Below are positions 1 to 64,000 of a stretch of 64,000 nucleotides of DNA, in pieces. The stretch's first letter is position 1. Each line of letters opens with the position of its first letter. The stretch spans positions 62,001-126,000 of the forward strand of contig RSEE01000038.1 of NCBI GenBank assembly GCA_003971905.1, in the 5' to 3' direction. Source of the stretch: Moniliella sp. 'wahieum' (lineage: Eukaryota > Basidiomycota > Moniliellomycetes > Moniliellales > Moniliellaceae). Under the pieces are notes generated by a model. It was not told the origin of the DNA and did no database searches. It saw nothing but the letters and a program-made list of their open reading frames with translations. Both the position numbers and the translations under genes were made by a program.

Positions 1-727
1 CGTTCATTGGCGATGCCTTTGTCTGAATGGCGAGCTGCTCGCCAAAGCGATTGCCATTTCTCAAACGGCGAGCGTTTCCTCGGTCAGGCCTCAGGGTCCG
101 TTCTGGGATTGTTTTGTCGCGTGCGGCGGCTGACTTCTGTCCGAATGTCCACTCGGCTCGTCTGCATCGAGACCGAGCCCATTGTATAGCAACGCATTTG
201 GGCAGCAGTAGCAGGCAGAGTCCATCAAAGCCAGCCTCATCCACTTGACGAGCGCGGTATGCATGCTGCGCCCAGAGGTAAGCCCACTGTCTGGCCATGG
301 TCGGCTTGGGTACTGACGCAGGCGGATGAAGCTCATCACAGTGCCACTCATCTGTCGTGGTCAATGCGCTTCCCATTTCCCACTTGATCAGATTCTGACA
401 TGGAACGGATTGAATGCGCACACAACATGCATCCGTCGAGAGTGGCCACCGCGTGCGGCGCTGATATACCCGCCGATACCAAGCCTAGCTGGGGAGACAG
501 AGCATCACAGATGGCTGCAGCGATGGTTTGGGATATAATCGAATGGAAAGAGGACGACAGTTTACAAGAAGGGAGGGGCCAAGGAATCACCGCACTACCA
601 CTCCCCTGGCACCTCGTTTCCAAATAGACTCGAGTCCGAACCCATGGAGAAGATGCTTTCGCGGTCAATGTCGAGCGCATTGGCACGGCGAGCCAACCTT
701 CGGGCATGAGGGAGGGAGGCTCGATAC
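1..727. other. Edge of window, no gene seen
   Basis: This stretch contains only short overlapping open frames on both strands. None shows a recognisable domain, and none has a good start context with continuous coding character. It lies downstream of the minus-strand GID7-like gene and probably includes its 3' UTR. Confidence 0.4.
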
Positions 728-3474
728 CTACAAAAACGTCATGCGCGCGTGGGACCAACGGGTGAGCCGCGTTGCGCTCGGCGGTGGCAAGGGAACCGCG
801 GCCGAAGGATGGGTTGGGAGCTGAAGAGAGGTTTGAGGGGGAAAGGATGGCTTCACACTATCCCGTGCAGGATAGGCGGCCTCCAACCTGCGTGCCGTAG
901 CAAGCAGGTCAACATGAGGATCGGAAGCAACCGCAGCCAAAGGATTTTTACCCTCTGGCGCCCAGAGCCGCACTGTCCCATCGTCTCCCGCTGAAGCCAG
1001 CAAAGACGGACACGTAGGGTGCCGTGCTACAGAGTTCACCGTGCCAGATCGATGGCCAACCAGTGCGCCAAGATGCCGTCCGAGTCGAGCGATCATAAAT
1101 GTGAGCCCGAGAATCTGAATAAAATGAGGGTTAGTCAAGTCGGGCAAAAGAGAATAGAGTAGATGTACCTTCGCTTCCCACAACAACAAACTGTTCTTCT
1201 GCGCCGCCAAAGCAGTTGTGTACATGATGATTGAGACACGCATGTTGCTCATACCGAACGACGAGCGACATGGGCACATTTTGTCCGGCAGGTCCCAAAT
1301 CCCACAACCGTGCCGCATTGTCCAAATGCGACGTGAGTACATGACGCGAATCGGAGGCAAAGCGAACGCTGCTCACCTCGTCTTTCAGAAAGAGTCGATC
1401 TTGCTCCATGTTGCGTGACAAATCAAACACGGCGAGTTTGAATCGCTGGATGGTCTGATGGCTACTGGACCCGGGTACATTAGGGGGGGAAGTTGATAGG
1501 TACCCATCCTGCTCAAAGGAAAGAGGCGGCGCGCCCTCCAGCAGGTTCCCGCCCGTGATCCACCCCATCATATTCATCTGGAAAGATCATCACCGTATCA
1601 GAGGTCGGCTCCTCGGATGATGAGGTACGGCCGGCCGCGGCAACCGCAAAAAGTGGAGTATCACTGGATAGCATAGGACAAGGGAAGATGGCGGGGTTGC
1701 TGGGCGATTCCCTCATTTCGTTCCTTGTGTCAGAGAGGGATGATGGAGCCGTATTTTCGTAGCTGGATACGACCAAACGGGACTCGTCTTTGGAAATATC
1801 AAGCCCCAATACACGAAAGGGAGTGATGAACCAGTTGGCCAAGTGACGACCATCACTGCTCCAAAACATAAGCTTTTCGTCCTTAGCGCCTGTGATAAAG
1901 CCTTTACCCGAAGGGAGCCATACGATGGCGCTCACCGTACGCCCATGTGCCGGTCTCAGAGCTTTGCCCGTCAAACCAAGGTCTGGACCAAAATGATACA
2001 GGTGTATCCCCGGATCACTGCCCACCACCAAATGCAAGCTGTCGGGCGACCATGCAAGGGCGCTTACGGGTGAAGGATACGTTCCAAGAAAGCCAACAAG
2101 GTCGTAGCGCCCATCGCCCAAGAGGTAGAGCGACACCTTTCGATCGCGTCCTCCACTGACGAGCCATTTTCCATCAGGGGAAAATGTAACGACCCATGTC
2201 TCATGAGCATTGCCTGCCGAAGAGGGAGGGCAGAGCACTTGCAGGCATCGATCAGGCAGTTCCGGCTTTTCCACACCCGTCGTCGATACACAGGGACAAG
2301 GCCGAATCGGCATTATTAGCAGAAGGCTCATCGCCCCACCCACTGCGCTGATACGCAAGTGCTCGCTCCAGTAACGTATTCATACGATGCGAAGAGCATG
2401 ATAGATGGAAGGAGTATGTCTGGAATATCAAATGTCAGCAGAATAAACTAGTACCAGTAGATTGGACCACTCACCCGCAATCTGATCCAATACCCTCTCG
2501 GCTTGATCGGCATACCCCCTCCCAACCACTTGCTTTGGCCCGGAGTTCCTCCGACGTAGTGCACAACATCAACCTGTGAAAAATAGAGGTCAGGGGGGGT
2601 GGAGGAATAGAGTGCTGGAAGCAAAGATACAAAGTACGTACCCAGACCACCATCGTACCTGCTCATAATCAGAGATCAGGGGGATAATGTGGATGCGCAA
2701 CAGATGCAATGAACGTCCGATCCCCAGACTCCAATAGCTCAAGGTAGAGTTGTTGGTAGATGAGAAGTTTGATGTGCTGGCGAAGACGTCAGTCGAATGG
2801 ATTAAATACAAGGGGGAGACCGTCCACATACAGTCCATCCTCTCGAGGGGTTGCGCATTGCCATTGAGAACTTGCCCGGAACAGAAGGCGGGGATGCTGA
2901 AGTTCTCTTTTCGATATAATTAGCAGGCAAGGGTATCTGAGACGTTGATGGGCCGGCGCATCCGGACTTGCGGTCCTCATTGTAGGATCCTGCCACAGGC
3001 TGATCTTGGTTCTGGCGTTCCACCCAGTCGATCAACGCTTTCTTTAATGCCCATAGAGCACGTCGCCACTGTCCTGCCAGTGCGAACGCACGGAAGTGAA
3101 TGATTAGCAGGCTCTCTTCCTGTACACCCGATTCGGCCTCAAGCGGAGACCGCCTTGGAAAGGCCCAGTCCTCTCAAAGTCTGCAATGTTAATCGAAGAT
3201 ATTCTTGTGCGCCTAAAGCACTTCCCGGGCGAAAATCACGAGAAGATTGTGGATACGGAGGAGTAGGAGCATCGGGCTGATCCCCGCCAGGATCGTCTCC
3301 CGAGAGACGAGAAGGACGAAGGGGAAGAGGGCGGTGGGCAAACTGCAGGGCGGCTCGGTTCAGAAGGCCTTTCCCCGTCTTCCATTGCGCTCTGTTCTTC
3401 AGAAAATTGCGTTTTCCGGGTGGTAAGACGGAGGTGGAGGGCCCAGGCTGAGAGAAGGTTGAGGAACCCTCCAT
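728..3474 (-). CDS. GID7: GID7/WDR26-like LisH-CTLH-WD40 protein
   Basis: Likely subunit of the GID/CTLH E3 ubiquitin ligase, which in yeast degrades gluconeogenic enzymes. Reading from 3474 down, a Ser/Pro-rich N-terminus is followed by a LisH helix (EYLRLTLQTLRGLGLSK, near 3160-3210). The CTLH segment follows (EAESGVQEESLLIIHFRAFA and LAGQW near 3060-3130, then TSEELRAKASGWEG near 2510-2560). A stretch containing MNTLLERALAYQ joins this to WD40 repeats (ETWVVTFSPDGKWLVSGG, VSSVRFASDSRHVLTS, GHRSGTVNSVARHP, LLASAGDDGTVRLW). This order is that of WDR26/Gid7. An intron is clear at 1115-1168, and at least one more is needed around 2380-2700. Several single-base frame changes are needed, the first between the LisH and CTLH parts near 3135. 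The ATG at 3474 was chosen as the first Met in the LisH frame. The same frame stays open to 3903, so a longer N-terminus is possible. The family call is firm and the exon map approximate. Confidence 0.85.
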
Positions 3475-4550
3475 GGGCACCAGCGGTGGAATTGATGAGG
3501 AATCAGGGCAGCCGCTCGCAGGGGTTCCGAGTGCAACTGCGGCGCAAAGCGGCGCGCTTGTTGTGGTGCGAATTGGGTGGGGACGGCATAATGGTGGGAG
3601 GGGGACGAAAGGGCAAGTATTGCTAGTTCTGGCACCGAATGCCTCAGGCCGATATGGAGCGCAGGGGAGCTGGCCGCTCTGAGCGAATGGGGCAGGGGGT
3701 CGAGACGCGGGCCAGAAGGAAACTGGGCGGACGTGACGAGCGCAGCGAGTGGAATGACCAAGCGACACCGGTTGCAAAAGTAGGCCGGCAGATATGCCCA
3801 GAGCAGCAGAGATTGTGTTGATGGTGGGGCGGTCAAGGAGGGGGACCGAGCGGCCAGCCAGCCAGGCTACGGTGATTGGTGACCGGTGACCAGTGATCGC
3901 CACCGTGGCTACCGGTTACCGGCCTTAGGCCTTACCACCAGTGTCTCGACTAGGGATTGGCCATTTCAAATTTCAGGGTCCGTCGCCGGCCGGCAGCCGG
4001 CAGGCCAGCGTCCCCGCTGGCCGCTCCCCCGCGGAAGCGGGTGGGTGTGGCCACCAGCCATTTCCTCGCCCTTCGAGCTAGTCCGGTGCCTGCTACCGTT
4101 CTAGACTGGATGGCCGAGATCTTGCACCTACCCCTCTACCCAAAAGGCATCCTAAGGCAGCCGTTGTTTCGTGTTCTTCACCCCGCCGTCCTCAGGATAA
4201 GACACTCGTATCCTTTGCCACCGAGGGCATTCCGGCAATGATCAGAGCAGCCCCAAGGCGCGACTGGCGTTCAACATTGCTACCCTAAGGCGTGCACGCT
4301 AACTTGAAGGCCTCTTTCTCATCAACAAGCCCATCAATAACAGGTATTCTCTTCACACTCACTTGGATCGTTCACATCTAGGCAATGTATTTCATGGGGT
4401 AGGCCATACAAGTCAAGCGCGCCCAATAGGACTCGGAGAGTGGGTCACAACATGACAGTTTGCAGGGCAGACTTTGTACATTCGCATAGTCAACGTTCAA
4501 CAGCGTCAGAAATGTGTTTGCTTAGACCAGGGGACAAAGAAGACTGCGCC
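3475..4550. other. Intergenic, with one heptamer mosaic
   Basis: Upstream region of the GID7-like gene and downstream region of the next minus-strand gene. Apart from the palindromic heptamer mosaic at 3871-3936 I see nothing in it. An open minus frame to 3903 may be UTR or N-terminal extension. Confidence 0.4.
3871..3936. repeat. Palindromic heptamer mosaic (ACCGGT and AGGCCT classes)
   Basis: Two units of GGTGACC around 3878-3892 (hexamer ACCGGT plus one base) are followed by ACCGGTT and AGGCCTT units at 3911-3936 in the same 7-bp rhythm. It lies about 400 bp upstream of the GID7-like start codon. Confidence 0.8.
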
Positions 4551-6081
4551 CTAGAGGTAGGTAACCTGGGTCCCCATCCTCAGTGTGTCCCACACGGCCG
4601 CCACGGCGTTGGCGAAAATGGAGCGCGAAGGAGGTAAGGTTGGTCCGGAAGGAGGCGGGCGCCGACGGAGTCGCCAGATGATCGCCAACACAATGCCAAC
4701 AAGGGGCACAGAGCGGGCACAAATGGCCCCCACCGGGCAAGAACCTTGGCTAGTGCCGTCTGCGACACTTTATTATCCACCTTGGCGGGCGAGGAGCTGG
4801 CTTTTGATGTAGTAGGGGTGGCTTCGCTCCGGTCGCGTTCCCTGTCCCGGGCATGGTGCCGCTCCAACGTTTTAGAGATGGTGTCCCTGCTCTGGGCAAA
4901 ACTGCCAGGGGGCGAACGTGGGACGCTATCGCTTTTTGGCCGAGGGCTGGGTTGGAGCAGGAAGATGTTGTTGACCGGCTGAGCGCAGAGATGGGGTGCT
5001 TGCAATGGCAGCCTTGGCAGCAACCGAAGCCGAAAGGGCAAGCTCCTCAGATCTTCTTGCCTGTTCGTCTGCCACCGCCGCTTGAACCCGCGCCGCAGCC
5101 AATTTGACTCTTTTCTCCCGATCCAAGGATGAACCATGTTCTTTGGCGGAGGCAAGGAGAGACTGAAGCCTGCTTTTTGTCATGACTTGTGCTCCATCCT
5201 GTGCCTCCTGTCCTTGCTCTTCCTCGCCCTCAGGGAGACGGGAAAAACGGACAACTTCCCATGCATACTCCCACTCGGCCATTCGTTTCCCCGCACCTCC
5301 ACCGCGTACAACTCAACAATCCGCGCATACCACCGGCCTTGTCTTCTTCTGCGTCGCTCATGGCTCCCAGATAGGCCTCTGACATGTGCCGTGCAGCGCG
5401 GTAGGAGCCCATGGGCCCATCTGTGGAAGCAGTAAGCGATTGCGGCTTGGAGGGCGATGGTGCCGCATCACCCAAACTCAGAGCAGCGAGTACACAGGCC
5501 ACCACACTTGGGGGATGTGCGACGGCGCCCGCTGCGTAGCTGGGTAGGAATGATCGCATCATGGTCGATGATATGGGTGGGCGCAAAAAGGAGCAGGTGT
5601 CGTTCCATAGATGGGCAAGGATTGCATACTGGGCCTTGTCCAGTAACTTGGCAGCTGATTCCCTAGCGGCACGCACCTGGTCATCCGACACGTTCGAAGG
5701 GACATTCAGTGTAGTGGAGTGGAACTGCGCAAGGTCTGGACCAGTGAAGCACGAGTGGGATAGGTCGTCGCATAGCACGTGAGACGCAGAAGCGCGAGCG
5801 CGCCGCCAGCTCCGGGGTTATACTTGCGGCAGCAGGGTCGAGGGATCAGACGTGGCCTGGAGGAAGGCAAGTTCGGCGCCAACCAGAGCTTGGCCCATTT
5901 GCTGGTGCACCACAAACGCTCGCGATGCGCGCGAGATGAGCCGTTGCACTGTTGCGGCGATGGCGGGTGCGGGTGGCGTACAGGGTGCAGCGATGGAAGG
6001 TGTGGAGAGGGAGGCGGTGCTGCTTTCAAGGCTGCCTAGGCTTGCACCGAGCCCGTTGACCATCAGCGCTGAGCCAGCCAT
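4551..6081 (-). CDS. Unrecognised protein with C-terminal membrane anchor
   Basis: I do not recognise the family. From the ATG at 6081 the product starts with a Ser/Ala-rich stretch, followed by helical segments (ATVQRLISRASRAFVVHQQM, near 5880-5955). Further helical parts contain DQVRAARESAAKLLDKAQY and EWEYAWEVVRFSRLPEG, then a charged Ala/Arg/Glu-rich coiled stretch (DREKRVKLAAARVQAAVADE). Near the end are an RDRERDRSE tract, a hydrophobic segment (VPLVGIVLAIIW) flanked by Arg, and a short conserved-looking tail ending in WDTLRMGTQVTYL. An alpha-solenoid with a tail anchor would suit an organelle-surface receptor such as the Pex15/Pex26 group, but this is only an architectural guess. At least three frame changes separate the pieces. 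The stop at 4551 lies in the frame of the membrane segment. Confidence 0.55.
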
Positions 6082-7117
6082 GGTCGTGGTCGCAAGCAAG
6101 ACGGAAGGAGATGGAGTGACTCGTGAAAGGATGTGGGGACCACCGGCTGTCAATCAGGCCGAGGCGGCTGGCGTTGAACGTTCAGATGAACGACGAATCA
6201 GATCTCGGAGCGCGTGAACGGAACAGTCAATATTCAATGTTCAAGTTAAACGCCGTTAATGCGTGAACGCGTGAACGCAGGCAATACTGATGCGTGCATG
6301 ATGTCGATGATCCAATTGGCATTGCCGATACACAGCTCTGCGGCTCCGCGCTCATCATCACCAGGGCCATACTCGGCCGTACTCCGTCTCGGGGTCGGGT
6401 CTTGTGCGCTGTTTTTCTCGCTTCTGAAGCACAGCAAGCGCCTTCTTGGATACCACCACAGCAGGATTCATGCGCGATCTTGCCGCGAGCTATCATCGTC
6501 ACTATCTGACTTCCCAACCCTCAGCACGCATTTTCCCCTGTGACGTTTATCCCATGATCGCGAAAAGCCGCAACCCCTTCGTCTGGCTCGGATCTCTGTC
6601 TATAGTTTCTCCTACAAGGTGAGTATACAAAAGATGGCTTTTGTGCTCATTCCATATTAAAGCTCGCTGTACTATTGGGCCTATAGATCCCCCTGTTGCC
6701 CATGTAAGTCCCCTTCAAAGCCACACCGTTTCCTTCCACTACTCCAGCGACAAAAATAGTCTGGACAATCCGCTCATCGTCTTTCCAATAGTGGTAGATG
6801 TAATTTCACTGCGTGAAACTGACGTTAGCCACCCTACTACTCGAACAATCTCTACTACGCCGCCCACCATGAGGACATCAAGATAAGCCGCATGCGAACT
6901 GTTCGCCCTAACTGTTTGGTGGCGGGAATGGGTGGTGCTCGAGTCCATTGCTTCATTGCTGTAATACTCAGACGAATGTCAGGTCCAGTAAAAGGACAAC
7001 CACCCCCCATGATCCACAATATAATGGGCTAACAATCAAGCTCAGGATTAACACAATTTCGATTTCCATGAGAGTGGCTACCTATATCTTCCATCTCGGA
7101 CCCATCGACGCACGCGT
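6082..7117. other. Intergenic, about 1 kb
   Basis: Lies between two co-directional minus-strand genes. I see a short 8-bp repeat (GCGTGAAC twice, 6261-6277) and single AACGTT/AATATT-type palindromes near 6180-6240, but no gene. Confidence 0.4.
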
Positions 7118-8073
7118 TCAAGCGTCGAGCCACTTCTCCAGAGTCTGGGCCCAGGATTGGGCATCGGTACGTCGAACCAGGCATGGCCGAAGGCGTGACC
7201 AATGACTGGGTGGGCTAGATGCACTGCCTGTGCAAAGCTTGAAGCAATAACTCACCTCCCCGAGACTGACAGCTTCATCAAGCTTGCCATGGATCACAGC
7301 CACTCCCACTGAGCCGGGGCGCAGGCAGCCAAGCGTGACGATACTCTACGCCCTCTTGCCTTAGAGTCTCGATCTGTTTCCCGACCACGTGTTCAGGTCG
7401 ATGGCCAGTAAGGGCGTCATGTGTCCGCTGGACAGAAACTCTTCGTTCCTCTTGTCCTGCACAAACGCCGCAAATACTGTTTCTCCACCATCTTCCTGGC
7501 CCAGTGCAGCTTCCCCCCGCCTCGTCAGAAGGAGGCGGGGGTGGGGGTGGGGGTGGGTTACTGCTCTCCGGTCGTAAGGAACGGGGAAAGGTAGCAGCTA
7601 GGACAACCTTGCGAACTTGAGTGTGGCCCTGCAAATGAGTTTCCCCCATCGACGCTGGACACAGGATGGGTAAGATCTGGACCACGAGCCCACCCAAACT
7701 CCAACCCATATGTCACCTCCTTGATCTTCAGTGAAGCAAGACGTCCAATATGTCCAACGCCATCTTGTCCAAGTCACTGCTGTTCAACTCCGAGGCGGTA
7801 AGGTCGACCCCCCCATCCCCCTATTGTCAAAAAGTAGGACTACGAGTGGAGGAGAGAGCTTGATCTAACGGGGCCCAATCATCCATCACCCCCCCAGCCG
7901 CCGCCACCTGTACTTAATTAGCCCAGCCGCAGGGCCAAAACTGGCTCATTACTAGACAACGTACCAATACGATGGCACTGCGGTGTTTTCAGGCCCCCAC
8001 CGAGCAAACGAAACCGGATTTGAGCACCATCCCGGGCCAGAGCCACTCCTTCGCAACGGTCCGAATCTGGCAT
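7118..8073 (-). CDS. Alpha/beta hydrolase-fold protein
   Basis: Probable small-molecule esterase, lipase or related hydrolase of the alpha/beta fold. The start at 8073 gives MPDSDRCEGVALARDGAQIR and a first strand with RFRLLGGG. Further on are LLFDNRGMGGSTLPPRSEL (the oxyanion/strand-4 region typical of the fold) and then the nucleophile elbow GWSLGGLVVQ, with Ser in G-x-S-x-G. Next comes KVVLAATFPRSLRPE. Near the end the strand VAVIHGKLDEAVSLGE supplies the likely acidic residue, and GHAWFDVP supplies the likely catalytic His. The protein closes with SWAQTLEKWLDA. Frames change several times, so the exon boundaries are uncertain. The length (roughly 280-300 aa) is normal for the fold. It is transcribed divergently from the MFS transporter at 8516, so they may share a promoter, but a functional link is only inferred. 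Confidence 0.72.
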
Positions 8074-8515
8074 GTTGATAGGGCAGAGGGAACGGTGGAA
8101 AGAGGAGTTGCCGATAGCTGGCGTTTTGCAAAAAACTGGTCCATTTTGATATGCACGCACGGTTCGTCTCATTGGTATCTAATTGGTGGTGGTGCCACGT
8201 GGCCATGCACGCGTCCTTTGAAATTGCACAAATGATAGAAGTCCATGATTAAGATAGCGCTGAGCTCCTGAGTTCCTCCTATAAGCTCCTGAACATCCAC
8301 GCCCATCTTACACAAGTCAACCGTAAACGTCAAACTCAATGCATCAACCCCCCCTTTGTTAGTAGTCATTGCCACCAAAACTATCTCGTCGTCGACTCTC
8401 CCACCCGCGAGTAAACCTTCGTTTTGGCGGTTCCCTCTCGTTGGCCGCACGCCTACATTCTCTCTACGACCCTCCCTCGCCTCTCGTTTCTTCTGCATAT
8501 GACGCATCATCCCTC
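8074..8515. promoter_or_regulatory. Shared divergent promoter region
   Basis: About 440 bp separate the start codons of the minus-strand hydrolase and the plus-strand transporter. I found no clear TATA box. CT-rich tracts precede the transporter start. Confidence 0.4.
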
Positions 8516-10523
8516 ATGGGCGCTCGAAAAGATGCCAAGCGACCCTCGTTTTCTCTGACTTCAGGCCATACAACACCCATCTCCAGTCGCACCGCTTCAC
8601 CTCTCCTTACACCTACCTCTGTTCGAGTCGGACCCATGGAGAAGAGCTCCACGGATCTGACGAACTGGGATAGATCGTCTCACGACTTGCCCGGACAATC
8701 TTCTCCTTTTGGATACTATCATGACGGGTGGGCATCGACTTCAACTCTCTTACCGCCTTCGCCGCTTGTCCCAAAGAAGGAGGCTATCAATGGCCAAACG
8801 AGCTCAATTTCCGAGCTAACTGAAGGGGGCGAAAAACCGGAATGTCCACACAGTGGTGTTGGACTCAAGTTGTCGGCCGGCGATAATTCAACGGCATACA
8901 CTATCCTGAGCACAAGCCACACCCGTATTATCTTGGCACTTGTGACCCTCACAGGCTTCTTAGGGCCAATGACCTCCAATATTTACATGGGTGCGCTGCC
9001 TTCAATCTGCAAGGTTTGTATATACCTCTTGGTCCCCATCCCCGCTCTGGTGTGTCTCAGAAACACAGACTGACCCGTCCCACGACAGGACCTCATGGCA
9101 TCGGCTGAGGAGATTCAATTAAGTGTAACAATATACATGGTGGGCCAAGCCATTGCACCCCTCATTATTGGAGCCAATACGGATTTGACGGGACGACGCC
9201 CGAGTTTTCTCTTTTCCCTCGTGCTCTACCTCGGGGCCTGCCTGGGCCTATATCTCTTGCCCAATGCCACAGCAACAAACAAGACGCACGTTTATGTGGG
9301 TCTTCTTTTACTGCGTTTACTTCAATCATGTGGTAGTGCTGTGTTCAGCATTGCTTCCGGCGTGGTGGCAGATATCTTCCCGCTAGTCACCGTGCAGGAG
9401 CCATTGGTATTCTCAATGCTGGCTCATCCGTCGGCCCCGCATGCTCACCTACCCTTGGTGCTCTGTTCACCGCGGCCGATGGATGGCGTACGATCTTCCT
9501 GTTTTGCCTGGGTATCGCTGCGCTTTGCCTCCTCCTCATTTTGCTTTTTTTGCCAGAGACTCTACGCTCTTTGGTGGGAAATGGATCCCGCCCTGCCCCA
9601 ACCTGGTTCCATGAGCCCCTTTTTGCTCTCCTCATGCACCGCACAGTTGCTCAGGTCACAGGAATGCAGCGTCCAGGACTGCCCCCTGCCTGTGATCCGC
9701 AAGAGCTTGAGCAACTCCCTCCTTCCAAACGATCCGCCCATCTTCTTCTCATAAAAACTCGGCGCACTTTTTCGTTCGCCCGCTCCGCTTACTATTGAGA
9801 CGCGAGGCCCTCTGCTGCTTTCTGGGATATGGTCTCCCTTTCGCATCCCAGTTTATGGTTTTTCTTTCAACCGTTGCCGACAACTTCCAAGAGCATTACC
9901 ACTATTCTGTTATCCAAGCCGGGCTCGTCTTTCTCGCCACCGGGGTGGGGCTTGCACTTCGGCATTTGTCACCGGGCGCCTCATGGACCGGCAATTTTCC
10001 CGTGTCGAGAGGCGTGTGGCGATCCTACTCACTGAAGAGCAGGTTGAAGCGGGCAGAAGCACCCCAACACTCCCATCTTCCCTTTCTAGGGGTGCTACGT
10101 GTCTCCCCAAAGTCGATCCTCGTAACCCATTATTTCCATTGGAACGTACACGCTTATTCCTCTGGCCCTACGCAATTGCAATCCACATCGCTGCGATTGC
10201 AGGGTACGGATGGAGTCTGGGTCGTTCCCCGGCTGTGGTGCCCATTGTGCTGTTAGCATTCAACGGAATGAGCGTCGGCATGCTCAATTCCCTTTTCTCT
10301 ACTACGCAGATGGATTATCTCCCTCTCAAGGAGCAGGAGTGGCGGCAGCGGCAAATTTCGTCCGATGCGCTTTTGGGTGGGCACAGCTGTCATTCAACCC
10401 CTATTGCATGCTACCGGTCCAGGGTGGGCCTTCGTCGTCGTCGCAGCTTTCTCGGGAATGACTGTGCCATCCACACTCCTTCTTTTGACACATGGTGAGC
10501 GGTGGCGTCGTACGAATCCTTAG
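8516..10523 (+). CDS. MFS transporter, DHA1 (drug:H+ antiporter) type
   Basis: Plasma-membrane proton-coupled exporter of the 12-TM DHA1 group, nearest in style to yeast Qdr/Tpo carriers. Substrate cannot be read from sequence. A Ser/Thr-rich cytosolic N-terminus of about 130 residues precedes TM1 (IILALVTLTGFLGPMTSNIY). The motif-A region (TDLTGRRPSFLFSLVLYLG) follows TM2, and then LLLLRLLQSCGSAVFSIASG. The second half includes FLSTVADNFQEHYHYSVIQA and a closing helix pair ending in LLLTHGERWRRTNP before the TAG at 10521. One intron runs from about 9015 to 9090. Frame changes occur near 9400, 9760, 9960 and 10340, mostly at runs of one base. The start at 8516 is the first ATG in the frame. 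The open frame begins a little upstream, but without an ATG. The family is firm and the subfamily moderately so. Confidence 0.85.
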
Positions 10524-11022
10524 CTGTCGGGTGTCCTCTGATCATTTTGTATAATGGCAACTGTTCCATCCTTTTTTTCTTCTTCGATGACAATATCCTC
10601 TCCTGGACTTACGTTTCCTCTTTGCTTGCACACTTTACTCGAACAATACCCTTGACGACTTTGGACGAATGACCGCGCTGACGAAGATATCGATTTACTT
10701 ATTCATCCTATACTTAGAGGTCTGCACGCTTCGCTTCTTTGCTTTTTGTGCAGCAATGTGTTTTACTTGTTTTACTTGTTTTGTTTGTTACACACGTCCA
10801 TTCCAGAGGAAATTTCTTCAGTAGCAGCTGTTGATAGGTTTAGGCGTAGCGTTTCCCAGTCCCAGCCAGCTTAAGCTCTGTCAATGATATGGATGTTTAT
10901 ATAGACCTGTAGTACACATAATACAGGACACTGAGAGAGAGCCATTTTAAAACATGGCATTGAACATCTTCGTACAGAATTGCATGGTGTATACCATTTT
11001 GGTGCGTATCAGGATAAGGCCA
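10524..11022. other. Convergent 3' intergenic region
   Basis: Tail-to-tail spacer between the MFS gene (+) and the Zn2Cys6 gene (-). It is AT-rich with repeated TTTTACTTGT words near 10755-10790, and contains one copy of the 60-bp dispersed element at 10836-10896. Confidence 0.5.
10836..10896 (+). repeat. 60-bp dispersed element, copy 1
   Basis: Starts AGGTTTAGGCGTAGCGTT and ends GTCAATGATATGGATGT. It is closely matched by 38001-38059 in the same orientation, with a few substitutions and small gaps. Both copies lie in 3' flanking DNA. The family is unknown. Confidence 0.7.
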
Positions 11023-13272
11023 CTAATAAGGGTGGGATAAGAATGCCCGTGGCGCACGGAGAGGGGGAAGCGTCAGGCTTTGTCGTCGTGGTAGTGTTGT
11101 CAACAATAGGTTTGAACCAGAGGGACGCACAGACACCCTGTTTTTTGACCCCCTCTCTCGTGGTAGAAGGGGAGGTGGTCCATAAAGAGCTCCATCACGT
11201 TCAGGCAGGCGCTCTAGCACTGCCAGCGCCATTTGTGTTGCTCCATCCAACGCTTGCTCAGGTCGGTGGAGCGCAACCTGGCCCAAGAGCAAGAACACCT
11301 TCACTGCCCGGCTCCAGGTTGGGTTCACCTCAATTGCGGCTTCGAGTGTGGCCACCCTGCCTCGGCCAATGGCCGAGGTAGAAACATGAGGCGAGCAGAG
11401 CTGTACACGAGCTGCAAGGAGGTGCATGCTGACCCAGGCCAACGTTTCAGGAGAGGGGATGGAACCCCGCGCACCGGCCTCAGCCAAGGCTCCTACCTGC
11501 TCTCCCGTATATGCTAGGGAGGCGGGGAGAGTGGCAGACCAAGTCTCGATGCCAGCACGGGTGTTGAGCCGCGTGGCTTGAGCAAGGAAAAAAAGTGCTT
11601 GGGCCACCGGATCGGAGCTCTCCGTCATCGTCAGGGGTACCCCCGACTGGACCCCAGCATAGAGCGATGCCAGCCCTTCCACTACGGCTATCGCCATGCG
11701 TAAGCGGACAGATGAGGACGGATCTAACATGCGCCAAGCCAGGGTGGCATCCAGCATAGCTTGGCGTGCTTGTCCCAGCTGGAGAGAGCACAAAGCCAAT
11801 AATGCGTACGCCATGGGTGCTCCGCCCATTACTCCCTTTTCGTCTTCTTTCTCAGAAGCATGCAGTGCCAACAAAACGCGGGCAGCTCGAATGTGAGCCT
11901 CCACATCGTTCGCTTCAGGTGCCACCAAAGCATAGAGTGCGTGAAGGAGCGCAGGCGAGGCAACGTAGGCGTACCCCACATCTCCCTTGGCCTGCTCCAG
12001 AGTGGGAAGGCACACATTCAGAGGGAATCCCACTTGGCGGAAAAGAGCGAGGTAATTGGCTTGCACGCTGTGAGACGGGAGGAGGAGAGAACCGTGGTCT
12101 CGATGGGAGACCAAGGTGCGCCCTGCCTCCCCTCAGGGATTGTGCATGGGGGTGGTCGGGCTCGTGCTGGCGGTGCAATAAGTACAGTGGGAAACGGGGC
12201 GGGTGGTGTTGAGTCAAGAGGCAAGGGTGGGGCAAGGGGTAGGTCGGGGCTTGTCGCCCAACGTGCCCTGCGCGGTCCCCCCACATCACGTCGAGGGCCA
12301 AGCTCCCATCCAGATGAAAGGGGGGGGATTGCAGCTTTCGGAGAGGGTGGGAGGGTGCTGCTCCACTGGTTGTGGGATGCACAGCCCAACGTGGTGGTAG
12401 ATGAAACCGACCCAGACGGATCCGAGTGGGTCGGCGAATGATGAGTAGGGATGATCCGGGGGCGGGAGGTAGCACGGAAGCAGCGCCTGTTGTGTGGGGA
12501 GCCAAGACCGAAGGGGGGCTGCCCGGGTCAGAGAGAGCTTGCTGTGAGAATGGAAGGGATGGGTGGCTCGGTGGGCCTGATGCTGCCTTAGCAAGGACTG
12601 CCAGGGCTTGGACCTCCATTCCGGGGCGGGTAAGGAATCCCACATCGCTCATGGACATGCGCCGTGCTGGTGGCAAAGGATGGTCGTAAACTTCAGTATC
12701 TGGCTCGGGCATAGAGGCGGGTGCAGGCAGAACCCCGACTTCATCCCTGCAAACCAAACAATAGTCAGCAATCTGAGATTGTGAGCCTAGAAGGGCTCCG
12801 GGGACGCACAAGTATTGGCACACTTTTCCGTTGGAGAGACAGTTGCCGCATGGCAGTCGTCGGTCACATCTCCGCTTGGCTTTGTGGCAAGCGGTGCATG
12901 AGCGTTGTGAGCGTCTGCGCTTCCCCCGCTGGGGGACATAACTCATGTCCCACTCACCCGGTGGGGCTTGAGGTGGTCCAGGCGGTGGAGGTGCATGGAG
13001 CACCGAAGGGGAGAGAGGGGGGTCTCACGCCAGCTCCGTTCTTGACCTTGGCCCAAAGAACGCAGAGGCGGCAGAATATGGGAGCCACCTGGCCAAGGAG
13101 GTGGCTGTGGATATGATGGTCGCGGTGGCCGTGACAGTGTTGGCGGGAGCGAAGGTGCGTGAGTATGCCCTCCGACGAGCTGGTCAATAGGCGGCAGTGG
13201 GGTGTCGCCAGGGGTCCAGGCCGCGCGGGCGTCGTGGATTGGCGGCAGCGTTGGCGGACGGCTGTCGGGCAT
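11023..13272 (-). CDS. Zn2Cys6 binuclear-cluster transcription factor
   Basis: Fungal Gal4-type nuclear regulator. From the ATG at 13272 there is a Pro-rich N-terminus, followed by the cluster CTACHKAKRRCDRRLPCGNC...C. Its six Cys are spaced C-x2-C-x6-C-x5-C-x2-C-x6-C, preceded by a basic KRRRSQRS. A 63-bp intron (12747-12809, GTGCGT...TTGCAG) sits just after the cluster. The middle is Pro/Ser-rich and low in complexity. The C-terminal third is helical (ALLHALYALVAPEANDVEAH, MAYALLALCSLQLGQARQ, WVSMHLLAARVQLCSP), like the middle-homology/effector part of this class. It ends with a basic tail at 11023. Several frame changes occur in G/C runs of the linker. Target genes cannot be inferred, and the neighbouring transporter and hydrolase are only weak candidates. 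Confidence 0.85.
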
Positions 13273-13512
13273 AGTGATATGGACGGCGGCTGTTGGCGGC
13301 GGAGGAGCGAAGCCGGGAAGGGAATGGTGGATGGGATCTGAGAGAAAAGTGGTTCGCAGGGTAACCAGGAAGAAAGCCTCCGGGCAGCACACTGCTCTGT
13401 GTTGTGTGGTTGCCGCTGGTACGCGGCAGACATTGGCTCAGCAGCGGTGCATGGCACCAGCGGGCATCGGCGTGCACATGCGCCCACCCCTTCCCGGCTG
13501 TGGGTACTGCAT

Positions 13513-13532
13513 GGTGACCGGTGACCGGTGAC
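13513..13532. repeat. Heptamer array, ACCGGT class
   Basis: GGTGACC repeated almost three times with an exact 7-bp period. It lies about 240 bp upstream of the Zn2Cys6 start codon. Confidence 0.9.
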
Positions 13533-13980
13533 TTGCGGCCCCGTGCCTGTGCCTAGTATTGCATTTGCAGCCTGTCCTAGGCCCCATGCCCAGATCGAGC
13601 CCGCCATGAGTGTGTCACACTGGGGTAGAGAAGGGTACGAGCCAGGTGTAGCACCAAGACATCGCCCATGTGGGGACGGAACAGGCGCGTCCGCCGTTCA
13701 CGCGCACTGCCCCCGCGCTCAACCCCTTGGAACTAGTGCCGGCGCCGCAGAGGCGGCTGTTTTTGGGCCAATACGCAGGCCGAATGCCCGGAGCGGCCGA
13801 AGTGAGCACACATCCTGCGGGGGGTGAGACATGTGGAGCTCCGCACCCGGATAAAGGGCACTGGCACAGTGGGGGCAGGCACTTTCAAATTTCAGTGGAG
13901 GGGCCGGTGCAATGGCAAGATTGTGATACATGTAATTGCAGGCGGGGTGGCCGGTCGGTGGAAGTCGAGTCTCACATTTG

Positions 13981-14051
13981 ATCTCAGATCTCACCACTCC
14001 CTGGTAGCTTAGCAAGCGCTTAGGCCTTACCCGTTACCCGTTACGCGTTAC
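13981..14051. repeat. Heptamer arrays, AGATCT, AGGCCT and TTACCCG/ACGCGT words
   Basis: A double TCAGATC word at 13981-13994 is followed at 14018-14051 by AGGCCTT, TTACCCG, TTACCCG and TTACGCG in register. It shows several heptamer types side by side. Confidence 0.75.
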
Positions 14052-16441
14052 TCAGAGCTCGGTATCCGTACTCAGTACCGGGCCACACCACCGCGCGAAG
14101 CATGATGGCCACGGTCACACATCGGGGATCACGCATCACTAGATCATCGAACACTCAAAGTGCATCACGCGCATCACTCCCTCCGCCCACACGGGCCAAT
14201 GCCTGGGCAGCACACGCCCTGATGCGCCGCTGCAATGATTAATGAGGGTACCCAACCGGAGGCAAAATGCAGCCCAATGATCACGCAGAGGGTGCATAGA
14301 AGACATAGGCTGGCATCAGACTGCCCGCTGCAGTGCAGCTCTTTTTTCCAGGCGCGGCGAACTGCAAAACTGTTTCTGATGCAATGCGGCGCGTTCATTT
14401 GCACCATTGCATGATTTGTACGATCTAAGAGTCGATGATTGATGATCGAGTGATCGAGTGACAAAACGATGAACATATGCGTTGAAAGTTGAACATTCCG
14501 TACGCCCAGTATTGTATACTCGCGTGCTATTACAGTCCGTGATGCTGTAGCGGAAATGCTGAGAGGAAGGAGCTAAGCGCTACAAGCGCCAATAAGAGAA
14601 AGACTATATAGAAATCAAGCTGGTGAGGCAATAATGGACGATGCGGCATCTGGCAATGCAAACTGGTATTAGGAAACTACCCACAAACAACTATATAAAA
14701 GCCAGCAGTATAATCTGCATGCTATATGGGAGGGCAGGAAGCAGGACCACACCTTTTGTTTTCTTTCCATATCCTCACACGCACGACACTACGTTGACCG
14801 AGAAGAACTTGAACGTATTACACCAGTTTACGCCTGTATGTCCTCGCCCCCGCCCCCCATTCTGTTGCTTATATTGCCCCCCCCCTCACCTATAAGCAAC
14901 AGCTGTACCTGTCATGGATGGGCCCCGCCTGGGGGTTAAAAAGGGTACAATCCCTTAGTGGTCCTAAGGTCGATTCGCGGTAGTTGCGTGCTTGAGCTGT
15001 GGTTGATGCGTCCGACGCGGAGCAAGGGACAATGAGCGGCCTCTCAGCGTATATATAGCAGAAGCGGCTGCAGAAGGTTGTGTGGCAAAAGACCTCGTGT
15101 GCATCGGCCTGGGCAGTAGTAACGTGTCTGAAGCCTTCGGGGCGCAGGGACGGAGGGGAGTGGCAGCGGTGGACAAACACCTCCCGCATTAGACTGGGAC
15201 TTGAGACGGCGTGGCTGGAAGAGGATCCACACCGCTGGACTGGGGCTTGCCTTCGACGTGGCTTCAGGAGGTTCACACATTTGATACTGCTATAGCGACA
15301 TGGGAGCGGAGAGACGGGAGCGGCAAGCCGAGGGGGGCCAGCGAGAGGAGGCGGCCAAGGGGGGACGATGTGGCTTGCATTAGTACCTGATCAATTGGCG
15401 AGGACGGGAGATGAAGACGCCAATAGACCATCATGGGGGGAAACCCACGAAGCATTACTTACAGACAGGGACTAAGAGGGCAATAATGAAACAGAGAAAT
15501 ACCGGGTAACAGAAGGGGAGAACAGGGGGGACTCTTGCCGCTTGGGCAACCTAGAAAGTAAGGTGCAACCTAGAAAGGTATGGTAAGCGTGCGTGGGAAG
15601 ACTACGGTCATAAAAGGTGCTGACAATTCGGTTGCACGATTATAATAGCCACCAACTTCTACTTGTTGGGCATGGGATGACGACTGTTGCCGCGCGGATA
15701 CACAGGACTGGTTGCCGTTTGGGCCTCCGCCTGGTAGAGGTTGATGGGAAAGGGTTCTGCTGGACTTGGGGCAGAGAGCAGGCGAGCCTCAGTTCGGGTC
15801 GGATCAGATCAGCTCCGATCCTCTCGCTTTATTGGGTAAGTTTTTCTCCTCTTCCACACTCCAATAAGGAAAAACAGGAGACTGACACGGCATGTCACTA
15901 AACTCTCTCATTGATGAGAAGCCATCGAGGCCGGTCAAATGAGACGAAGCCTGCTGAACCGGGCGGAAGTCCATCACAAAATCATATAGCATCACTCGGC
16001 CCCCACTTGCGCATGAACCGCCGGACAGGGAAGTGTCGCGGCTTCGCTCTCATTAAAAACTCTATCGCCGATTATATGAAAAAAGCTTCAATAATATGAT
16101 GGAGAGGCTGCCCCCACTTGCATTTCTCTCCATTTAATATTCATCTCCCTGTGCCTCTTCTCACCTCCACACAGCCTGTTGTGGGGACACTACTAGTAGT
16201 GCAGTGTGCCAAGAGCAAGCCAGACTCTCGCACTCCTACTAAGCCACTTTCACCCCACAGGCGCTATAGTACCTGATTCCGTCTGGACTGAAGCTGAGAC
16301 GCTCCTCTCCTTTTTATGCTAGTTACTTTATATTAAGTAGTATAGGCCACTCATAGCTTCGCCTTCCCTCTCTTCTCAGATCTCACTCCCGTCCACTCCC
16401 TCCTCCGAGTCCCACTCCGCTTGTCTCTACTTTCGCTCGCT

Positions 16442-16468
16442 CACCGGCCTCACCGGCCTCACCGGCAT
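16442..16468. repeat. 9-bp tandem repeat CACCGGCCT
   Basis: Three near-perfect copies of CACCGGCCT. The unit contains the palindromes CCGG and GGCC but has a 9-bp rather than a 7-bp period. Confidence 0.85.
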
Positions 16469-17497
16469 CAGCAAACAATATAGGGTTTGTTCTTGATTGC
16501 CGTTTCGCTTCGCATCGGCATCCGGCTACATATCAGGCGGGTTTAGGCGTCACGCAGCGCGCGTCACGCGCTCAAGCTCGCAACGTCCAGCGTACATTCA
16601 AATTCGGCAGCGCTCTGCACGCTCCGGTACGGACCGGAACCGATCGCTCTCCGAAGACTGAGAGACAAAAAGGATGATCTCCCTGGTGGTGGCGCGTCCA
16701 TGCAGTTGCACCCCATTCTCTAATCCCCCGTCGGGTAAAGTCTTCCCATGCAACTGCCCCAGGCTGCCATCCTCTCTCCTCTCCCCCTATTATACGCGAG
16801 ATTTGTAATGTAGACAAAAAGTTCACGCGCCTATACTACTCGCAACACGCAACCTGTAACCGTTGTAACCAATGTGTAACCCATATGACATCCTGACACT
16901 TTCGCATCCCATCTCGGTCCGACTTCAAATATACACTGTCGTCGGACAGCCGCGCGACTTCCTACCACACCCGCAGGAGTCTATATTAGGACGCCTGACC
17001 CACTCTTTTGGGTCGCCATGATCTCTACTGTGCTTTTTGCGTTACGGCTTGGAGGTCTTAATGCGAGTCGAACATTCCCCCATTCAAACTTCATCAGCAC
17101 CCTCACCCCCCCCAACACTCACTCTCTGCCCCCAAACTTGCTTAAGTCCGTGGACCAAAGGCTGAGCCGCGATGCAGTCTTGGCACACGTTGTTCTGTGG
17201 TCTACACGCGCCACTCGCATCACCATGTATAGACACATTGCGCCACCAGACAGACGAAAGGGCCTCCCCGGTGGCTCCGTTTGCCACAGTATGACGATGC
17301 TCTCATATCATACAGGTGTTCTCGCTCAGTGCTTCGCCCGGCCTCGCCGGCCACTGTGAGGCTAATATAGTAATGGCCGGGCCCTTTTTTCACACTAATG
17401 CAAAGACTGCGCCATTGCCTCTCCCACACGTCTTATAAAGCACCTTCGCGCTCGCCAACCCTTAGTTGCCCTACAACAAGTCTCCTCCCTTCATATT

Positions 17498-19531
17498 TTG
17501 CCACCACCCCTGCCGTCACTACCCCGCTGTGTCTTCGCATATGGATCGCCTTTGCTTTTCGACTTATGCCCTCCCCGGGCGCTACCGAATGTGAAGAACA
17601 CAGAGGATGTGGGAATCCGGGGCATGGTTGGTGCTTCGGGGGGCATCATCGATTTTGCGTCTCCCTACTATTCTCACAACAGCAGCGTGGCCGGCCTCAC
17701 GCTCGATTCCTTGCCCGCCCAGGCAACTCCAAACCCCATCCTGTCCACAGAACTGGGATATACTATATCGGTCGATTCCTTCTGGGACTCCCTTTCCAGT
17801 TTTCCCTCTTCGCCATTCCCGTCAAGCTTTCCTCTTGTCGTCCAGAGTCAACTGCAGGACAAACAGTTGGGCATTACGTGCCCCTCTTCCAATGTTGAGG
17901 AGGAGACTCTGCGTTCTTCTCCTCATCATTCCTTCAGATTAACCTCGCCAAACTCTCATCGTCCCGACTTATTCCACCCTCCGACTCAAACGTATTCGCT
18001 GGCGCCGGATGGTCTAATCCCTCACCGTTCCAGCAAATTAGAGACTTCTCCTGCATACCATCCTTCTCAGCAGAAGTTTGGGCGGCGCTGCCAGACTATT
18101 TCGCCTTGCCCTGGGGTGAATGAACCGTCGGAAACGGGATCTTTGCTATGCAACAATGGAACATCGCATGGCCAAGATGCCAGTTCAATCATAAGGCCTC
18201 CGCCTGTGCCTGCCATTGGGCTGGAACCCGCTGAGTTCTCATCTCTCGTGAACCAGATATCAGTTCCTTCGGCGACCAAACGGACAAAATTGGCCCCTCC
18301 GGTATCGGTGTCTGCTCATTCGTCTATTACATCCGAAGCAGCAACGCTCCCGCCCGCCCCTAGCCTTCCTTCCGTCCTCCTCACTGGCCAAATAAAATCA
18401 GCGCCAATAACAGAAACAAATACAGACCAGGCGCCAGCACTCAAAACAATGGTTCGGTGCGTTCTTTTCGAATGCGGGACAACCGTATAATGACGGCAGC
18501 GTACACTAACCCAGATGTACCCGGTCCAAAAGGCGCTCATCAGCAGCACTATTCCCCTTTTAAAGAACGGTATCCATTACGATCTCAGGATGACACAATC
18601 GTGCGATACACTTATCAAAGTTGTGTCACAGACAACGGGTTAACCTGCACGTTCAAGGACCAAGGATCGAGGATCAACCAGGTGGAAAGATATACCATGC
18701 GCCGGTGCCTTCGCGACGGACGAGAAATGGTCAACAGCTGCTCGACAGGATCATGAGGCTTTGCGCTCCTATGTCGGGGGAAAAGCGTCGGTTTGTTCTG
18801 GAAGATGTGTCGGATTGGGAGGCACTGAAAGAAGAGTTAACCGTCTCTGGCCCCTTCAAGACAGATCGGATCTGGGAAAAAGTGACGGTGGCGAAGAGAC
18901 GATGGGATGAGCACGCTGAGTACTCGTCGTGCCTGACCTGCTGCCGCTCGCGCGACTCAGCGCCATTGGTAGCGCAGTCTCTGTCTTACTGTCAACCCCC
19001 TCGGCCTTTCCTCAAGCGGTGGGCATCGAACATGCCCACTCCACCTTCACTTCCCTCTCGCCTGAAAACATGGCAATAAGCCCACCCATGTGCAGCCCAG
19101 CCCTGTCATGCTCATCTTACTCACTTAAGGGGGCAGGGGGCTATGGAGATGGCCTACAATCATCTCAATCTCCATCAGCCACACGGGAGGTTGCCAAGCG
19201 GTGTATTTGCCGTACCCGGATCACGGCGAAGGTTCGTACAGACCGTCGCGGGGTCTTGGTCACCGTCACAGATCGTCGTGCGATGTGCACCGCACCTACT
19301 GATCGCAAGCAACGGACGATGGTAAGCAAATTTGTGCATGAGTTGGCTGCGGATCAGCTAGGCCACTTTCAGGTTCAAACAATCATCAAAGTCATCCTCT
19401 CCTCCCCACTCCTAACCAGTACTGATCGCCATTACTATTCTGAGTGGCTTTCTTCCTCCCGCTACGCCCAAGTCCTACGTGCAGCTCAAGTACGCAACAA
19501 AGAGCGTATACCGACCAAGATTAGTCGGTGA
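17498..19531 (+). CDS. Unrecognised Ser/Pro-rich protein(s)
   Basis: I do not recognise this gene. A long open frame (17498-18490) encodes a Ser/Pro/Thr-rich product with few charged residues. Neighbouring frames to 19531 then look more like a folded protein, with FVLEDVSDWEALKEELTV, FKTDRIWEKVTVAKRRWDE, KFVHELAADQLGHFQ and RYAQVLRAAQVRNKERIPTK. They may be one gene broken by frame changes near 18460, 18690 and 18930, or two adjacent genes. A CT-rich stretch precedes the first frame. No membrane segment, signal peptide or catalytic motif is evident. The exact start is not decided. Confidence 0.45.
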
Positions 19532-20717
19532 TATTCCTCTCTTATTGATTTGAGAAGCTTGACACATACCTCGCATTCTCCGTGAGGCCGTGAGGGCCTT
19601 CTCCACATTTTTGCTAATTGTGACGATATTTTCTGATGTGCCTCTTCTCATCTTTCTCTCTTCGTGGCATATGCTTCATTCTTTTTTGTTGTCAATGCGT
19701 CAACAGAGCTTGTCGGTTTTGCCCTTTGTTCTTGTTGCGCAGCCTTCTGTCTTGTCAACATGACTCTCGCACACACAAGACACTCTCTACTGGACCCTAG
19801 CATATGCGCACGTACAAAGACCCTACACTCTGTGGCTCTTCCTATACATAGCCCCTGCAGGAGGCTTTTTTTTGCAGTCTGCTATGCATGTTCTTATGCA
19901 TATATGCCGCGTTAATTAAAAGGCCCTGACGCCACGGAGGTTCCGGACCACCCCCACCCCCTCCAAAGTCTCCGCTTCGGCACCACCTGGCTCTCGCTCC
20001 CCACTCGCTCTCCCCCCCTGCCACCGAAGTGACTGCAAAGACCGACGGCCCTCCATCCCCCTCCCGTCAGCGTATGTCGGGTCTCTCGAATCTTGCGTTC
20101 TGGCGGCCCTTTACCTAATGTACAATCATATCGCCCCTGGAACATGTGGATTGTGGCAAAACAACTCCCGACTACAAGAGGCACGCCCAATCAATTAAGT
20201 CCGAACCTCACCCCGTTACGGACATAATATGGCTGCAAACGGGGATGTATTACGCCGCCACGGTCGCGAATAAACGATGCTGGAACATTTTGGAAGCTGT
20301 ACCGCTTGCCCAGCGTTTAGTACACAGAGGTACTGTTGCACTGTGACTCACAGCTGACCCCCCGTGGTGGGCACACTCGATGATCGATAATCGTAAAGTA
20401 CTCAGACTGAGTGCCAGTGTGCACCGAGTATACTCAAGTGCCGAGTGCGGGGTTGGTACATGAGCATGACTGCCTCTGTGCGCACCAGCGGGGTTAGCGG
20501 CCTCAGGGGCATGGCACTGCAGGGCACAGCGCGCAGTTTAGCGCCCCAGCCCCCCAAACAGGCACTGGCCCTGTGACTCCCTGCCGCAGCCAAGAAGGCG
20601 GGGGGGCAGTACATGGCCTATCTCCGCCGCCCACCCACAAACCGCATTCCTGCTCTCCGGAGGCCGGAGTGGCCATTTCTTGCCCGCCCTCGCCACCATC
20701 TCCTCCTCCCCTCCACC
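19532..20717. other. Intergenic, no gene seen
   Basis: 3' flank of the upstream hypothetical gene and promoter of the next. No heptamer array is evident here. The sequence just before 20718 is C/T-rich, as in other fungal promoters. Confidence 0.4.
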
Positions 20718-21514
20718 ATGTCCTCTCCGACCAACATTCCTGGCGCCCAACGCCACCACACCCACCGCCACAGCCTTGCTGTGCCCAGCTCCGCACTCAT
20801 TGACCCCCACACCCTTGCCAGCTCCACCGCCCCTTCATCGTCCGTTTCCCCCTTGCACCACTACCGCCGCGCCCAGTCCATCTCTCTCCTGACCACTGGC
20901 GCTTATGCTGCTGCGACTGGCACCTCTTTCTCACCCACGGACGCTAGTCCGCTGCAACGCGCCCCGTCCCTTTCCTCGGCCAAGTCCTCTAGCACGCTAC
21001 GTTCCACCTCTTCGGCCGTGACGGCAGCAGACGACCTCGACGCCTTCACGCCTCCTCCTTCATTGAGCCCGCGCCTATCTGCGCCCTGGATTTCCTCCTC
21101 CTTTACCCCAGCTCCGCTTGGACGGCGGGACTCACTCAACCTCGGTCGTCGATTCAGCGCGCCTCTTCTTGGCTTGGGCTTGGGGGTGGATACATGCCGC
21201 AGGAGAACAAGCTGGCTCCCGAGCCATCCAAATCCTTTGAGCCGCATTCTCTACCCAGCGCCAAGGACGAATACAATGGCCAATCGTTCTCCTTTTGGAA
21301 CCGGAACATCGACCCGTTTGCCCCGGTACCCGAGGTACCGGTGTCCCAAGTTACCCCCGATTCTTGCCCTGCTCCAACTGCCTTAGAAACGAAAGGCCCG
21401 TCGGGTTCCTCGGATTCACGTGGACGTGCACGTGCCCAGTCCAGTGGTCTTCGCATCCGTCGCCCCAGTCCACGGGGGGAACGCTTTCTGATGGGTCAGC
21501 TGGACATGCATTAG
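20718..21514 (+). CDS. Low-complexity Ser/Pro-rich protein, unknown
   Basis: The start is CCACCATG at 20718, a good fungal context. The product opens MSSPTNIPGAQRHHTHRHSL and continues as a Ser/Pro/Thr-rich chain with RRAQSISLL and GRRDSLNLGRRFSAPLLG, which resemble phosphorylated or 14-3-3-type R-x-x-S sites. One frame change near 21190 leads into NKLAPEPSKSFEPHSLPSA, then YNGQSFSFWNRNIDPFAP and a basic tail ending GERFLMGQLDMH at 21514. Total length is about 260-265 residues and no intron is needed. It is probably intrinsically disordered. No family is recognised, so no function is proposed. Confidence 0.55.
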
Positions 21515-23266
21515 TTAATCCCTGGCCCTCCTTTTTTCTCCATCCACGACTCTTTACTCCACGATCCAGCTTCCCAATCTCTGTGCCTTTTTCCAAGCTC
21601 GGTTTCTCTCTGTCTCATTTATAAGGCCGTATTGACCTTAACCATGTGCCCGCCCCCGACCCGCTGAACCCTGCTTATGCCACCAAAGGACTCGGCCTGT
21701 TGATGCCATTTATCCCCCCTACGCTGCTGGTGATCTACGCACCCACCCTTCGCCAACAAATACGGCTCTGTGCGCTCTCTTTCCATTAAAAAGATAGCTG
21801 TTGAAAAATGTTAGTATTGCATGTGGAATGTCAATGCACAGATATAGGACCAAAATAGGATTCTTGGACTTGTCCCCTTCCAAAGATCAGTGCCCGCTCA
21901 CTGCTGTGGGCTCATAGCGGCTATTATGCATGTTACCCTTCAACTGAGAGAGCTCTTCCCGGTTAACCCCACACCATCATAAGAAAAAGGAATAATACAA
22001 AAAACGAGGCGGAGAGGGTACGCACCACCTTGGTCATCTGCCCTCGATTCCAAGAGGTATATAGCAGCGGAAACACATTCGCATTCCCCGTACTTGTCGT
22101 CGACGGGCTCACGGTCCCGCGGCTGCCACAGCTTGCGTTTGTATGCAGGACCATAGTGTGTACCCGATAACTCTTCTACAGCAAATGTGGTACTATTACC
22201 GCTTTGCTCGTAATGTCATACGCCCACACAACACAGGCCCGTTAAGACGTGTGGTGCCCTCGTTGAGTGGAAGCTGAATCCGGGTATTCTGCAGCGCGGG
22301 AAAATCCAAGTTGGTAGCCACACACCAGGAGTGCCCCGGGTGCCAAAACACCGAGAAGGGTAGCTGCCGGTGGGACCATGGGGGCGGGAGGAAGGAGCTG
22401 GGGAGCGAACTGAAGAAAAAGGAGGCCGGTCGAACCGGTTGAGGAGGACGGTTGCATATGGAATGGTGCCTCATTCCAGAGGAAGAAGAAGCAAACACAC
22501 GGTAAACAATAACATGTATGGTGAGATACACACACAATAAAGGGGACAAGGAAGAGCTATAACAGGGTCATACCATCACAGCAGGTGGGTATATGTGTGT
22601 GGCCCGTCTCAGAAACACTGCTCAAATTCCAATACCACACATCCGCTCTATCTTTCCTGCATCCAACACCCCCCCCCTTCCCCATAATCCCCCTTTGTCC
22701 CTCGCCCCACGGCCTCAGACATCCGCGGATAATGACCATGTGCCCGACGCGGATTGGAACACTGTGCTCTTCTCGCCTGCCTTGGCATCGTTGACTCCAC
22801 CGCTAAGCTTGACTAATTGAGCCACGCTGAGCATTCTTCTTGGCACTCTACCCTCGTGGGTGTAATACCTATATACTATGATCTGAGCCTCTCTACGATA
22901 TACGGACGTGTGTGTGTTTTGCGACAACCGATACCAAGTGAGTAGGTATAGGAGAATGAAGAAGTTGGGGGTTGAGGCAGAGAGCAGCTCTAGGCCCGTT
23001 GGAGGATGAATGATCAATGATTAATGAGCAATGATCGACATGCCGTAGTGGTCATTAGTATTGTAACCCAAGCGATGCCCAACTACTTGATCGACGCAGC
23101 CGGAAATGAAAGCCAACCTGCAAGCCACATTGCGCTCGAAATACAAGCGCACGACATCACGTAAGCAGCCAGGCGACGTCTTTTTATCTCCTCGCTCGTC
23201 CGCCGGCCGTGGCCGCAGGCTGATCTCAATAAATCTGCTCATACTTCGTCACTTGGACCCATCACC
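21515..23266. other. Intergenic, with a possible minus-strand gene
   Basis: Minus-strand pieces between about 21950 and 23000 have coding-like character: LWQPRDREPVDDKYGECEC, LGVLAPGALLVCGYQLGFSR, and a hydrophobic start with NFFILLYLLTWYRLS. They do not join cleanly and match no family I know. If real, this would be an intron-containing gene for a small membrane protein. The last 250 bp are the Rheb promoter. Confidence 0.3.
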
Positions 23267-23932
23267 ATGTCTTCTTTTGCCGCCCCCGAGACGAAGTTGC
23301 GGCGCAAGCTCGTCATTGTCGGCTCGCGTGGCGTCGGAAAGTCGTCGCTTCTCAAGCGCTACACCGAGGGTAAGTTTGACGACAAGTACTACCCCACCAT
23401 CGAGACTGTGCTGCAAAAGGACATCCAGTACCGCGGCCGCACGTTCCAGTGCGAAATTTACGACACGGCAGGGCAGGACGAGTTCAGCATCCTCAATACG
23501 CGTCACTCGCTTGGAATCCACGCCTATCTTCTCGTGTTTGCGCTGTCGAGCCGGGCGTCCTTTGACCTGATCACCACCATCCACGCTAAGATCACCGACT
23601 ACACTGGTACCGAGGCCATCCCCGCTGTCCTTATTGGTCAAAAGTCCGACCTGGACCAAATTCGTCAGGTGCCTGCGGAAGACGCCCAAGGATTGGCTAA
23701 GGACCTTGGCATTCCCTATGTTGAGGTATCGGCGTTGGACAATACCAACGTGGGTATGTAATACAGTGCTTTCTTGTACAAAGGTGTCCCGACCACTGAC
23801 TCTTGACTCCACGACGCGTGCGCAGATGAGGCATTCCAGCTGGCCCTCCAAGAAAGCGAAAAGGGAATGCAACCTGAGCCATCCAGGCCTGCATCCCCGC
23901 CACCCAAGCAGGAAGGGTGCCTGCTCATGTGA
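23267..23932 (+). CDS. RHB1: Rheb-type small GTPase
   Basis: Ras-superfamily switch of the Rheb branch, which in animals and fission yeast controls TORC1 growth signalling and basic amino-acid uptake. The 197-aa product is intact in this sequence. G1 is GSRGVGKSS, with Arg at the position of Ras Gly12, the Rheb hallmark. The effector loop contains YYPTIE and G3 is DTAGQDE. G4 is QKSD instead of the usual NKxD, and G5 is EVSALD. The C-terminus is CLLM, a CaaX box for farnesylation. One 72-bp intron (23754-23825) splits codon 163, and joining it gives the in-frame DEAFQLALQ helix. The ATG at 23267 follows a C-rich leader and gives the normal N-terminus. The G4 change is discussed as a finding. 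The Rheb call is firm. Confidence 0.95.
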
Positions 23933-24505
23933 TCTTAAGATCCCCAGATCGCTAAGCTCTCAGTGCTGGCCCCTATGCGCACCCTCATTCCCAGCGTATG
24001 CTCCTCTTGTCTCCCCTCTGCTCGTGCAGGCGCGGGGGGGGGGCACTCATCTTTGTAGCTGCTCCTAGCTTACCCCTCTGGCATTCCTGATTGAGCTCCC
24101 CTCCAATGTACATTTCTACTCGCTTCAGTAGCCTTGCATTGGTAGCCGGGTACTCGCTCAGCCAACGTCAATGCAGTTTTTTTTATGGCTGACCAAATGG
24201 GCTATTGCCATCGTTATGTGACCTATGCAATTGGCTAACAAGCTGCAGGGAAGCGGCTCTTGCGAGGAGGTGCAACCCTCTCCACAGAGAGGTAGGCAAG
24301 GATGGTGGTGGTGGTGAGATTTACCCGATGTGTCGGTGAACAGGGCTATGTGGGTCATTATACTACCGTCAGAGAGGGGTATCAAGTGGGAGTAGCGGGT
24401 GCATCAAAATTTACGAATCCATTTCTTACGAGATGGCATGAAGACCAAAGGAGGGGAGGTGGCGCACGTGTCGCATATGCGCTCAACGGTCTCACCTCAA
24501 GCACT
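23933..24505. other. Convergent 3' intergenic region
   Basis: Spacer between the ends of the Rheb gene (+) and the kinase gene (-). It includes a run of ten or so G at about 24031-24041 and a poly-T tract at 24177-24184. No gene is seen. Confidence 0.5.
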
Positions 24506-27500
24506 TCAAGCTCCTCCCTGCCACTTGGAAATGAGATTGTTCACGCCCTTGAACTCGGATTCTTCCGGGGTGGGGACAACCCCCGCCCCAGCTTCGGCTG
24601 CTTCGCGCTCCCAAGGAGTCACAGGGTGGGGCGTAGCAGGCGCAACATGCACGGCAGGGCGCAGGTTCGCAGGCTTAGCTGATATACGTGGCTTGGGGCG
24701 TACCAGCGGCGGCGCCGACGTCTCTGAGAGGGAGGGACGCGCTGAGGTTGCAACTGAGTCGGAGGGGGGCAACGTCGCTGCCCGAGCAGGAATAGATTGA
24801 TGCTTCGCGGCAGCCTCAGCTTTGGAGAGTTCCAGGTCTCGCATCCGCTCTGCCACTGACCGGGTGGGCGGCGTAGCCTCACCCGTCGGAACAGGGAAGA
24901 ACGTGTTGTGATGCTGACCTCTTTTTGCGGCGGAAGGGATTATTCCTGTGCTCCGGCTGCGGTTGATGGGCCCCATGCGTGCCCCCCCACCCCCAGCGAA
25001 GGGACGGAGCGGCGTGTCTCGCGCTCGTTGGCAGCATTAATCAGCTGGCTCAGTCGATTCTTCCCCATTCCCACTACAGGTTCCTCAGAGGGGGGGCTGG
25101 GAGAGCGGGGAGAATGCGCTCCAGTTGTCGTGGGTTGCGGAGAAAGTACCACCTTCGGCATCGTGGGTGGCGATGGAGACAGCAGGTTTGTTGAAGGCAA
25201 GCGCGGGGACCGTCCCGGGCTCGGAGAGGGGCCAAAGGGGGGGCAAGCCGCCGCATTTCGGCAGAATCGTCGGGCGCGTCCCATGAGGGCGCCTTAACGG
25301 GACGAGGAATATCCAGAGCGGTCCTTGCGCTACTTTCTCCTCCTTGCCTCGGTTTTGGGTCTTGGTTTCTTCCAAAACCTGGGAGGGGTCACCACCCTCG
25401 ATCAGAGCAAGATCCATAGCGTCCTCAGGCTGCATTTCCAGCGCGAAACTATCGTCCCGCATAGCAATCGACGAGGACGAGGTGCAGTGGGTGTAGGTTC
25501 GGGTGCAGCACTTTGCTGCTCCTTCACCCACGCAGGGGGGTTGAGCTTGCCCGGCATCCCTGCGTTCGGCTGTGATCCGTCAGGTTTGTTTCCGTCCGAG
25601 ATAGCCCCAGGAGTAAGTCGTTTCGGAGGAGGCAACTTTTTAGATGGGACCGCATCCGCCCCTGCCACCACAGTAGTGGAGGCCGTAGGAATATCAGGCC
25701 AAACTCGGGAAAGGCGACCAGGACGGGGCTTGGGCACCGATGGTTTGGGTGGGCGTGCTTTACTCTCAGCCGGCAGAGGGGAGGGCGCTGTGTCAACGAG
25801 AACATCCTCCGAGCCCGTGAGCCAGTCTTGGGGCGGGCCCGGTGGTGCAGGTGAAGCATCAGAAGGGGTGGCTGCGTGCTTGGGGGCAGGCATCATACTA
25901 GGAGACCGAGGGGGGAGGGCGGGCGCCGGTTCGGCTGGGTTTGCAGCAAGGTTTGACCGAGCCTGACGAATGGCTTCCTCCGTCTTGGACTCGTTCGCAG
26001 GCGGCCAGCGATCCAAGACAGCACTCTTCTTCGGAACATGGGCCCGGGATAGCGTCGGTTTTTGCCGAGGCTGGTACGCTAACGGCTGCCCTCCATAAGT
26101 GGGAGATGGCTGTGACTGCTCAAAATGCTTAGCCTTGGCGGCAGTACTTCCCGATGCAAGATGAGCCGCATCAAGGTCCTCCAAGCTTGGGAAACGAGAG
26201 GATGCTTCGTCAATGAATGAGGGTGAAACCAGAGCGGAAGAAGGAGCAGCGCTCAAAGGTGAGGGGGAACGTATGCCAGGTGGCGACGGAACAGACAGCT
26301 TGGATGAGGTAACGGGCAATTTGGACGAAGTAGATGGATTGAATGAATCCTCAAACTCATCTTTCGGAGAAGATAGGGACTGAGCGCCGATCGTAGAGTA
26401 GGGTCGAACCTTGCGCGCCCCTGGCCAAGCCGCCTCGGGTGCCGGGGAGGGGCTGTTGTGTAGCCCTGCTGCCCCGGTTGGCGAGGAGTCCTTGGGAGGC
26501 CGTCCACGCCGCATGGGCTGCACAGACTGTTTCAGCGCAGCCAGGTCCTCATCCCGCATCGGGGCGTCCGCGCCGACCTGCACCAGGCGGGTAACACGGG
26601 TGCGCGCGTCGCCAGCGGTGCGATCTGGCTTGGGAGCATGGGGTGGGTGCAGGTTCACCACACTATCGTCCAGAGACGAGGGCTGAGCCGACGCACGTCG
26701 GACCATCCTACTCTCTCTTCCCACAACCGAAGGGAGTGGAGTAAGCTGTTTTCCCTCCAGAGTGAGCTTGGCGTAGTGAGAAGCCGTAGATGGTGGAACA
26801 AGGCCGCGCAGTTCGTAAACTCGCACAATTAGCTGGTCAATGGTTGGCCGGTTCTCCGAATGCTCTTGCAGCATGGATGCAATCAGGTTCTTGACATTTG
26901 GGAGTAAACAGGCGAGGGGGGGAAGCGGTATCGTGCATTCAGAATTGCCAAGGAGCCGCCCCCATTTTCCTCGAAGGGTGTGTGTGTAGTAGCACAGCTT
27001 GTAGAGAAACACACCCATCGCCCAAATGTCCGCTTTCTCATCAATCACCCGTCGCTGGTAAACATCAACCATTTCGGGAGCACGGTACTGCATTGTCGTG
27101 GCACGATTGAGATCGGCTTCAACCCGCTTGATTTCCTCCATAGACTTGGGTGCACGCCGGCTAAGGACGGGCGAAGCAGAGCCAAAGTCCGCCAATTTGT
27201 AGATGGGACCCAATGCAGGGTCGTCGGCAGGAGGGGGGCTGATCAGCACATTTTCAATCTTGAGGTCTCGGTGCATAAGTGGCGGATCCAGATGGTGCAT
27301 GACGGCCAGGCCCTCGCACACATCTCCAAATATCTTGAGCACCTCATTCTCCCGGAGCCGGTCGCGCAAGCGCTGGTTCATCAGATCAATTATGCCCCCG
27401 CCGCTGCAGTACTCCATGAGAATAAACACCTCGTACCCTCCCGCTGGCAGGGCAGTGGCAGATGCCTCAATAAAGTGGACAATGTGGGTGTGTCCATGGA

Positions 27501-27907
27501 GTAAGCGCTGCAAAAGAACCCAGGGTCAGAACAAGTCGTCGGAAAATGGTTGCGGAATGGACGTACATGAGCCTCGACCTCGCCACGAACAAGGCAAGGG
27601 TCTGCTTGTCAGGAACAGCCATCCTTTTGAGCACATGGGTCTTCTCGGGACGCATGATCTTATTTCCACGCGAGTTGATCGAGGGAATAGGGATAGGGTC
27701 GCGAGAAGTAACGAGGTAGACATGGGCAAAACCTCCCTCGGCGAGATAGCGCTGGACGACAACCATGTGCTTACCAACGACAACCTTGGTGCCGGGGGGG
27801 AGGGTGCCGCGGTAAGGCTTGGGCACAGCGGGAGGCATGGGGGCTGGCATGGACATCGCCATTTGCGGCGGTGCGACGGGCGCCGCGTAGTTGAAGGCGG
27901 GGAGCAT
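24506..27907 (-). CDS. NAK-family Ser/Thr kinase (Ark1/Prk1/AAK1-like)
   Basis: Cytosolic kinase of the Numb-associated group, which in yeast phosphorylates endocytic actin-patch proteins. From the ATG at 27907 there is a Pro/Met-rich N-terminus. The glycine loop (RYLAEGGFAHVYLV) and the Lys strand (HVLKRM) follow. A 59-bp intron at 27508-27566 gives GEVEAH joined to RLLHGHTHIVHF. Next come the hinge (FILMEYCSGGGIIDLMN), catalytic loop HRDLKIENVLI, DFG in LADFGSAS, APE in YRAPEMVD, and the family-typical ALGV-like segment AMGVFLYKLCYYT. After about 300 kinase residues comes a long Pro/Ser-rich tail with many SP and PxxP motifs. It ends with SEFKGVNNLISKWQ, a short conserved C-terminal motif. 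One base is missing before GEVEAH and there are two or more shifts in the tail (near 25400, 25270 and 24960). The family call is firm. Confidence 0.9.
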
Positions 27908-28363
27908 CTGGCTTAGATGGTGGTGGAGCGGATGGAGTGTCGATCGGGGGCGTGGAGCCGGCCTCGGCGGGTGGGAACGGAGGTGCGCTGGGGCTGCCCA
28001 CCCGGCTTGCAATATTTCACCGTCGCCGATTGCCACGTCTACGTTCTCCGGAGAGGGGTCACTATTAGGTAAGCCCCCCCCCGCTGTTCTTCATATCGTC
28101 AACGGCCTCCCCATCATTCGACCGTGGCAGGTTGGAGATCTGGACAAACCAGCAGGTCAACACTTGCCCATCAGCCTGACTGCTCACCTGACCGCTGAAT
28201 CATTCAAGCCCCATGGGGTGTGGCTCCCAAAACATATACGCTTCCGCTTCTGTTCGTTGGTACAGAACAAAAACTGCGTCCAATGCATGACAACCGCAGA
28301 CAACATATCGTCTTGACCTTCTGCCGTGGCCTGCGGCCCATATGTATATCCAATGGCCTTAGA

Positions 28364-28386
28364 GGCCTTGGGCCTTGGGCCTTACC
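28364..28386. repeat. Heptamer array GGCCTTG
   Basis: GGCCTTG, GGCCTTG and GGCCTTA in exact 7-bp register, related to the AGGCCT class. The following TTACCACCAGT also follows AGGCCTT near 3930. Confidence 0.85.
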
Positions 28387-28420
28387 ACCAGTATAATGTT
28401 CTGGAATAGCCTGCAGTTCC

Positions 28421-28498
28421 TTGGTCCACCGTTCCATAGTTTAGTCCACCGTTCCATATAATGGTTTCATAGTCCCCACTGTTCCATATGTAGTCCAT
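28421..28498. repeat. Degenerate repeat of a CCGTTCCATA word
   Basis: Three imperfect copies of a unit containing GTCCACCGTTCCATA, spaced about 20-30 bp apart. Confidence 0.6.
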
Positions 28499-29327
28499 GA
28501 CCCGTTAGCTCTCGGGGGCGCAACGTCATGGACACACACACATTCGCAACGATCCAACTGTGGAGAAAGAAGACGAGGCACAGTGCAGGAGGAAGGCTAA
28601 GTGTATACAGACTACCGAGTGATGGAACCTGGAGCATTCGGATAATCACAGGAATGGAGGTGGACCACACATTGAGGGGCTCGGTTTCCAGAGGGAGGCG
28701 GTAGTTGCATACCGGAAGGTGGTATACTTGAGGGAACCGCGCGCCTGTGGAACGACAGGAAAAGAAGTTGATTCCATTGTTGGAGCAAGCGGAATGCGAC
28801 GAAAGAACCCCAAGTACCACATAAAAGAACGTACTCAAGAGCCACACTCTTTCCCCTCTGTTGGTCATGGGACAAACGCGCGGATACAAAATACTACGAA
28901 GACGTCGCGGTAGGCATGACGTTCGAGCATTGCGGAAGGAACTAAATGACGGTTTGCATTGGAGGTATGTTGCGCTTGTCTTCTACCAACACGCGCTCAT
29001 TCTAGTGTATCCACGCGCGCTATATACTTCTGCTAACGCGTGGCAGGAGAGCCCACAATAGCGGAGGGTCCAGACCCTCCACCGATTTCCCAAACGGGCT
29101 GGCACGAACAGGCACCACATATTCTGGATGAGCTCGACGTACGATCCCGGATAGGCGCACCAGCGTTTCGTTGTCCCAGGCTACAAGCTCTGTAGTAAAA
29201 TATGAATGCAACCTGCATTAGGCTACGGGTAGGCCTTAATTACTGTAGCCTTCGGCTTTTAAGATGATTCGAGATTCGAGATGGACGTTGAAGCTGAAGC
29301 TATATATATTTGAACTGAAGCTCTTGC

Positions 29328-29352
29328 AGCTTGAAGCTTGAAGTTTGAAGCT
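29328..29352. repeat. Heptamer array, AAGCTT class
   Basis: AAGCTTG units with a 7-bp period, one of them changed to AAGTTTG. Diverged AAGCTG words lie just upstream. Confidence 0.8.
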
Positions 29353-29712
29353 ACTCGGAACAACGTATATATCGCTGATGTGGTTGTGTGTGAGGCGTAT
29401 GTGAGTGAGCGCTCAGGGTGGTATTATAGGTGGTGCTGTGGCAGCGCTTTCACAACAGGATGCTGTGAGAGGAACGACTTCCTCTTTAATCAAACGGTCC
29501 CGTCTGCAACTCTTCACCATGCATCCTCCAACATCAAATGGCGCACGTAGTGATGCTCATGCACTCATGCATCATGATCGACTTGACGCGTGGTCGATGA
29601 TCCCCACTCGGACCCCACCAAACCCATCTCGTCTGTACGGAATACGGCTTACACTATACTACGTTGTCCTGCATGATGCGTGGTCTTTTGCCGTCTTAAA
29701 CATCGTCAAACG

Positions 29713-29726
29713 ACGTTCAACGTTCA
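29713..29726. repeat. Heptamer array, AACGTT class
   Basis: ACGTTCA twice in tandem, followed by ACGCGTT and related words. Confidence 0.7.
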
Positions 29727-29858
29727 TCGAGTTCAGCGTTACGCGTTCACGTTCGCGTTATCTGGGATCTAGTGACGGTTATCCGGGTATAGGAGCGGCT
29801 GGTCGTAACAAAACAATAATTGATCTATGAGGAGTGGCTAGAGCTAGTGGCTATCCAG

Positions 29859-29900
29859 GCTTCAAGCTTCAAGCTTCAAGCTTCAAGCTCCAAGCTCCAA
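29859..29900. repeat. Heptamer array, AAGCTT class
   Basis: AAGCTTC repeated about four times, then two diverged AAGCTCC units, all in 7-bp register. Confidence 0.95.
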
Positions 29901-29933
29901 ATGTGACATGTGACATGTGTGACTAGTGACTAG
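29901..29933. repeat. Heptamer arrays, ACATGT and ACTAGT classes
   Basis: TGTGACA repeated about 2.6 times (hexamer ACATGT), directly followed by ACTAGTG words. It abuts the preceding AAGCTT array. Confidence 0.9.
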
Positions 29934-29988
29934 CCTAACGCGTAACGGGACTGTTGAACGTTGATTGCCGGCTATAGAGAGCGACTAT

Positions 29989-30042
29989 AGTCACTAGTCA
30001 CTAGTCACTAGTCACTAGTCACTAGCTAGTCACTAGTCACTG
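29989..30042. repeat. Heptamer array, ACTAGT class
   Basis: ACTAGTC repeated about seven times over 54 bp, with one internal slip (CTAGCTAGT near 30023-30030). Confidence 0.95.
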
Positions 30043-30071
30043 GCCACATAGTATAACAACACTCGTAACTA

Positions 30072-30121
30072 TTAGGTCTTAGGCTTTAGGCCTTAGGCCC
30101 CTTAGGCCTTAGGCCTTAGGC
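30072..30121. repeat. Heptamer array, AGGCCT class
   Basis: AGGCCTT repeated about five times, with one short interruption near 30098-30101. Confidence 0.95.
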
Positions 30122-30476
30122 AGGCACGTGTATATGTAGCGTGTTACGGTGGCTACGTAGAAGAGCTGCTGTACACGGAGTATTTCCGCAGTATTATGTG
30201 CCTTTTTGACCTTATCGATTGTCCACTCTCTTGCGTACATGTGGTAGTATATACTGAAGAGGGCCGTCGAAGCACTGACGTGCCGACGCGCTGAAGACGT
30301 ACACAATAAGCAAGTACATATCAGTACCACGTATGTATTACGTTCAATATATCCACACGGTCTACTCTATTTGAGAGCAGCGCGCACAGCACAGCATAGA
30401 ATGGACGCCATATAGCATCATCGCCAAAACATTGGCCCGACACTCTCACCGTGTTGTGTAGAGCACAGACCATCAT

Positions 30477-30498
30477 GTCACCGGTCACCGGTCACCGG
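30477..30498. repeat. Heptamer array, ACCGGT class
   Basis: ACCGGTC repeated about three times, ending about 190 bp before the nitroreductase start codon. Confidence 0.95.
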
Positions 30499-30588
30499 AG
30501 GTCACTCCTCTTCTGGCACCCCACCTGCACCATTTCCTGTGTTCCCCAAAGCGAATAACATTGTTATCTATCCGAACCCGCGTGTGAA

Positions 30589-30596
30589 TATATAAA
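30589..30596 (+). promoter_or_regulatory. TATA box of the nitroreductase gene
   Basis: TATATAAA followed by a C/T-rich tract, about 91 bp upstream of the ATG at 30687. Spacing and the pyrimidine tract are typical of a highly expressed fungal gene. Confidence 0.65.
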
Positions 30597-30686
30597 CCCC
30601 TCCCCTTTCTCCAATGGTCACCTGTCCCACCCCCTCCCTTCTCAGATCCCCACCTTCGCCGCCAGCTTTTACTTTGACACTCCAAA

Positions 30687-31296
30687 ATGTCCATTGCCAA
30701 GGGCGAACAGTTCCTCGACTTCGTCAAGTCCCGTCGCACATACTACTTCCTCTCGGACAAGGAGGTCATCCCCAAGGAGAAAATCGTCGAAGTAGTGACC
30801 GAGTCCCTGAACAGCTCCCCTTCGGCCTTCAACAGCCAGACTTCCCGCGCGATCATCCTGTTCGGCAAGGCCCACCAGTCCTACTGGAAGGACACTATTG
30901 CCAACGCTCTTCCTGATGACCGCAAGGAGGCGTTTGCCCCGCGCATTGCTGGGTTTGCAGGGGCAGCAGGCACTGTATGTTCTTTGAGGATACCTCTTCT
31001 CTCAAGAAGGTCCAGGCTGGTGCTCCGGCGCCATACCAGCACCTTTTCCCCCAATGGGGTGACCATTCCTCCGGCATTGCCCAGATCACTGTCTGGACTG
31101 CACTTGAGGCGTTTGGCTTGGGTGCCAACTTGCAGCACTTCAGTGTCCAGCACCTGAAGAACAATGACGTGACCAAGACGGTGGGCGCACCTGACAACTG
31201 GGTTCCCATTGCCGAGTTGGTCTTTGGCCACCCTGAGCAGCCCCCAAACCCAAAGAAACTATCCCCGCCGAGACGCGCGTTAAGGTGCTCGACTAG
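30687..31296 (+). CDS. Nitroreductase family protein (Frm2/Hbn1-like)
   Basis: FMN-dependent NAD(P)H oxidoreductase-like enzyme. The yeast Frm2/Hbn1 relatives act in lipid signalling and oxidative stress. The product reads MSIAKGEQFLDFVKSRRTYY, then KEKIVEVVTESLNSSPSAFN, which includes the SPSAFNSQ motif seen in this family. It continues with RAIILFGKAHQSYWKD, a segment near MFFEDTSSLKK, FPQWGDHSSGIAQITVW, LEAFGLGANLQHF and WVPIAELVFGHPEQPPNPK. It ends VKVLD with TAG at 31294-31296. The length of about 200 aa matches the family. Two single-base losses, near 30975 and 31255, break the frame. No intron is needed. The start ATG lies in AAAATG after a TATA and CT-rich leader. It is convergent with the pyroglutamyl peptidase gene. 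Confidence 0.9.
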
Positions 31297-31664
31297 TGCG
31301 TTCATCTCTCTCCCCATACCCAGGCTTGGGTTGACCTCACTACGCTGTACATAATAGCCATGTCACAGCCGCGCTTTGAAGCATGCCCCCCGCAGACCTC
31401 GTCCATACATGTATGGTTCGTACGTCATGATGCATGATGGCTCATAACAGCTAGGATTGAGGACTCGAAAAGGCGAGAGACAGATGCCGACAAGTAGATA
31501 ACCGGGAGCTATATCACGCGGGAAGAGACGCAGTTTTGCGGATGACATGTGACACCTTTCCGACCTAGACTGAAGGGAGGCGCCTCGGATACATTCATGG
31601 CGGGAGGTTTATTGACAAGGAAGCAGGAGCGAGAGATCCAAGAGTAAAGATTCACCGGATCTTC
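31297..31664. other. Convergent 3' intergenic region
   Basis: Spacer between the stops of the nitroreductase (+) and peptidase (-) genes. No repeat or gene is seen. Confidence 0.5.
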
Positions 31665-32754
31665 TCAGAGGGCGTGCTCTGCCATATACACCGCAACCTC
31701 TTGTAGAATTGTGGTGACTTTTTCAGTCGTGACATGGTTCATGAATTGCCCGAACGTCGTGGGGTGGGGTGGGCAGTGCACGAAAAGTACAGGCCGCGGG
31801 GGTTGTTTTGTGCATCCTGCCCTAGCAGATTCCGCTTGGGAGTCGTAGAACACATATTCGCACAGATACAGCCCGGCGTCTTCGCTCAGCTCAACGGGAG
31901 CATCCCCGAGAACGGTTTGGAGATGCTGCAAAAGCTTGGATGGGTACAGTCCCGCTTGTTGCGGGGTGAGGACAGGTGCAAAATCCGAGAAGGCGGCCGC
32001 GGGAAACCCGCGCGGAGGAGGGGATGCAAGATGTATCGCGTAAGACCACATCCACTGTGCGATCCCCAGGGCACCCTGCATCAAGCCCCAGAGCCAGCCC
32101 CAGAGCCAGCCCCTGTCATTGCGAAGAGAGGAGGGGTGTTTCTCCTCACACTTGGGATCATGTACAAACCCAATATTTGTTCCAAATCCGGCTCCTCCTT
32201 TGCCACACCCACCCGTGGAGCCAGCATCCCGGTGCAATCACGTTTCGCATACCCTGAGCAACGGGCACGGGTCTCCAGCCGCACGTTCCCTGGCGATCCA
32301 ACACCACAATGTACCACCGCATCCCAACCACCCTCTGGCGGGGAGGAGTGAACCCCAAAGGGTATGAGCGCCCATCGCCGCCCCAATCCTTCTCGATCCA
32401 ATCCGAGTCAAAATATGCCTGGGCCACCCCCCGCAATGCAGTGTGGCGCGAGAAAATCAGGATCGTTGACGCGAGATGCATGCACCCGTGCCAGCGTATC
32501 CAGCACTGCAGTGTACTTGACAGGCAGCTGGAGGACGTGGAGCTTGACCACGCCATCGGCGGGTGTCGATGATGCGGCCATGCAATGGCTTGACCGCTTC
32601 CCACGAGGGGTTAAGCTTGTACGGACCAAACGGCTTAGGAGACGATGTGAGTAGCGGCTCACACAATAGGGGGCGGCGGTGAACGTACCCCAAAGCCGGT
32701 GATGAGCACGTTGCGCGTCTTCTTGCGCGGCAGAGGCGAGGGAGGGGCCGTCAT
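31665..32754 (-). CDS. Pyroglutamyl-peptidase I-like cysteine peptidase (C15)
   Basis: Cytosolic peptidase that removes N-terminal pyroglutamate from peptides. The start at 32754 gives MTAPPSPLPRKKTRNVLITG. A 55-bp intron (32634-32688) sits inside the first motif, and joining gives TGFGPFGPYKLNPSWEAV, the C15 signature. Later come HCGVG followed by LETRAR and GYAKRDCTG (catalytic Glu region), EDAGLYLCEYVFYDSQ (catalytic Cys in YLC) and VLFVHCPPHP (catalytic His). The protein ends with a helix closing in YMAEHAL at 31665. Between the Glu and Cys blocks the gene is longer than usual and contains a 12-bp duplication (32085-32113). It encodes either a Trp/Gly or a Gly/Ala/Ser stretch depending on frame. 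Frame changes occur near 32100-32130 and 32300-32420. The triad is complete, so a functional gene is likely. Confidence 0.88.
32085..32113. repeat. 12-bp tandem duplication in the peptidase gene
   Basis: CCCCAGAGCCAG and its copy lie in tandem within the extra segment of the peptidase. Confidence 0.8.
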
Positions 32755-33466
32755 GGTTCTGGTTCGGATGGCTGCTTGTGGTCGCGATGACCGATAAGAA
32801 ATCCAGGTTCGTGTACGTCCAGTCGTGGATGAGCTAGGGTTACCGGTTAGGCAATGGGCAGTAGGGTTACGTGTCCCCTACCATATCAATAGGCCGTGTT
32901 CAACAGATTCTCCCCCACCTAGTGTTCGTGTCCTGCCCACACATGCATATCAACTGTCAATCCATTGGACCATGGTAGGAAGCAGTCTCTCAGATCTCAG
33001 ATCTCATGGCGCTAGGCGAACACTTATGTGTGCCTCGCGGACAATACGGTACGCCACATCGAAGCGAGAACACAGGACATATAGTTCGTCCCGTCGATGA
33101 TCCCGCCGAGATGAAACTTCGGCGAGAGTACAAGGCCTCGATGACCACGGCCGCGGGCCTTGGAACTTGCGTGTTATGCGTGCAGTCGCAGTCACAGTGA
33201 CTTGACCAGGCACCAACCAAGTGGGCGCAGATTCCAGCGGAACAGAGCGGAACGCTCGGTTGAAACTGAACGTTGAACATTGTGCTCAAACTTGTGGGCA
33301 TGCACACTGACGCCCAGCCTTTGATTCTGGCACCACTTGGTGGCGTCTGCTCACCCGCTGCTTTTTCTCCGCCTTTCTTCGTCGAGTCGTAGTCGCGGTT
33401 ATAACTGCGTGCTTTCCCGGCTTTCCCACCTCCATCTTCACGACTATCATCACCACCACCGCGATT
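32755..33466. promoter_or_regulatory. Divergent intergenic region of peptidase and HOM2
   Basis: About 710 bp between the two divergent start codons. It contains an AGATCT heptamer array at 32987-33006 and no gene. Confidence 0.5.
32987..33006. repeat. Heptamer array, AGATCT class
   Basis: TCAGATC repeated with an exact 7-bp period (hexamer AGATCT plus C). It sits about midway between the divergent genes. Confidence 0.9.
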
Positions 33467-34609
33467 ATGCCCGCCAACAAGGTTCCAGTGGGTGTGCTTG
33501 GCGCCACAGGTACGCATTTTCTTTCCCGCCTCGACCGACACCCGCTGACACACTTGCGACCCAGGCACCGTTGGACAGCGCTTCATCCTCCAGCTTGCTA
33601 ATCACCCTCAGTTTGACCTCGTCGCACTTGGCGCTTCTTCGGCCAGTGTGGGGAAGACGTACGCTCAGGCGGTGGCCGGGCGATGGAAGCAGACGTCTCC
33701 TATCCCCGCCAACGTGGCAGGCATGCTCGTCGAGGCTTGCACGCCTCAAGCGTTTGGCCATTGCACTGTGGTCTTTTCCGGTCTCGACTCGGGGCCAGCA
33801 GGGGAGATTGAGCCGGCATTGCGAGCGGCCAATGTGCGTGTTTTTCGAACGCAAAGAACTACCGCATGGACCCGGTTTGCCCGCTTGTTGTCCCTGGTCA
33901 ACCCGTCTCACTTTAGTGTCGTCTCCCATCAACGCACCACCCTTTCTCCGCCCCTCAAGGAAGGATACATCATCACCAATGCCAACTGCTCTACTACGGG
34001 TATTGTGGTACCGCTCAAGGCATTGCAGGACGCGTTCGGTCCCTTAGACAAGGTCCTGATCAACACCATGCAGGCTCTCTCGGGCGCCGGTTACCCTGGC
34101 GTCTCGGCGTTTGACCTGCACGACAATGTTGTCCCTTTCATTTCTGGGGAGGAGGAGAAGATCGAGAGCGAAACACGCAAGATCCTTGGCGAGGTCAATG
34201 CTGACGGAACGGGCTACACCGATGCCAAGACCGTGGTCTCTGCCCACTGCAACCGTGTGCCTGTGTTGGACGGACATACCGAGACGGTCAGTGTCAGCTT
34301 TGTGCGCCGTCCGGCTCCTTCCCCGGAGGAAGTGGCAAAGGTTCTGCGAGAATATGCCTGCGAGGCGCAGACGCTTGGGTGCCATTCGGCCCCCAAGCAG
34401 GTCATCACGGTCCACGATGAGCCCGACAGGCCCCAACCGCGCCTGGACCGGGACCACCAGAATGGGCGGGCGTCAACGTAGGTCGCATTCGTAAATGCCC
34501 AGTGTTGGATATCAAGTTTGTTGTCCTTTCCAACAACGTTATGATTGGAGCCGCCACCTCCAGCGTGATGAATGCTGAGATTGCGTTGGCCAAGGGCTAC
34601 CTCTCCTAA
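33467..34609 (+). CDS. HOM2: Aspartate-semialdehyde dehydrogenase
   Basis: Second step of the threonine/methionine pathway: it reduces aspartyl phosphate to aspartate semialdehyde with NADPH. The start is MPANKVPVGVLGATG. A 55-bp intron (33510-33564) interrupts the Rossmann loop, and joining gives ATGTVGQRFILQLANHPQFD. Then come LVALGASSASVGK, FSNAKNYRMDP, the catalytic-Cys motif NANCSTTG, INTMQALSGAGYPGVSA, HCNRVPVLDGHTE (with the catalytic-site His) and FVVLSNNVMIGAA. It ends with EIALAKGYLS and TAA at 34607-34609. Length is about 365 aa, normal for fungi. Three single-base errors disturb the frame: one extra T near 33840, one lost base near 33893 and one lost G near 34465. All lie in short runs of one base. 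Its tail faces KNR4 with a gap of about 125 bp. Confidence 0.95.
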
Positions 34610-34671
34610 CTATACCAATGTGATCCTCGTTCGTATGGTCGATCCAGCCGCCTTAAACAGTGATTGAATCA

Positions 34672-34683
34672 GGGGGGGGGGGG
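34672..34683. repeat. Poly-G tract between convergent genes
   Basis: A run of twelve G, 62 bp after the HOM2 stop and 51 bp before the KNR4 stop. Confidence 0.85.
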
Positions 34684-34734
34684 AGTTAAAGGGGGTGTGG
34701 TGCAAACGTGCGAAGGAGGCATCTGTATCTCTTT

Positions 34735-36647
34735 CTACGATGGTGGGCTGAGCGGGTCCAAAGCAACAGGGGTAGCGGGAAGAGACTTATCCTCCTCATG
34801 CCCAGGGAATGGAGGCACAGGAGAGGCGCTCATGTCCCGCCCAAACCGAGGCGCATATGCTACCACCCGTGGGGTACTGCCGGCGTCGGACGGCGATTCA
34901 AGGCCCGAAGAAGAAGTTAGGGGGATGTTCAGGGCCAAGCCATGACCCTGGCGTGGCGTGTACGTCGGGAGACGATAAGGGTCGCGTAGCCTCACGTCCG
35001 GTCCAAGGTCCAATTCATGTTGCTGACTTCGGCCCCTGGCAAGTTCCGCAAGCGCGGCTGCCTCGGCTGCTTTGACGTCCGCCAGTGTAGGAAGATCAAG
35101 AAACGCTGTGGGTGCAGGCGGAGGGGGACGGCGCTGGCCCGAGACCGAGCCGGGGGAATTGACTGAAGGAGGAGAGCCAAACGCATTGGCACCTTCTACA
35201 CTTAGGAGGGGTGAAGCCAGCATCGCTTCCACATGCCCATTCTCGTCGGGCATGGGCCCCGGGATACTCTCACCAGGAGCTTCTTCATCCTCCTCAGGTC
35301 TTTGAACCAAAAGTGCAGGAGGGAGGTAGGGGTATTGGGACAGTCGCTTGGTAGACTTCTCGTCCGCCTCTTCCTCCTCAGGACGGTAATCTGGCATTTG
35401 ATTCGCCGGCACGCCCGGCGCGTACCCAGCAGCTTCCCAGATCCGTGCTGAACGATCGGCCATTGCCTCCAGCGTAGGCCAGCCAGCATAGTCCCCCTTT
35501 AAGGCAAAGCCTGCGAGGCCATCCCCAGCCGCTTCTCCCCCTCCCCTTCCGGACGCGCCGGCACCATGGGCAGAGCCAGAAAAGTACCCTTCGTAGCCGA
35601 TTAGGTCCTCATCGGCATCCGAGTCCTGCATCTCACTAGCATCCAGCGTGTAAAATTCTCCTGCTCCAGTTCGTCGGCAAACCAGCGAAGAAAATGGGCC
35701 CACCCATCGGGCCCATCACCAGGACATAAAACAACCTTGGTATCAAAGTCGCGGCCAAACGCGATCACCTGTCCTACTGCCGCGCGATTGCTGGGTGGAT
35801 CAGAGGAAGTAGAAGGACGTGGGGAAGCCTGATCGTAACGCGCTTCCGTATCGGCTTGACCGGGAGGGTTAAGGTCCACCCCAATGTAGTTCCCCACCCG
35901 GTCCGTGATTAGGGGAGCCAACCAGGGTCGGAGTACGCTGCACGTACCCAACCCCCTGGACAGGAGGACATATTTGCGTTAACAGCGGGGGAGGCGCCTG
36001 TGTCCGGGTCCTTATCCACATGGCGCCAGAAAGACCATTCCCTCAATGCTTGCTCGGTAGACAGCATGGGCAGACCAAAGAAAAGCCCATCGGTGCAGGA
36101 GCCGCCGGGAACGGAGGTTGCGTACGCCTCCACATCTTGTCCGTTCACGCACAGCAGACTCGCTCGCACTGCCGCCGGCAGAGGCCTGCCAAGGGCGCGC
36201 TCCAGCTCCTCCACGTCTTCCTCCAAGGCGGGGGAATTGAAGGTGTCATTGAGCTCGGGATACTGTTCCTCGGCCCAGGCGCGGATGCGGCTCCAGGATA
36301 GGGCGGGCGGAGCAGCAGGTCGGTGGCTGGCGGTCAGGGGATCTTCACTCTCTATCTCCACCTCGGTCTCCACGGGCGGGGCGAGCACGGCGAGCGAGTT
36401 GGCGCGTGACGCCAATCCAGGACGGGGAAGGGTGTATCCGGCGGGCACACCACGCCGGGGGGCGGCAGAAGTGGCAAACATGTCGGTGCTCATCGTCGCT
36501 GCCGGGCCGCCGCCATAGTGAGAGTAAGGCGAGGCGAAAGAAGAGAGTGCGGGCGAGGCCGAGGGGCGCGCCCGCCGCGTACCGGCCACCACTGCCGCCG
36601 CCAGCACCGTTCCCGCCGCCCAGCCAGGCAGCGAGCGAGGAGAACAT
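34735..36647 (-). CDS. KNR4: KNR4/SMI1 cell-wall and signalling scaffold
   Basis: Fungal hub protein that links cell-wall glucan synthesis with the Slt2 MAP kinase and with growth control. The start at 36647 gives MFSSLAAWLGGGNGAGGG, the usual N-terminus of the family. The SMI1/KNR4 core follows: YPELNDTFNSPALEEDVEEL, VRASLLCVNGQD, GLFFGLPMLSTEQALREW, WLP followed by LITDRVGNYIGVDLNPP, and GQVIAFGRDFDTKVVLC. It continues with WAHFLRWFADELEQENFTLD. The C-terminal half is a disordered Pro/Glu/Ser tail typical of fungal KNR4, ending in PATPVALDPLSPPS at 34735. No intron is needed in the core. Frame changes occur near 36500, 35935 and 35650, all in or near short runs of one base. Confidence 0.92.
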
Positions 36648-38294
36648 CCTTCTTCTCGACGAAGTTGGGAGCGACGAGGGCGGGTTGGATGGATGGTGAG
36701 CTGGCTGGCTGGGTTGGTGGCTGCTGCTGCTTCCACGCCCGTGGAGGCTTTGCCGGCTGAGCCTGGCAGGCTGCGACGCCCGTCGCCGCCGCGCCGCACC
36801 TGGCAAGACGCAGGGCGGCGGCCGACACACCGGCGCCGTGCCTGCCCCCACACGCGCCCCCCAGTGTGGTGTGGTGCCGGGCGGAGAGCGCGAGTGTGGT
36901 TGTGCTCGCGGGGGGGCACTGCCGCCGATGCACTAGGGTTGTGCGGGTTGTCGCGCCACGTCGTCGCTGCCCCGGTGCGAGTCGGAGCAGCGCCCGGGGG
37001 GCGCGCGCGCGCGGATACAAGCGGGCATCACGTCCGCATCACACTCGTCACGGGACCTGTCGTAGGGTCGCGCTGGGCGCGTCCGGTCATGTGACCCTCT
37101 GCCACTAGTGGCCCTGCCGTCTGCCCTGCTGGGCCTCCCACCGCAACGGTCACCAATAGGCCGTCTGCGCCCTCGCACGACTTGAAAGACAAAGACAGGG
37201 CGGCTCCGGCGGAGCATGTGTTGCGTGGAAGTCAGTATCGCCGGCGGCGTGCTTGGTGTTCTTGGCGCTCGGCGATGTGGGTGCCAGGTACAAGGCTCAC
37301 GGCGGCGGATATCAATTTGGCCCGATGGAATGGGCCGGAACACCGAAGCGCACAGCACCGCGACCAGTGTACTGACCCCGACCGTAAGCATACTAGGCCT
37401 GCATATAGGCTCAGCCGCTGCAGTAGACCCAGCAACCGTCAGCAGAGCAATGTGAGCGCGGCCACGGCTGTATGGCTTGGCACCCTCTGCACGTCGTGAA
37501 AATGTTGGCGGGGTCCCAGTCGAAAACATAATGCCGCTCCTTTTCCCCACCTGCTTAATGCCCCCTCCATCACCTACCTCCACCCACGCTTGCTGGGCAG
37601 CTCGCCGCTGTCATTCTCCGATTCGTACGAGAGGGATGCTGGACGTGAGTCGCCATACTGGGTCGAAGGCGACGCCCGGGGCGAAAAGGGCCACTTGCTG
37701 CCGTCTCATCTCACCGACAATGATTGGTGCGGCTGGCAGGCCCACACAGGCGCCAGCAAGCAACTAGCTGTTGCTAGTGGACCTCGCTCGGCTCAATACT
37801 GTCCACTGTACAAGCAACGCTTCGATGACTTGGTATATTGACCACATTTTTGTCAACACAGACGGTGGGGGGCAGGTTTGTTATGGGGGGAGGGTAGCTG
37901 GCCGAAATGCTGATGTTAGGCGGAGCGAGCCATCCAGGATGATCACGATGCCTTTTCCCTCAACATGCTCGTGGTCCACATCGGGGCTCGGTTAACGGTT
38001 AGGTTTAGACGTAGCGTTCCCCCTGTCCCAGCCTTAAGCTCTGTCAGTGAAATGGACGTGATCTACTGAGATAACCCTCCCGATGATATATATTAGTGTC
38101 CCACGCGGGAAGAGATACCAAAGAGGCGAATTATATTACGCCACAAAAGAACTCGGTTGTGAAATAGAGGGGTCAAGGCCCGACTGCCATCAAAAATGAC
38201 CTTGAGGCCCGACCGAAATGAAAGGCCTTGAAGAGCCCAGAAATGGAAGAAGAAGGGAGACGAGTGAAAAGACACACAGAAAAACATGAGACTC
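36648..38294. other. Intergenic, about 1.6 kb
   Basis: KNR4 promoter side, very GC-rich up to about 37.1 kb, and 3' flank of the next minus-strand gene. It contains the second copy of the 60-bp dispersed element. No gene is seen. Confidence 0.45.
38001..38059 (+). repeat. 60-bp dispersed element, copy 2
   Basis: Starts AGGTTTAGACGTAGCGTT and ends GTCAGTGAAATGGACGT. It aligns with 10836-10896 over its whole length. Confidence 0.7.
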
Positions 38295-39402
38295 TCAGTT
38301 CCAACCGCCAACAGTAAAGAGGTCAGTGCCGTTGTCGGGCGGGAGACCATCCAAGCGGTCCAGATCAAATCCACCGAAGAAGGGAGTAGGTAGTCTTGGC
38401 GGTGCGATGGACGGAGTGATATGTAAAGGGCTGATAGAATCGCGCATGACCCAAGCGCGGGTCCGGTCGCGGACCCGGGCCCAGGAGGTTTGAGCAGGGG
38501 GTTCGTTCGGGGGTGGGTCCCAGTCGATCGATCGAAAAATGGGAAACAACCCTTGTTCTATTGGAACAGGTGTTTCTTCTCCATCGTGTGCATATGTTGG
38601 GTGTGGTCCAAATGGCGCCAGAGACGACGTCTCACGCCCCCAATCTCTCATTCCAGATTGGACATAGATGTCCCATGCGATGATCATCTGATCCACCTCA
38701 TTTATAAGGCAGTGGACATCGGGCCGGGGTTGATGCCGCAGCATAGACGACCATGTTCTCGGTTCAAGCGTCTCGGCCACAGACGTTTCGGAATCGGAGT
38801 GGGGATCGTTTCTCATACTAGGAGCGGCCGATCTCATATGATCCATCATGAAAGGTGTAGGGGCAGGGGGTTGTTGCTATCGCCCTGGGGAGGGATGAAG
38901 GGAGTATTGCTCGCCGGCAGGTGGTGGGGGAAATCGCCTACCTCCGACTCGCGCTCATCCACCATGACGGAGCGATGGGTGTAGTGACCCGATGTTAGGT
39001 CGCCCATTTCCGGAACAGCAGGCCTAGGATTAATCCATGAGATATGCGGCCGGACCGGAATGTGGTCGAATGTGTGCCGAGGCGAGTCCTCCGTATCTTC
39101 ATCTCGGAGGGTACTACGGAGGGCGCTAAGATTGAAGGTTCCTTCCCACCTTCGGCGCTCTGGCTGGCCGCGGATCCAGCGTTCATGGTGGTAGCCTTCG
39201 GTAGTGAGCGCGCCTTCGGTGGTGACGTGGGTTTCGTTGGCGGGGTTCACAGCGCCATACGCATTGCCGCCCATGAAGGCGGTGCCAACGGGGGACGGGA
39301 GCGCTCGTCTTCTTCTTCCATTTCGGAGACGTCAGCCCAGTGCCCGGAGTCGGGGGTGAGCAAGTAGATTGCAGACCCAGCCCGTCGCGCATCGTCGCTC
39401 AT
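38295..39402 (-). CDS. Unrecognised acidic protein
   Basis: I do not recognise this gene. The ATG at 39402 gives MSDDARRAGSAIYLLTPDSG, followed by HWADVSEMEEEDERSR. One frame change near 39280 joins it to GGNAYGAVNPANETHVTTE, then WEGTFNLSALRSTLRDEDT and GHYTHRSVMVDERESEVGD. The frame runs on into MMDHMRSAAPSMRNDPHS (near 38849), then WSSMLRHQPRPDVHCL, WDIYVQSGMRDWGRE and a C-terminus ending in LFTVGGWN at 38295. Total length is about 365-370 aa with no intron needed. It is rich in Asp, Glu, Pro and Arg, with no membrane segment or known motif. The long consistent open reading and the clean start support a real gene. Confidence 0.6.
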
Positions 39403-41080
39403 GATGGTGGTCAATGGGGGAGGGGGGGGGGGGAGGGAAAGGTGCGGCCAGGAAGCGCACGCTTACAACTCAGTATGTTATAGGTGCGACAACAGGGACC
39501 GGCCGAACAACAGTCTCGAGTATGCAGCAGTTCGCAAGTGTGGATGTAATGCACCCACTGCGGCAGTGTTGCTCGCCGGCAATAGTATAAGCGCATTTCC
39601 CTGCAACAGCCACCAGCCGATTTCGATCCCATATGGTGACTGGCCCACCGCGTGTATAGTTAGGCGGCACTGCTTGTATCCATTCGCACTAGTAAGTATT
39701 CATCGGGGTAAAATTTGATGGAATGTATACAGAGTCCCTCTATCTCCCAACAGAGGGGTTAGCCACTTCCGTATTAAGACTCCCCAAAACGGAGAGGCTC
39801 CGTAGGTCAACCAGGGCTAAAAGAGAGGAACAGGTTAGAATCAGCCTGATTAAGCTGGTGGTCAAGGTTGTATGCAACTGTCACATGGCGGGGCCCAGCC
39901 TGTGAGGGCCCACCCGGGAGTGCTAATAAATGATACGATCTTCCTTATAGGAAGACGGTAATAGGGTCGACTTCCTGTATGTTCATACTTGGGCGTTTGT
40001 TGGAGAAGAAACAGCGCGGCAAGGGACAAAAAGGAGATACCTTTCGGAGTATAGCAGAGAAGGCTGCTTGCAAGGCAAAAGGCTACGTATAGGCACCATC
40101 AGCATGGAAAGTATAGTATAATGTCTCTGAAGCCGTTCGTACTTGGGGACGGGAAAAGAGGCGACCAGCGACAACGCTGCCCAAATTTGGATTGAAGCGA
40201 GAAAAACACGGATTGGAGCTGTGAGACTGAAAGTTGCGACTGGAAAAGACTCCACGCATTAATAGGGTAAAGCCGAACACTGAGAGACTGATAGTCGCAG
40301 AGCGCGCTCCGTCCTTACAATGGTGAAGAACCATGGATCAAACGAAGAGGACATGAACAGGGAAGAGGCGACTGTCGTCGCCAATTAAGGATACGTTGTA
40401 GCGTGGGTGACCGCGCCCGGAGACCACAGTATACATGTGATTGTACGACCCCTCCGCGGCCATGGCTTACTAGTTGTGTGGGTAGGAAACGAACCCTGTT
40501 AACTGACTGGACTGACAAAGCATCGATCTTTAGATTGGAATGGATCCGCAGACAAAGTCAAAGCCTCCTGGTGCCAGGAGCAGGAATATGGAAAGGGATT
40601 TGGAAAAAGCTCTGTTGGCCCACCGAGCCATTATGCTCGCCTCTTTTGGGACTTACAAGAGTGTATACACGGGTTTTTCGATGTCCCACCACCGGCCAAC
40701 GTTCGTCTTCATCGCGTCGTCAACGTTCGCCCGCACTGCTGCTGCGCATGTGCGGGAATGAAAGTGGATCAGAGCTCAGACTGAGCGCTCAGCCTGAGTG
40801 GGCTCCGCTATGGCTCCGCTGGCTCGCCAACCACAGGGGTCGCTTTTCGAATCATATCACGATGTTGAGAGGGATGGATCGCGGGGGTGTAGTGTGGCAA
40901 GCACTGATGGCGCGGTTCCGCGAGACTGGCTGGACTTTGTATCCGCTGCCAGCTACCTGTGGGTACGCAACTTGCCTGCGGCCCGCCTTGCCTGTTCGTC
41001 GGAGTTCGGTGGTGCCGGCGGTGCCGGCGATGCAGCGACGGATCATATAGGCCAGATTATCGATGATGCAATGATGATAG

Positions 41081-41142
41081 TGATGCATGATGCACGGTGC
41101 ACGGTGCACGGTGCATGGTGCCTGACGCGTGACGCGTGACGC
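41081..41142. repeat. Heptamer mosaic, ATGCAT, GTGCAC and ACGCGT classes
   Basis: One ATGCATG unit passes without loss of register into about three GTGCACG units, a GTGCATG, and then ACGCGTG repeated about 2.7 times (41123-41142). Confidence 0.9.
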
Positions 41143-41176
41143 CACACGGGCATTGCAGTATGGTGCCTGAAGCATG

Positions 41177-41214
41177 TGCATGATGCATGATGCATGATGC
41201 ATGATGCATGATGC
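41177..41214. repeat. Heptamer array, ATGCAT class
   Basis: TGCATGA repeated more than five times with no error over 38 bp. Confidence 0.97.
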
Positions 41215-41370
41215 AGGGCGGGAGGGTGCGGCCGCCTTTAATGAGGCTGGCTGGGGCCCAGCACCCCCAGCGTCGGCCCGGAACTGAAAAGGAGGCCAGG
41301 GGGTGGTAAGAATTAGTAACGGACGCATGCCCATGTGAGTACCTGGGAGCTTCCCACCACTGCCTGCCTG

Positions 41371-41388
41371 ACGTTCAACGTTCAACGT
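41371..41388. repeat. Heptamer array, AACGTT class
   Basis: ACGTTCA repeated 2.6 times. It lies about 130 bp upstream of a candidate start codon. Confidence 0.9.
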
Positions 41389-41520
41389 GGACGCACCTCG
41401 CGTCTCATCGTCCCATCCTGCCTTGTTTCGTCCTTGGGCCTCATCAGCCCCAGCCTTGGTTGATCCCCTGCCCAGCCCCCTCCCGCTCATCCCTCCCACC
41501 CCTTTCCCCACTCGCCCGCC

Positions 41521-42640
41521 ATGGACACCCTCTCTAGCGGGAGGCGCAAGCTTCTGGCTGATACCCATGTCCTCCCTCCCTCCACCCCTGACGCCGGCCA
41601 CCCATCCTCCGCCCAGCAGTCAGCGCTCCTCCTGTCCTCAGCAGGCTCACCAGACAACCCAGAAGCACTGCAGCGCCCATGTTTACCTTCAACGCGAGTC
41701 GGAAGCCTCTCTTCCACCCTCTCGCTCGTCAGGCGAGGGTGTGCCTGGAGTAGCAGCCGAACCGAACCCCGACGACCCGCCTCCGCGCCCAAGTCTCGCC
41801 CCCTGGCCCAGGGCAACCGCTAATGGGATCAGGTGTCGCATACCTTGACCCCAACCCAATTGGTATCTTCAGCGACTACTCCCATCACCCACACAGCGTT
41901 ATTTGCGAGATCCGCAGAGCGGGGCTGGTGAAGTCGCGCATTACCGTACATGAAGTGAACAAGGTAGGTGTTCTCCAAGTCCTTGCTGTGCATGGCAATG
42001 AGCTGACAGGCGGCATGTGCATGAATAGGCGAGGAGAACAGACCGGCCCTTGTGGAGCTGCAAGCCACTCACCCCCTTCGGGATCGGAAGGACAATGTCC
42101 GTTTCCTATGCAGGCGAGGTTGTGGCAGTACTGTCGAGGGGAAAGGGTGGCAAGTGGGAGTGCCATAAAGCTGAAGCAGTGGAGAAAAGTGGCGAGAAGA
42201 AAAGCGAGAAGAAAAGCGAGAAGAAAGTCGAGACGGGATTGTTACTCTTCTCGGTTTGCCTGCGACCTATGAACCAAGAACCGCATGTTCACTTGCCGGT
42301 CAACTATGCTTCGTGTCAAGTTGGTGCCCCCTCAGTCAAAGTTCTCCCGATTCTGAACGAACGGCTTGGCTCAGGTTTCCACATGACTACCCCCTGGGGC
42401 CGAGTCTTGGCCATGGTGCATCGTTCCATGGGGTTCCGCACGCAGGCGAGTGTCCATGGTGCGTCCACCTTTGTCCTCGTGGTTATGAAGCTAACGAACA
42501 GCAGTGGCCCCATTTGTCGATCTGTTCCTTTCCTCCATGCTTGCCATTGTGGGGCTGGAGGAGGACGCTCTCTCAGACTCCGGAACCAACTATTGACTTC
42601 ATCGTTGTTGCAATCCTATCGTTTCTAATGATACTGTTCC
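41521..42640 (+). CDS. Possible gene, unrecognised
   Basis: The ATG at 41521 lies in a good context (CGCCATGGACACC) after a C/T-rich leader, and opens MDTLSSGRRKLLADTHVLPP. Later open pieces include GVAYLDPNPIGIFSDYSHH, VICEIRRAGLVKSRITVHEV, a 12-bp repeat coding EKKSEKKSEKK (42187-42230), and MNQEPHVHLPVNYASCQ. A GTAGGT donor near 41964 suggests an intron. I cannot join the pieces into one confident frame, and I recognise no domain. It may be a real gene with several frame errors, or a decayed one. Confidence 0.35.
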
Positions 42641-44001
42641 CAACCACAGGGAAAGAACGGACAAGAGACGTTTCGGCCCCCATACCCAAGCCTATGCACT
42701 GCCCAATGGCTCAGAAACACTTCGCACAGCTGGAAGGTGGGTCGTGTCACGGCATGTGCCACATTGCAGCATGCATCACTTCCATACACATTGTGGAATC
42801 CAGCAGCCAGCCAGGACGATGGCAAACACATTCGCAAACTTTCTCGGGACTTTCATTGATTCCTGATGCACTGCCAAACATATATATAGCAGAGACGACT
42901 GTCAGCGCCAATTGCGGACCTTGTGGTTTACTCTATATGCGCCTGCAGAGACTGAGCTTCTCAAACGTCAAGACTTTCAAGCCTCGAGATGGAAGGAGCT
43001 ATCGCACCACAAGCAGCGCATAATGATATTGAATGATGGACAAGCACTTCATCCGGAACGGTTCTATTGTTGCACGCATGGGCCAAAAGCTGCAGATAGA
43101 GTTCCAGCGGTACAGCTCATGAGAAAGGCGACACACCAAGAATTAGGCCACTAAAACGTACCACAAGAGATGGCCAATGAAAAAAAGGGGAGCACGACAT
43201 GCGAGTACGCCTTCGACGGCTTTTCATTTTTATAATCTCCTGTGGATTGTGGTCGCTGCCTCGCATGTGCTTGTGGTGCACTTGAAAAGGGGATCCATGA
43301 CTGATGGCACTCTTCTGGGGCTCAGCCTCACAGACACTGTCTAATAAGATCAAGGTACAGGCGGCTCCCTGCCGCCAGGAATACGAACCAATATATTTTT
43401 GCAGGGATTTGTGCCAGGGTCCTCGCTGGCATACGGTTAGCTGGACGTGTGGTGGAGTGCAGATGTCCGCGCAAACGCGTTTGGCATGTGATGGAGGGGG
43501 GGAGGTGAATAATTGCACTGGTACGCGTTGGCGGCTACCAACGTCGTCTCAGAACGCTAACCTCGTCATTGTTTGGCAGCCGAGAATAAGATGGTGGCTC
43601 TCGCTGCCATTGAAGAAGGGAGCTCTCAAAGGCCAACAAGGTACCCGCGTCAAGAAGGTGAGCCGCAATGATCTTGTGTCGCTTCTTTACTGACGAACAG
43701 CTAACTACCCCTGGCTCCTCTGAACTCCTCACAGAGCGCGTAATCGTGTTTGGAGGTGGACTCTGCAACACAGCTCGACGGCCTTAGCCAGCCTAGGCAC
43801 AAATCCGTATTCTTGCTTCGGCCAACTCCTCACCTCGACCTTGCACCATCTGCTATGCATTGCCGTGTAGACGCTGCCAATGCGCCCAAGCAAAGCCAAT
43901 TTGACGACCTAATGTACCTGTTGCTGAAGTACCTTTAGTTGCTTGCAGATATATAGATTGCCAATCCTACTGGTATAAGTTGCCAAGGTTTTACCTCGCG
44001 C
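42641..44001. other. Unresolved region
   Basis: Plus-strand pieces near 43570-43760 could be exons: LAAENKMVALAAIEEGSSQ, a GTGAGC...ACAG intron-like stretch at 43658-43701, then LTTPGSSELLTERVIVFGGG. They match no family I recognise and may belong to the preceding candidate gene. A segment at 42893-42919 resembles 40370-40396. Nothing else is clear. Confidence 0.3.
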
Positions 44002-45140
44002 TCACTCGTTCGTTGTACGCGGACGCTTCGCCGTCCGACCATCATCCCATGAGCCGTGGGTGCGTCCCCGGTGATGGAAAGAAACGTCGGAGCGGTAATT
44101 GTCCCTGGCATGCTCTTGTCGGTCGATCTGTGGGGCGGGAGCAAAATTGGGACGAGCAGGGAGGCGGGCCATGCGTGGCAGGCGGGGGAGAGAGGGTTCA
44201 TCACGGGCGCAGGAACCATGGGCATAACGGGTATGCCCATTGGCGCCATTTGCATCATTGGCGCCATTGGCACGTTCATTCCCATTGGCAGTGCCGGACC
44301 TCCTTGGTTCCGATTCCCACGGGACTGGAAGTCCCTTCCCCCCGCCCGCGGCCGCGGCCACGTCCGTCTCCATGCCGCGCAGAATCTTTGGGCAACACCG
44401 CATACGGATTCCCCCGGGCCGAAGAGGACAACTCTGCTTCCATTTCTGACCCTTGGTACGGATTCTCGGTCCACCACTGTGCCAACGTCGAGGCATCCTG
44501 CGCTGAGCTAGTAACAATGTAGACTGAACCCTTGGACTTGCCATTGACCTTATGCTCAGAGAATGAGGTGATTCCGGAGGGATAGGGTCACCCCTGCCTC
44601 AGCCGCAGCTTGGCGGATGTCCTCATCCGTAGTCCACTGCGAAGCGAAGGGTTAGTTCCACTTTCTCGTGAAGACGGGTGGAAGGGGACATACCCAGTTA
44701 AACTCGCTTACTGTCAGGGCATCTTTCACATTCGGGTCGGGGTAGTAATGTGGCTGCCAAGCGCGGTTGTCATTAGGGCAGCCTGCGTTGTTCTCGCCTG
44801 TACGATGATGAACCAAGGGATCTGGGTGCATCGAACCACCCCCAGGCGGTTGTTCTGCCGGACTTTGGGCGCGGCGGGGGACTCGCTCTCCCGCGGCCGC
44901 TTGCGCAGTGTTGCAGCAGGCGGGGCTGGCTCCTGCGGCGGATCTTCTGCGACAGCGGCAGCGACGGGGGCAGGGGTGATGTAGAAGTCATCTTCCTATG
45001 GGGGCAAGGGGGTGCAGCATGTCAGTCAAGGGTCTTACCTGTTGTCTGCCTGGGTGTTTAGGAGAAAGGAGGATGGAGGAGAAGAGCGCGTTGCAGGAGA
45101 GGGAGGCACTCACGCCATACAGGTCAAAGTCGTCTTCCAT
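44002..45140 (-). CDS. CPSF6/CFIm68-like RRM protein
   Basis: Probable nuclear mRNA 3'-end processing factor. Exon 1 from the ATG at 45140 codes MEDDFDLYG, and a 118-bp intron (44996-45113, GTGAGT...CATAG) follows. Exon 2 starts EDDFYITPAPVAAAVAEDPP, then has a basic/Pro stretch with RKRPREGE. The RRM follows: a VSEFNW block (44700-44710) and WWTTDEDIRQAAAEAGV, the WTTDED motif typical of CPSF6/7, probably across an intron near 44640-44690. Then come an HKVNGKSKG turn, a strand with SVYIVTSSAQDASTLAQWW and an NPYAVLPKD loop. After the RRM there is a GRGRGRGRG tract, a Met/Pro/Ala-rich segment and a basic tail (RTAKRPRTTNE) ending at 44002. Two or more frame changes occur around 44540 and 44300. 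The RRM is firm, and the CPSF6 assignment rests on the WTTDED motif and the acidic FDLYG start. Confidence 0.75.
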
Positions 45141-45817
45141 TGTGGGATGGACAGAGAAACAGGCACAGTGCAACGGACGGAGGAGTCAGCGAGCAATGCA
45201 CTAAACACAGTCAAGCTGGCGGCAAAAGGGAACACCAGGAGGACGTGGATGTGATGCGCTGGGATGGGTGAGGAGGGCGAGCGATATGGTGGGAGTAACC
45301 CTCTCTCCCTCCCCACTCGTCGGTGGCGCGTGCGCGGGGTTTACCAGCGCCCCCACGCCAGACCCTGAGCGGAACAGTCACCCACACGCGGAATTGACAC
45401 GCGTGAATTGGGTGTCATATGCAGCTTGACCTCCCTCAACAGGAACCTAACCCATATAACAACCAGTAGCATGTAACATGGTAGTAACAGGGAACTAGCC
45501 CTGTAACCTCTGCCCCACCTCACGCCTCAGATGTCGATGAGGCTTCAGGGCCTCAGATCCTTCAGAACTCTTAGGTGTGAGGTACCTAATGGCAACAACC
45601 AGCAAGTACACAAAAGCTAACTATAACCCCGCGACATGACACGCAAAGCTTTTCTCTCGTCAATAGGAAGTGCGACTAGTGTGACCACACACATATGTAT
45701 CGTTTTCCATGTGGGGGCTGTTTTCTGCTGTACTTGCGTATACAGCCTCGTTAAAACGAGAGCAGGACGAAGCCCTCTATTATACTCTGCATACATTGCG
45801 CCCACATATGTTGACGG

Positions 45818-45833
45818 TTTAAGCTTTAAGCTT
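45818..45833. repeat. Heptamer array, AAGCTT class with T linker
   Basis: TTTAAGC repeated 2.3 times, which is AAGCTT plus T, a third linker base for this class. Confidence 0.8.
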
Positions 45834-46083
45834 GATGTCACCGGGGAAGGCGAGGTGAAACCGCTGAGAGCCCGGTTGAGAGCCCACCATCACAAGCTCT
45901 GGATCCCCCCTTAATTAGTTGCCTCAATGATGGTCTCGGTTTCCCCGCCTCGAAAGATTTTTTCTTCCTGTTGGGGATACGTGCGCTACGCCCTTGTCGG
46001 TGCCATCATACATATAGCTGTGACGAGGAAGTGCCATCCGATGATATTCATTGATAGTACGGCAGGGGGCTTATAGTTAGCTG

Positions 46084-46119
46084 GCTTCGCCTGCTTCGTC
46101 TGCTTCGTCTGCTTCGCTT
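46084..46119. repeat. 9-bp tandem repeat CTGCTTCGT
   Basis: About four copies, with the outer ones changed to GGCTTCGC and CTGCTTCGC. Confidence 0.85.
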
Positions 46120-46604
46120 GATTTTAACGTCAACGTTCATCATCAAATGGGATGGGGTGGAGATAGGAAAAAGGGAAACTAAAGCAAAGGAGTTCCTCAA
46201 AGCCCTTGTTAAGCAGCCTGGGGGGGGGGGGGCGCTTGAGAATGTGAGAAATGGGTCGTACTTCGCGTTAAGACGAGCCCACTATCCCTGGCACCACCGA
46301 TCCTCCTTGTGCATTGGCTGATACACATCAGCTCTGGGGCTGTTGTATCCGACTCTGCCCTATGTTGTGCTCCCATGACAGGCTCATCTCTCTCTCTTTG
46401 GTTGGAAAATCGATCCATCATTGATCTCTCCTCTTTCTGGCCTTTTGGCCTTATCATATACCCAGCGGCGCCCCGTAGGGTACATGTAATAAGGTCCTAC
46501 ACTCCTTATAGTCTGCGCGGCACACCTGTCCTCAGGTCTCATAGGCCCAATGCTTCTCACAACTCAATCGATCTAGAATCACACACTATAATCCTCCAAT
46601 CTCT

Positions 46605-46630
46605 CTTCAAGCTTCAAGCTTCAAGCTTCA
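46605..46630. repeat. Heptamer array, AAGCTT class
   Basis: CTTCAAG repeated about 3.7 times with an exact 7-bp period. Confidence 0.95.
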
Positions 46631-47283
46631 GGCCACTCCAAGGTCTTCGAGGCGGCATTGTCCTACCAAGATGCTAAAGTATGTAATCCAGCAATCCAGC
46701 ATGTGGTCCATATGATGATGCTGATGAATTTGTTTTGTTCTATTAGCGTAGTGGACCGTCTCGATCGGGGGCATTATGCGTAACACCTTTTGTGCTTATA
46801 GTTTTCAGTAGGTAGTTCTCCTGCCTGCTTGAAAGGTTGAAGCTTGAGCGTTCAGGATGTGCGCTTGTTGGGCGCTTGACGTTTGTGCCCCTGATGAGAT
46901 CACTGCAGCTCAGGCTGAGGCCTTGCCAGCTCACCCGGAGGCCTCACAGATTTCAGACCTAGGGGCGCTGTGACGGTCACCACCCATTTGTGGACAGCCA
47001 CACGAGAGTAGTTGTGTCTTACTATCACCGCACTGCAAGTTTCACATTTGAAGCCGAGCAATGCTGCTTTCAAACTCGGCTCTGGCCATGTCACATGTCA
47101 CCTACGCACGTTGTCAGTGTGTGCCCCATCGTTCATCGTTTGACAGTGCGAACGATCGCCACCGCTGTATAGACCATCCCACTTTTGGCGGGGTCGGCGT
47201 CAGGCGCGAGCTCCGATTTACGATGCACATCATGCGAGATGGGATCTGTTGCTGAGCAACTCCTCAGCATCGCCAGGGTTCTC

Positions 47284-47306
47284 TCGCACGCTCGCACGCT
47301 CGCACG
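47284..47306. repeat. 8-bp tandem repeat CGCACGCT
   Basis: About three copies of CGCACGCT. It is not of the palindromic heptamer type. Confidence 0.85.
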
Positions 47307-47614
47307 CCCCGCGTTCTCTATATCCACATCCCGCTCCATCAGGTCACACCTCTGTTGTGCCCACCAGGCCACACTACAGTTGGTGCACGGGCCGCTCGGG
47401 CGCACAACCATTAGTTTGTTGCTGGGCCCAAGGTTCATAACCGCCCTAAGGCCCAACTGACCCCACTACACCACCACTGCCCCTCCCTTGCAATTCACAT
47501 TGCCTGGTGCGCTAAGAATTCGTCTCGCATCCGTTTGGATCTCCCTTCCGAGTTTGGTCGTGTGCCATAGCATGTATGCAACGCATTTGTCTGACGTATC
47601 CTATGGTGTGGGGG

Positions 47615-47621
47615 TATATAA
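47615..47621 (+). promoter_or_regulatory. TATA box of the ADH gene
   Basis: TATATAA about 71 bp upstream of the ATG at 47692, followed by a C/T-rich leader with CACCACAAG. This suits a strongly expressed gene. Confidence 0.7.
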
Positions 47622-47691
47622 CCTCCTTCCTCACAGGCCTCCCAGGCTCCTTCCTCACCACAAGTCTTCAGTCACTTCTAGCAACACCAAC

Positions 47692-48834
47692 ATGTCCGAC
47701 CCCCGTGAACAGCAGCTCGAGTTGCCAACGCAGGCCACCAAGGCCGTCTTCGACAAGGTGGGCGGCCCCGTCAAATTCGTCACTTACGACCCCAGCAAGG
47801 TTGAGCTCAAACCCGGTGAGGTCCTGGTTCGTGTAACCTACACCGGTGTCTGCCACACGTATGTTTCCGTCTTCTCAGCACTTCTTTCCGATGCTGACTC
47901 AATGATTAAAGCGAGCATGCGATGCTCGGTGACTGGCCTTTGCCCACAAAGCTCCAGGCCACGGGCCAACCCTTGTTGGCGGCCACGAAGGCGCCGGTGT
48001 CGTCGTCAAGCTCGGCACTGGTTCCGACGAATGGACCCAGAAGGGTGCCCGTGTGGGTATCAAATGGGTCGCGTCTGCTTGCCTGAACTGCGAATACTGC
48101 CGTGTGGGCTTTGAGCCCAACTGCATTCACCTCGAGAACTCCGGGTACACTGTTGATGGCACCTTCCAACAGTATGTTGTCGCCCCCGCCAAGTACGTGA
48201 CCCGATCCCCGACGCCCTGCCTCTCATCGACGCTGCCCCATCCTCTGCGCTGGTGTGACAATCTACCGTGCCCTCCTCGAGGCTGGCCTGAACGTCGGCG
48301 ACTGGGTTGTGCTTCCTGGTGCTGGTGGAGGACTGGGCCATCTGGGCGTCCAATACGCCGCAGCGATGGGCTTCCGGGTCATTGGTATCGACACCGGTGC
48401 CGAGAAGAAGGCGCTAGTTAAGCAACTTGGTGCCGACGCCTGGATCGATTTCCGCGAGTCGAAAGACATTGTCGCCGAGGTTAAGGCCATCACTGGTGGT
48501 CTGGGTGCCCACGCAGCCGTCGTCGCCGCCGCATCTGAGGCCGCGTACACCCAAGGTCTCCTACCTCCGCCCGCGCGGGACCCTTGTCGCTGTCGGCATG
48601 CCTCCCGGTACATTCATCAAGGCGGACGTCTTCGACACCACGGTCACTGCCAAGCGCATTGTTGGCTCCATCGTGGGCAACCGTGAGGATGCCATCGAGG
48701 CTCTCCGTCTGGCTGAGCGCGGCAAAGTCCGTGTCATCTACCACACCCGTGGTCTGTCTCAGCTCAACGAGGTCTACGCTGAGATGCACGAGGGCAAGCT
48801 TGCCGGCCGTATTGTCCTGGATGTTGACAAGTAA
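47692..48834 (+). CDS. Zinc alcohol dehydrogenase (ADH1 type)
   Basis: Cytosolic NAD-dependent enzyme interconverting ethanol and acetaldehyde. The leader is MSDPREQQLELPTQATKAVF, longer than in yeast Adh1. A 53-bp intron (47859-47911) falls within GVCHT, giving GVCHTEHAMLGDWPLP. The catalytic zinc ligands are this Cys, His in GGHEGAGVV and a later Cys. The structural zinc site is CLNCEYCRVGFEPNC. The Rossmann loop is GAGGGLGHLGVQYA, followed by VIGIDTGAEK, where Asp favours NAD. The end is GKLAGRIVLDVDK, with TAA at 48832. Length is about 360 aa. Four single-base losses, near 47970, 48205, 48235 and 48555, are mostly in C or G runs. The identity is certain; which ADH paralogue is unknown. 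Confidence 0.95.
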
Positions 48835-49504
48835 ACACCCCCTTCATGCTTTTTAACGACCTGTAAACACCACTCCATACACTATTACATGGATTTTGCC
48901 ATCCTATCTTCCAGTTATGTAGCTGTAAAAAAGGCAAGTATTATACTTTAGTCGATATATACCAACGGCTAAACGCTTTTGGCTTTAACCAGTGTGAGGG
49001 CGAGAGCCATTCTGGCCGGGCAATGCTGTACGTTGTGAAGAAGAATATACTAATGCCGCACCGATTTGTCCCTCTCCCACTGGAAAAGGCCTGAAGAGCC
49101 TCGTTGAGAGAGGGATCAAGTTGATCCTACTTCATCGATTTCATCATGCACATGTCGACCAAGTTTCCGTATCTACCCTCGCGCTACATGCAGTTTTTAG
49201 AGTCACTGTTCACGTTGAGGACGTTGAGGCGAGCCCCGTTTCCCCCCTTGTTGATTTAACGGCTTCAAGCTCAATCGGTGATAATCGATCATCGATCATC
49301 GATCATCGAACACCTACCTGGTCACCGGTCAATCCAGACCAGGTCAGATCTCGGAGACCTAACACCAATTCCGCCTTGTTCCGCCGCGCCGCTCTGCCCA
49401 TGTGGCATGTGGCGTGTACAAGGCGCAACGAGCCAGACACAATGCGCCCTCTACTGTTGACTCCTTGAGCCACCTGCCCACACAACTAGCCTGTTGCCAC
49501 CAGC
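48835..49504. other. Intergenic with heptamer array
   Basis: 3' flank of ADH and promoter of the PDI gene. It contains the ATCGAT array at 49284-49309 and a CACCGGTCAA word after it. Confidence 0.5.
49284..49309. repeat. Heptamer array, ATCGAT class
   Basis: ATCGATC repeated 3.7 times with no error, about 200 bp upstream of the PDI start codon. Confidence 0.95.
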
Positions 49505-50131
49505 ATGCGCTTCCCTATCCTCGCTGTGGCCGCCACGCTAGCCAGTGCCCTTCTAGTTTCCTCGGCCCCTGCCCCAGCACCAGCCCCTGCCCCTGTTGCG
49601 AGTGATGAGGCAGGTCTGCGCTCCTTGACGGGTGCTGATTTTGCCAGCAAAACAGCGCACGGGATGTGGTTTGTCGAGTTCTACAGTCCCTTTGTCCTCG
49701 TACGTTGTCCTTTTTAGCGAGCGCGACCTCCTTCTAACACTCTATTTGTGTCCAGACTGCAAACGCTTCATGCCGACATGGAAAGACTTGAGCGAGATCA
49801 GTGCCCACCTGGAAGACTCGAGCGCCTTCTACATGGCTCGCGTTGACTGTACAGCCCAAGGCGATGTATGCGACCAAGAAAAAGTGCCTGGATACCCACG
49901 ATGCACCTTTATGAGGATGGGAAACTTGTCACCGAGTATTCGGGAAGCCGCAAGTTCTCCATCCTAAAGGCATGGATCTTTGGGTACGCCGAAGATTATC
50001 GCCGCCGTAAAGCATCGGCGACAATGCGAATTCGGTCTAATGCGCCACGTCAACATGGAGGAGGTCAGAGATCCCACAGGCTACCACCACTACCCGTCTC
50101 TTCCAAGCTTCTTTCTGGTCCCCGTCCCTAG
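49505..50131 (+). CDS. Protein disulfide isomerase-like, one thioredoxin domain
   Basis: Secretory-pathway oxidoreductase. The start MRFPILAVAATLASALLVSS is a signal peptide, with cleavage probably after Ser-Ala near residue 21, followed by an Ala-Pro repeat. The thioredoxin domain reads GMWFVEFYSPF, then the active site, then KRFMPTWKDLSEISAHL. A 56-bp intron (49700-49755) splits the active site. Allowing one lost T in the TTT before it, the joined reading is CPHC. Then come FYMARVDCTAQGDVCDQ, GYPTMHLYEDGKLV and YSGSRKFSILKAWIFGYAED. A second single-base loss lies near 49905. The C-terminal part after about 50000 is uncertain: the open frame ends at 50131, but an unseen intron could extend the gene. 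Confidence 0.82.
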
Positions 50132-50697
50132 TCTTGTTCCCCTTCAGTGACTTGATACTGCTGTGCTGTATCATTTGTATTCCCGTTATTCCGGCGCACA
50201 TGTACTCGCGCCCCACGTCTCTTTACCAATGCCCTGATGAATCTCAGATCTCATACTAGACTGTTTGTGTTGCAAACCTTCCAAAGATGAAGCGTCTGAA
50301 AGTACTCTTCAGGAGGTGATCCCTACCATAATCATCTGAAGAACCCTCCTTCAGCTTAAGCCGGAAGTGTCACAGGTCTTGCGAGCAGTACTGGCGGTAG
50401 GCGATGGAAATGGTATTCCGATCCAAGGAGAGCTATAGACCTGTGTGGAGTCGTGAGAGGCTCGGAAGCCAGAACCATTGTTAGCACCGGAAGCCGGATC
50501 ATTTTCCCGCGATACGCCACCCGTGCTGGGCCTCGTGTCACATGTCACTGAAGGTCGATGGGCTTTGGACTTCTTAGATCTTAGGGTAGACAACAGGACG
50601 GTTATGCAGACAAGGAATCAAGAAGATGCAGTCATCACAATCTCGTCTGCTACAGAGATTAAGCTGCAGGGGTTCTATATTAAGGGGGCAAAAAACT
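50132..50697. other. Intergenic, no gene seen
   Basis: 3' flank of the PDI gene and downstream flank of the tRNA gene. No heptamer array is evident. Confidence 0.45.
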
Positions 50698-50792
50698 GGT
50701 CAATATGAGGCTTGAACTCATGACCTTGGCATCACCAACACTCCGAACAGGATGTATTAGTACCACGCTCTGACCAACTGAGCTAATCGACC
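50698..50792 (-). tRNA. tRNA-Ile(AAT) with a 22-nt intron
   Basis: On the minus strand the acceptor GGTCGAT pairs with ATTGACC (one G-T pair). The D arm is GCTC...GAGC, and the anticodon stem TGGTA pairs with TGCCA. The anticodon loop is CTAATA followed by A after a 22-nt intron inserted between positions 37 and 38, giving anticodon AAT. The T arm is ATGAG-TTCAAGC-CTCAT. All arms fold and the intron position is canonical. Confidence 0.93.
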
Positions 50793-51457
50793 CTGATGAA
50801 CGCAAAAATGCAAGCTCAGATCAGTTGTACATATTCGGCTCAAACGTGTGACGCTTGCTTTGCTTGTGGTGGGATCAATGATGTCGCCAAAAGGTCAGCC
50901 CGGTCAGGCATCAGAGCCTCATAACTGGTAACCGGAACCCCTTACCTCAGGCCCCTCATGCCGGCCGAGGTCGGGCTCCAGTGCGAGTTAACATCCTGAC
51001 AGCCAAAATCGAAATATGCGCGCATACACTAACCCTCTGCTGGAGTTGCTCAGCGAGCGCCCACATGGCGCCCACGCGCCCACATTCCATACCGCGCTTA
51101 TTGCGCGCTTATCTAATGGCGATCGCACCATCGGTTCATCCCGGTCACCGGTCAGCGGCCAGCGGTCACCGGTCAGCGGCCAGCGACCGCTCATGCCATG
51201 AAGCCTGAGGAAGCCTCAGCCTGTGGCCTGTAACCGGTAACCTGTAATGCATGTTCGCCACCCCTGTGTGTGGTAGCCAGTCGCAGCGTGGCTGGCGCTG
51301 ACAATGACGTGACTGGTTAACCCCACCTGTCCCGCCTCTACCCCAGTTACCGTAAGCGCGCTATCCATGGCGGTGGCGGGGAGACCAATATCTCCCTCTC
51401 CTGTCTTGTCTCCCCTCCCACTACAGCCTCCTTGTCTCCCCATTGCCTCCTCTCACC
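50793..51457. other. Intergenic with a 21-bp higher-order heptamer repeat
   Basis: No gene is seen. It contains the repeat at 51142-51188 and GTAACCGGTAACC words near 51230-51245, then a C/T-rich leader before the small ORF. Confidence 0.5.
51142..51188. repeat. 21-bp tandem repeat of three heptamers
   Basis: A 21-bp block made of GGTCACC, GGTCAGC and GGCCAGC occurs twice in tandem. It is a higher-order form of the ACCGGT-class heptamer. Confidence 0.93.
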
Positions 51458-51718
51458 ATGGCCAGCTCCTTTGGCGCGCGTAAGCTCCTTCTCCCGCTTA
51501 CTGGCGTTGGCGCGGCGGTGGCATGGTACCGTACCGACCCGACCCCTGCACACAATCTCGCCTCGGACCCTTCTGCTGGGATGCGCCTTGGCCCGCCCCT
51601 CTACGGGACACAACCCCCGCCACTCCTTCCCCACACGCACTGCTGCCAATGCGCAGGTGTGCTTGTGCCGGGCGTGAAACGACCCAAGAATCCACAGTCT
51701 CTCCTCGTGGTCACTTGA
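51458..51718 (+). CDS. Small protein with N-terminal hydrophobic segment
   Basis: The start is CACCATGGCC after a long C/T-rich leader, a strong context. It opens MASSFGARKLLLPLTGVGAA and continues VAWYRTDPTP, which could be a single membrane or mitochondrial targeting segment. The frame ends at 51718, but the part after about residue 45 has poor coding character and may be out of frame. Small inner-membrane proteins such as MICOS subunits begin similarly, but the resemblance is too short to call. Confidence 0.4.
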   Translation: MASSFGARKLLLPLTGVGAAVAWYRTDPTPAHNLASDPSAGMRLGPPLYGTQPPPLLPHTHCCQCAGVLVPGVKRPKNPQSLLVVT

Positions 51719-53150
51719 TCGGCAATCTGGCCGCTCTCCACGGTACCCAAGTCCACCGGCTGGATGCTGATAAGGCATTGTCCCATTTCAAGAGAGCTTC
51801 CTTCGACTGCCCTGGCGAACTGTACATCTCGTGCTTTCACTCCCAAGGCGGGTCTCTTCAATTCGCACGACAATAATGACTGTGGGCTCCGCATCCCCTC
51901 TATACCCCTTTCTCTGTGCTGCTTCTACCCGTGTGTCTCTGTTGCCTTCTTGTGCGACTCATTACTATTGTATGCATTTTAAGAGGGACAGTGTAGAGGC
52001 AGAGACGACAAAGCTATTGCTTTGCTCACACTATAGCTCCACACATATAGCTGTGTCATGCGTAAAAAGGGATTGCTTTCTCTCTCTCTCTCCCTTAAGA
52101 AGCTCGTATGGGAGATTCACCCAACAGCATATGAGATGCATTCCTAATATGATTTTCTTGTGCTACTCTCATCCTGGGGTGTGACCTGTGGCCGACGAGA
52201 TCAACAGCCAAGAGAATTTCATGTTGCCGCTTTCTAATAGGGGTTTATACTTAGGAGGGGTTGGAGTTGATGGTTTGGAAGAATCATTAGGAAGACGCAG
52301 CTCCTCTCCATGGTGATTTCCCTTGTATACTCGGGCGAAGCTATTCATTACCTTCTAGAGGGCTACGGATGCAAGGACGGAAGAATGGGTCCATCAGCGC
52401 CTGTTAAGTCCCATCCGTCGGGTGTTTTTTCTCAGAAGTGTAATACCCGAAAACTATACCCTACGTGGCCCGCCATGGCCGCAAGGGCTCATCAGTACGA
52501 TGCCTTGTGCCCATCGCGCCCAGTCTTTTTGGCAGAACCCTTTCTTTTTGCTTCTGCGCCCGAATACGCAGTGTCAGCACCTTTGAGAGTACGGGCTGTG
52601 CGTATAGTTTTTACCTCTCTGGAAAGTTCCTCACATTCTGTCTATACCCTTCATGAAGAACTTCAGGTCTGGTTCCTTCTGTATATATGTAGCCCTGCCT
52701 CAGGCTTGGTAGCTATGTGGTCCTTATCGAGCACCCTGACCCTGTTCCAACCATTATATTCCTCCCTTGCCCTTCCACCTTCTACCACCCTCAATACGAA
52801 TTAGCGACGCACGTCGGTTACATTGCAAGCCGCGACTACTCTCAGTAGCGCTGCGCTTGCTCTTCGTTAGGACTGCGTTTGATTCTGCTTATTATTACAG
52901 CGCATCGAGTGTGGTAACGCACCACAGGTAAACCACGTTGTCCCGGGGCCTGTTCCTAGACCTCTTCAACGGGTCTGACGACCTACGTATGCTGCTCCTA
53001 CCTCGGAGGGTCTCTGATCTGTGGTATTTGCAGGCAGCCACTCAAACTAGAAGGTCTCTGCCTTTGCCTCTACACCCATTCGGGTCGACCACAGGGTCTG
53101 AGGCTGAACATACCGTACGTGGCTCCGATTGGCCGCCCAAGATTTGTACC

Positions 53151-53204
53151 CTTAAACTACAGGTGTGGCTTAAACTACAGGGGTGGCTTAAACCACAGAG
53201 GTGG
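53151..53204. repeat. 18-bp minisatellite, three copies
   Basis: CTTAAACTACAGGTGTGG occurs three times with four differences in all. A run of about ten C follows 10 bp later. Confidence 0.93.
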
Positions 53205-54575
53205 GTCCCACCTCGCCCCCCCCCATAACACAGACTTTTACTCTATCCGACTCCATATCCTCTCTCTTGACTCTTCTCTCAGATCACTCTCTGGTTCCCT
53301 TTGCATTTACTCTAGGTGCCTCTCCTTGCTACACCACTCGGGCGTAGTCCGTCACGGCACCACTGTGTGCTCCTCAGGCCCACACGAATCAACCTTAAAC
53401 CCCCTTCTACGGTAGAGATCATGTTGCCTTTTCAGGGGGACGCCTTTATTATTATATAGCTTCTGTATATTGCAAAGAGAGTATTCATGAGAGAGGCGCC
53501 TCTCTGCTGGAATGTTCTCTTCCTTAAAAGGGTGGGTTGTCAGGGGAATGTCAACCATTTCGATCGCATCCAAAACATGTCGTGTCCCGCCAATAATGAA
53601 GAGGGAATACAATACGCCGCTAACAGAACAGGGAAAAGTGGTGATGCCATTCGAAAAAAACGAACAACATACTAACAAAAGAGCTCGTTGCTCTCCTCGT
53701 CGAACAAAAGAGTTGGTGTTTATCTTATGGCTCTTCACATATCCGCCATAATCATCCGTACCCTCTCTCTCTCGCTGCTGTCCGGTGTAGGGGCACCACT
53801 GAACAGAAAACCGATATAAAGTTTGGATGTTGTGCTGACAACCCATTGTTGGCGTCTAAATATTGGGGGAGTGAGCTAGTGAGGGCGGTGAGATGCATCC
53901 CAGCCGAACGTCGGTTTTGAGGGCGCGAGATGTAAGACCGGAGGAACCAAGGGTGGGTGATGAACCTCTGGAAATGTAGAGGAATGCAATCTCGGTGGTG
54001 GTGGTTGGGTCTAAGCCTTATGCCCAAGTAGAGGAGACAGGGGTTCAAACAAGCCTGAGTATACAGGTGGAGGAGGCTGGAGGTCAAATAAGGGGAAAAG
54101 GGTGATAAGGTGCCTTTTGGTCTATGTACGGGACCGCGGGTCCCCACGAGGCGTTGGACGAGGGCGAAGCGCTCTCCTGTCGCAGACATGATGTCATGCA
54201 GAACGAAAGATGTTTATTGATGACATGGATGTCAGTAGTTCGATGTCTGTACGTCCCCCCCCCCTACTACAGCGTCAACAGGCCAGCTTCTGGCCTCAGC
54301 CTAGGCTCTCAAAAAGGTACTGACGTCGAATACTTCGGCTGCCGCACACGATAGTTCCGGTATTAGGTTTCAGTACTATACCGTTACTTGCCCGTATGCC
54401 ATGCAGAGGCGCTCGGGCGCGCGCACGCACCCACGCACCCTCTGTTTGAACGCTGGGGCTGCACACTGACTCAGTGCAATAAGATCTAAGATTTAAGATC
54501 TTTAGTGACTATTATGGTGAGAGCTACGACAGGTTATAGTAGTCAGTATAGTGATTCCAAACTAATAGATGACTT

Positions 54576-54597
54576 CAAGCTTGAAGCTTGAAGCTTC
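54576..54597. repeat. Heptamer array, AAGCTT class
   Basis: AAGCTTG repeated three times. The outer linker bases differ, so the whole block reads as an extended inverted repeat. Confidence 0.9.
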
Positions 54598-54756
54598 GTG
54601 CATCATGAACGGTGATCGGTGACCGGCTGAGGGGCTCCTCAGGTCCTCAGACCCTCCTCAGAAGTCCCAGGGCCTCGCTAGTCACTGTGGGGTTGGCGTT
54701 GCGTTGGCTGGGGAATTGGCGGAGCCGCTGAGACGCTACGCGGACCCTGAACGACC

Positions 54757-54776
54757 CTGAGTACTGAGTACTGAGT
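54757..54776. repeat. Heptamer array, AGTACT class
   Basis: CTGAGTA repeated 2.9 times (hexamer AGTACT plus G). Confidence 0.92.
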
Positions 54777-54971
54777 CTCAGGCTGCCTCAATGCCTCAGC
54801 CCTAAGCCATAGGCCTGTCCGAGGTCTCAAGATCTGAGAAGCGCCCCCAAAAGGGCCTGACAAAAATTGGGGTATAGCTTGGTCCCACAATCGTTCACCT
54901 GACCTATACGTTAAACGCTTTTGAAGACGGTTCTTCACCACGTTCACCGGTCACCTGAACGGCATCGTACT

Positions 54972-54988
54972 CACATGTCACATGTCAC
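54972..54988. repeat. Heptamer array, ACATGT class
   Basis: ACATGTC twice in tandem with a further partial unit. An ACCGGTC word lies 25 bp upstream. Confidence 0.92.
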
Positions 54989-55080
54989 AGCCACAGCTCA
55001 CACGCCTATATACCCCACATGCTTACGCGCTCATTCGGACACGACTCACGGTACAAAAGAGATTTATTAGTTACCTCCGG

Positions 55081-55099
55081 TTACCGGTCACCGGTCACC
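55081..55099. repeat. Heptamer array, ACCGGT class
   Basis: ACCGGTC twice in tandem plus a partial unit, preceded by GGTTACCGG. Confidence 0.92.
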
Positions 55100-55676
55100 T
55101 AGTATTAGCTACCTGTAACAACATCCATGACATGTGACATGCATGATCTGCCTGCCACTTGTCCACTGGAGGGAAAGAACTGTGGGACCAAAAAGGCCCA
55201 AAATATAAGCCGGCGCAGCTGCAAGTCACACGATCGTCGACCTGGGCCATGTTCCATGTTCAGAATGTAGTGTGGGGGACGATAGAGTGCCTACCCCTCG
55301 CTGAGCACGCCCCTTTGCCTCCTTTCAATCCCCGGCCGCTCCAGTGCCTCCTCAAGCCTCCTCCACACATGTTCTTTCTTCTGCAACCGCGCAACCCCTT
55401 GTCCCCAGCACCAGCCATCTCACCCTTTTCACGCGGCCTGCGTCGCCAGATGTCATTAATTTAATGGGTGATGGATGAGTTAGTCGGTGACTAATGACTA
55501 GGGAATCGATGATGCGGAGACTCAGTGATCGATGATATGTGATGTCGGCGACAGGGTTACATTAGCTAAACGGTAACATTGGACGTTACTAAGTACTAAG
55601 CGTGAGCGTGAGCGCCGACCGCTGAAGTGCTGAGGCGCTGAGGCTTGGAGCTAGCATATCGCAACCACCTCAAGCT

Positions 55677-55703
55677 CTTCAAGCTTCAAGCTTTAAGCTT
55701 CAA
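55677..55703. repeat. Heptamer array, AAGCTT class
   Basis: CTTCAAG units with one CTTTAAG variant, 27 bp in all. Confidence 0.85.
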
Positions 55704-56147
55704 ACCCTTCCGAAGGAGTGGGTGGACCCCATCCGACCACTACAAAGACCCTGCAGCAGGATAGGTCCGGATCGGGCCCGCGCCGCTGTTTCAACCGAAG
55801 ATGTCCAGAAAGTCGCAAAACTGCACAAATTGGCATTTCGCCTTTGACAGCCCACGAGCTTCCACACTTGCGGCGCAGCGGGGGTTCGGAAAAATGCAGG
55901 CCTGTTCGATATTGGCAGCTTAGTACCTCCTGTGTGTATAATGCGCTGTTACATGTTACCAACGTGCCGCAGTAGTGGTCACATGTCAAATGTCAAAAGC
56001 ATGTTGCGAAGTACGTCGAAAGTCATGCAAAAACTCTAGGCCACACCCCTCCTAGCCAAGCCCCCCACAAGCTTTTCATTCTTCCGACTCCTGTCGCCAC
56101 CACTCCGCCCGCAACCTTCCTCAAACCGTCCATCCACCACTCCGACA

Positions 56148-56272
56148 CCACCGAAAACCCCGTTACACTACCGCCTACCACCGAAATAGCCCAGCTCCGC
56201 CACCACTGAAAACCCCGTTGCACTATACCATCGAAAAAGACCAGCTCCCGCCCACCGAAAAGACCAGCTCCA
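56148..56272. repeat. Degenerate CCACCGAAAA repeats before the bZIP start
   Basis: Five imperfect units of about 20-30 bp, each beginning CCACCGAAA or a close variant and ending either CCCCGTTACACTA or GACCAGCTCC. The last unit ends directly at the ATG of the bZIP gene. It may be transcribed leader or promoter. Confidence 0.7.
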
Positions 56273-56934
56273 ATGGCTCGTGGACGCCGACCTCGAAGTG
56301 ATGTTGCCCCTACTCGCGCCTTGGAGGTGCGCGTGCGTTCCGGGAGCGCCGAGGAAGTACATTGCTGATCTCGAAAGTTAAGCATAATCCCCACACAGGT
56401 GCGCAGCGTTACGCTAACAGCCCCTCTCCCTCCAAGACACAGTGAGAGAACTGCGACAAGAGAACACCAATTTGCGGGCGACGCTGCAGGCCAGCCATCA
56501 GCGCCTTCAGCGCGCCACCGCAGCAGATTACAATGGATCGAGTGTACGAGCAGCGCCAAACCACTCTCGCGGACAATCCACTGGCACCATCTTCTGGGCC
56601 AACCCCAACAGTTGATCGGGGTCCCGATATCAATGACTGACGTTCGAACTGATGAGCTGAACGGTCGAATGGGACATCGGACCAAGAGGCAGAGCTTTGT
56701 TTTGAGCTTCATGCTCCGTTGCCAGGAGCCGGTCCCGGTGGCGAACAACGCATATTTCGCAACGGCATCGGAACGTTCCTCTTCAATGAACCAAGCACCA
56801 ACATCCCACCAGGATGGTACATCACTCAGCCCCCAGATATGCGCCCAACAGGGAGGATATTTCCATCCTCTTGTCTCTCTCTGCATTCGGGCTACGAGCC
56901 CACTGGGCATCAACGACTGATGATGGGCATGTGA
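56273..56934 (+). CDS. bZIP transcription factor
   Basis: Nuclear DNA-binding regulator of the fungal Yap/AP-1-like bZIP type. The ATG at 56273 gives MARGRRPRSDVAPTRALEV. The basic region, read with two one-base adjustments near 56330-56355, is QRAFRERR followed by KYIADLE. A 60-bp intron (56377-56436, GTTAAG...CCAAG, branch GCTAAC) joins IADLE to NTVRELRQENTNLRATLQ, the leucine zipper with heptad Leu and the conserved Asn. After the zipper the reading continues through AADYNGSSVRAAPNHSRGQ. Beyond a further shift comes GEQRIFRNGIGTFLFNEPST, followed by NIPPGWYITQPPDM. The open frame ends at 56934, but the 3' end is not certain. Confidence 0.78.
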
Positions 56935-57845
56935 CGAATGGGCTATGTCACGAGTATAATACGGAGTTGTCTCGAGTATCTACGTCGTATATCAACACTA
57001 CTGGCTGCCTGGGTGTTTGTTCCAGAAGAAAATGCTGGATGCCAACTGCCGTTCGGATTACCTCAAGCGTCTGAGGAATCAGAGGCCAAATTATTTAACA
57101 CCGATCTTCCGTATCGCAACAGATCGGATCATCTTTGAACAATCGCTGGCCCCACAGCCATGACTCGCCCCCATTCACAACCGGCGCGCACTTGACCAGC
57201 TCACCCCCGGCCTCGTAACACAGAGACATCCTTCCTGCCTCAACCTTCACCTTTAACACCGGCACCGGCGTTCCCGGCAACTGCCAGGGCGGCGGACACA
57301 CCCTGGGCCTGATAGTCATCCAGTTTCGCAGCCTCCTCTATCTCCTCATCCTCATCAGTCGTTCGGCCTTCATTCCAACAGCAAATAATGTTGAATTGTG
57401 TCCCACTAACAACCAACCAAACAGCAACAATCAGCAACCGTGATGTGCTGTCTCGTACGTGGGCACAACTGTGTGTGCTTTTACAAATGATCCACTGCAT
57501 TTGTTGAGGCTAATACGAGATTTCGCGTCACTTTTTCCGAGCCCCCCATGTCACATATGCATGCCAACGTTGTCTGTTGTGACGTGCACTTCATTTTCAC
57601 CCTCCATAGTTGGACAGATGTCATGAGCGAGAGCCTAGCATTTGGCAGTGTGCCTCGTACGTCCTTTGCTCGTCACGTTTTTTTGGCAAAGGCTATATGA
57701 TGGCAGTAGTTGCTGCACACTACATCCAGTTTGGAAACGAATGAGGGGGGGGGCAGATGGGCCTAGTTGGCGGGTGGGCCGTGTTGACCTCCTGATTTTG
57801 GGATGGGACCTCGAGCTGGGAGCGTGCGCGCAGGTGGCGCTGAGC

Positions 57846-57862
57846 GCGCTGAGCGCTGAGCG
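57846..57862. repeat. Heptamer array, AGCGCT class
   Basis: GCGCTGA repeated 2.4 times (hexamer AGCGCT plus G), with a near copy immediately upstream. Confidence 0.9.
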
Positions 57863-57966
57863 AACCTCATAGACGCAGCGTTTTTTGTCTGTGTCCTGCC
57901 CCTGCGTTAAGTTTTTGTTCAAGCTTCAAGTCGGCAACACAGTTCTCCGAGGTGTATGGAACTGGA

Positions 57967-58020
57967 ACTAGTAACTACAACTGGTAACTAGTAACTAGCA
58001 ACTACTAGTAACTAGTAACA
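57967..58020. repeat. Heptamer array, ACTAGT class with A linker
   Basis: ACTAGTA repeated several times with slips (ACTGGTA, ACTAGCA). The linker is A here, unlike the C linker at 29989-30042. Confidence 0.88.
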
Positions 58021-58693
58021 CAATCAGTAGCTATGAACTAGTACCTAGTTGTGCCACCTAAGGCCTAAGGCGATATATAACGCTCAAGGCTTAACATCAT
58101 GTTAATGCATGTAACATGCACGTAACATGTAACACACAGCGCACTTTGTATGTATGACGCACATGATGAAACCGTTCCAGTTACTGCACCACGGAACACG
58201 TATGGGGGAGATTGTGCTGTGAAGCCACGGAGCCCGCGGCACGCGTAGGGCCTAGATGGGTCTGTTCGAGTCTGACACATCGGATGTATGTCCACGGCCT
58301 GTGCGGCCTTGGCGCCAGAGCTTCCCGAGCGCATCTACAGCCTCAGGGCCTGTCGTGCTCACATCACATATCACATGTCACAATGTAACTCATGCATATC
58401 ACCTGTCGCTGACATGGCCCCTAAATTCTAAACCTGGGAACTGAGACTCTGTTCTGAGATGGAGAAATGAGAGATAGGCCGCAGAGGCCTGAGGAGCCTG
58501 ATGCCTGTCGCCCTGACCGTGACAGGAGAAACACTGATGTTTGTTATCGTAGCTTCAAATGCTTCACATGTCACAATGTCACAGGCTACCTGTCGTCACA
58601 GTCACGGTTCGTCACGAGGCCCTGTGGAGTACCGAGTACGTGGAGTAACAGGAGTAGTACGTTATGCGTAGTACGTAGTTTTCATGGCATGCT

Positions 58694-58740
58694 GAACGCG
58701 CGTTGACGTTGAACGTTAACGTACGTTGAACGTACGCTGA
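58694..58740. repeat. Diverged AACGTT/GTTAAC/GTACGT palindromic words
   Basis: A run of GTTGAACGTTAACGTACGTT-like words. The 7-bp rhythm is only partly kept. Confidence 0.55.
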
Positions 58741-59170
58741 TCGTTGACATTGACAGGTAGTACGTAAGGAACGCAGAACGCGTTAGTACTTTTACAGTTT
58801 CTCGCGTGTTGACATGTTGACATTGCCAGGGTTTCTGAACGCTCAAGTTGAGCACGTTGGACGTTGGGACATCGTTTTTGCGTAAGTAAAGGAGAAGGCC
58901 AGTGTCGGCAAAAGGCGGAACGGGGGGTACCTGGTACCGGATGAATTGCTCGCACACCTCAACTCTCTGAAGTTTGAACAGTGTCAATGCGGTAGCTGGT
59001 CTCAGATCTCATCAATCATCTGGTAGTGAAGCTGTGTCGTCCGAGTCCTCTCTCTTTAACGATAACACATTTTCTTTTCTACAGCTCGCCTTCACATATC
59101 TTTGAACCATTCGTATGCGGTGAAACGGTTCGTTGGAGAGGCATGCCATTACAGATGCGTGCCAACGTTA

Positions 59171-62100
59171 TCAAAGGGCTGGAGGATGGGGGGGAAGGGG
59201 CAGAGTGGCCCGTGCAACGCAGGCCAGGAGGCGATTGGGGGTTGGAATTCGAAAGGGGATGAGGTGGAGAGTAGAAAGTGCAGTGACGAGCAGAGAATGG
59301 CGATCCAGGATGCGCAACGAAACTTTGTGATATTGGTGAACAAAAGGTATACATAAGGAGAAATTAAGGATGCATGCGCTGCGGGCGGAAGCTTTCCTCG
59401 CCGGAAAGTTGTGGAGAGGGAGGGAGAAGGGTGTCATACAACGGACCTTCCTCCCGCACCGATCCCGCAGGGGGCAGGGAGAGGGGTGGGATCGCACTGG
59501 TTTGAGGTAGGCTGGAATGAGCTTGGTCCGGACCCGCCGTATGGGATGGATCTGCCGAATGATCCGGGGGGACCGAAAGGGGGCTGGTGGAGGTGGGCCG
59601 ATCAGGTAGGGGAGGGTACCGACATCATGCCCCTGCACCGACTCGGGTCGCATACTGTAATCATGGTGCCGCACCCCGCCTGGGTCCCCAGTGTCCTCAT
59701 CCGCGTTGGTCAAGTTTTCACGTTCGTCCTCCCACTCGTCCGACTCGGGCCCAAGCGAAGGCGTCAGCACCTCAGCATCGGCCGGCTCAAGATCGTCAGG
59801 AAGCATGATGGCACGGTCAATAGCCACGGGGAGACCACGGTGCTCCCCCACGCAGCATGACGGCAATCACGATCAATTTCCCCAAGACGTTGAACCGGCC
59901 CGAAGCGAGAAGTTGTCTATTGGTGTGCCCATTGAGAGCCCAACAGTGCCATAGGCTGAGGTGAGCTCAAATAAACAAGAAAAGACGGTGAACCACGACT
60001 GGTTGTCTTCCCGCTCCAGCTGATGCTTCTCCACGATGCACAGCAACCAAAGGGAGAAGGCAAGCCACCATAGGTCAAAAGATAACTGTTTCCGGGCATG
60101 GTGAAGAAGATACGACGACCATCCGCGCCTCTGGCCGTCAGCACGGCTCGACCACGGAAGCGGTGCGTCCCCAGGATCATCGTCGTCCGAATCCTCATGA
60201 AATACGCCCAACGACCGCTCCTCATACACATTCGTTGACCGCACCGACATGGCGATTGGAAACGCAGCAAGGTACATCATGACCGTATACAGCACCTGGA
60301 CCGCCGGCGCCAGGCGCAACACCGACACAACTTGGAAGCCTGCAGCACGGACGGCAATTGCCTGAAACAGCCCGTCAAATACACGCTGACCCTTGGAAAT
60401 GGTCATGATGACTGGGTTGCCCAAGTCAAGTACGAGGAAGCACACCCAATCCGTGAAGCTGGTGAGTCATCTTGGTCAGTAACATGATCAATAACACACG
60501 GGAGGGGGGAAGGACGTACTTGAGACTTAGAAGAGTCAAGATGAGGAACCAAGTTTGTGGTGCCGGAAACAGATATACAAAGCATCGGCGTGGGTGGTCG
60601 AGGAGAAACATCAGGGACTCATGGACCCTGCTGCGTCGGGGAACCAACCTAGAACACATCCATATAAAGATGCGCAAAAATATAGGGAACGCCGTGTTGC
60701 CTGCGAGGATAAGGAAGGCGACGCAGGCCATGGGCAGGTACGCATCTTGCATGTTTTGAAACGTGTCAACGAGCGACATGCCCGAGTTGGAGTAGGCAGA
60801 AATTGTGTTAAAAAACCCACCAAACCCGGTTGGGGGTATATGGGCTCTGACTCTCAAAGACCGGGATGTACTTGTGGAATGCACTCCGACTTGCCGCATA
60901 GGGTGCAACCAGGATAATGCACAGGAAATTGACACCGAGAATATACATCGGGACCAATTTGCTCAGTAAATCAAGGGCACGGTACTCCACGCCCCCGAGC
61001 TCTTCTCGTTGAGCTTCGGTGAGGTGGTGGAAGCGGCTGTTGCGCGATACAAGTACATCAAGGAAAAGTAGTCCCTAGCCGGTCCAGAGGGAGGAGCGCC
61101 GTCTCCTTCATCCGGTCCTTTGGAATACGTGGAGGTAATGGTGTTAAAGCGAGGCATGTTGTCCCGTAGAATGGAGGGCTTCAAGCGGCGGTAGAGGTAC
61201 ATGCCAAAATCGGTCAAGGTTGGCCAACCACCCGGCCAGTTTGCATCGTATCCAGCATGGTGTTGGTCCGGTCCATTCCATACCCGTCCCGATTCGTCCT
61301 AGCACGGCCTGTAAGTGTGCGTTCCCTCATTCCCGACCGATTCGTCTGCGTGCGGGAATAGCTGCCAGTTGCTGTCCGCCCTCTGAGTCCCACGGGGCGA
61401 GGAAGACTGGTGGTGTAGCCTTCGGGGATGAATTGTGTGTTGTCCGCAAAGCCGATTGTTTGGGTACGAGGAAAGTCTTCCCGCTGCGTCTGGGTCCTGG
61501 GAAAGTCATCACGCGTCCCGGTACGGGTACGGTACCAAGTGTGTCTCGGCTACGCTGGGTCTGCGTACGAGGCATATCAGGACCCAGAGTCCTTGTCCGC
61601 CGATCGGCCATAGTGGAACGAGTCATAGAGCGGGGGAAGCCGATGTACTGGGGCGAGGTAGAGACCGAACCCGTTCTACTATCAACGTCAGCTGAAGACA
61701 TTGCCCGCGCCCTAGGCCGTGGGGAGGTCCACTCCACCGCTCTGGGCAGAGGGAGATCCGCATCGTGCCATCTCGAAGAGGATCGGGACTGCGACGGATT
61801 CCAAAAGTAGCGACTCGACCCGCGTCTTCCCACCGCATGCATCCCGTATGCGCCAGGATCCCTCTCGTCATTTTCCTTAAGCCTATAGGGGCAGAAGCTG
61901 GGCTTGAACGAATTGACGTATGTTCTGGAAACAGACGAGGTGAGGAAGCAGGCCCTTGAGGCTGTCCATCGCTTCCCATGTTTGGGGGTGCAGCTAACAA
62001 ATCAGATGAAGCAGGTCCATGTTCTGTACCAGGGATGTAGGAGAAGGGGGGAAGGTTGTGCTCCTTCAGCAGCTGCGGGAGCCGATTTTTCCGAGGGATC

Positions 62101-63528
62101 GGCACGCATCGACGCCCCAGAGAGTTCAGGTGGCAAGTCCATGTGGGACGCCTGGGACGGATATACGACTTCGGGCGTGGCAATACGACTTCCCTCGAAG
62201 GAGTGCGAGCAGGCGTAGAGGTAGCGGTAGAGTTATCGCCACCACGTTTGCGCCTCTCCCTTTCCTTTTCTCGCTTCATTTCCTGCCGGGCATGGCGAGC
62301 GGCACCCTCACGGAGGCAGTCAGGAATGACTCCTGCTCTTTCCTCTCCCTTGAGGCGGACGGGGAACGCCGCATACGCCGTTCCTCTGGCGTACTCGCCC
62401 TTGATTCGCGGTTGAGAATGCCCCGGCGAGAATGGGAATGGGGCTGGGAACTCGTTGCAGGGGTCGCCCGCGGCCACGACCCCGATCAGGCTCGTCCTCA
62501 TCTGCCCTGAGGGCAGCTAACTGCAAGTCCCGCGCACGGATTTCCGCGGGGATGTTGGCTAGTTCGCTCTCGGGCGGGGGCGCAAACCGTGGGCGTGTAG
62601 GGTCCCGATTGAGACGCTCAGCATGGGACCCACGAGTGTGCTGGCCCTCTTTGGTTTGATCTACAGAGGAGCCATGGTGGGAGATGATGCGCGCAGAAAG
62701 CCATCGTTCTCCGGGATCACATGACTGTCCAGTTTGACAGCCGGTTGTTCAACGCGTTTGACCATCTGTCGTGAGAGCAGGTTTGCGGCCCCACTTTTTT
62801 TGGTTGCCGGCGGAGGACGCGGGGTGTTTACCGTCAGGTGGGCCGCTGTGCCACTTGATTCTGGGACGGAGAATGCGGATAGCCGTCTGGTCTGAAGGAG
62901 AAGGGTGCGTCTCGTTACCCAGGTGCGGAAGGGCTGGAAGAACTCTTTCTAAGTATGTCGCCCGGCGCAGGATGTGATGAGTCGAGATTAGACGATGACT
63001 GGTCACTGGGTTCATGCTCGTTTTCGCCCTTGCGTGCTGGGTTGGCGCGATTGTGATGCTTGTGCCGCCGAGGAAGCGCTGGACTCGAGCTACCTGAGCC
63101 TGCTGCTGCTTGTACACCTCGCTGGATGCGGCGAGCGCGACGGCGAATCTTGGGGTCGTGGCGTACAAGGTGCTCAAAACGCTTGCGGAAAAAATAGCGG
63201 CGGACAAAGATCATGATACAGCCTACAGTGGAGATGTTACCACACCACATGAGAACATAAAGAATGCTCTGCTGGAAGCCACTAGCCTGGGACACGTTGA
63301 TGGTGGTCAGGCCGGTCACTGTCATGGCCGATACGCATTGGAAGAGGCAGTCGATGTAGGGAATGAAGACCTGGCCGTTGGCAGCATAGAAATGCCGCTG
63401 GCGACGAGGGGCGCAAAGACAACACAATTACGTGGATGCGAAAGAAATTCAGATAGCGAATAGCGCCGTACAGCATGCGCAGCTTCAAACGACGCAACAA
63501 GCTGAGGCGGTGCTGGGTTGTCCGTCAT
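59171..63528 (-). CDS. TRK1: TRK-type high-affinity potassium transporter
   Basis: Plasma-membrane K+ uptake system. The start at 63528 gives MTDNPAPP, soon followed by RMLYGAIRYLNFFRIH (M1). The first pore half is PYIDCLFQCVSAMTVTGLTT and then YVLMWCGNISTVGCIMIFV. A large cytosolic loop (about 61.2-62.9 kb) is Arg/Ser/Pro-rich, as in fungal TRKs. After it come VPMYILGVNFLCIILVAPY, the second pore with NTISAYSNSGMSLVD, LAGNTAFPIFLRIF, the third pore with FQAIAVRAAGFQVVS, and the fourth with TSAYGTVGLSMGTP. Last is LIVIAVMLRG...HRGLPVAIDRAIMLPDDL, typical of TRK ends. All four P-loops are present. At least five single-base shifts and one or two introns (near 60440-60500 and 63400-63440) are needed. 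The stop is uncertain: the last frame stays open to 59171, but the true end may lie near 59.5-59.7 kb. Confidence 0.92.
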
Positions 63529-64000
63529 GGTCGGGGGCTAGGGGGGCTCGTCCTCGGTCTTGTGCTGGTATTCGGGCGGCTCGGGGGGAGAGCCGGGGAG
63601 GCGGCAGGCCCGCCATCAAGAAAGGGAGGGGAGACATGAGCCTGGGGGGGCAGAAGCGGCGGGGGGGGGGGGGGGATGAGGGCGGGGCGCTGCGCTGCGA
63701 GGGCTCGGCTGGGCGTGGATGGGCACTGGGGAGCAGAGTCGCTAGTCACTGCACGCCCATCGTGGGCGCGGCGCAGACGGAGGGGAGGAGTGGAGGGAGG
63801 TGGAGTGGCGGTTCGTGACGGGTGACAGTGACACGAAGAGCGACGGCAGCAGCTGCGTTGCTCACTAGCTATCACTACTCGTTTTGATTGCTAATTCAAC
63901 ATTGCAGTGCGAGTGGCTCGCTGCCATGCCGGGGTGCGCCGGCGCCTCCAGCTCCATGGCGCTCGGCAAGGCTGAGCGCCTGAGCGCTGATCCTCTGAGA
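63529..64000. promoter_or_regulatory. TRK upstream region with poly-G tract
   Basis: Very GC-rich. It includes a run of 15 G at 63661-63675 about 130 bp upstream of the TRK start codon, and AGCGCCTGAGCGCTGA words of the AGCGCT class at 63973-63990. Confidence 0.5.

Follow-up and report, generated by a model that had tools for sequence, protein, structure and literature searches.

The period-7 tandem arrays of the fungus Moniliella sp. 'wahieum' follow an insertion rule, 5'-abTNA-3' to 5'-abTNA-b'a'-abTNA-3', in which b'a' is the reverse complement of ab; the rule is based on the difference between alleles together with a genome-wide fingerprint. The inserted 7-mer is a mini-hairpin, and the palindrome A-b'a'-ab-T found in the arrays is its product, not its cause. 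We read the arrays as footprints of recurrent templated insertion, one 7-nt mini-hairpin per event, written by the fold-back of a short flap, and give this reading about two chances in three. The window, that is, the whole stretch of DNA analysed, comprises 64,000 nucleotides of an assembly of 69.5 Mb that is fungal and includes both alleles; recoded stop codons and a prokaryotic origin were dropped from consideration, the genome being fungal. Among the protein matches listed, the nearest named one came from Exobasidium rhododendri, at 48% identity over 64%. Its arrays, named by the palindrome class of their units, are the following.

13513..13532: ACCGGT-class array, 20 bp
29859..30121: array cluster with AAGCTT (29859), ACATGT (29901), ACTAGT (29919, 29988, 30026) and AGGCCT (30086, 30100)
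30477..30498: ACCGGT-class array
32988..33006: AGATCT-class array
41081..41215: array cluster with ATGCAT (41081, 41177), GTGCAC (41091) and ACGCGT (41123)
41371..41388: AACGTT-class array
46605..46630: AAGCTT-class array
49284..49309: ATCGAT-class array
54480..55997: dense cluster with AGATCT, AAGCTT, AGTACT (54757), ACATGT (54971), ACCGGT (55083) and others
57846..58134: array cluster with AGCGCT (57846), AAGCTT, ACTAGT, AGGCCT and ACATGT

These arrays are genuine and much more frequent than chance would give. Exact period-7 tandem tracts were found for all 12 classes of the original prediction, at most 1 base from where it had placed them, AGGCCT apart, for which 30072-30121 is an imperfect array with perfect tracts inside, starting at 30086 and 30100. 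A sample of 264 kb (the window plus 20 unselected 10-kb stretches) held 201 A....T hexamer-palindrome period-7 tracts of at least 12 bp, against a mean of 3.6 and a maximum of 10 in 20 dinucleotide shuffles, which bears out the view that they exceed microsatellite noise. Tracts of at least 14 bp, single-base runs left out, numbered 184 in the same sample; 95 contained a hexamer palindrome (A....T 90, G....C 3, C....G 2, T....A 0) and 89 none. The 20-mer of (ACTAGTC)n gave 257 matches genome-wide, overlapping positions within one array being counted separately, and its reversed control 0. Such zero or lower counts with reversed patterns genome-wide, and many arrays common at the same places in alleles that are 2.8% diverged, make an assembly or sequencing artefact, for which no support was found, a negligible prospect.

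The alleles were compared over 46,751 aligned bases with a mismatch of 2.8%; this comparison kept allele matches longer than 200 columns that lay on the same strand and did not overlap a better match, and indels whose two 12-column flanks each had at least 9 matches, and the parts of the window without a compared allele include 1-4336, 41543-44056, 51107-52598 and 58089-64000. Of 17 clean indels of 7 bp, 11 accord with a hairpin form that has a 2-base stem, and the other 6 lie outside the rule. The form also fits 1 of 5 indels of 8 bp and, as two units, 1 of 2 of 14 bp; it fits none of the indels of 5 bp (0/15), 6 bp (0/16), 9 bp (0/3), 10 bp (0/6) or 11 bp (0/3). The pattern ab-L-b'a'-ab-L appears at 12 allelic sites. 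At seven of them the short allele lacks a full copy of the 7-mer, and the turn is TNA in all seven; in the remaining five the full unit is already present in the short allele and plain duplication is possible, one of these having TGG in place of TNA. Seven sites are given here, with the state of the other (C9) allele.

32838..32849, + strand: presumed de novo event GG TTA CC GG TTA; C9 allele only GGTTA in the allele alignment
50536..50548, + strand: presumed de novo event TG TCA CA TG TCA, 13-bp tract; C9 allele with one TGTCA only
33308..33312, - strand: seed CG-TCA; C9 allele CG TCA CG CG TCA
19700..19704, - strand: seed GT-TGA; C9 allele GT TGA AC GT TGA
21552..21556, + strand: seed CT-TTA; C9 allele CT TTA AG CT TTA
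41041..41045, + strand: seed GA-TCA; C9 allele with two more units
55126..55130, + strand: seed CA-TGA; C9 allele CA TGA TG CA TGA

The same signature can be read across the sampled genome sequence. In a scan for a 2-base stem with a 3-base turn, templated filler occurred in 154 of 201 T-N-A direct repeats, 12.3 times the expected 1/16, and the corresponding figures for other turns were 1/58 for A-N-T (0.3-fold), 6/80 for C-N-G and 5/100 for G-N-C; strong enrichment is confined to T-N-A turns with 2-base stems. Tracts with an A....T palindrome and a C/G linker had lengths of 12 bp in 53 cases, 19 bp in 11 and 18 bp in 3, so that the peaks of 12 and 19 bp correspond to 5+7n, and 43 of the 53 tracts of 12 bp lie in the two predicted registers. 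A TNA turn is present in 50 of the 83 twelve-base tracts that follow the rule in a single orientation; these 50 minimal tracts, picked for that turn, with both-orientation fits and tracts fewer than 25 bases from an end excluded, showed no conserved position beyond the unit. TCA-to-TCA spacing peaks at 7 (199 cases), with further peaks at 14 and 21, and TCA-to-TGA spacing has no comparable spike. Of the 376 pairs at spacing 7, 65 fit on the left, 50 on the right and 74 on both sides. The middle base of palindromic TSA pairs was the same in 216 and different in 17: the middle base of the triplet is copied. The 7-base quantum is not absolute, because related forms with periods 8, 9 and 13 exist and a stem of 2 with a turn of 4 is enriched 1.5-fold (32 vs 21).

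The 5+7n quantum, with two alleles compared, points to insertion rather than deletion as the direction of change. The L012 repeat, which has copies elsewhere but none in the stretches analysed, gave no polarisation of the insertions.

These data also bear on replication slippage, by which palindromic heptamers would expand through hairpins with one mismatch per unit, in the manner of CAG/CTG. The arrays do fold in silico into such hairpins, whole-unit duplication fits five sites, the 25 tracts of 14 bp are more than a rule of single events would by itself lead one to expect, and length differences between alleles are common: only 21 of 56 tracts are equal, and in the cluster 29859..30121 several arrays are of unequal length. 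Slippage requires, however, an existing unit, which 7 of the 12 fitting sites do not have; its minimal tracts should measure 14 bp and occur in any register, whereas 12 bp in two registers was seen, and it offers no reason for the period of 7 or for A....T over the stabler C....G and G....C. As a full account it is quite unlikely: it fails for the birth of arrays and probably contributes to their growth. The register-free, quantum-free minimal tract of microsatellite slippage is likewise not what is observed here, with peaks at 12 and 19 bp. Hairpin-forming triplet repeats, CAG/CTG and CGG/CCG, are self-complementary with one mismatch per unit and change in length, and the present arrays resemble them in a unit that is self-complementary but for one base (A....T in 90/184). 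Those repeats are a fixed trinucleotide, whereas here many 4-bp palindromes occur and birth takes place from a single non-repeated seed; moreover, an expansion governed by stability is not seen, the better-folding C....G and G....C types making up only 5 of 184 tracts.

The earlier description of the unit as A....T plus one base was too broad, since the constant part is a TNA triplet, mostly TCA or TGA, between 4-bp palindromes. That only 12 of the 16 classes form arrays holds as a bias but not as a rule, TTAA and ATAT arrays being present, and the claimed absence of the A/T-only classes was mistaken: the pattern TCA-W4-TCA-W4-TCA has 109 matches genome-wide, its reversed pattern 0. Among the 100 matches listed, 80 were TTAA-TTAA, 9 ATAT-ATAT and 11 mixed or non-palindromic, with no repeated AATT or TATA. 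AAATTT, AATATT and ATTAAT occur in the window as minimal tracts of 12-13 bp, and a few non-A....T palindromes are found there too, such as GTGCAC at 41091 and GCCGGC at 3989; both groups are rarer than the other classes yet present, short of the equal abundance by which the original prediction would have been refuted. It had further been proposed that a process recognises palindromic hexamers and copies them by way of hairpins. Hairpin-type copying fits, and recognition of a palindrome is unneeded. At the seven allelic sites no A....T hexamer palindrome lies at the seed abTNA in the short allele (at site 55125 an ATGCAT lies 13 bases downstream of the seed); the palindrome need not pre-exist, because these seven short alleles have the seed without the hexamer, and the insertion writes it. 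The palindrome as a recognised object was set aside: outside tracts A....T hexamers are barely commoner than other palindromes (ratios of 0.071 for A....T, 0.066 for G....C, 0.068 for T....A and 0.062 for C....G).

Arrays kept by selection as the binding sites of a DNA-binding protein, dimeric or oligomeric, would accord with TCA/TGA repeating every 7 bp and with the 64 of 72 window tracts that lie outside ORFs of at least 600 nt. The other eight lie inside such ORFs, which are stop-to-stop and may or may not be genes, so that some arrays may lie in a CDS, contrary to the earlier statement. The four bases between the triplets vary widely yet are self-complementary, a feature readable by pairing but hardly by a protein, the tracts are unstable between alleles, and insertions occur at unique seeds; binding sites are thus a very improbable explanation.

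For the preferred reading, templated insertion by flap fold-back, the following course may be envisaged. The 3' end at a nick, or at a junction between Okazaki fragments, would become a 5-nt 3' flap, abTNA, whose terminal A would fold back towards its own T. A polymerase would then copy b and a, and after these two bases exactly it would run into the duplex at the base of the flap. The resulting 7-nt hairpin would abut the re-annealed 5' end abTNA... without a gap, and the +7 bp would be fixed by ligation and replication. One event would yield a 12-bp period-7 tract holding A-b'a'-ab-T; because each event would preserve abTNA and add a TNA, arrays would grow to 5+7n. Growth would proceed by repeated events at one seed and by duplication of whole units, and a new, in-phase palindrome would arise where the other flank of a TNA was used. 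The model assumes that flap processing is altered in this fungus, and the enzymes in it are putative.

The flap model leaves T-N-A as the turn unexplained. Fold stability was rejected as the reason for TNA, as whole-array energies point the opposite way: in silico folding of five units found the rare G....C and C....G units more favourable than A....T, with an energy set that assigns -1.91 to every turn, GNA included, and is blind to T-N-A. Loss of mismatch repair was likewise discarded, there being no sign of it at the level of domain matches (9 to MutS_I). The fungus is expected to have a mitochondrial family-A polymerase; a search for that family returned none and missed the mitochondrial one as well, and is therefore uninformative, polymerase theta included.

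It is a tentative possibility, which we rather doubt, that the fungus has a specialised or exceptionally active enzyme system working at TNA, with one 7-nt mini-hairpin written in each event; if true, this would define a distinct mutation class, sequence-specific and length-quantised, that continually founds new tandem-repeat loci from unique DNA. Alternatively, a TNA-specific nuclease or transposase-like enzyme may cut, and locally templated error-prone end joining leave a 7-bp footprint, comparable to those of excised transposons that target TNA. T-N-A as the sole fixed sequence is easier to obtain through an enzyme than through pairing; there are minor templated products whose spacers measure 3, 4 and 8 bases, as would suit such joining; and Harbinger-type elements have 3-bp TNA targets. 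Nevertheless, no inserted element was present at the 12 fitting sites in the two alleles (about 68 alignment columns each), which differ by units only, small changes apart; a six-frame exon search, a weak one, gave no match to the domain of Harbinger-type transposases (DDE_Tnp_4); the duplication is of 5 bases here versus the 3-bp target duplication of a transposon footprint; and stacked arrays would require repeated visits to one site. Cutting with end joining is judged improbable, if less so than slippage.

Units of this kind are known elsewhere, in that (ACTAGTC)n occurs in bacterial contigs, in 98 stretches or more. Bacterial STRR-type heptamer repeats have units that follow no palindrome rule. 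At the bacterial heptamer loci palindromes are no commoner than chance among the other period-7 tracts (25/294) and TNA filler is absent (9/381), whereas the rule is present in the fungus; contigs from bacteria and viruses that carry arrays of identical units lacked the rule, the query unit being left out of these controls.

Error-prone Okazaki maturation through 3' flaps was reportedly described by Sun et al. in 2021. The likeness lies in the proposed intermediate, a 3' flap able to fold back (PMC13334657). Small inverted triplications (SIT), known from rad27/FEN1-deficient yeast and from cancers, are ascribed to a proposed 3'-flap fold-back, inverted copying and return to the original template at a nick; they are raised by loss of FEN1/Rad27 and have breakpoints at Okazaki junctions (PMC13334657). 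They share the order DUP/IN/DUP with a spacer, and their products are unstable and hairpin-prone (PMC13334657); by analogy, the flap mechanism considered here may be a miniature of yeast SIT. SIT sizes have a median of 148/160/148 bp with a spacer of about 30 bp, the duplication ranging from 7 bp to more than 10 kb and the inverted fragment starting at 20 bp (PMC13334657), whereas here 5/2/5 bp, a 3-base turn and a fixed +7 fall outside that size class. Furthermore, SIT stem from mutant cells or tumours and the fungal tracts from a natural genome, and TNA is required here, while the available text describes neither a fixed length nor a triplet for SIT (PMC13334657). In Mre11- or Sae2-deficient yeast, short inverted repeats of 5-9 bp with spacers of 3-12 bp prime fold-back copying, leading to large palindromic duplications rather than a +7 insertion from a 2-base stem (PMC7999016). 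Purified DNA polymerases multiply short self-complementary units in vitro, though in untemplated reactions, with other motifs (AT repeats, CTATAG) and not in a cell (PMC13061963).

How unique sequence gives birth to tandem repeats is a question still open, and this genome lets that birth be read from minimal tracts of one event, the corresponding empty alleles and the rule. A hairpin-coil study is attributed to Ogata and Miura. No report of the strict T-any-A, +7 rule was found among the titles and abstract starts listed by a search with most subscription journals outside its coverage. These findings suggest that a step proposed from work on yeast mutants, the folding back of very short 3' flaps, can act in nature as a major mutation process bound by a strict sequence rule; they also tie it, in a way that can be tested, to the processing of Okazaki fragments. 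Stem 2, turn TNA and period 7 together form a simple statistic applicable to any genome; in the present one, extrapolation would put the footprints in the tens of thousands.

The survey covered 264 kb of a 69.5-Mb assembly of 223 contigs, namely the window (contig C38, positions 62001-126000) and 20 unselected 10-kb stretches (contigs C1-C20), added against the bias of a chosen window. The DNA is fungal: a fungal Zn2Cys6 domain is present, the genome has the size of a eukaryote's, and the best named relative of a kinase exon comes from Exobasidium rhododendri (64% of the query aligned, at 48% identity). Both alleles are contained in the assembly, at least in the region of the window: a window exon is matched at 98% on contig C9 in reverse orientation, and the allele comparison, which took in most of the window, gave 46,751 aligned bases with 2.8% mismatch.

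All twelve palindrome classes of the original prediction were found in the window as exact period-7 tracts (A....T tracts, the seventh base being the linker), and these arrays are real and unusual. Among tracts of at least 14 bp in the 264 kb, 90 of 184 carry an A....T palindrome and 5 another palindrome (25 and 2 of 34 at 20 bp or more); the linker of the 90 is C/G in 78 and A/T in 12. At a threshold of 12 bp, the window holds 72 A....T tracts and the remaining 200 kb 129, a total of 201 to be compared with a mean of 3.6 (maximum 10) when the 264 kb were dinucleotide-shuffled 20 times; extrapolated at 129 per 200 kb, the whole assembly with its two alleles would hold about 45,000. Pattern counts over the whole assembly point the same way: (ACTAGTC)n was counted 257 times versus 0 for the reversed pattern, and four TCA at 7-bp intervals 6,448 times versus 1,198, the reversed pattern also catching some arrays in another register. 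As a C-N-G pattern, CAG every 7 bp gave 884 matches and reversed GAC 2,043, an unclean control, many of whose listed matches are TCA/TGA arrays in another register. The classes made of A and T only, said to be unseen as arrays, are rarer, yet do occur: TCA-W4-TCA-W4-TCA matched 109 times and its control not once.

Each unit consists of the triplet TNA and a 4-bp palindrome. A scan for stem, turn, complementary stem, stem and turn (S-L-S'-S-L) over stem and turn lengths gave a clear excess at period 7, with 245 observed versus 115 expected for stem 2/turn 3; the same tracts read as stem 3/turn 1 gave 188 versus 53, stem 2/turn 4 was weakly raised (32 versus 21), and a few sparse cells, with no more than 10 counts each, had ratios of comparable size. 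Sorted by outer turn bases, stem 2/turn 3 is dominated by T-N-A (154/201, 12.3-fold), with A-N-T at 1/58, C-N-G at 6/80 and G-N-C at 5/100, ratios above 2 in the remaining cells being based on at most 4 matches. By triplet, TCA/TGA account for 137/172, TAA/TTA for 17/29 and CCA/TGG for 9/52; the counts for ATG (16/102) and ATC (14/84) partly reflect units like ATGCATG read in other registers. The TCA-TCA spacing peaks at 7 (199) and, less strongly, at 14 (115); the other spacings up to 30 have 45-104, with 100 at 21, and TCA-TGA spacings showed no spike. For 376 TCA pairs at spacing 7 on both strands, 65 have a filler that fits the left flank, 50 one that fits the right and 74 one that fits both flanks, while 13 are of the crossed dupR-invL type and 96 fit nothing. 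If either flank of TNA is usable, this would account for chains of differing palindromes held in phase by TCA, such as TCAGATCTCAGATCTCACCGGTCA. The middle base is copied with the triplet (same in 216, different in 17 palindromic TSA pairs), and in 50 minimal TNA tracts no conservation was found at positions outside the unit.

The allele pairs appear to show the birth of arrays. Of 911 clean indels, 17 are exactly 7 bp long, and 11 of these have the form abL to abLb'a'abL, where b'a' is the reverse complement of ab and L the turn; one of two 14-bp indels has this form with two units. At seven sites the short allele carries the five-base seed abTNA and lacks the full unit, for example CTAGGGTTAGGC versus CTAGGGTTACCGGTTAGGC:

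Window 19699, 21551, 32837, 33307, 41040, 50535 and 55125: seed-only short-allele sites, from the allele alignment

The turn is TNA at all seven, the long form lying on C9 at five and in the window at two. The favoured interpretation is that mini-hairpins are inserted at TNA in a quantised, templated manner, rather than that existing hexamer palindromes are copied. Five further fitting sites, one with TGG, are compatible with plain duplication of an existing unit, and six 7-bp indels fall outside the form. At other lengths, the 2-base-stem form occurs in 1/5 indels of 8 bp and in none of 5, 6, 9, 10 or 11 bp; the 1-base-stem form, which is close to trivial, occurs in 23/85 at 3 bp and 3/23 at 4 bp. 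Arrays are also unstable. Among the 56 window tracts for which an allele could be aligned, only 21 are equally long in both, and 15 have no counterpart of 12 bp or more in the other allele. A 7-bp indel at window 21919, outside the TNA rule, seems to copy its flank in inverted form (ATAGC-G-GCTAT) and is perhaps another small templated insertion.

If a single event duplicates a seed of five bases around a filler of two, a newly formed tract should measure 12 bp and start in one of two registers, whereas plain unit duplication predicts 14-bp tracts in any register. Among A....T tracts with C/G linker, 53 are 12 bp long, 30 are 13, 25 are 14, 4 are 15, 3 are 18 and 11 are 19 bp, and the two predicted registers hold 43 of the 53; the shoulder at 14 bp suggests that plain duplication contributes. 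With A/T linker, 9 of 15 tracts of 12 bp lie in the predicted registers. TNA is the turn in 50 of the 83 twelve-base tracts that satisfy the rule in one orientation. The genome-wide fingerprint agrees with the allele rule.

A fixed sequence is readable by a protein; "any self-complementary four bases" hardly is, but it is readable by base pairing. What is inserted is a mini-hairpin of 7 nt, ab-TNA-b'a', adjoining its own seed. A short 3' flap abTNA would fold back, be extended by two bases as far as the base of the flap and be ligated to the re-annealed 5' end, the mini-hairpin product measuring exactly +7. For much larger inverted triplications, this path has been proposed from yeast rad27 mutants and tumours (PMC13334657); it does not in itself yield the TNA requirement. 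The process described here is a new variation on fold-back templated insertion, and no counterpart of its strict TNA turn and +7 quantum was found in the literature searched. Whole-array folding energies, from a set blind to turn differences, are best for units of the C....G or G....C kind, of which few occur here; the T-N-A turn must have some property absent from those energy tables, or else an enzyme reads it. A search of the genome for mismatch-repair genes gave no indication of their loss, and weak searches found neither a family-A polymerase nor a Harbinger-type transposase.

The occurrence of minor products of period 8 (with TNAN as the turn), 9 and 13 points to a somewhat broader process, with the 7-bp event as its chief outcome. 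Period-8 relatives, e.g. GC TGAG GC GC TGAG GC, and period-13 repeats, possibly compound products of the mini-hairpin process, lie in the window and in numbered stretches (L) as follows:

Window 6262 and 55629; L010:3601; L016:1060; L023:911 (minus strand): period-8 relatives with four-base turn TNAN
Window 40774; L024:1733-1758: period-13 repeats with odd-palindrome units GCTCAG-A-CTGAGC and CCTGAG-G-CTCAGG, TGA and TCA mixed

Exact copies of the (ACTAGTC)n 20-mer were also found in at least 98 stretches of bacterial contigs, and those of an AAGCTTC 20-mer in 58 viral stretches. Other period-7 tracts of at least 14 bp are palindromic in 25/294 cases at the bacterial loci, near the 0.104 share among all heptamers, and in 3/132 at the viral loci; once the query unit is masked, the filler accompanies T-N-A in 9/381 and 6/110 cases, respectively. 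Heptamer arrays in general thus do not share the rule. The bacterial stretches (L043-L140), whose other period-7 tracts follow no palindrome rule, come from many unrelated bacteria, with several contigs within single MAGs (for example Gastranaerophilales CALUSJ, Gemmatimonadaceae JANLGX, Omnitrophota JAQVOV).

Among other elements, an 18-bp unit that is present three times (CTTAAACTACAGGGGTGG) is similar to a dispersed element, about 87 bp long, with matches on at least 21 other contigs:

Window 53151-53204; L014:1-87; L020:3181-3261; L023:6256-6327: 18-bp unit and dispersed element of about 87 bp

The 5.8S rRNA matches at 14 places in the assembly, and the range of scores, from 148.6 down to 120.3 bits, seems to indicate diverged rDNA copies. 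A 96-bp tRNA at window 50697-50792 (minus strand), to which ARAGORN assigned the anticodon 'aata', is probably a misread intron-containing tRNA.
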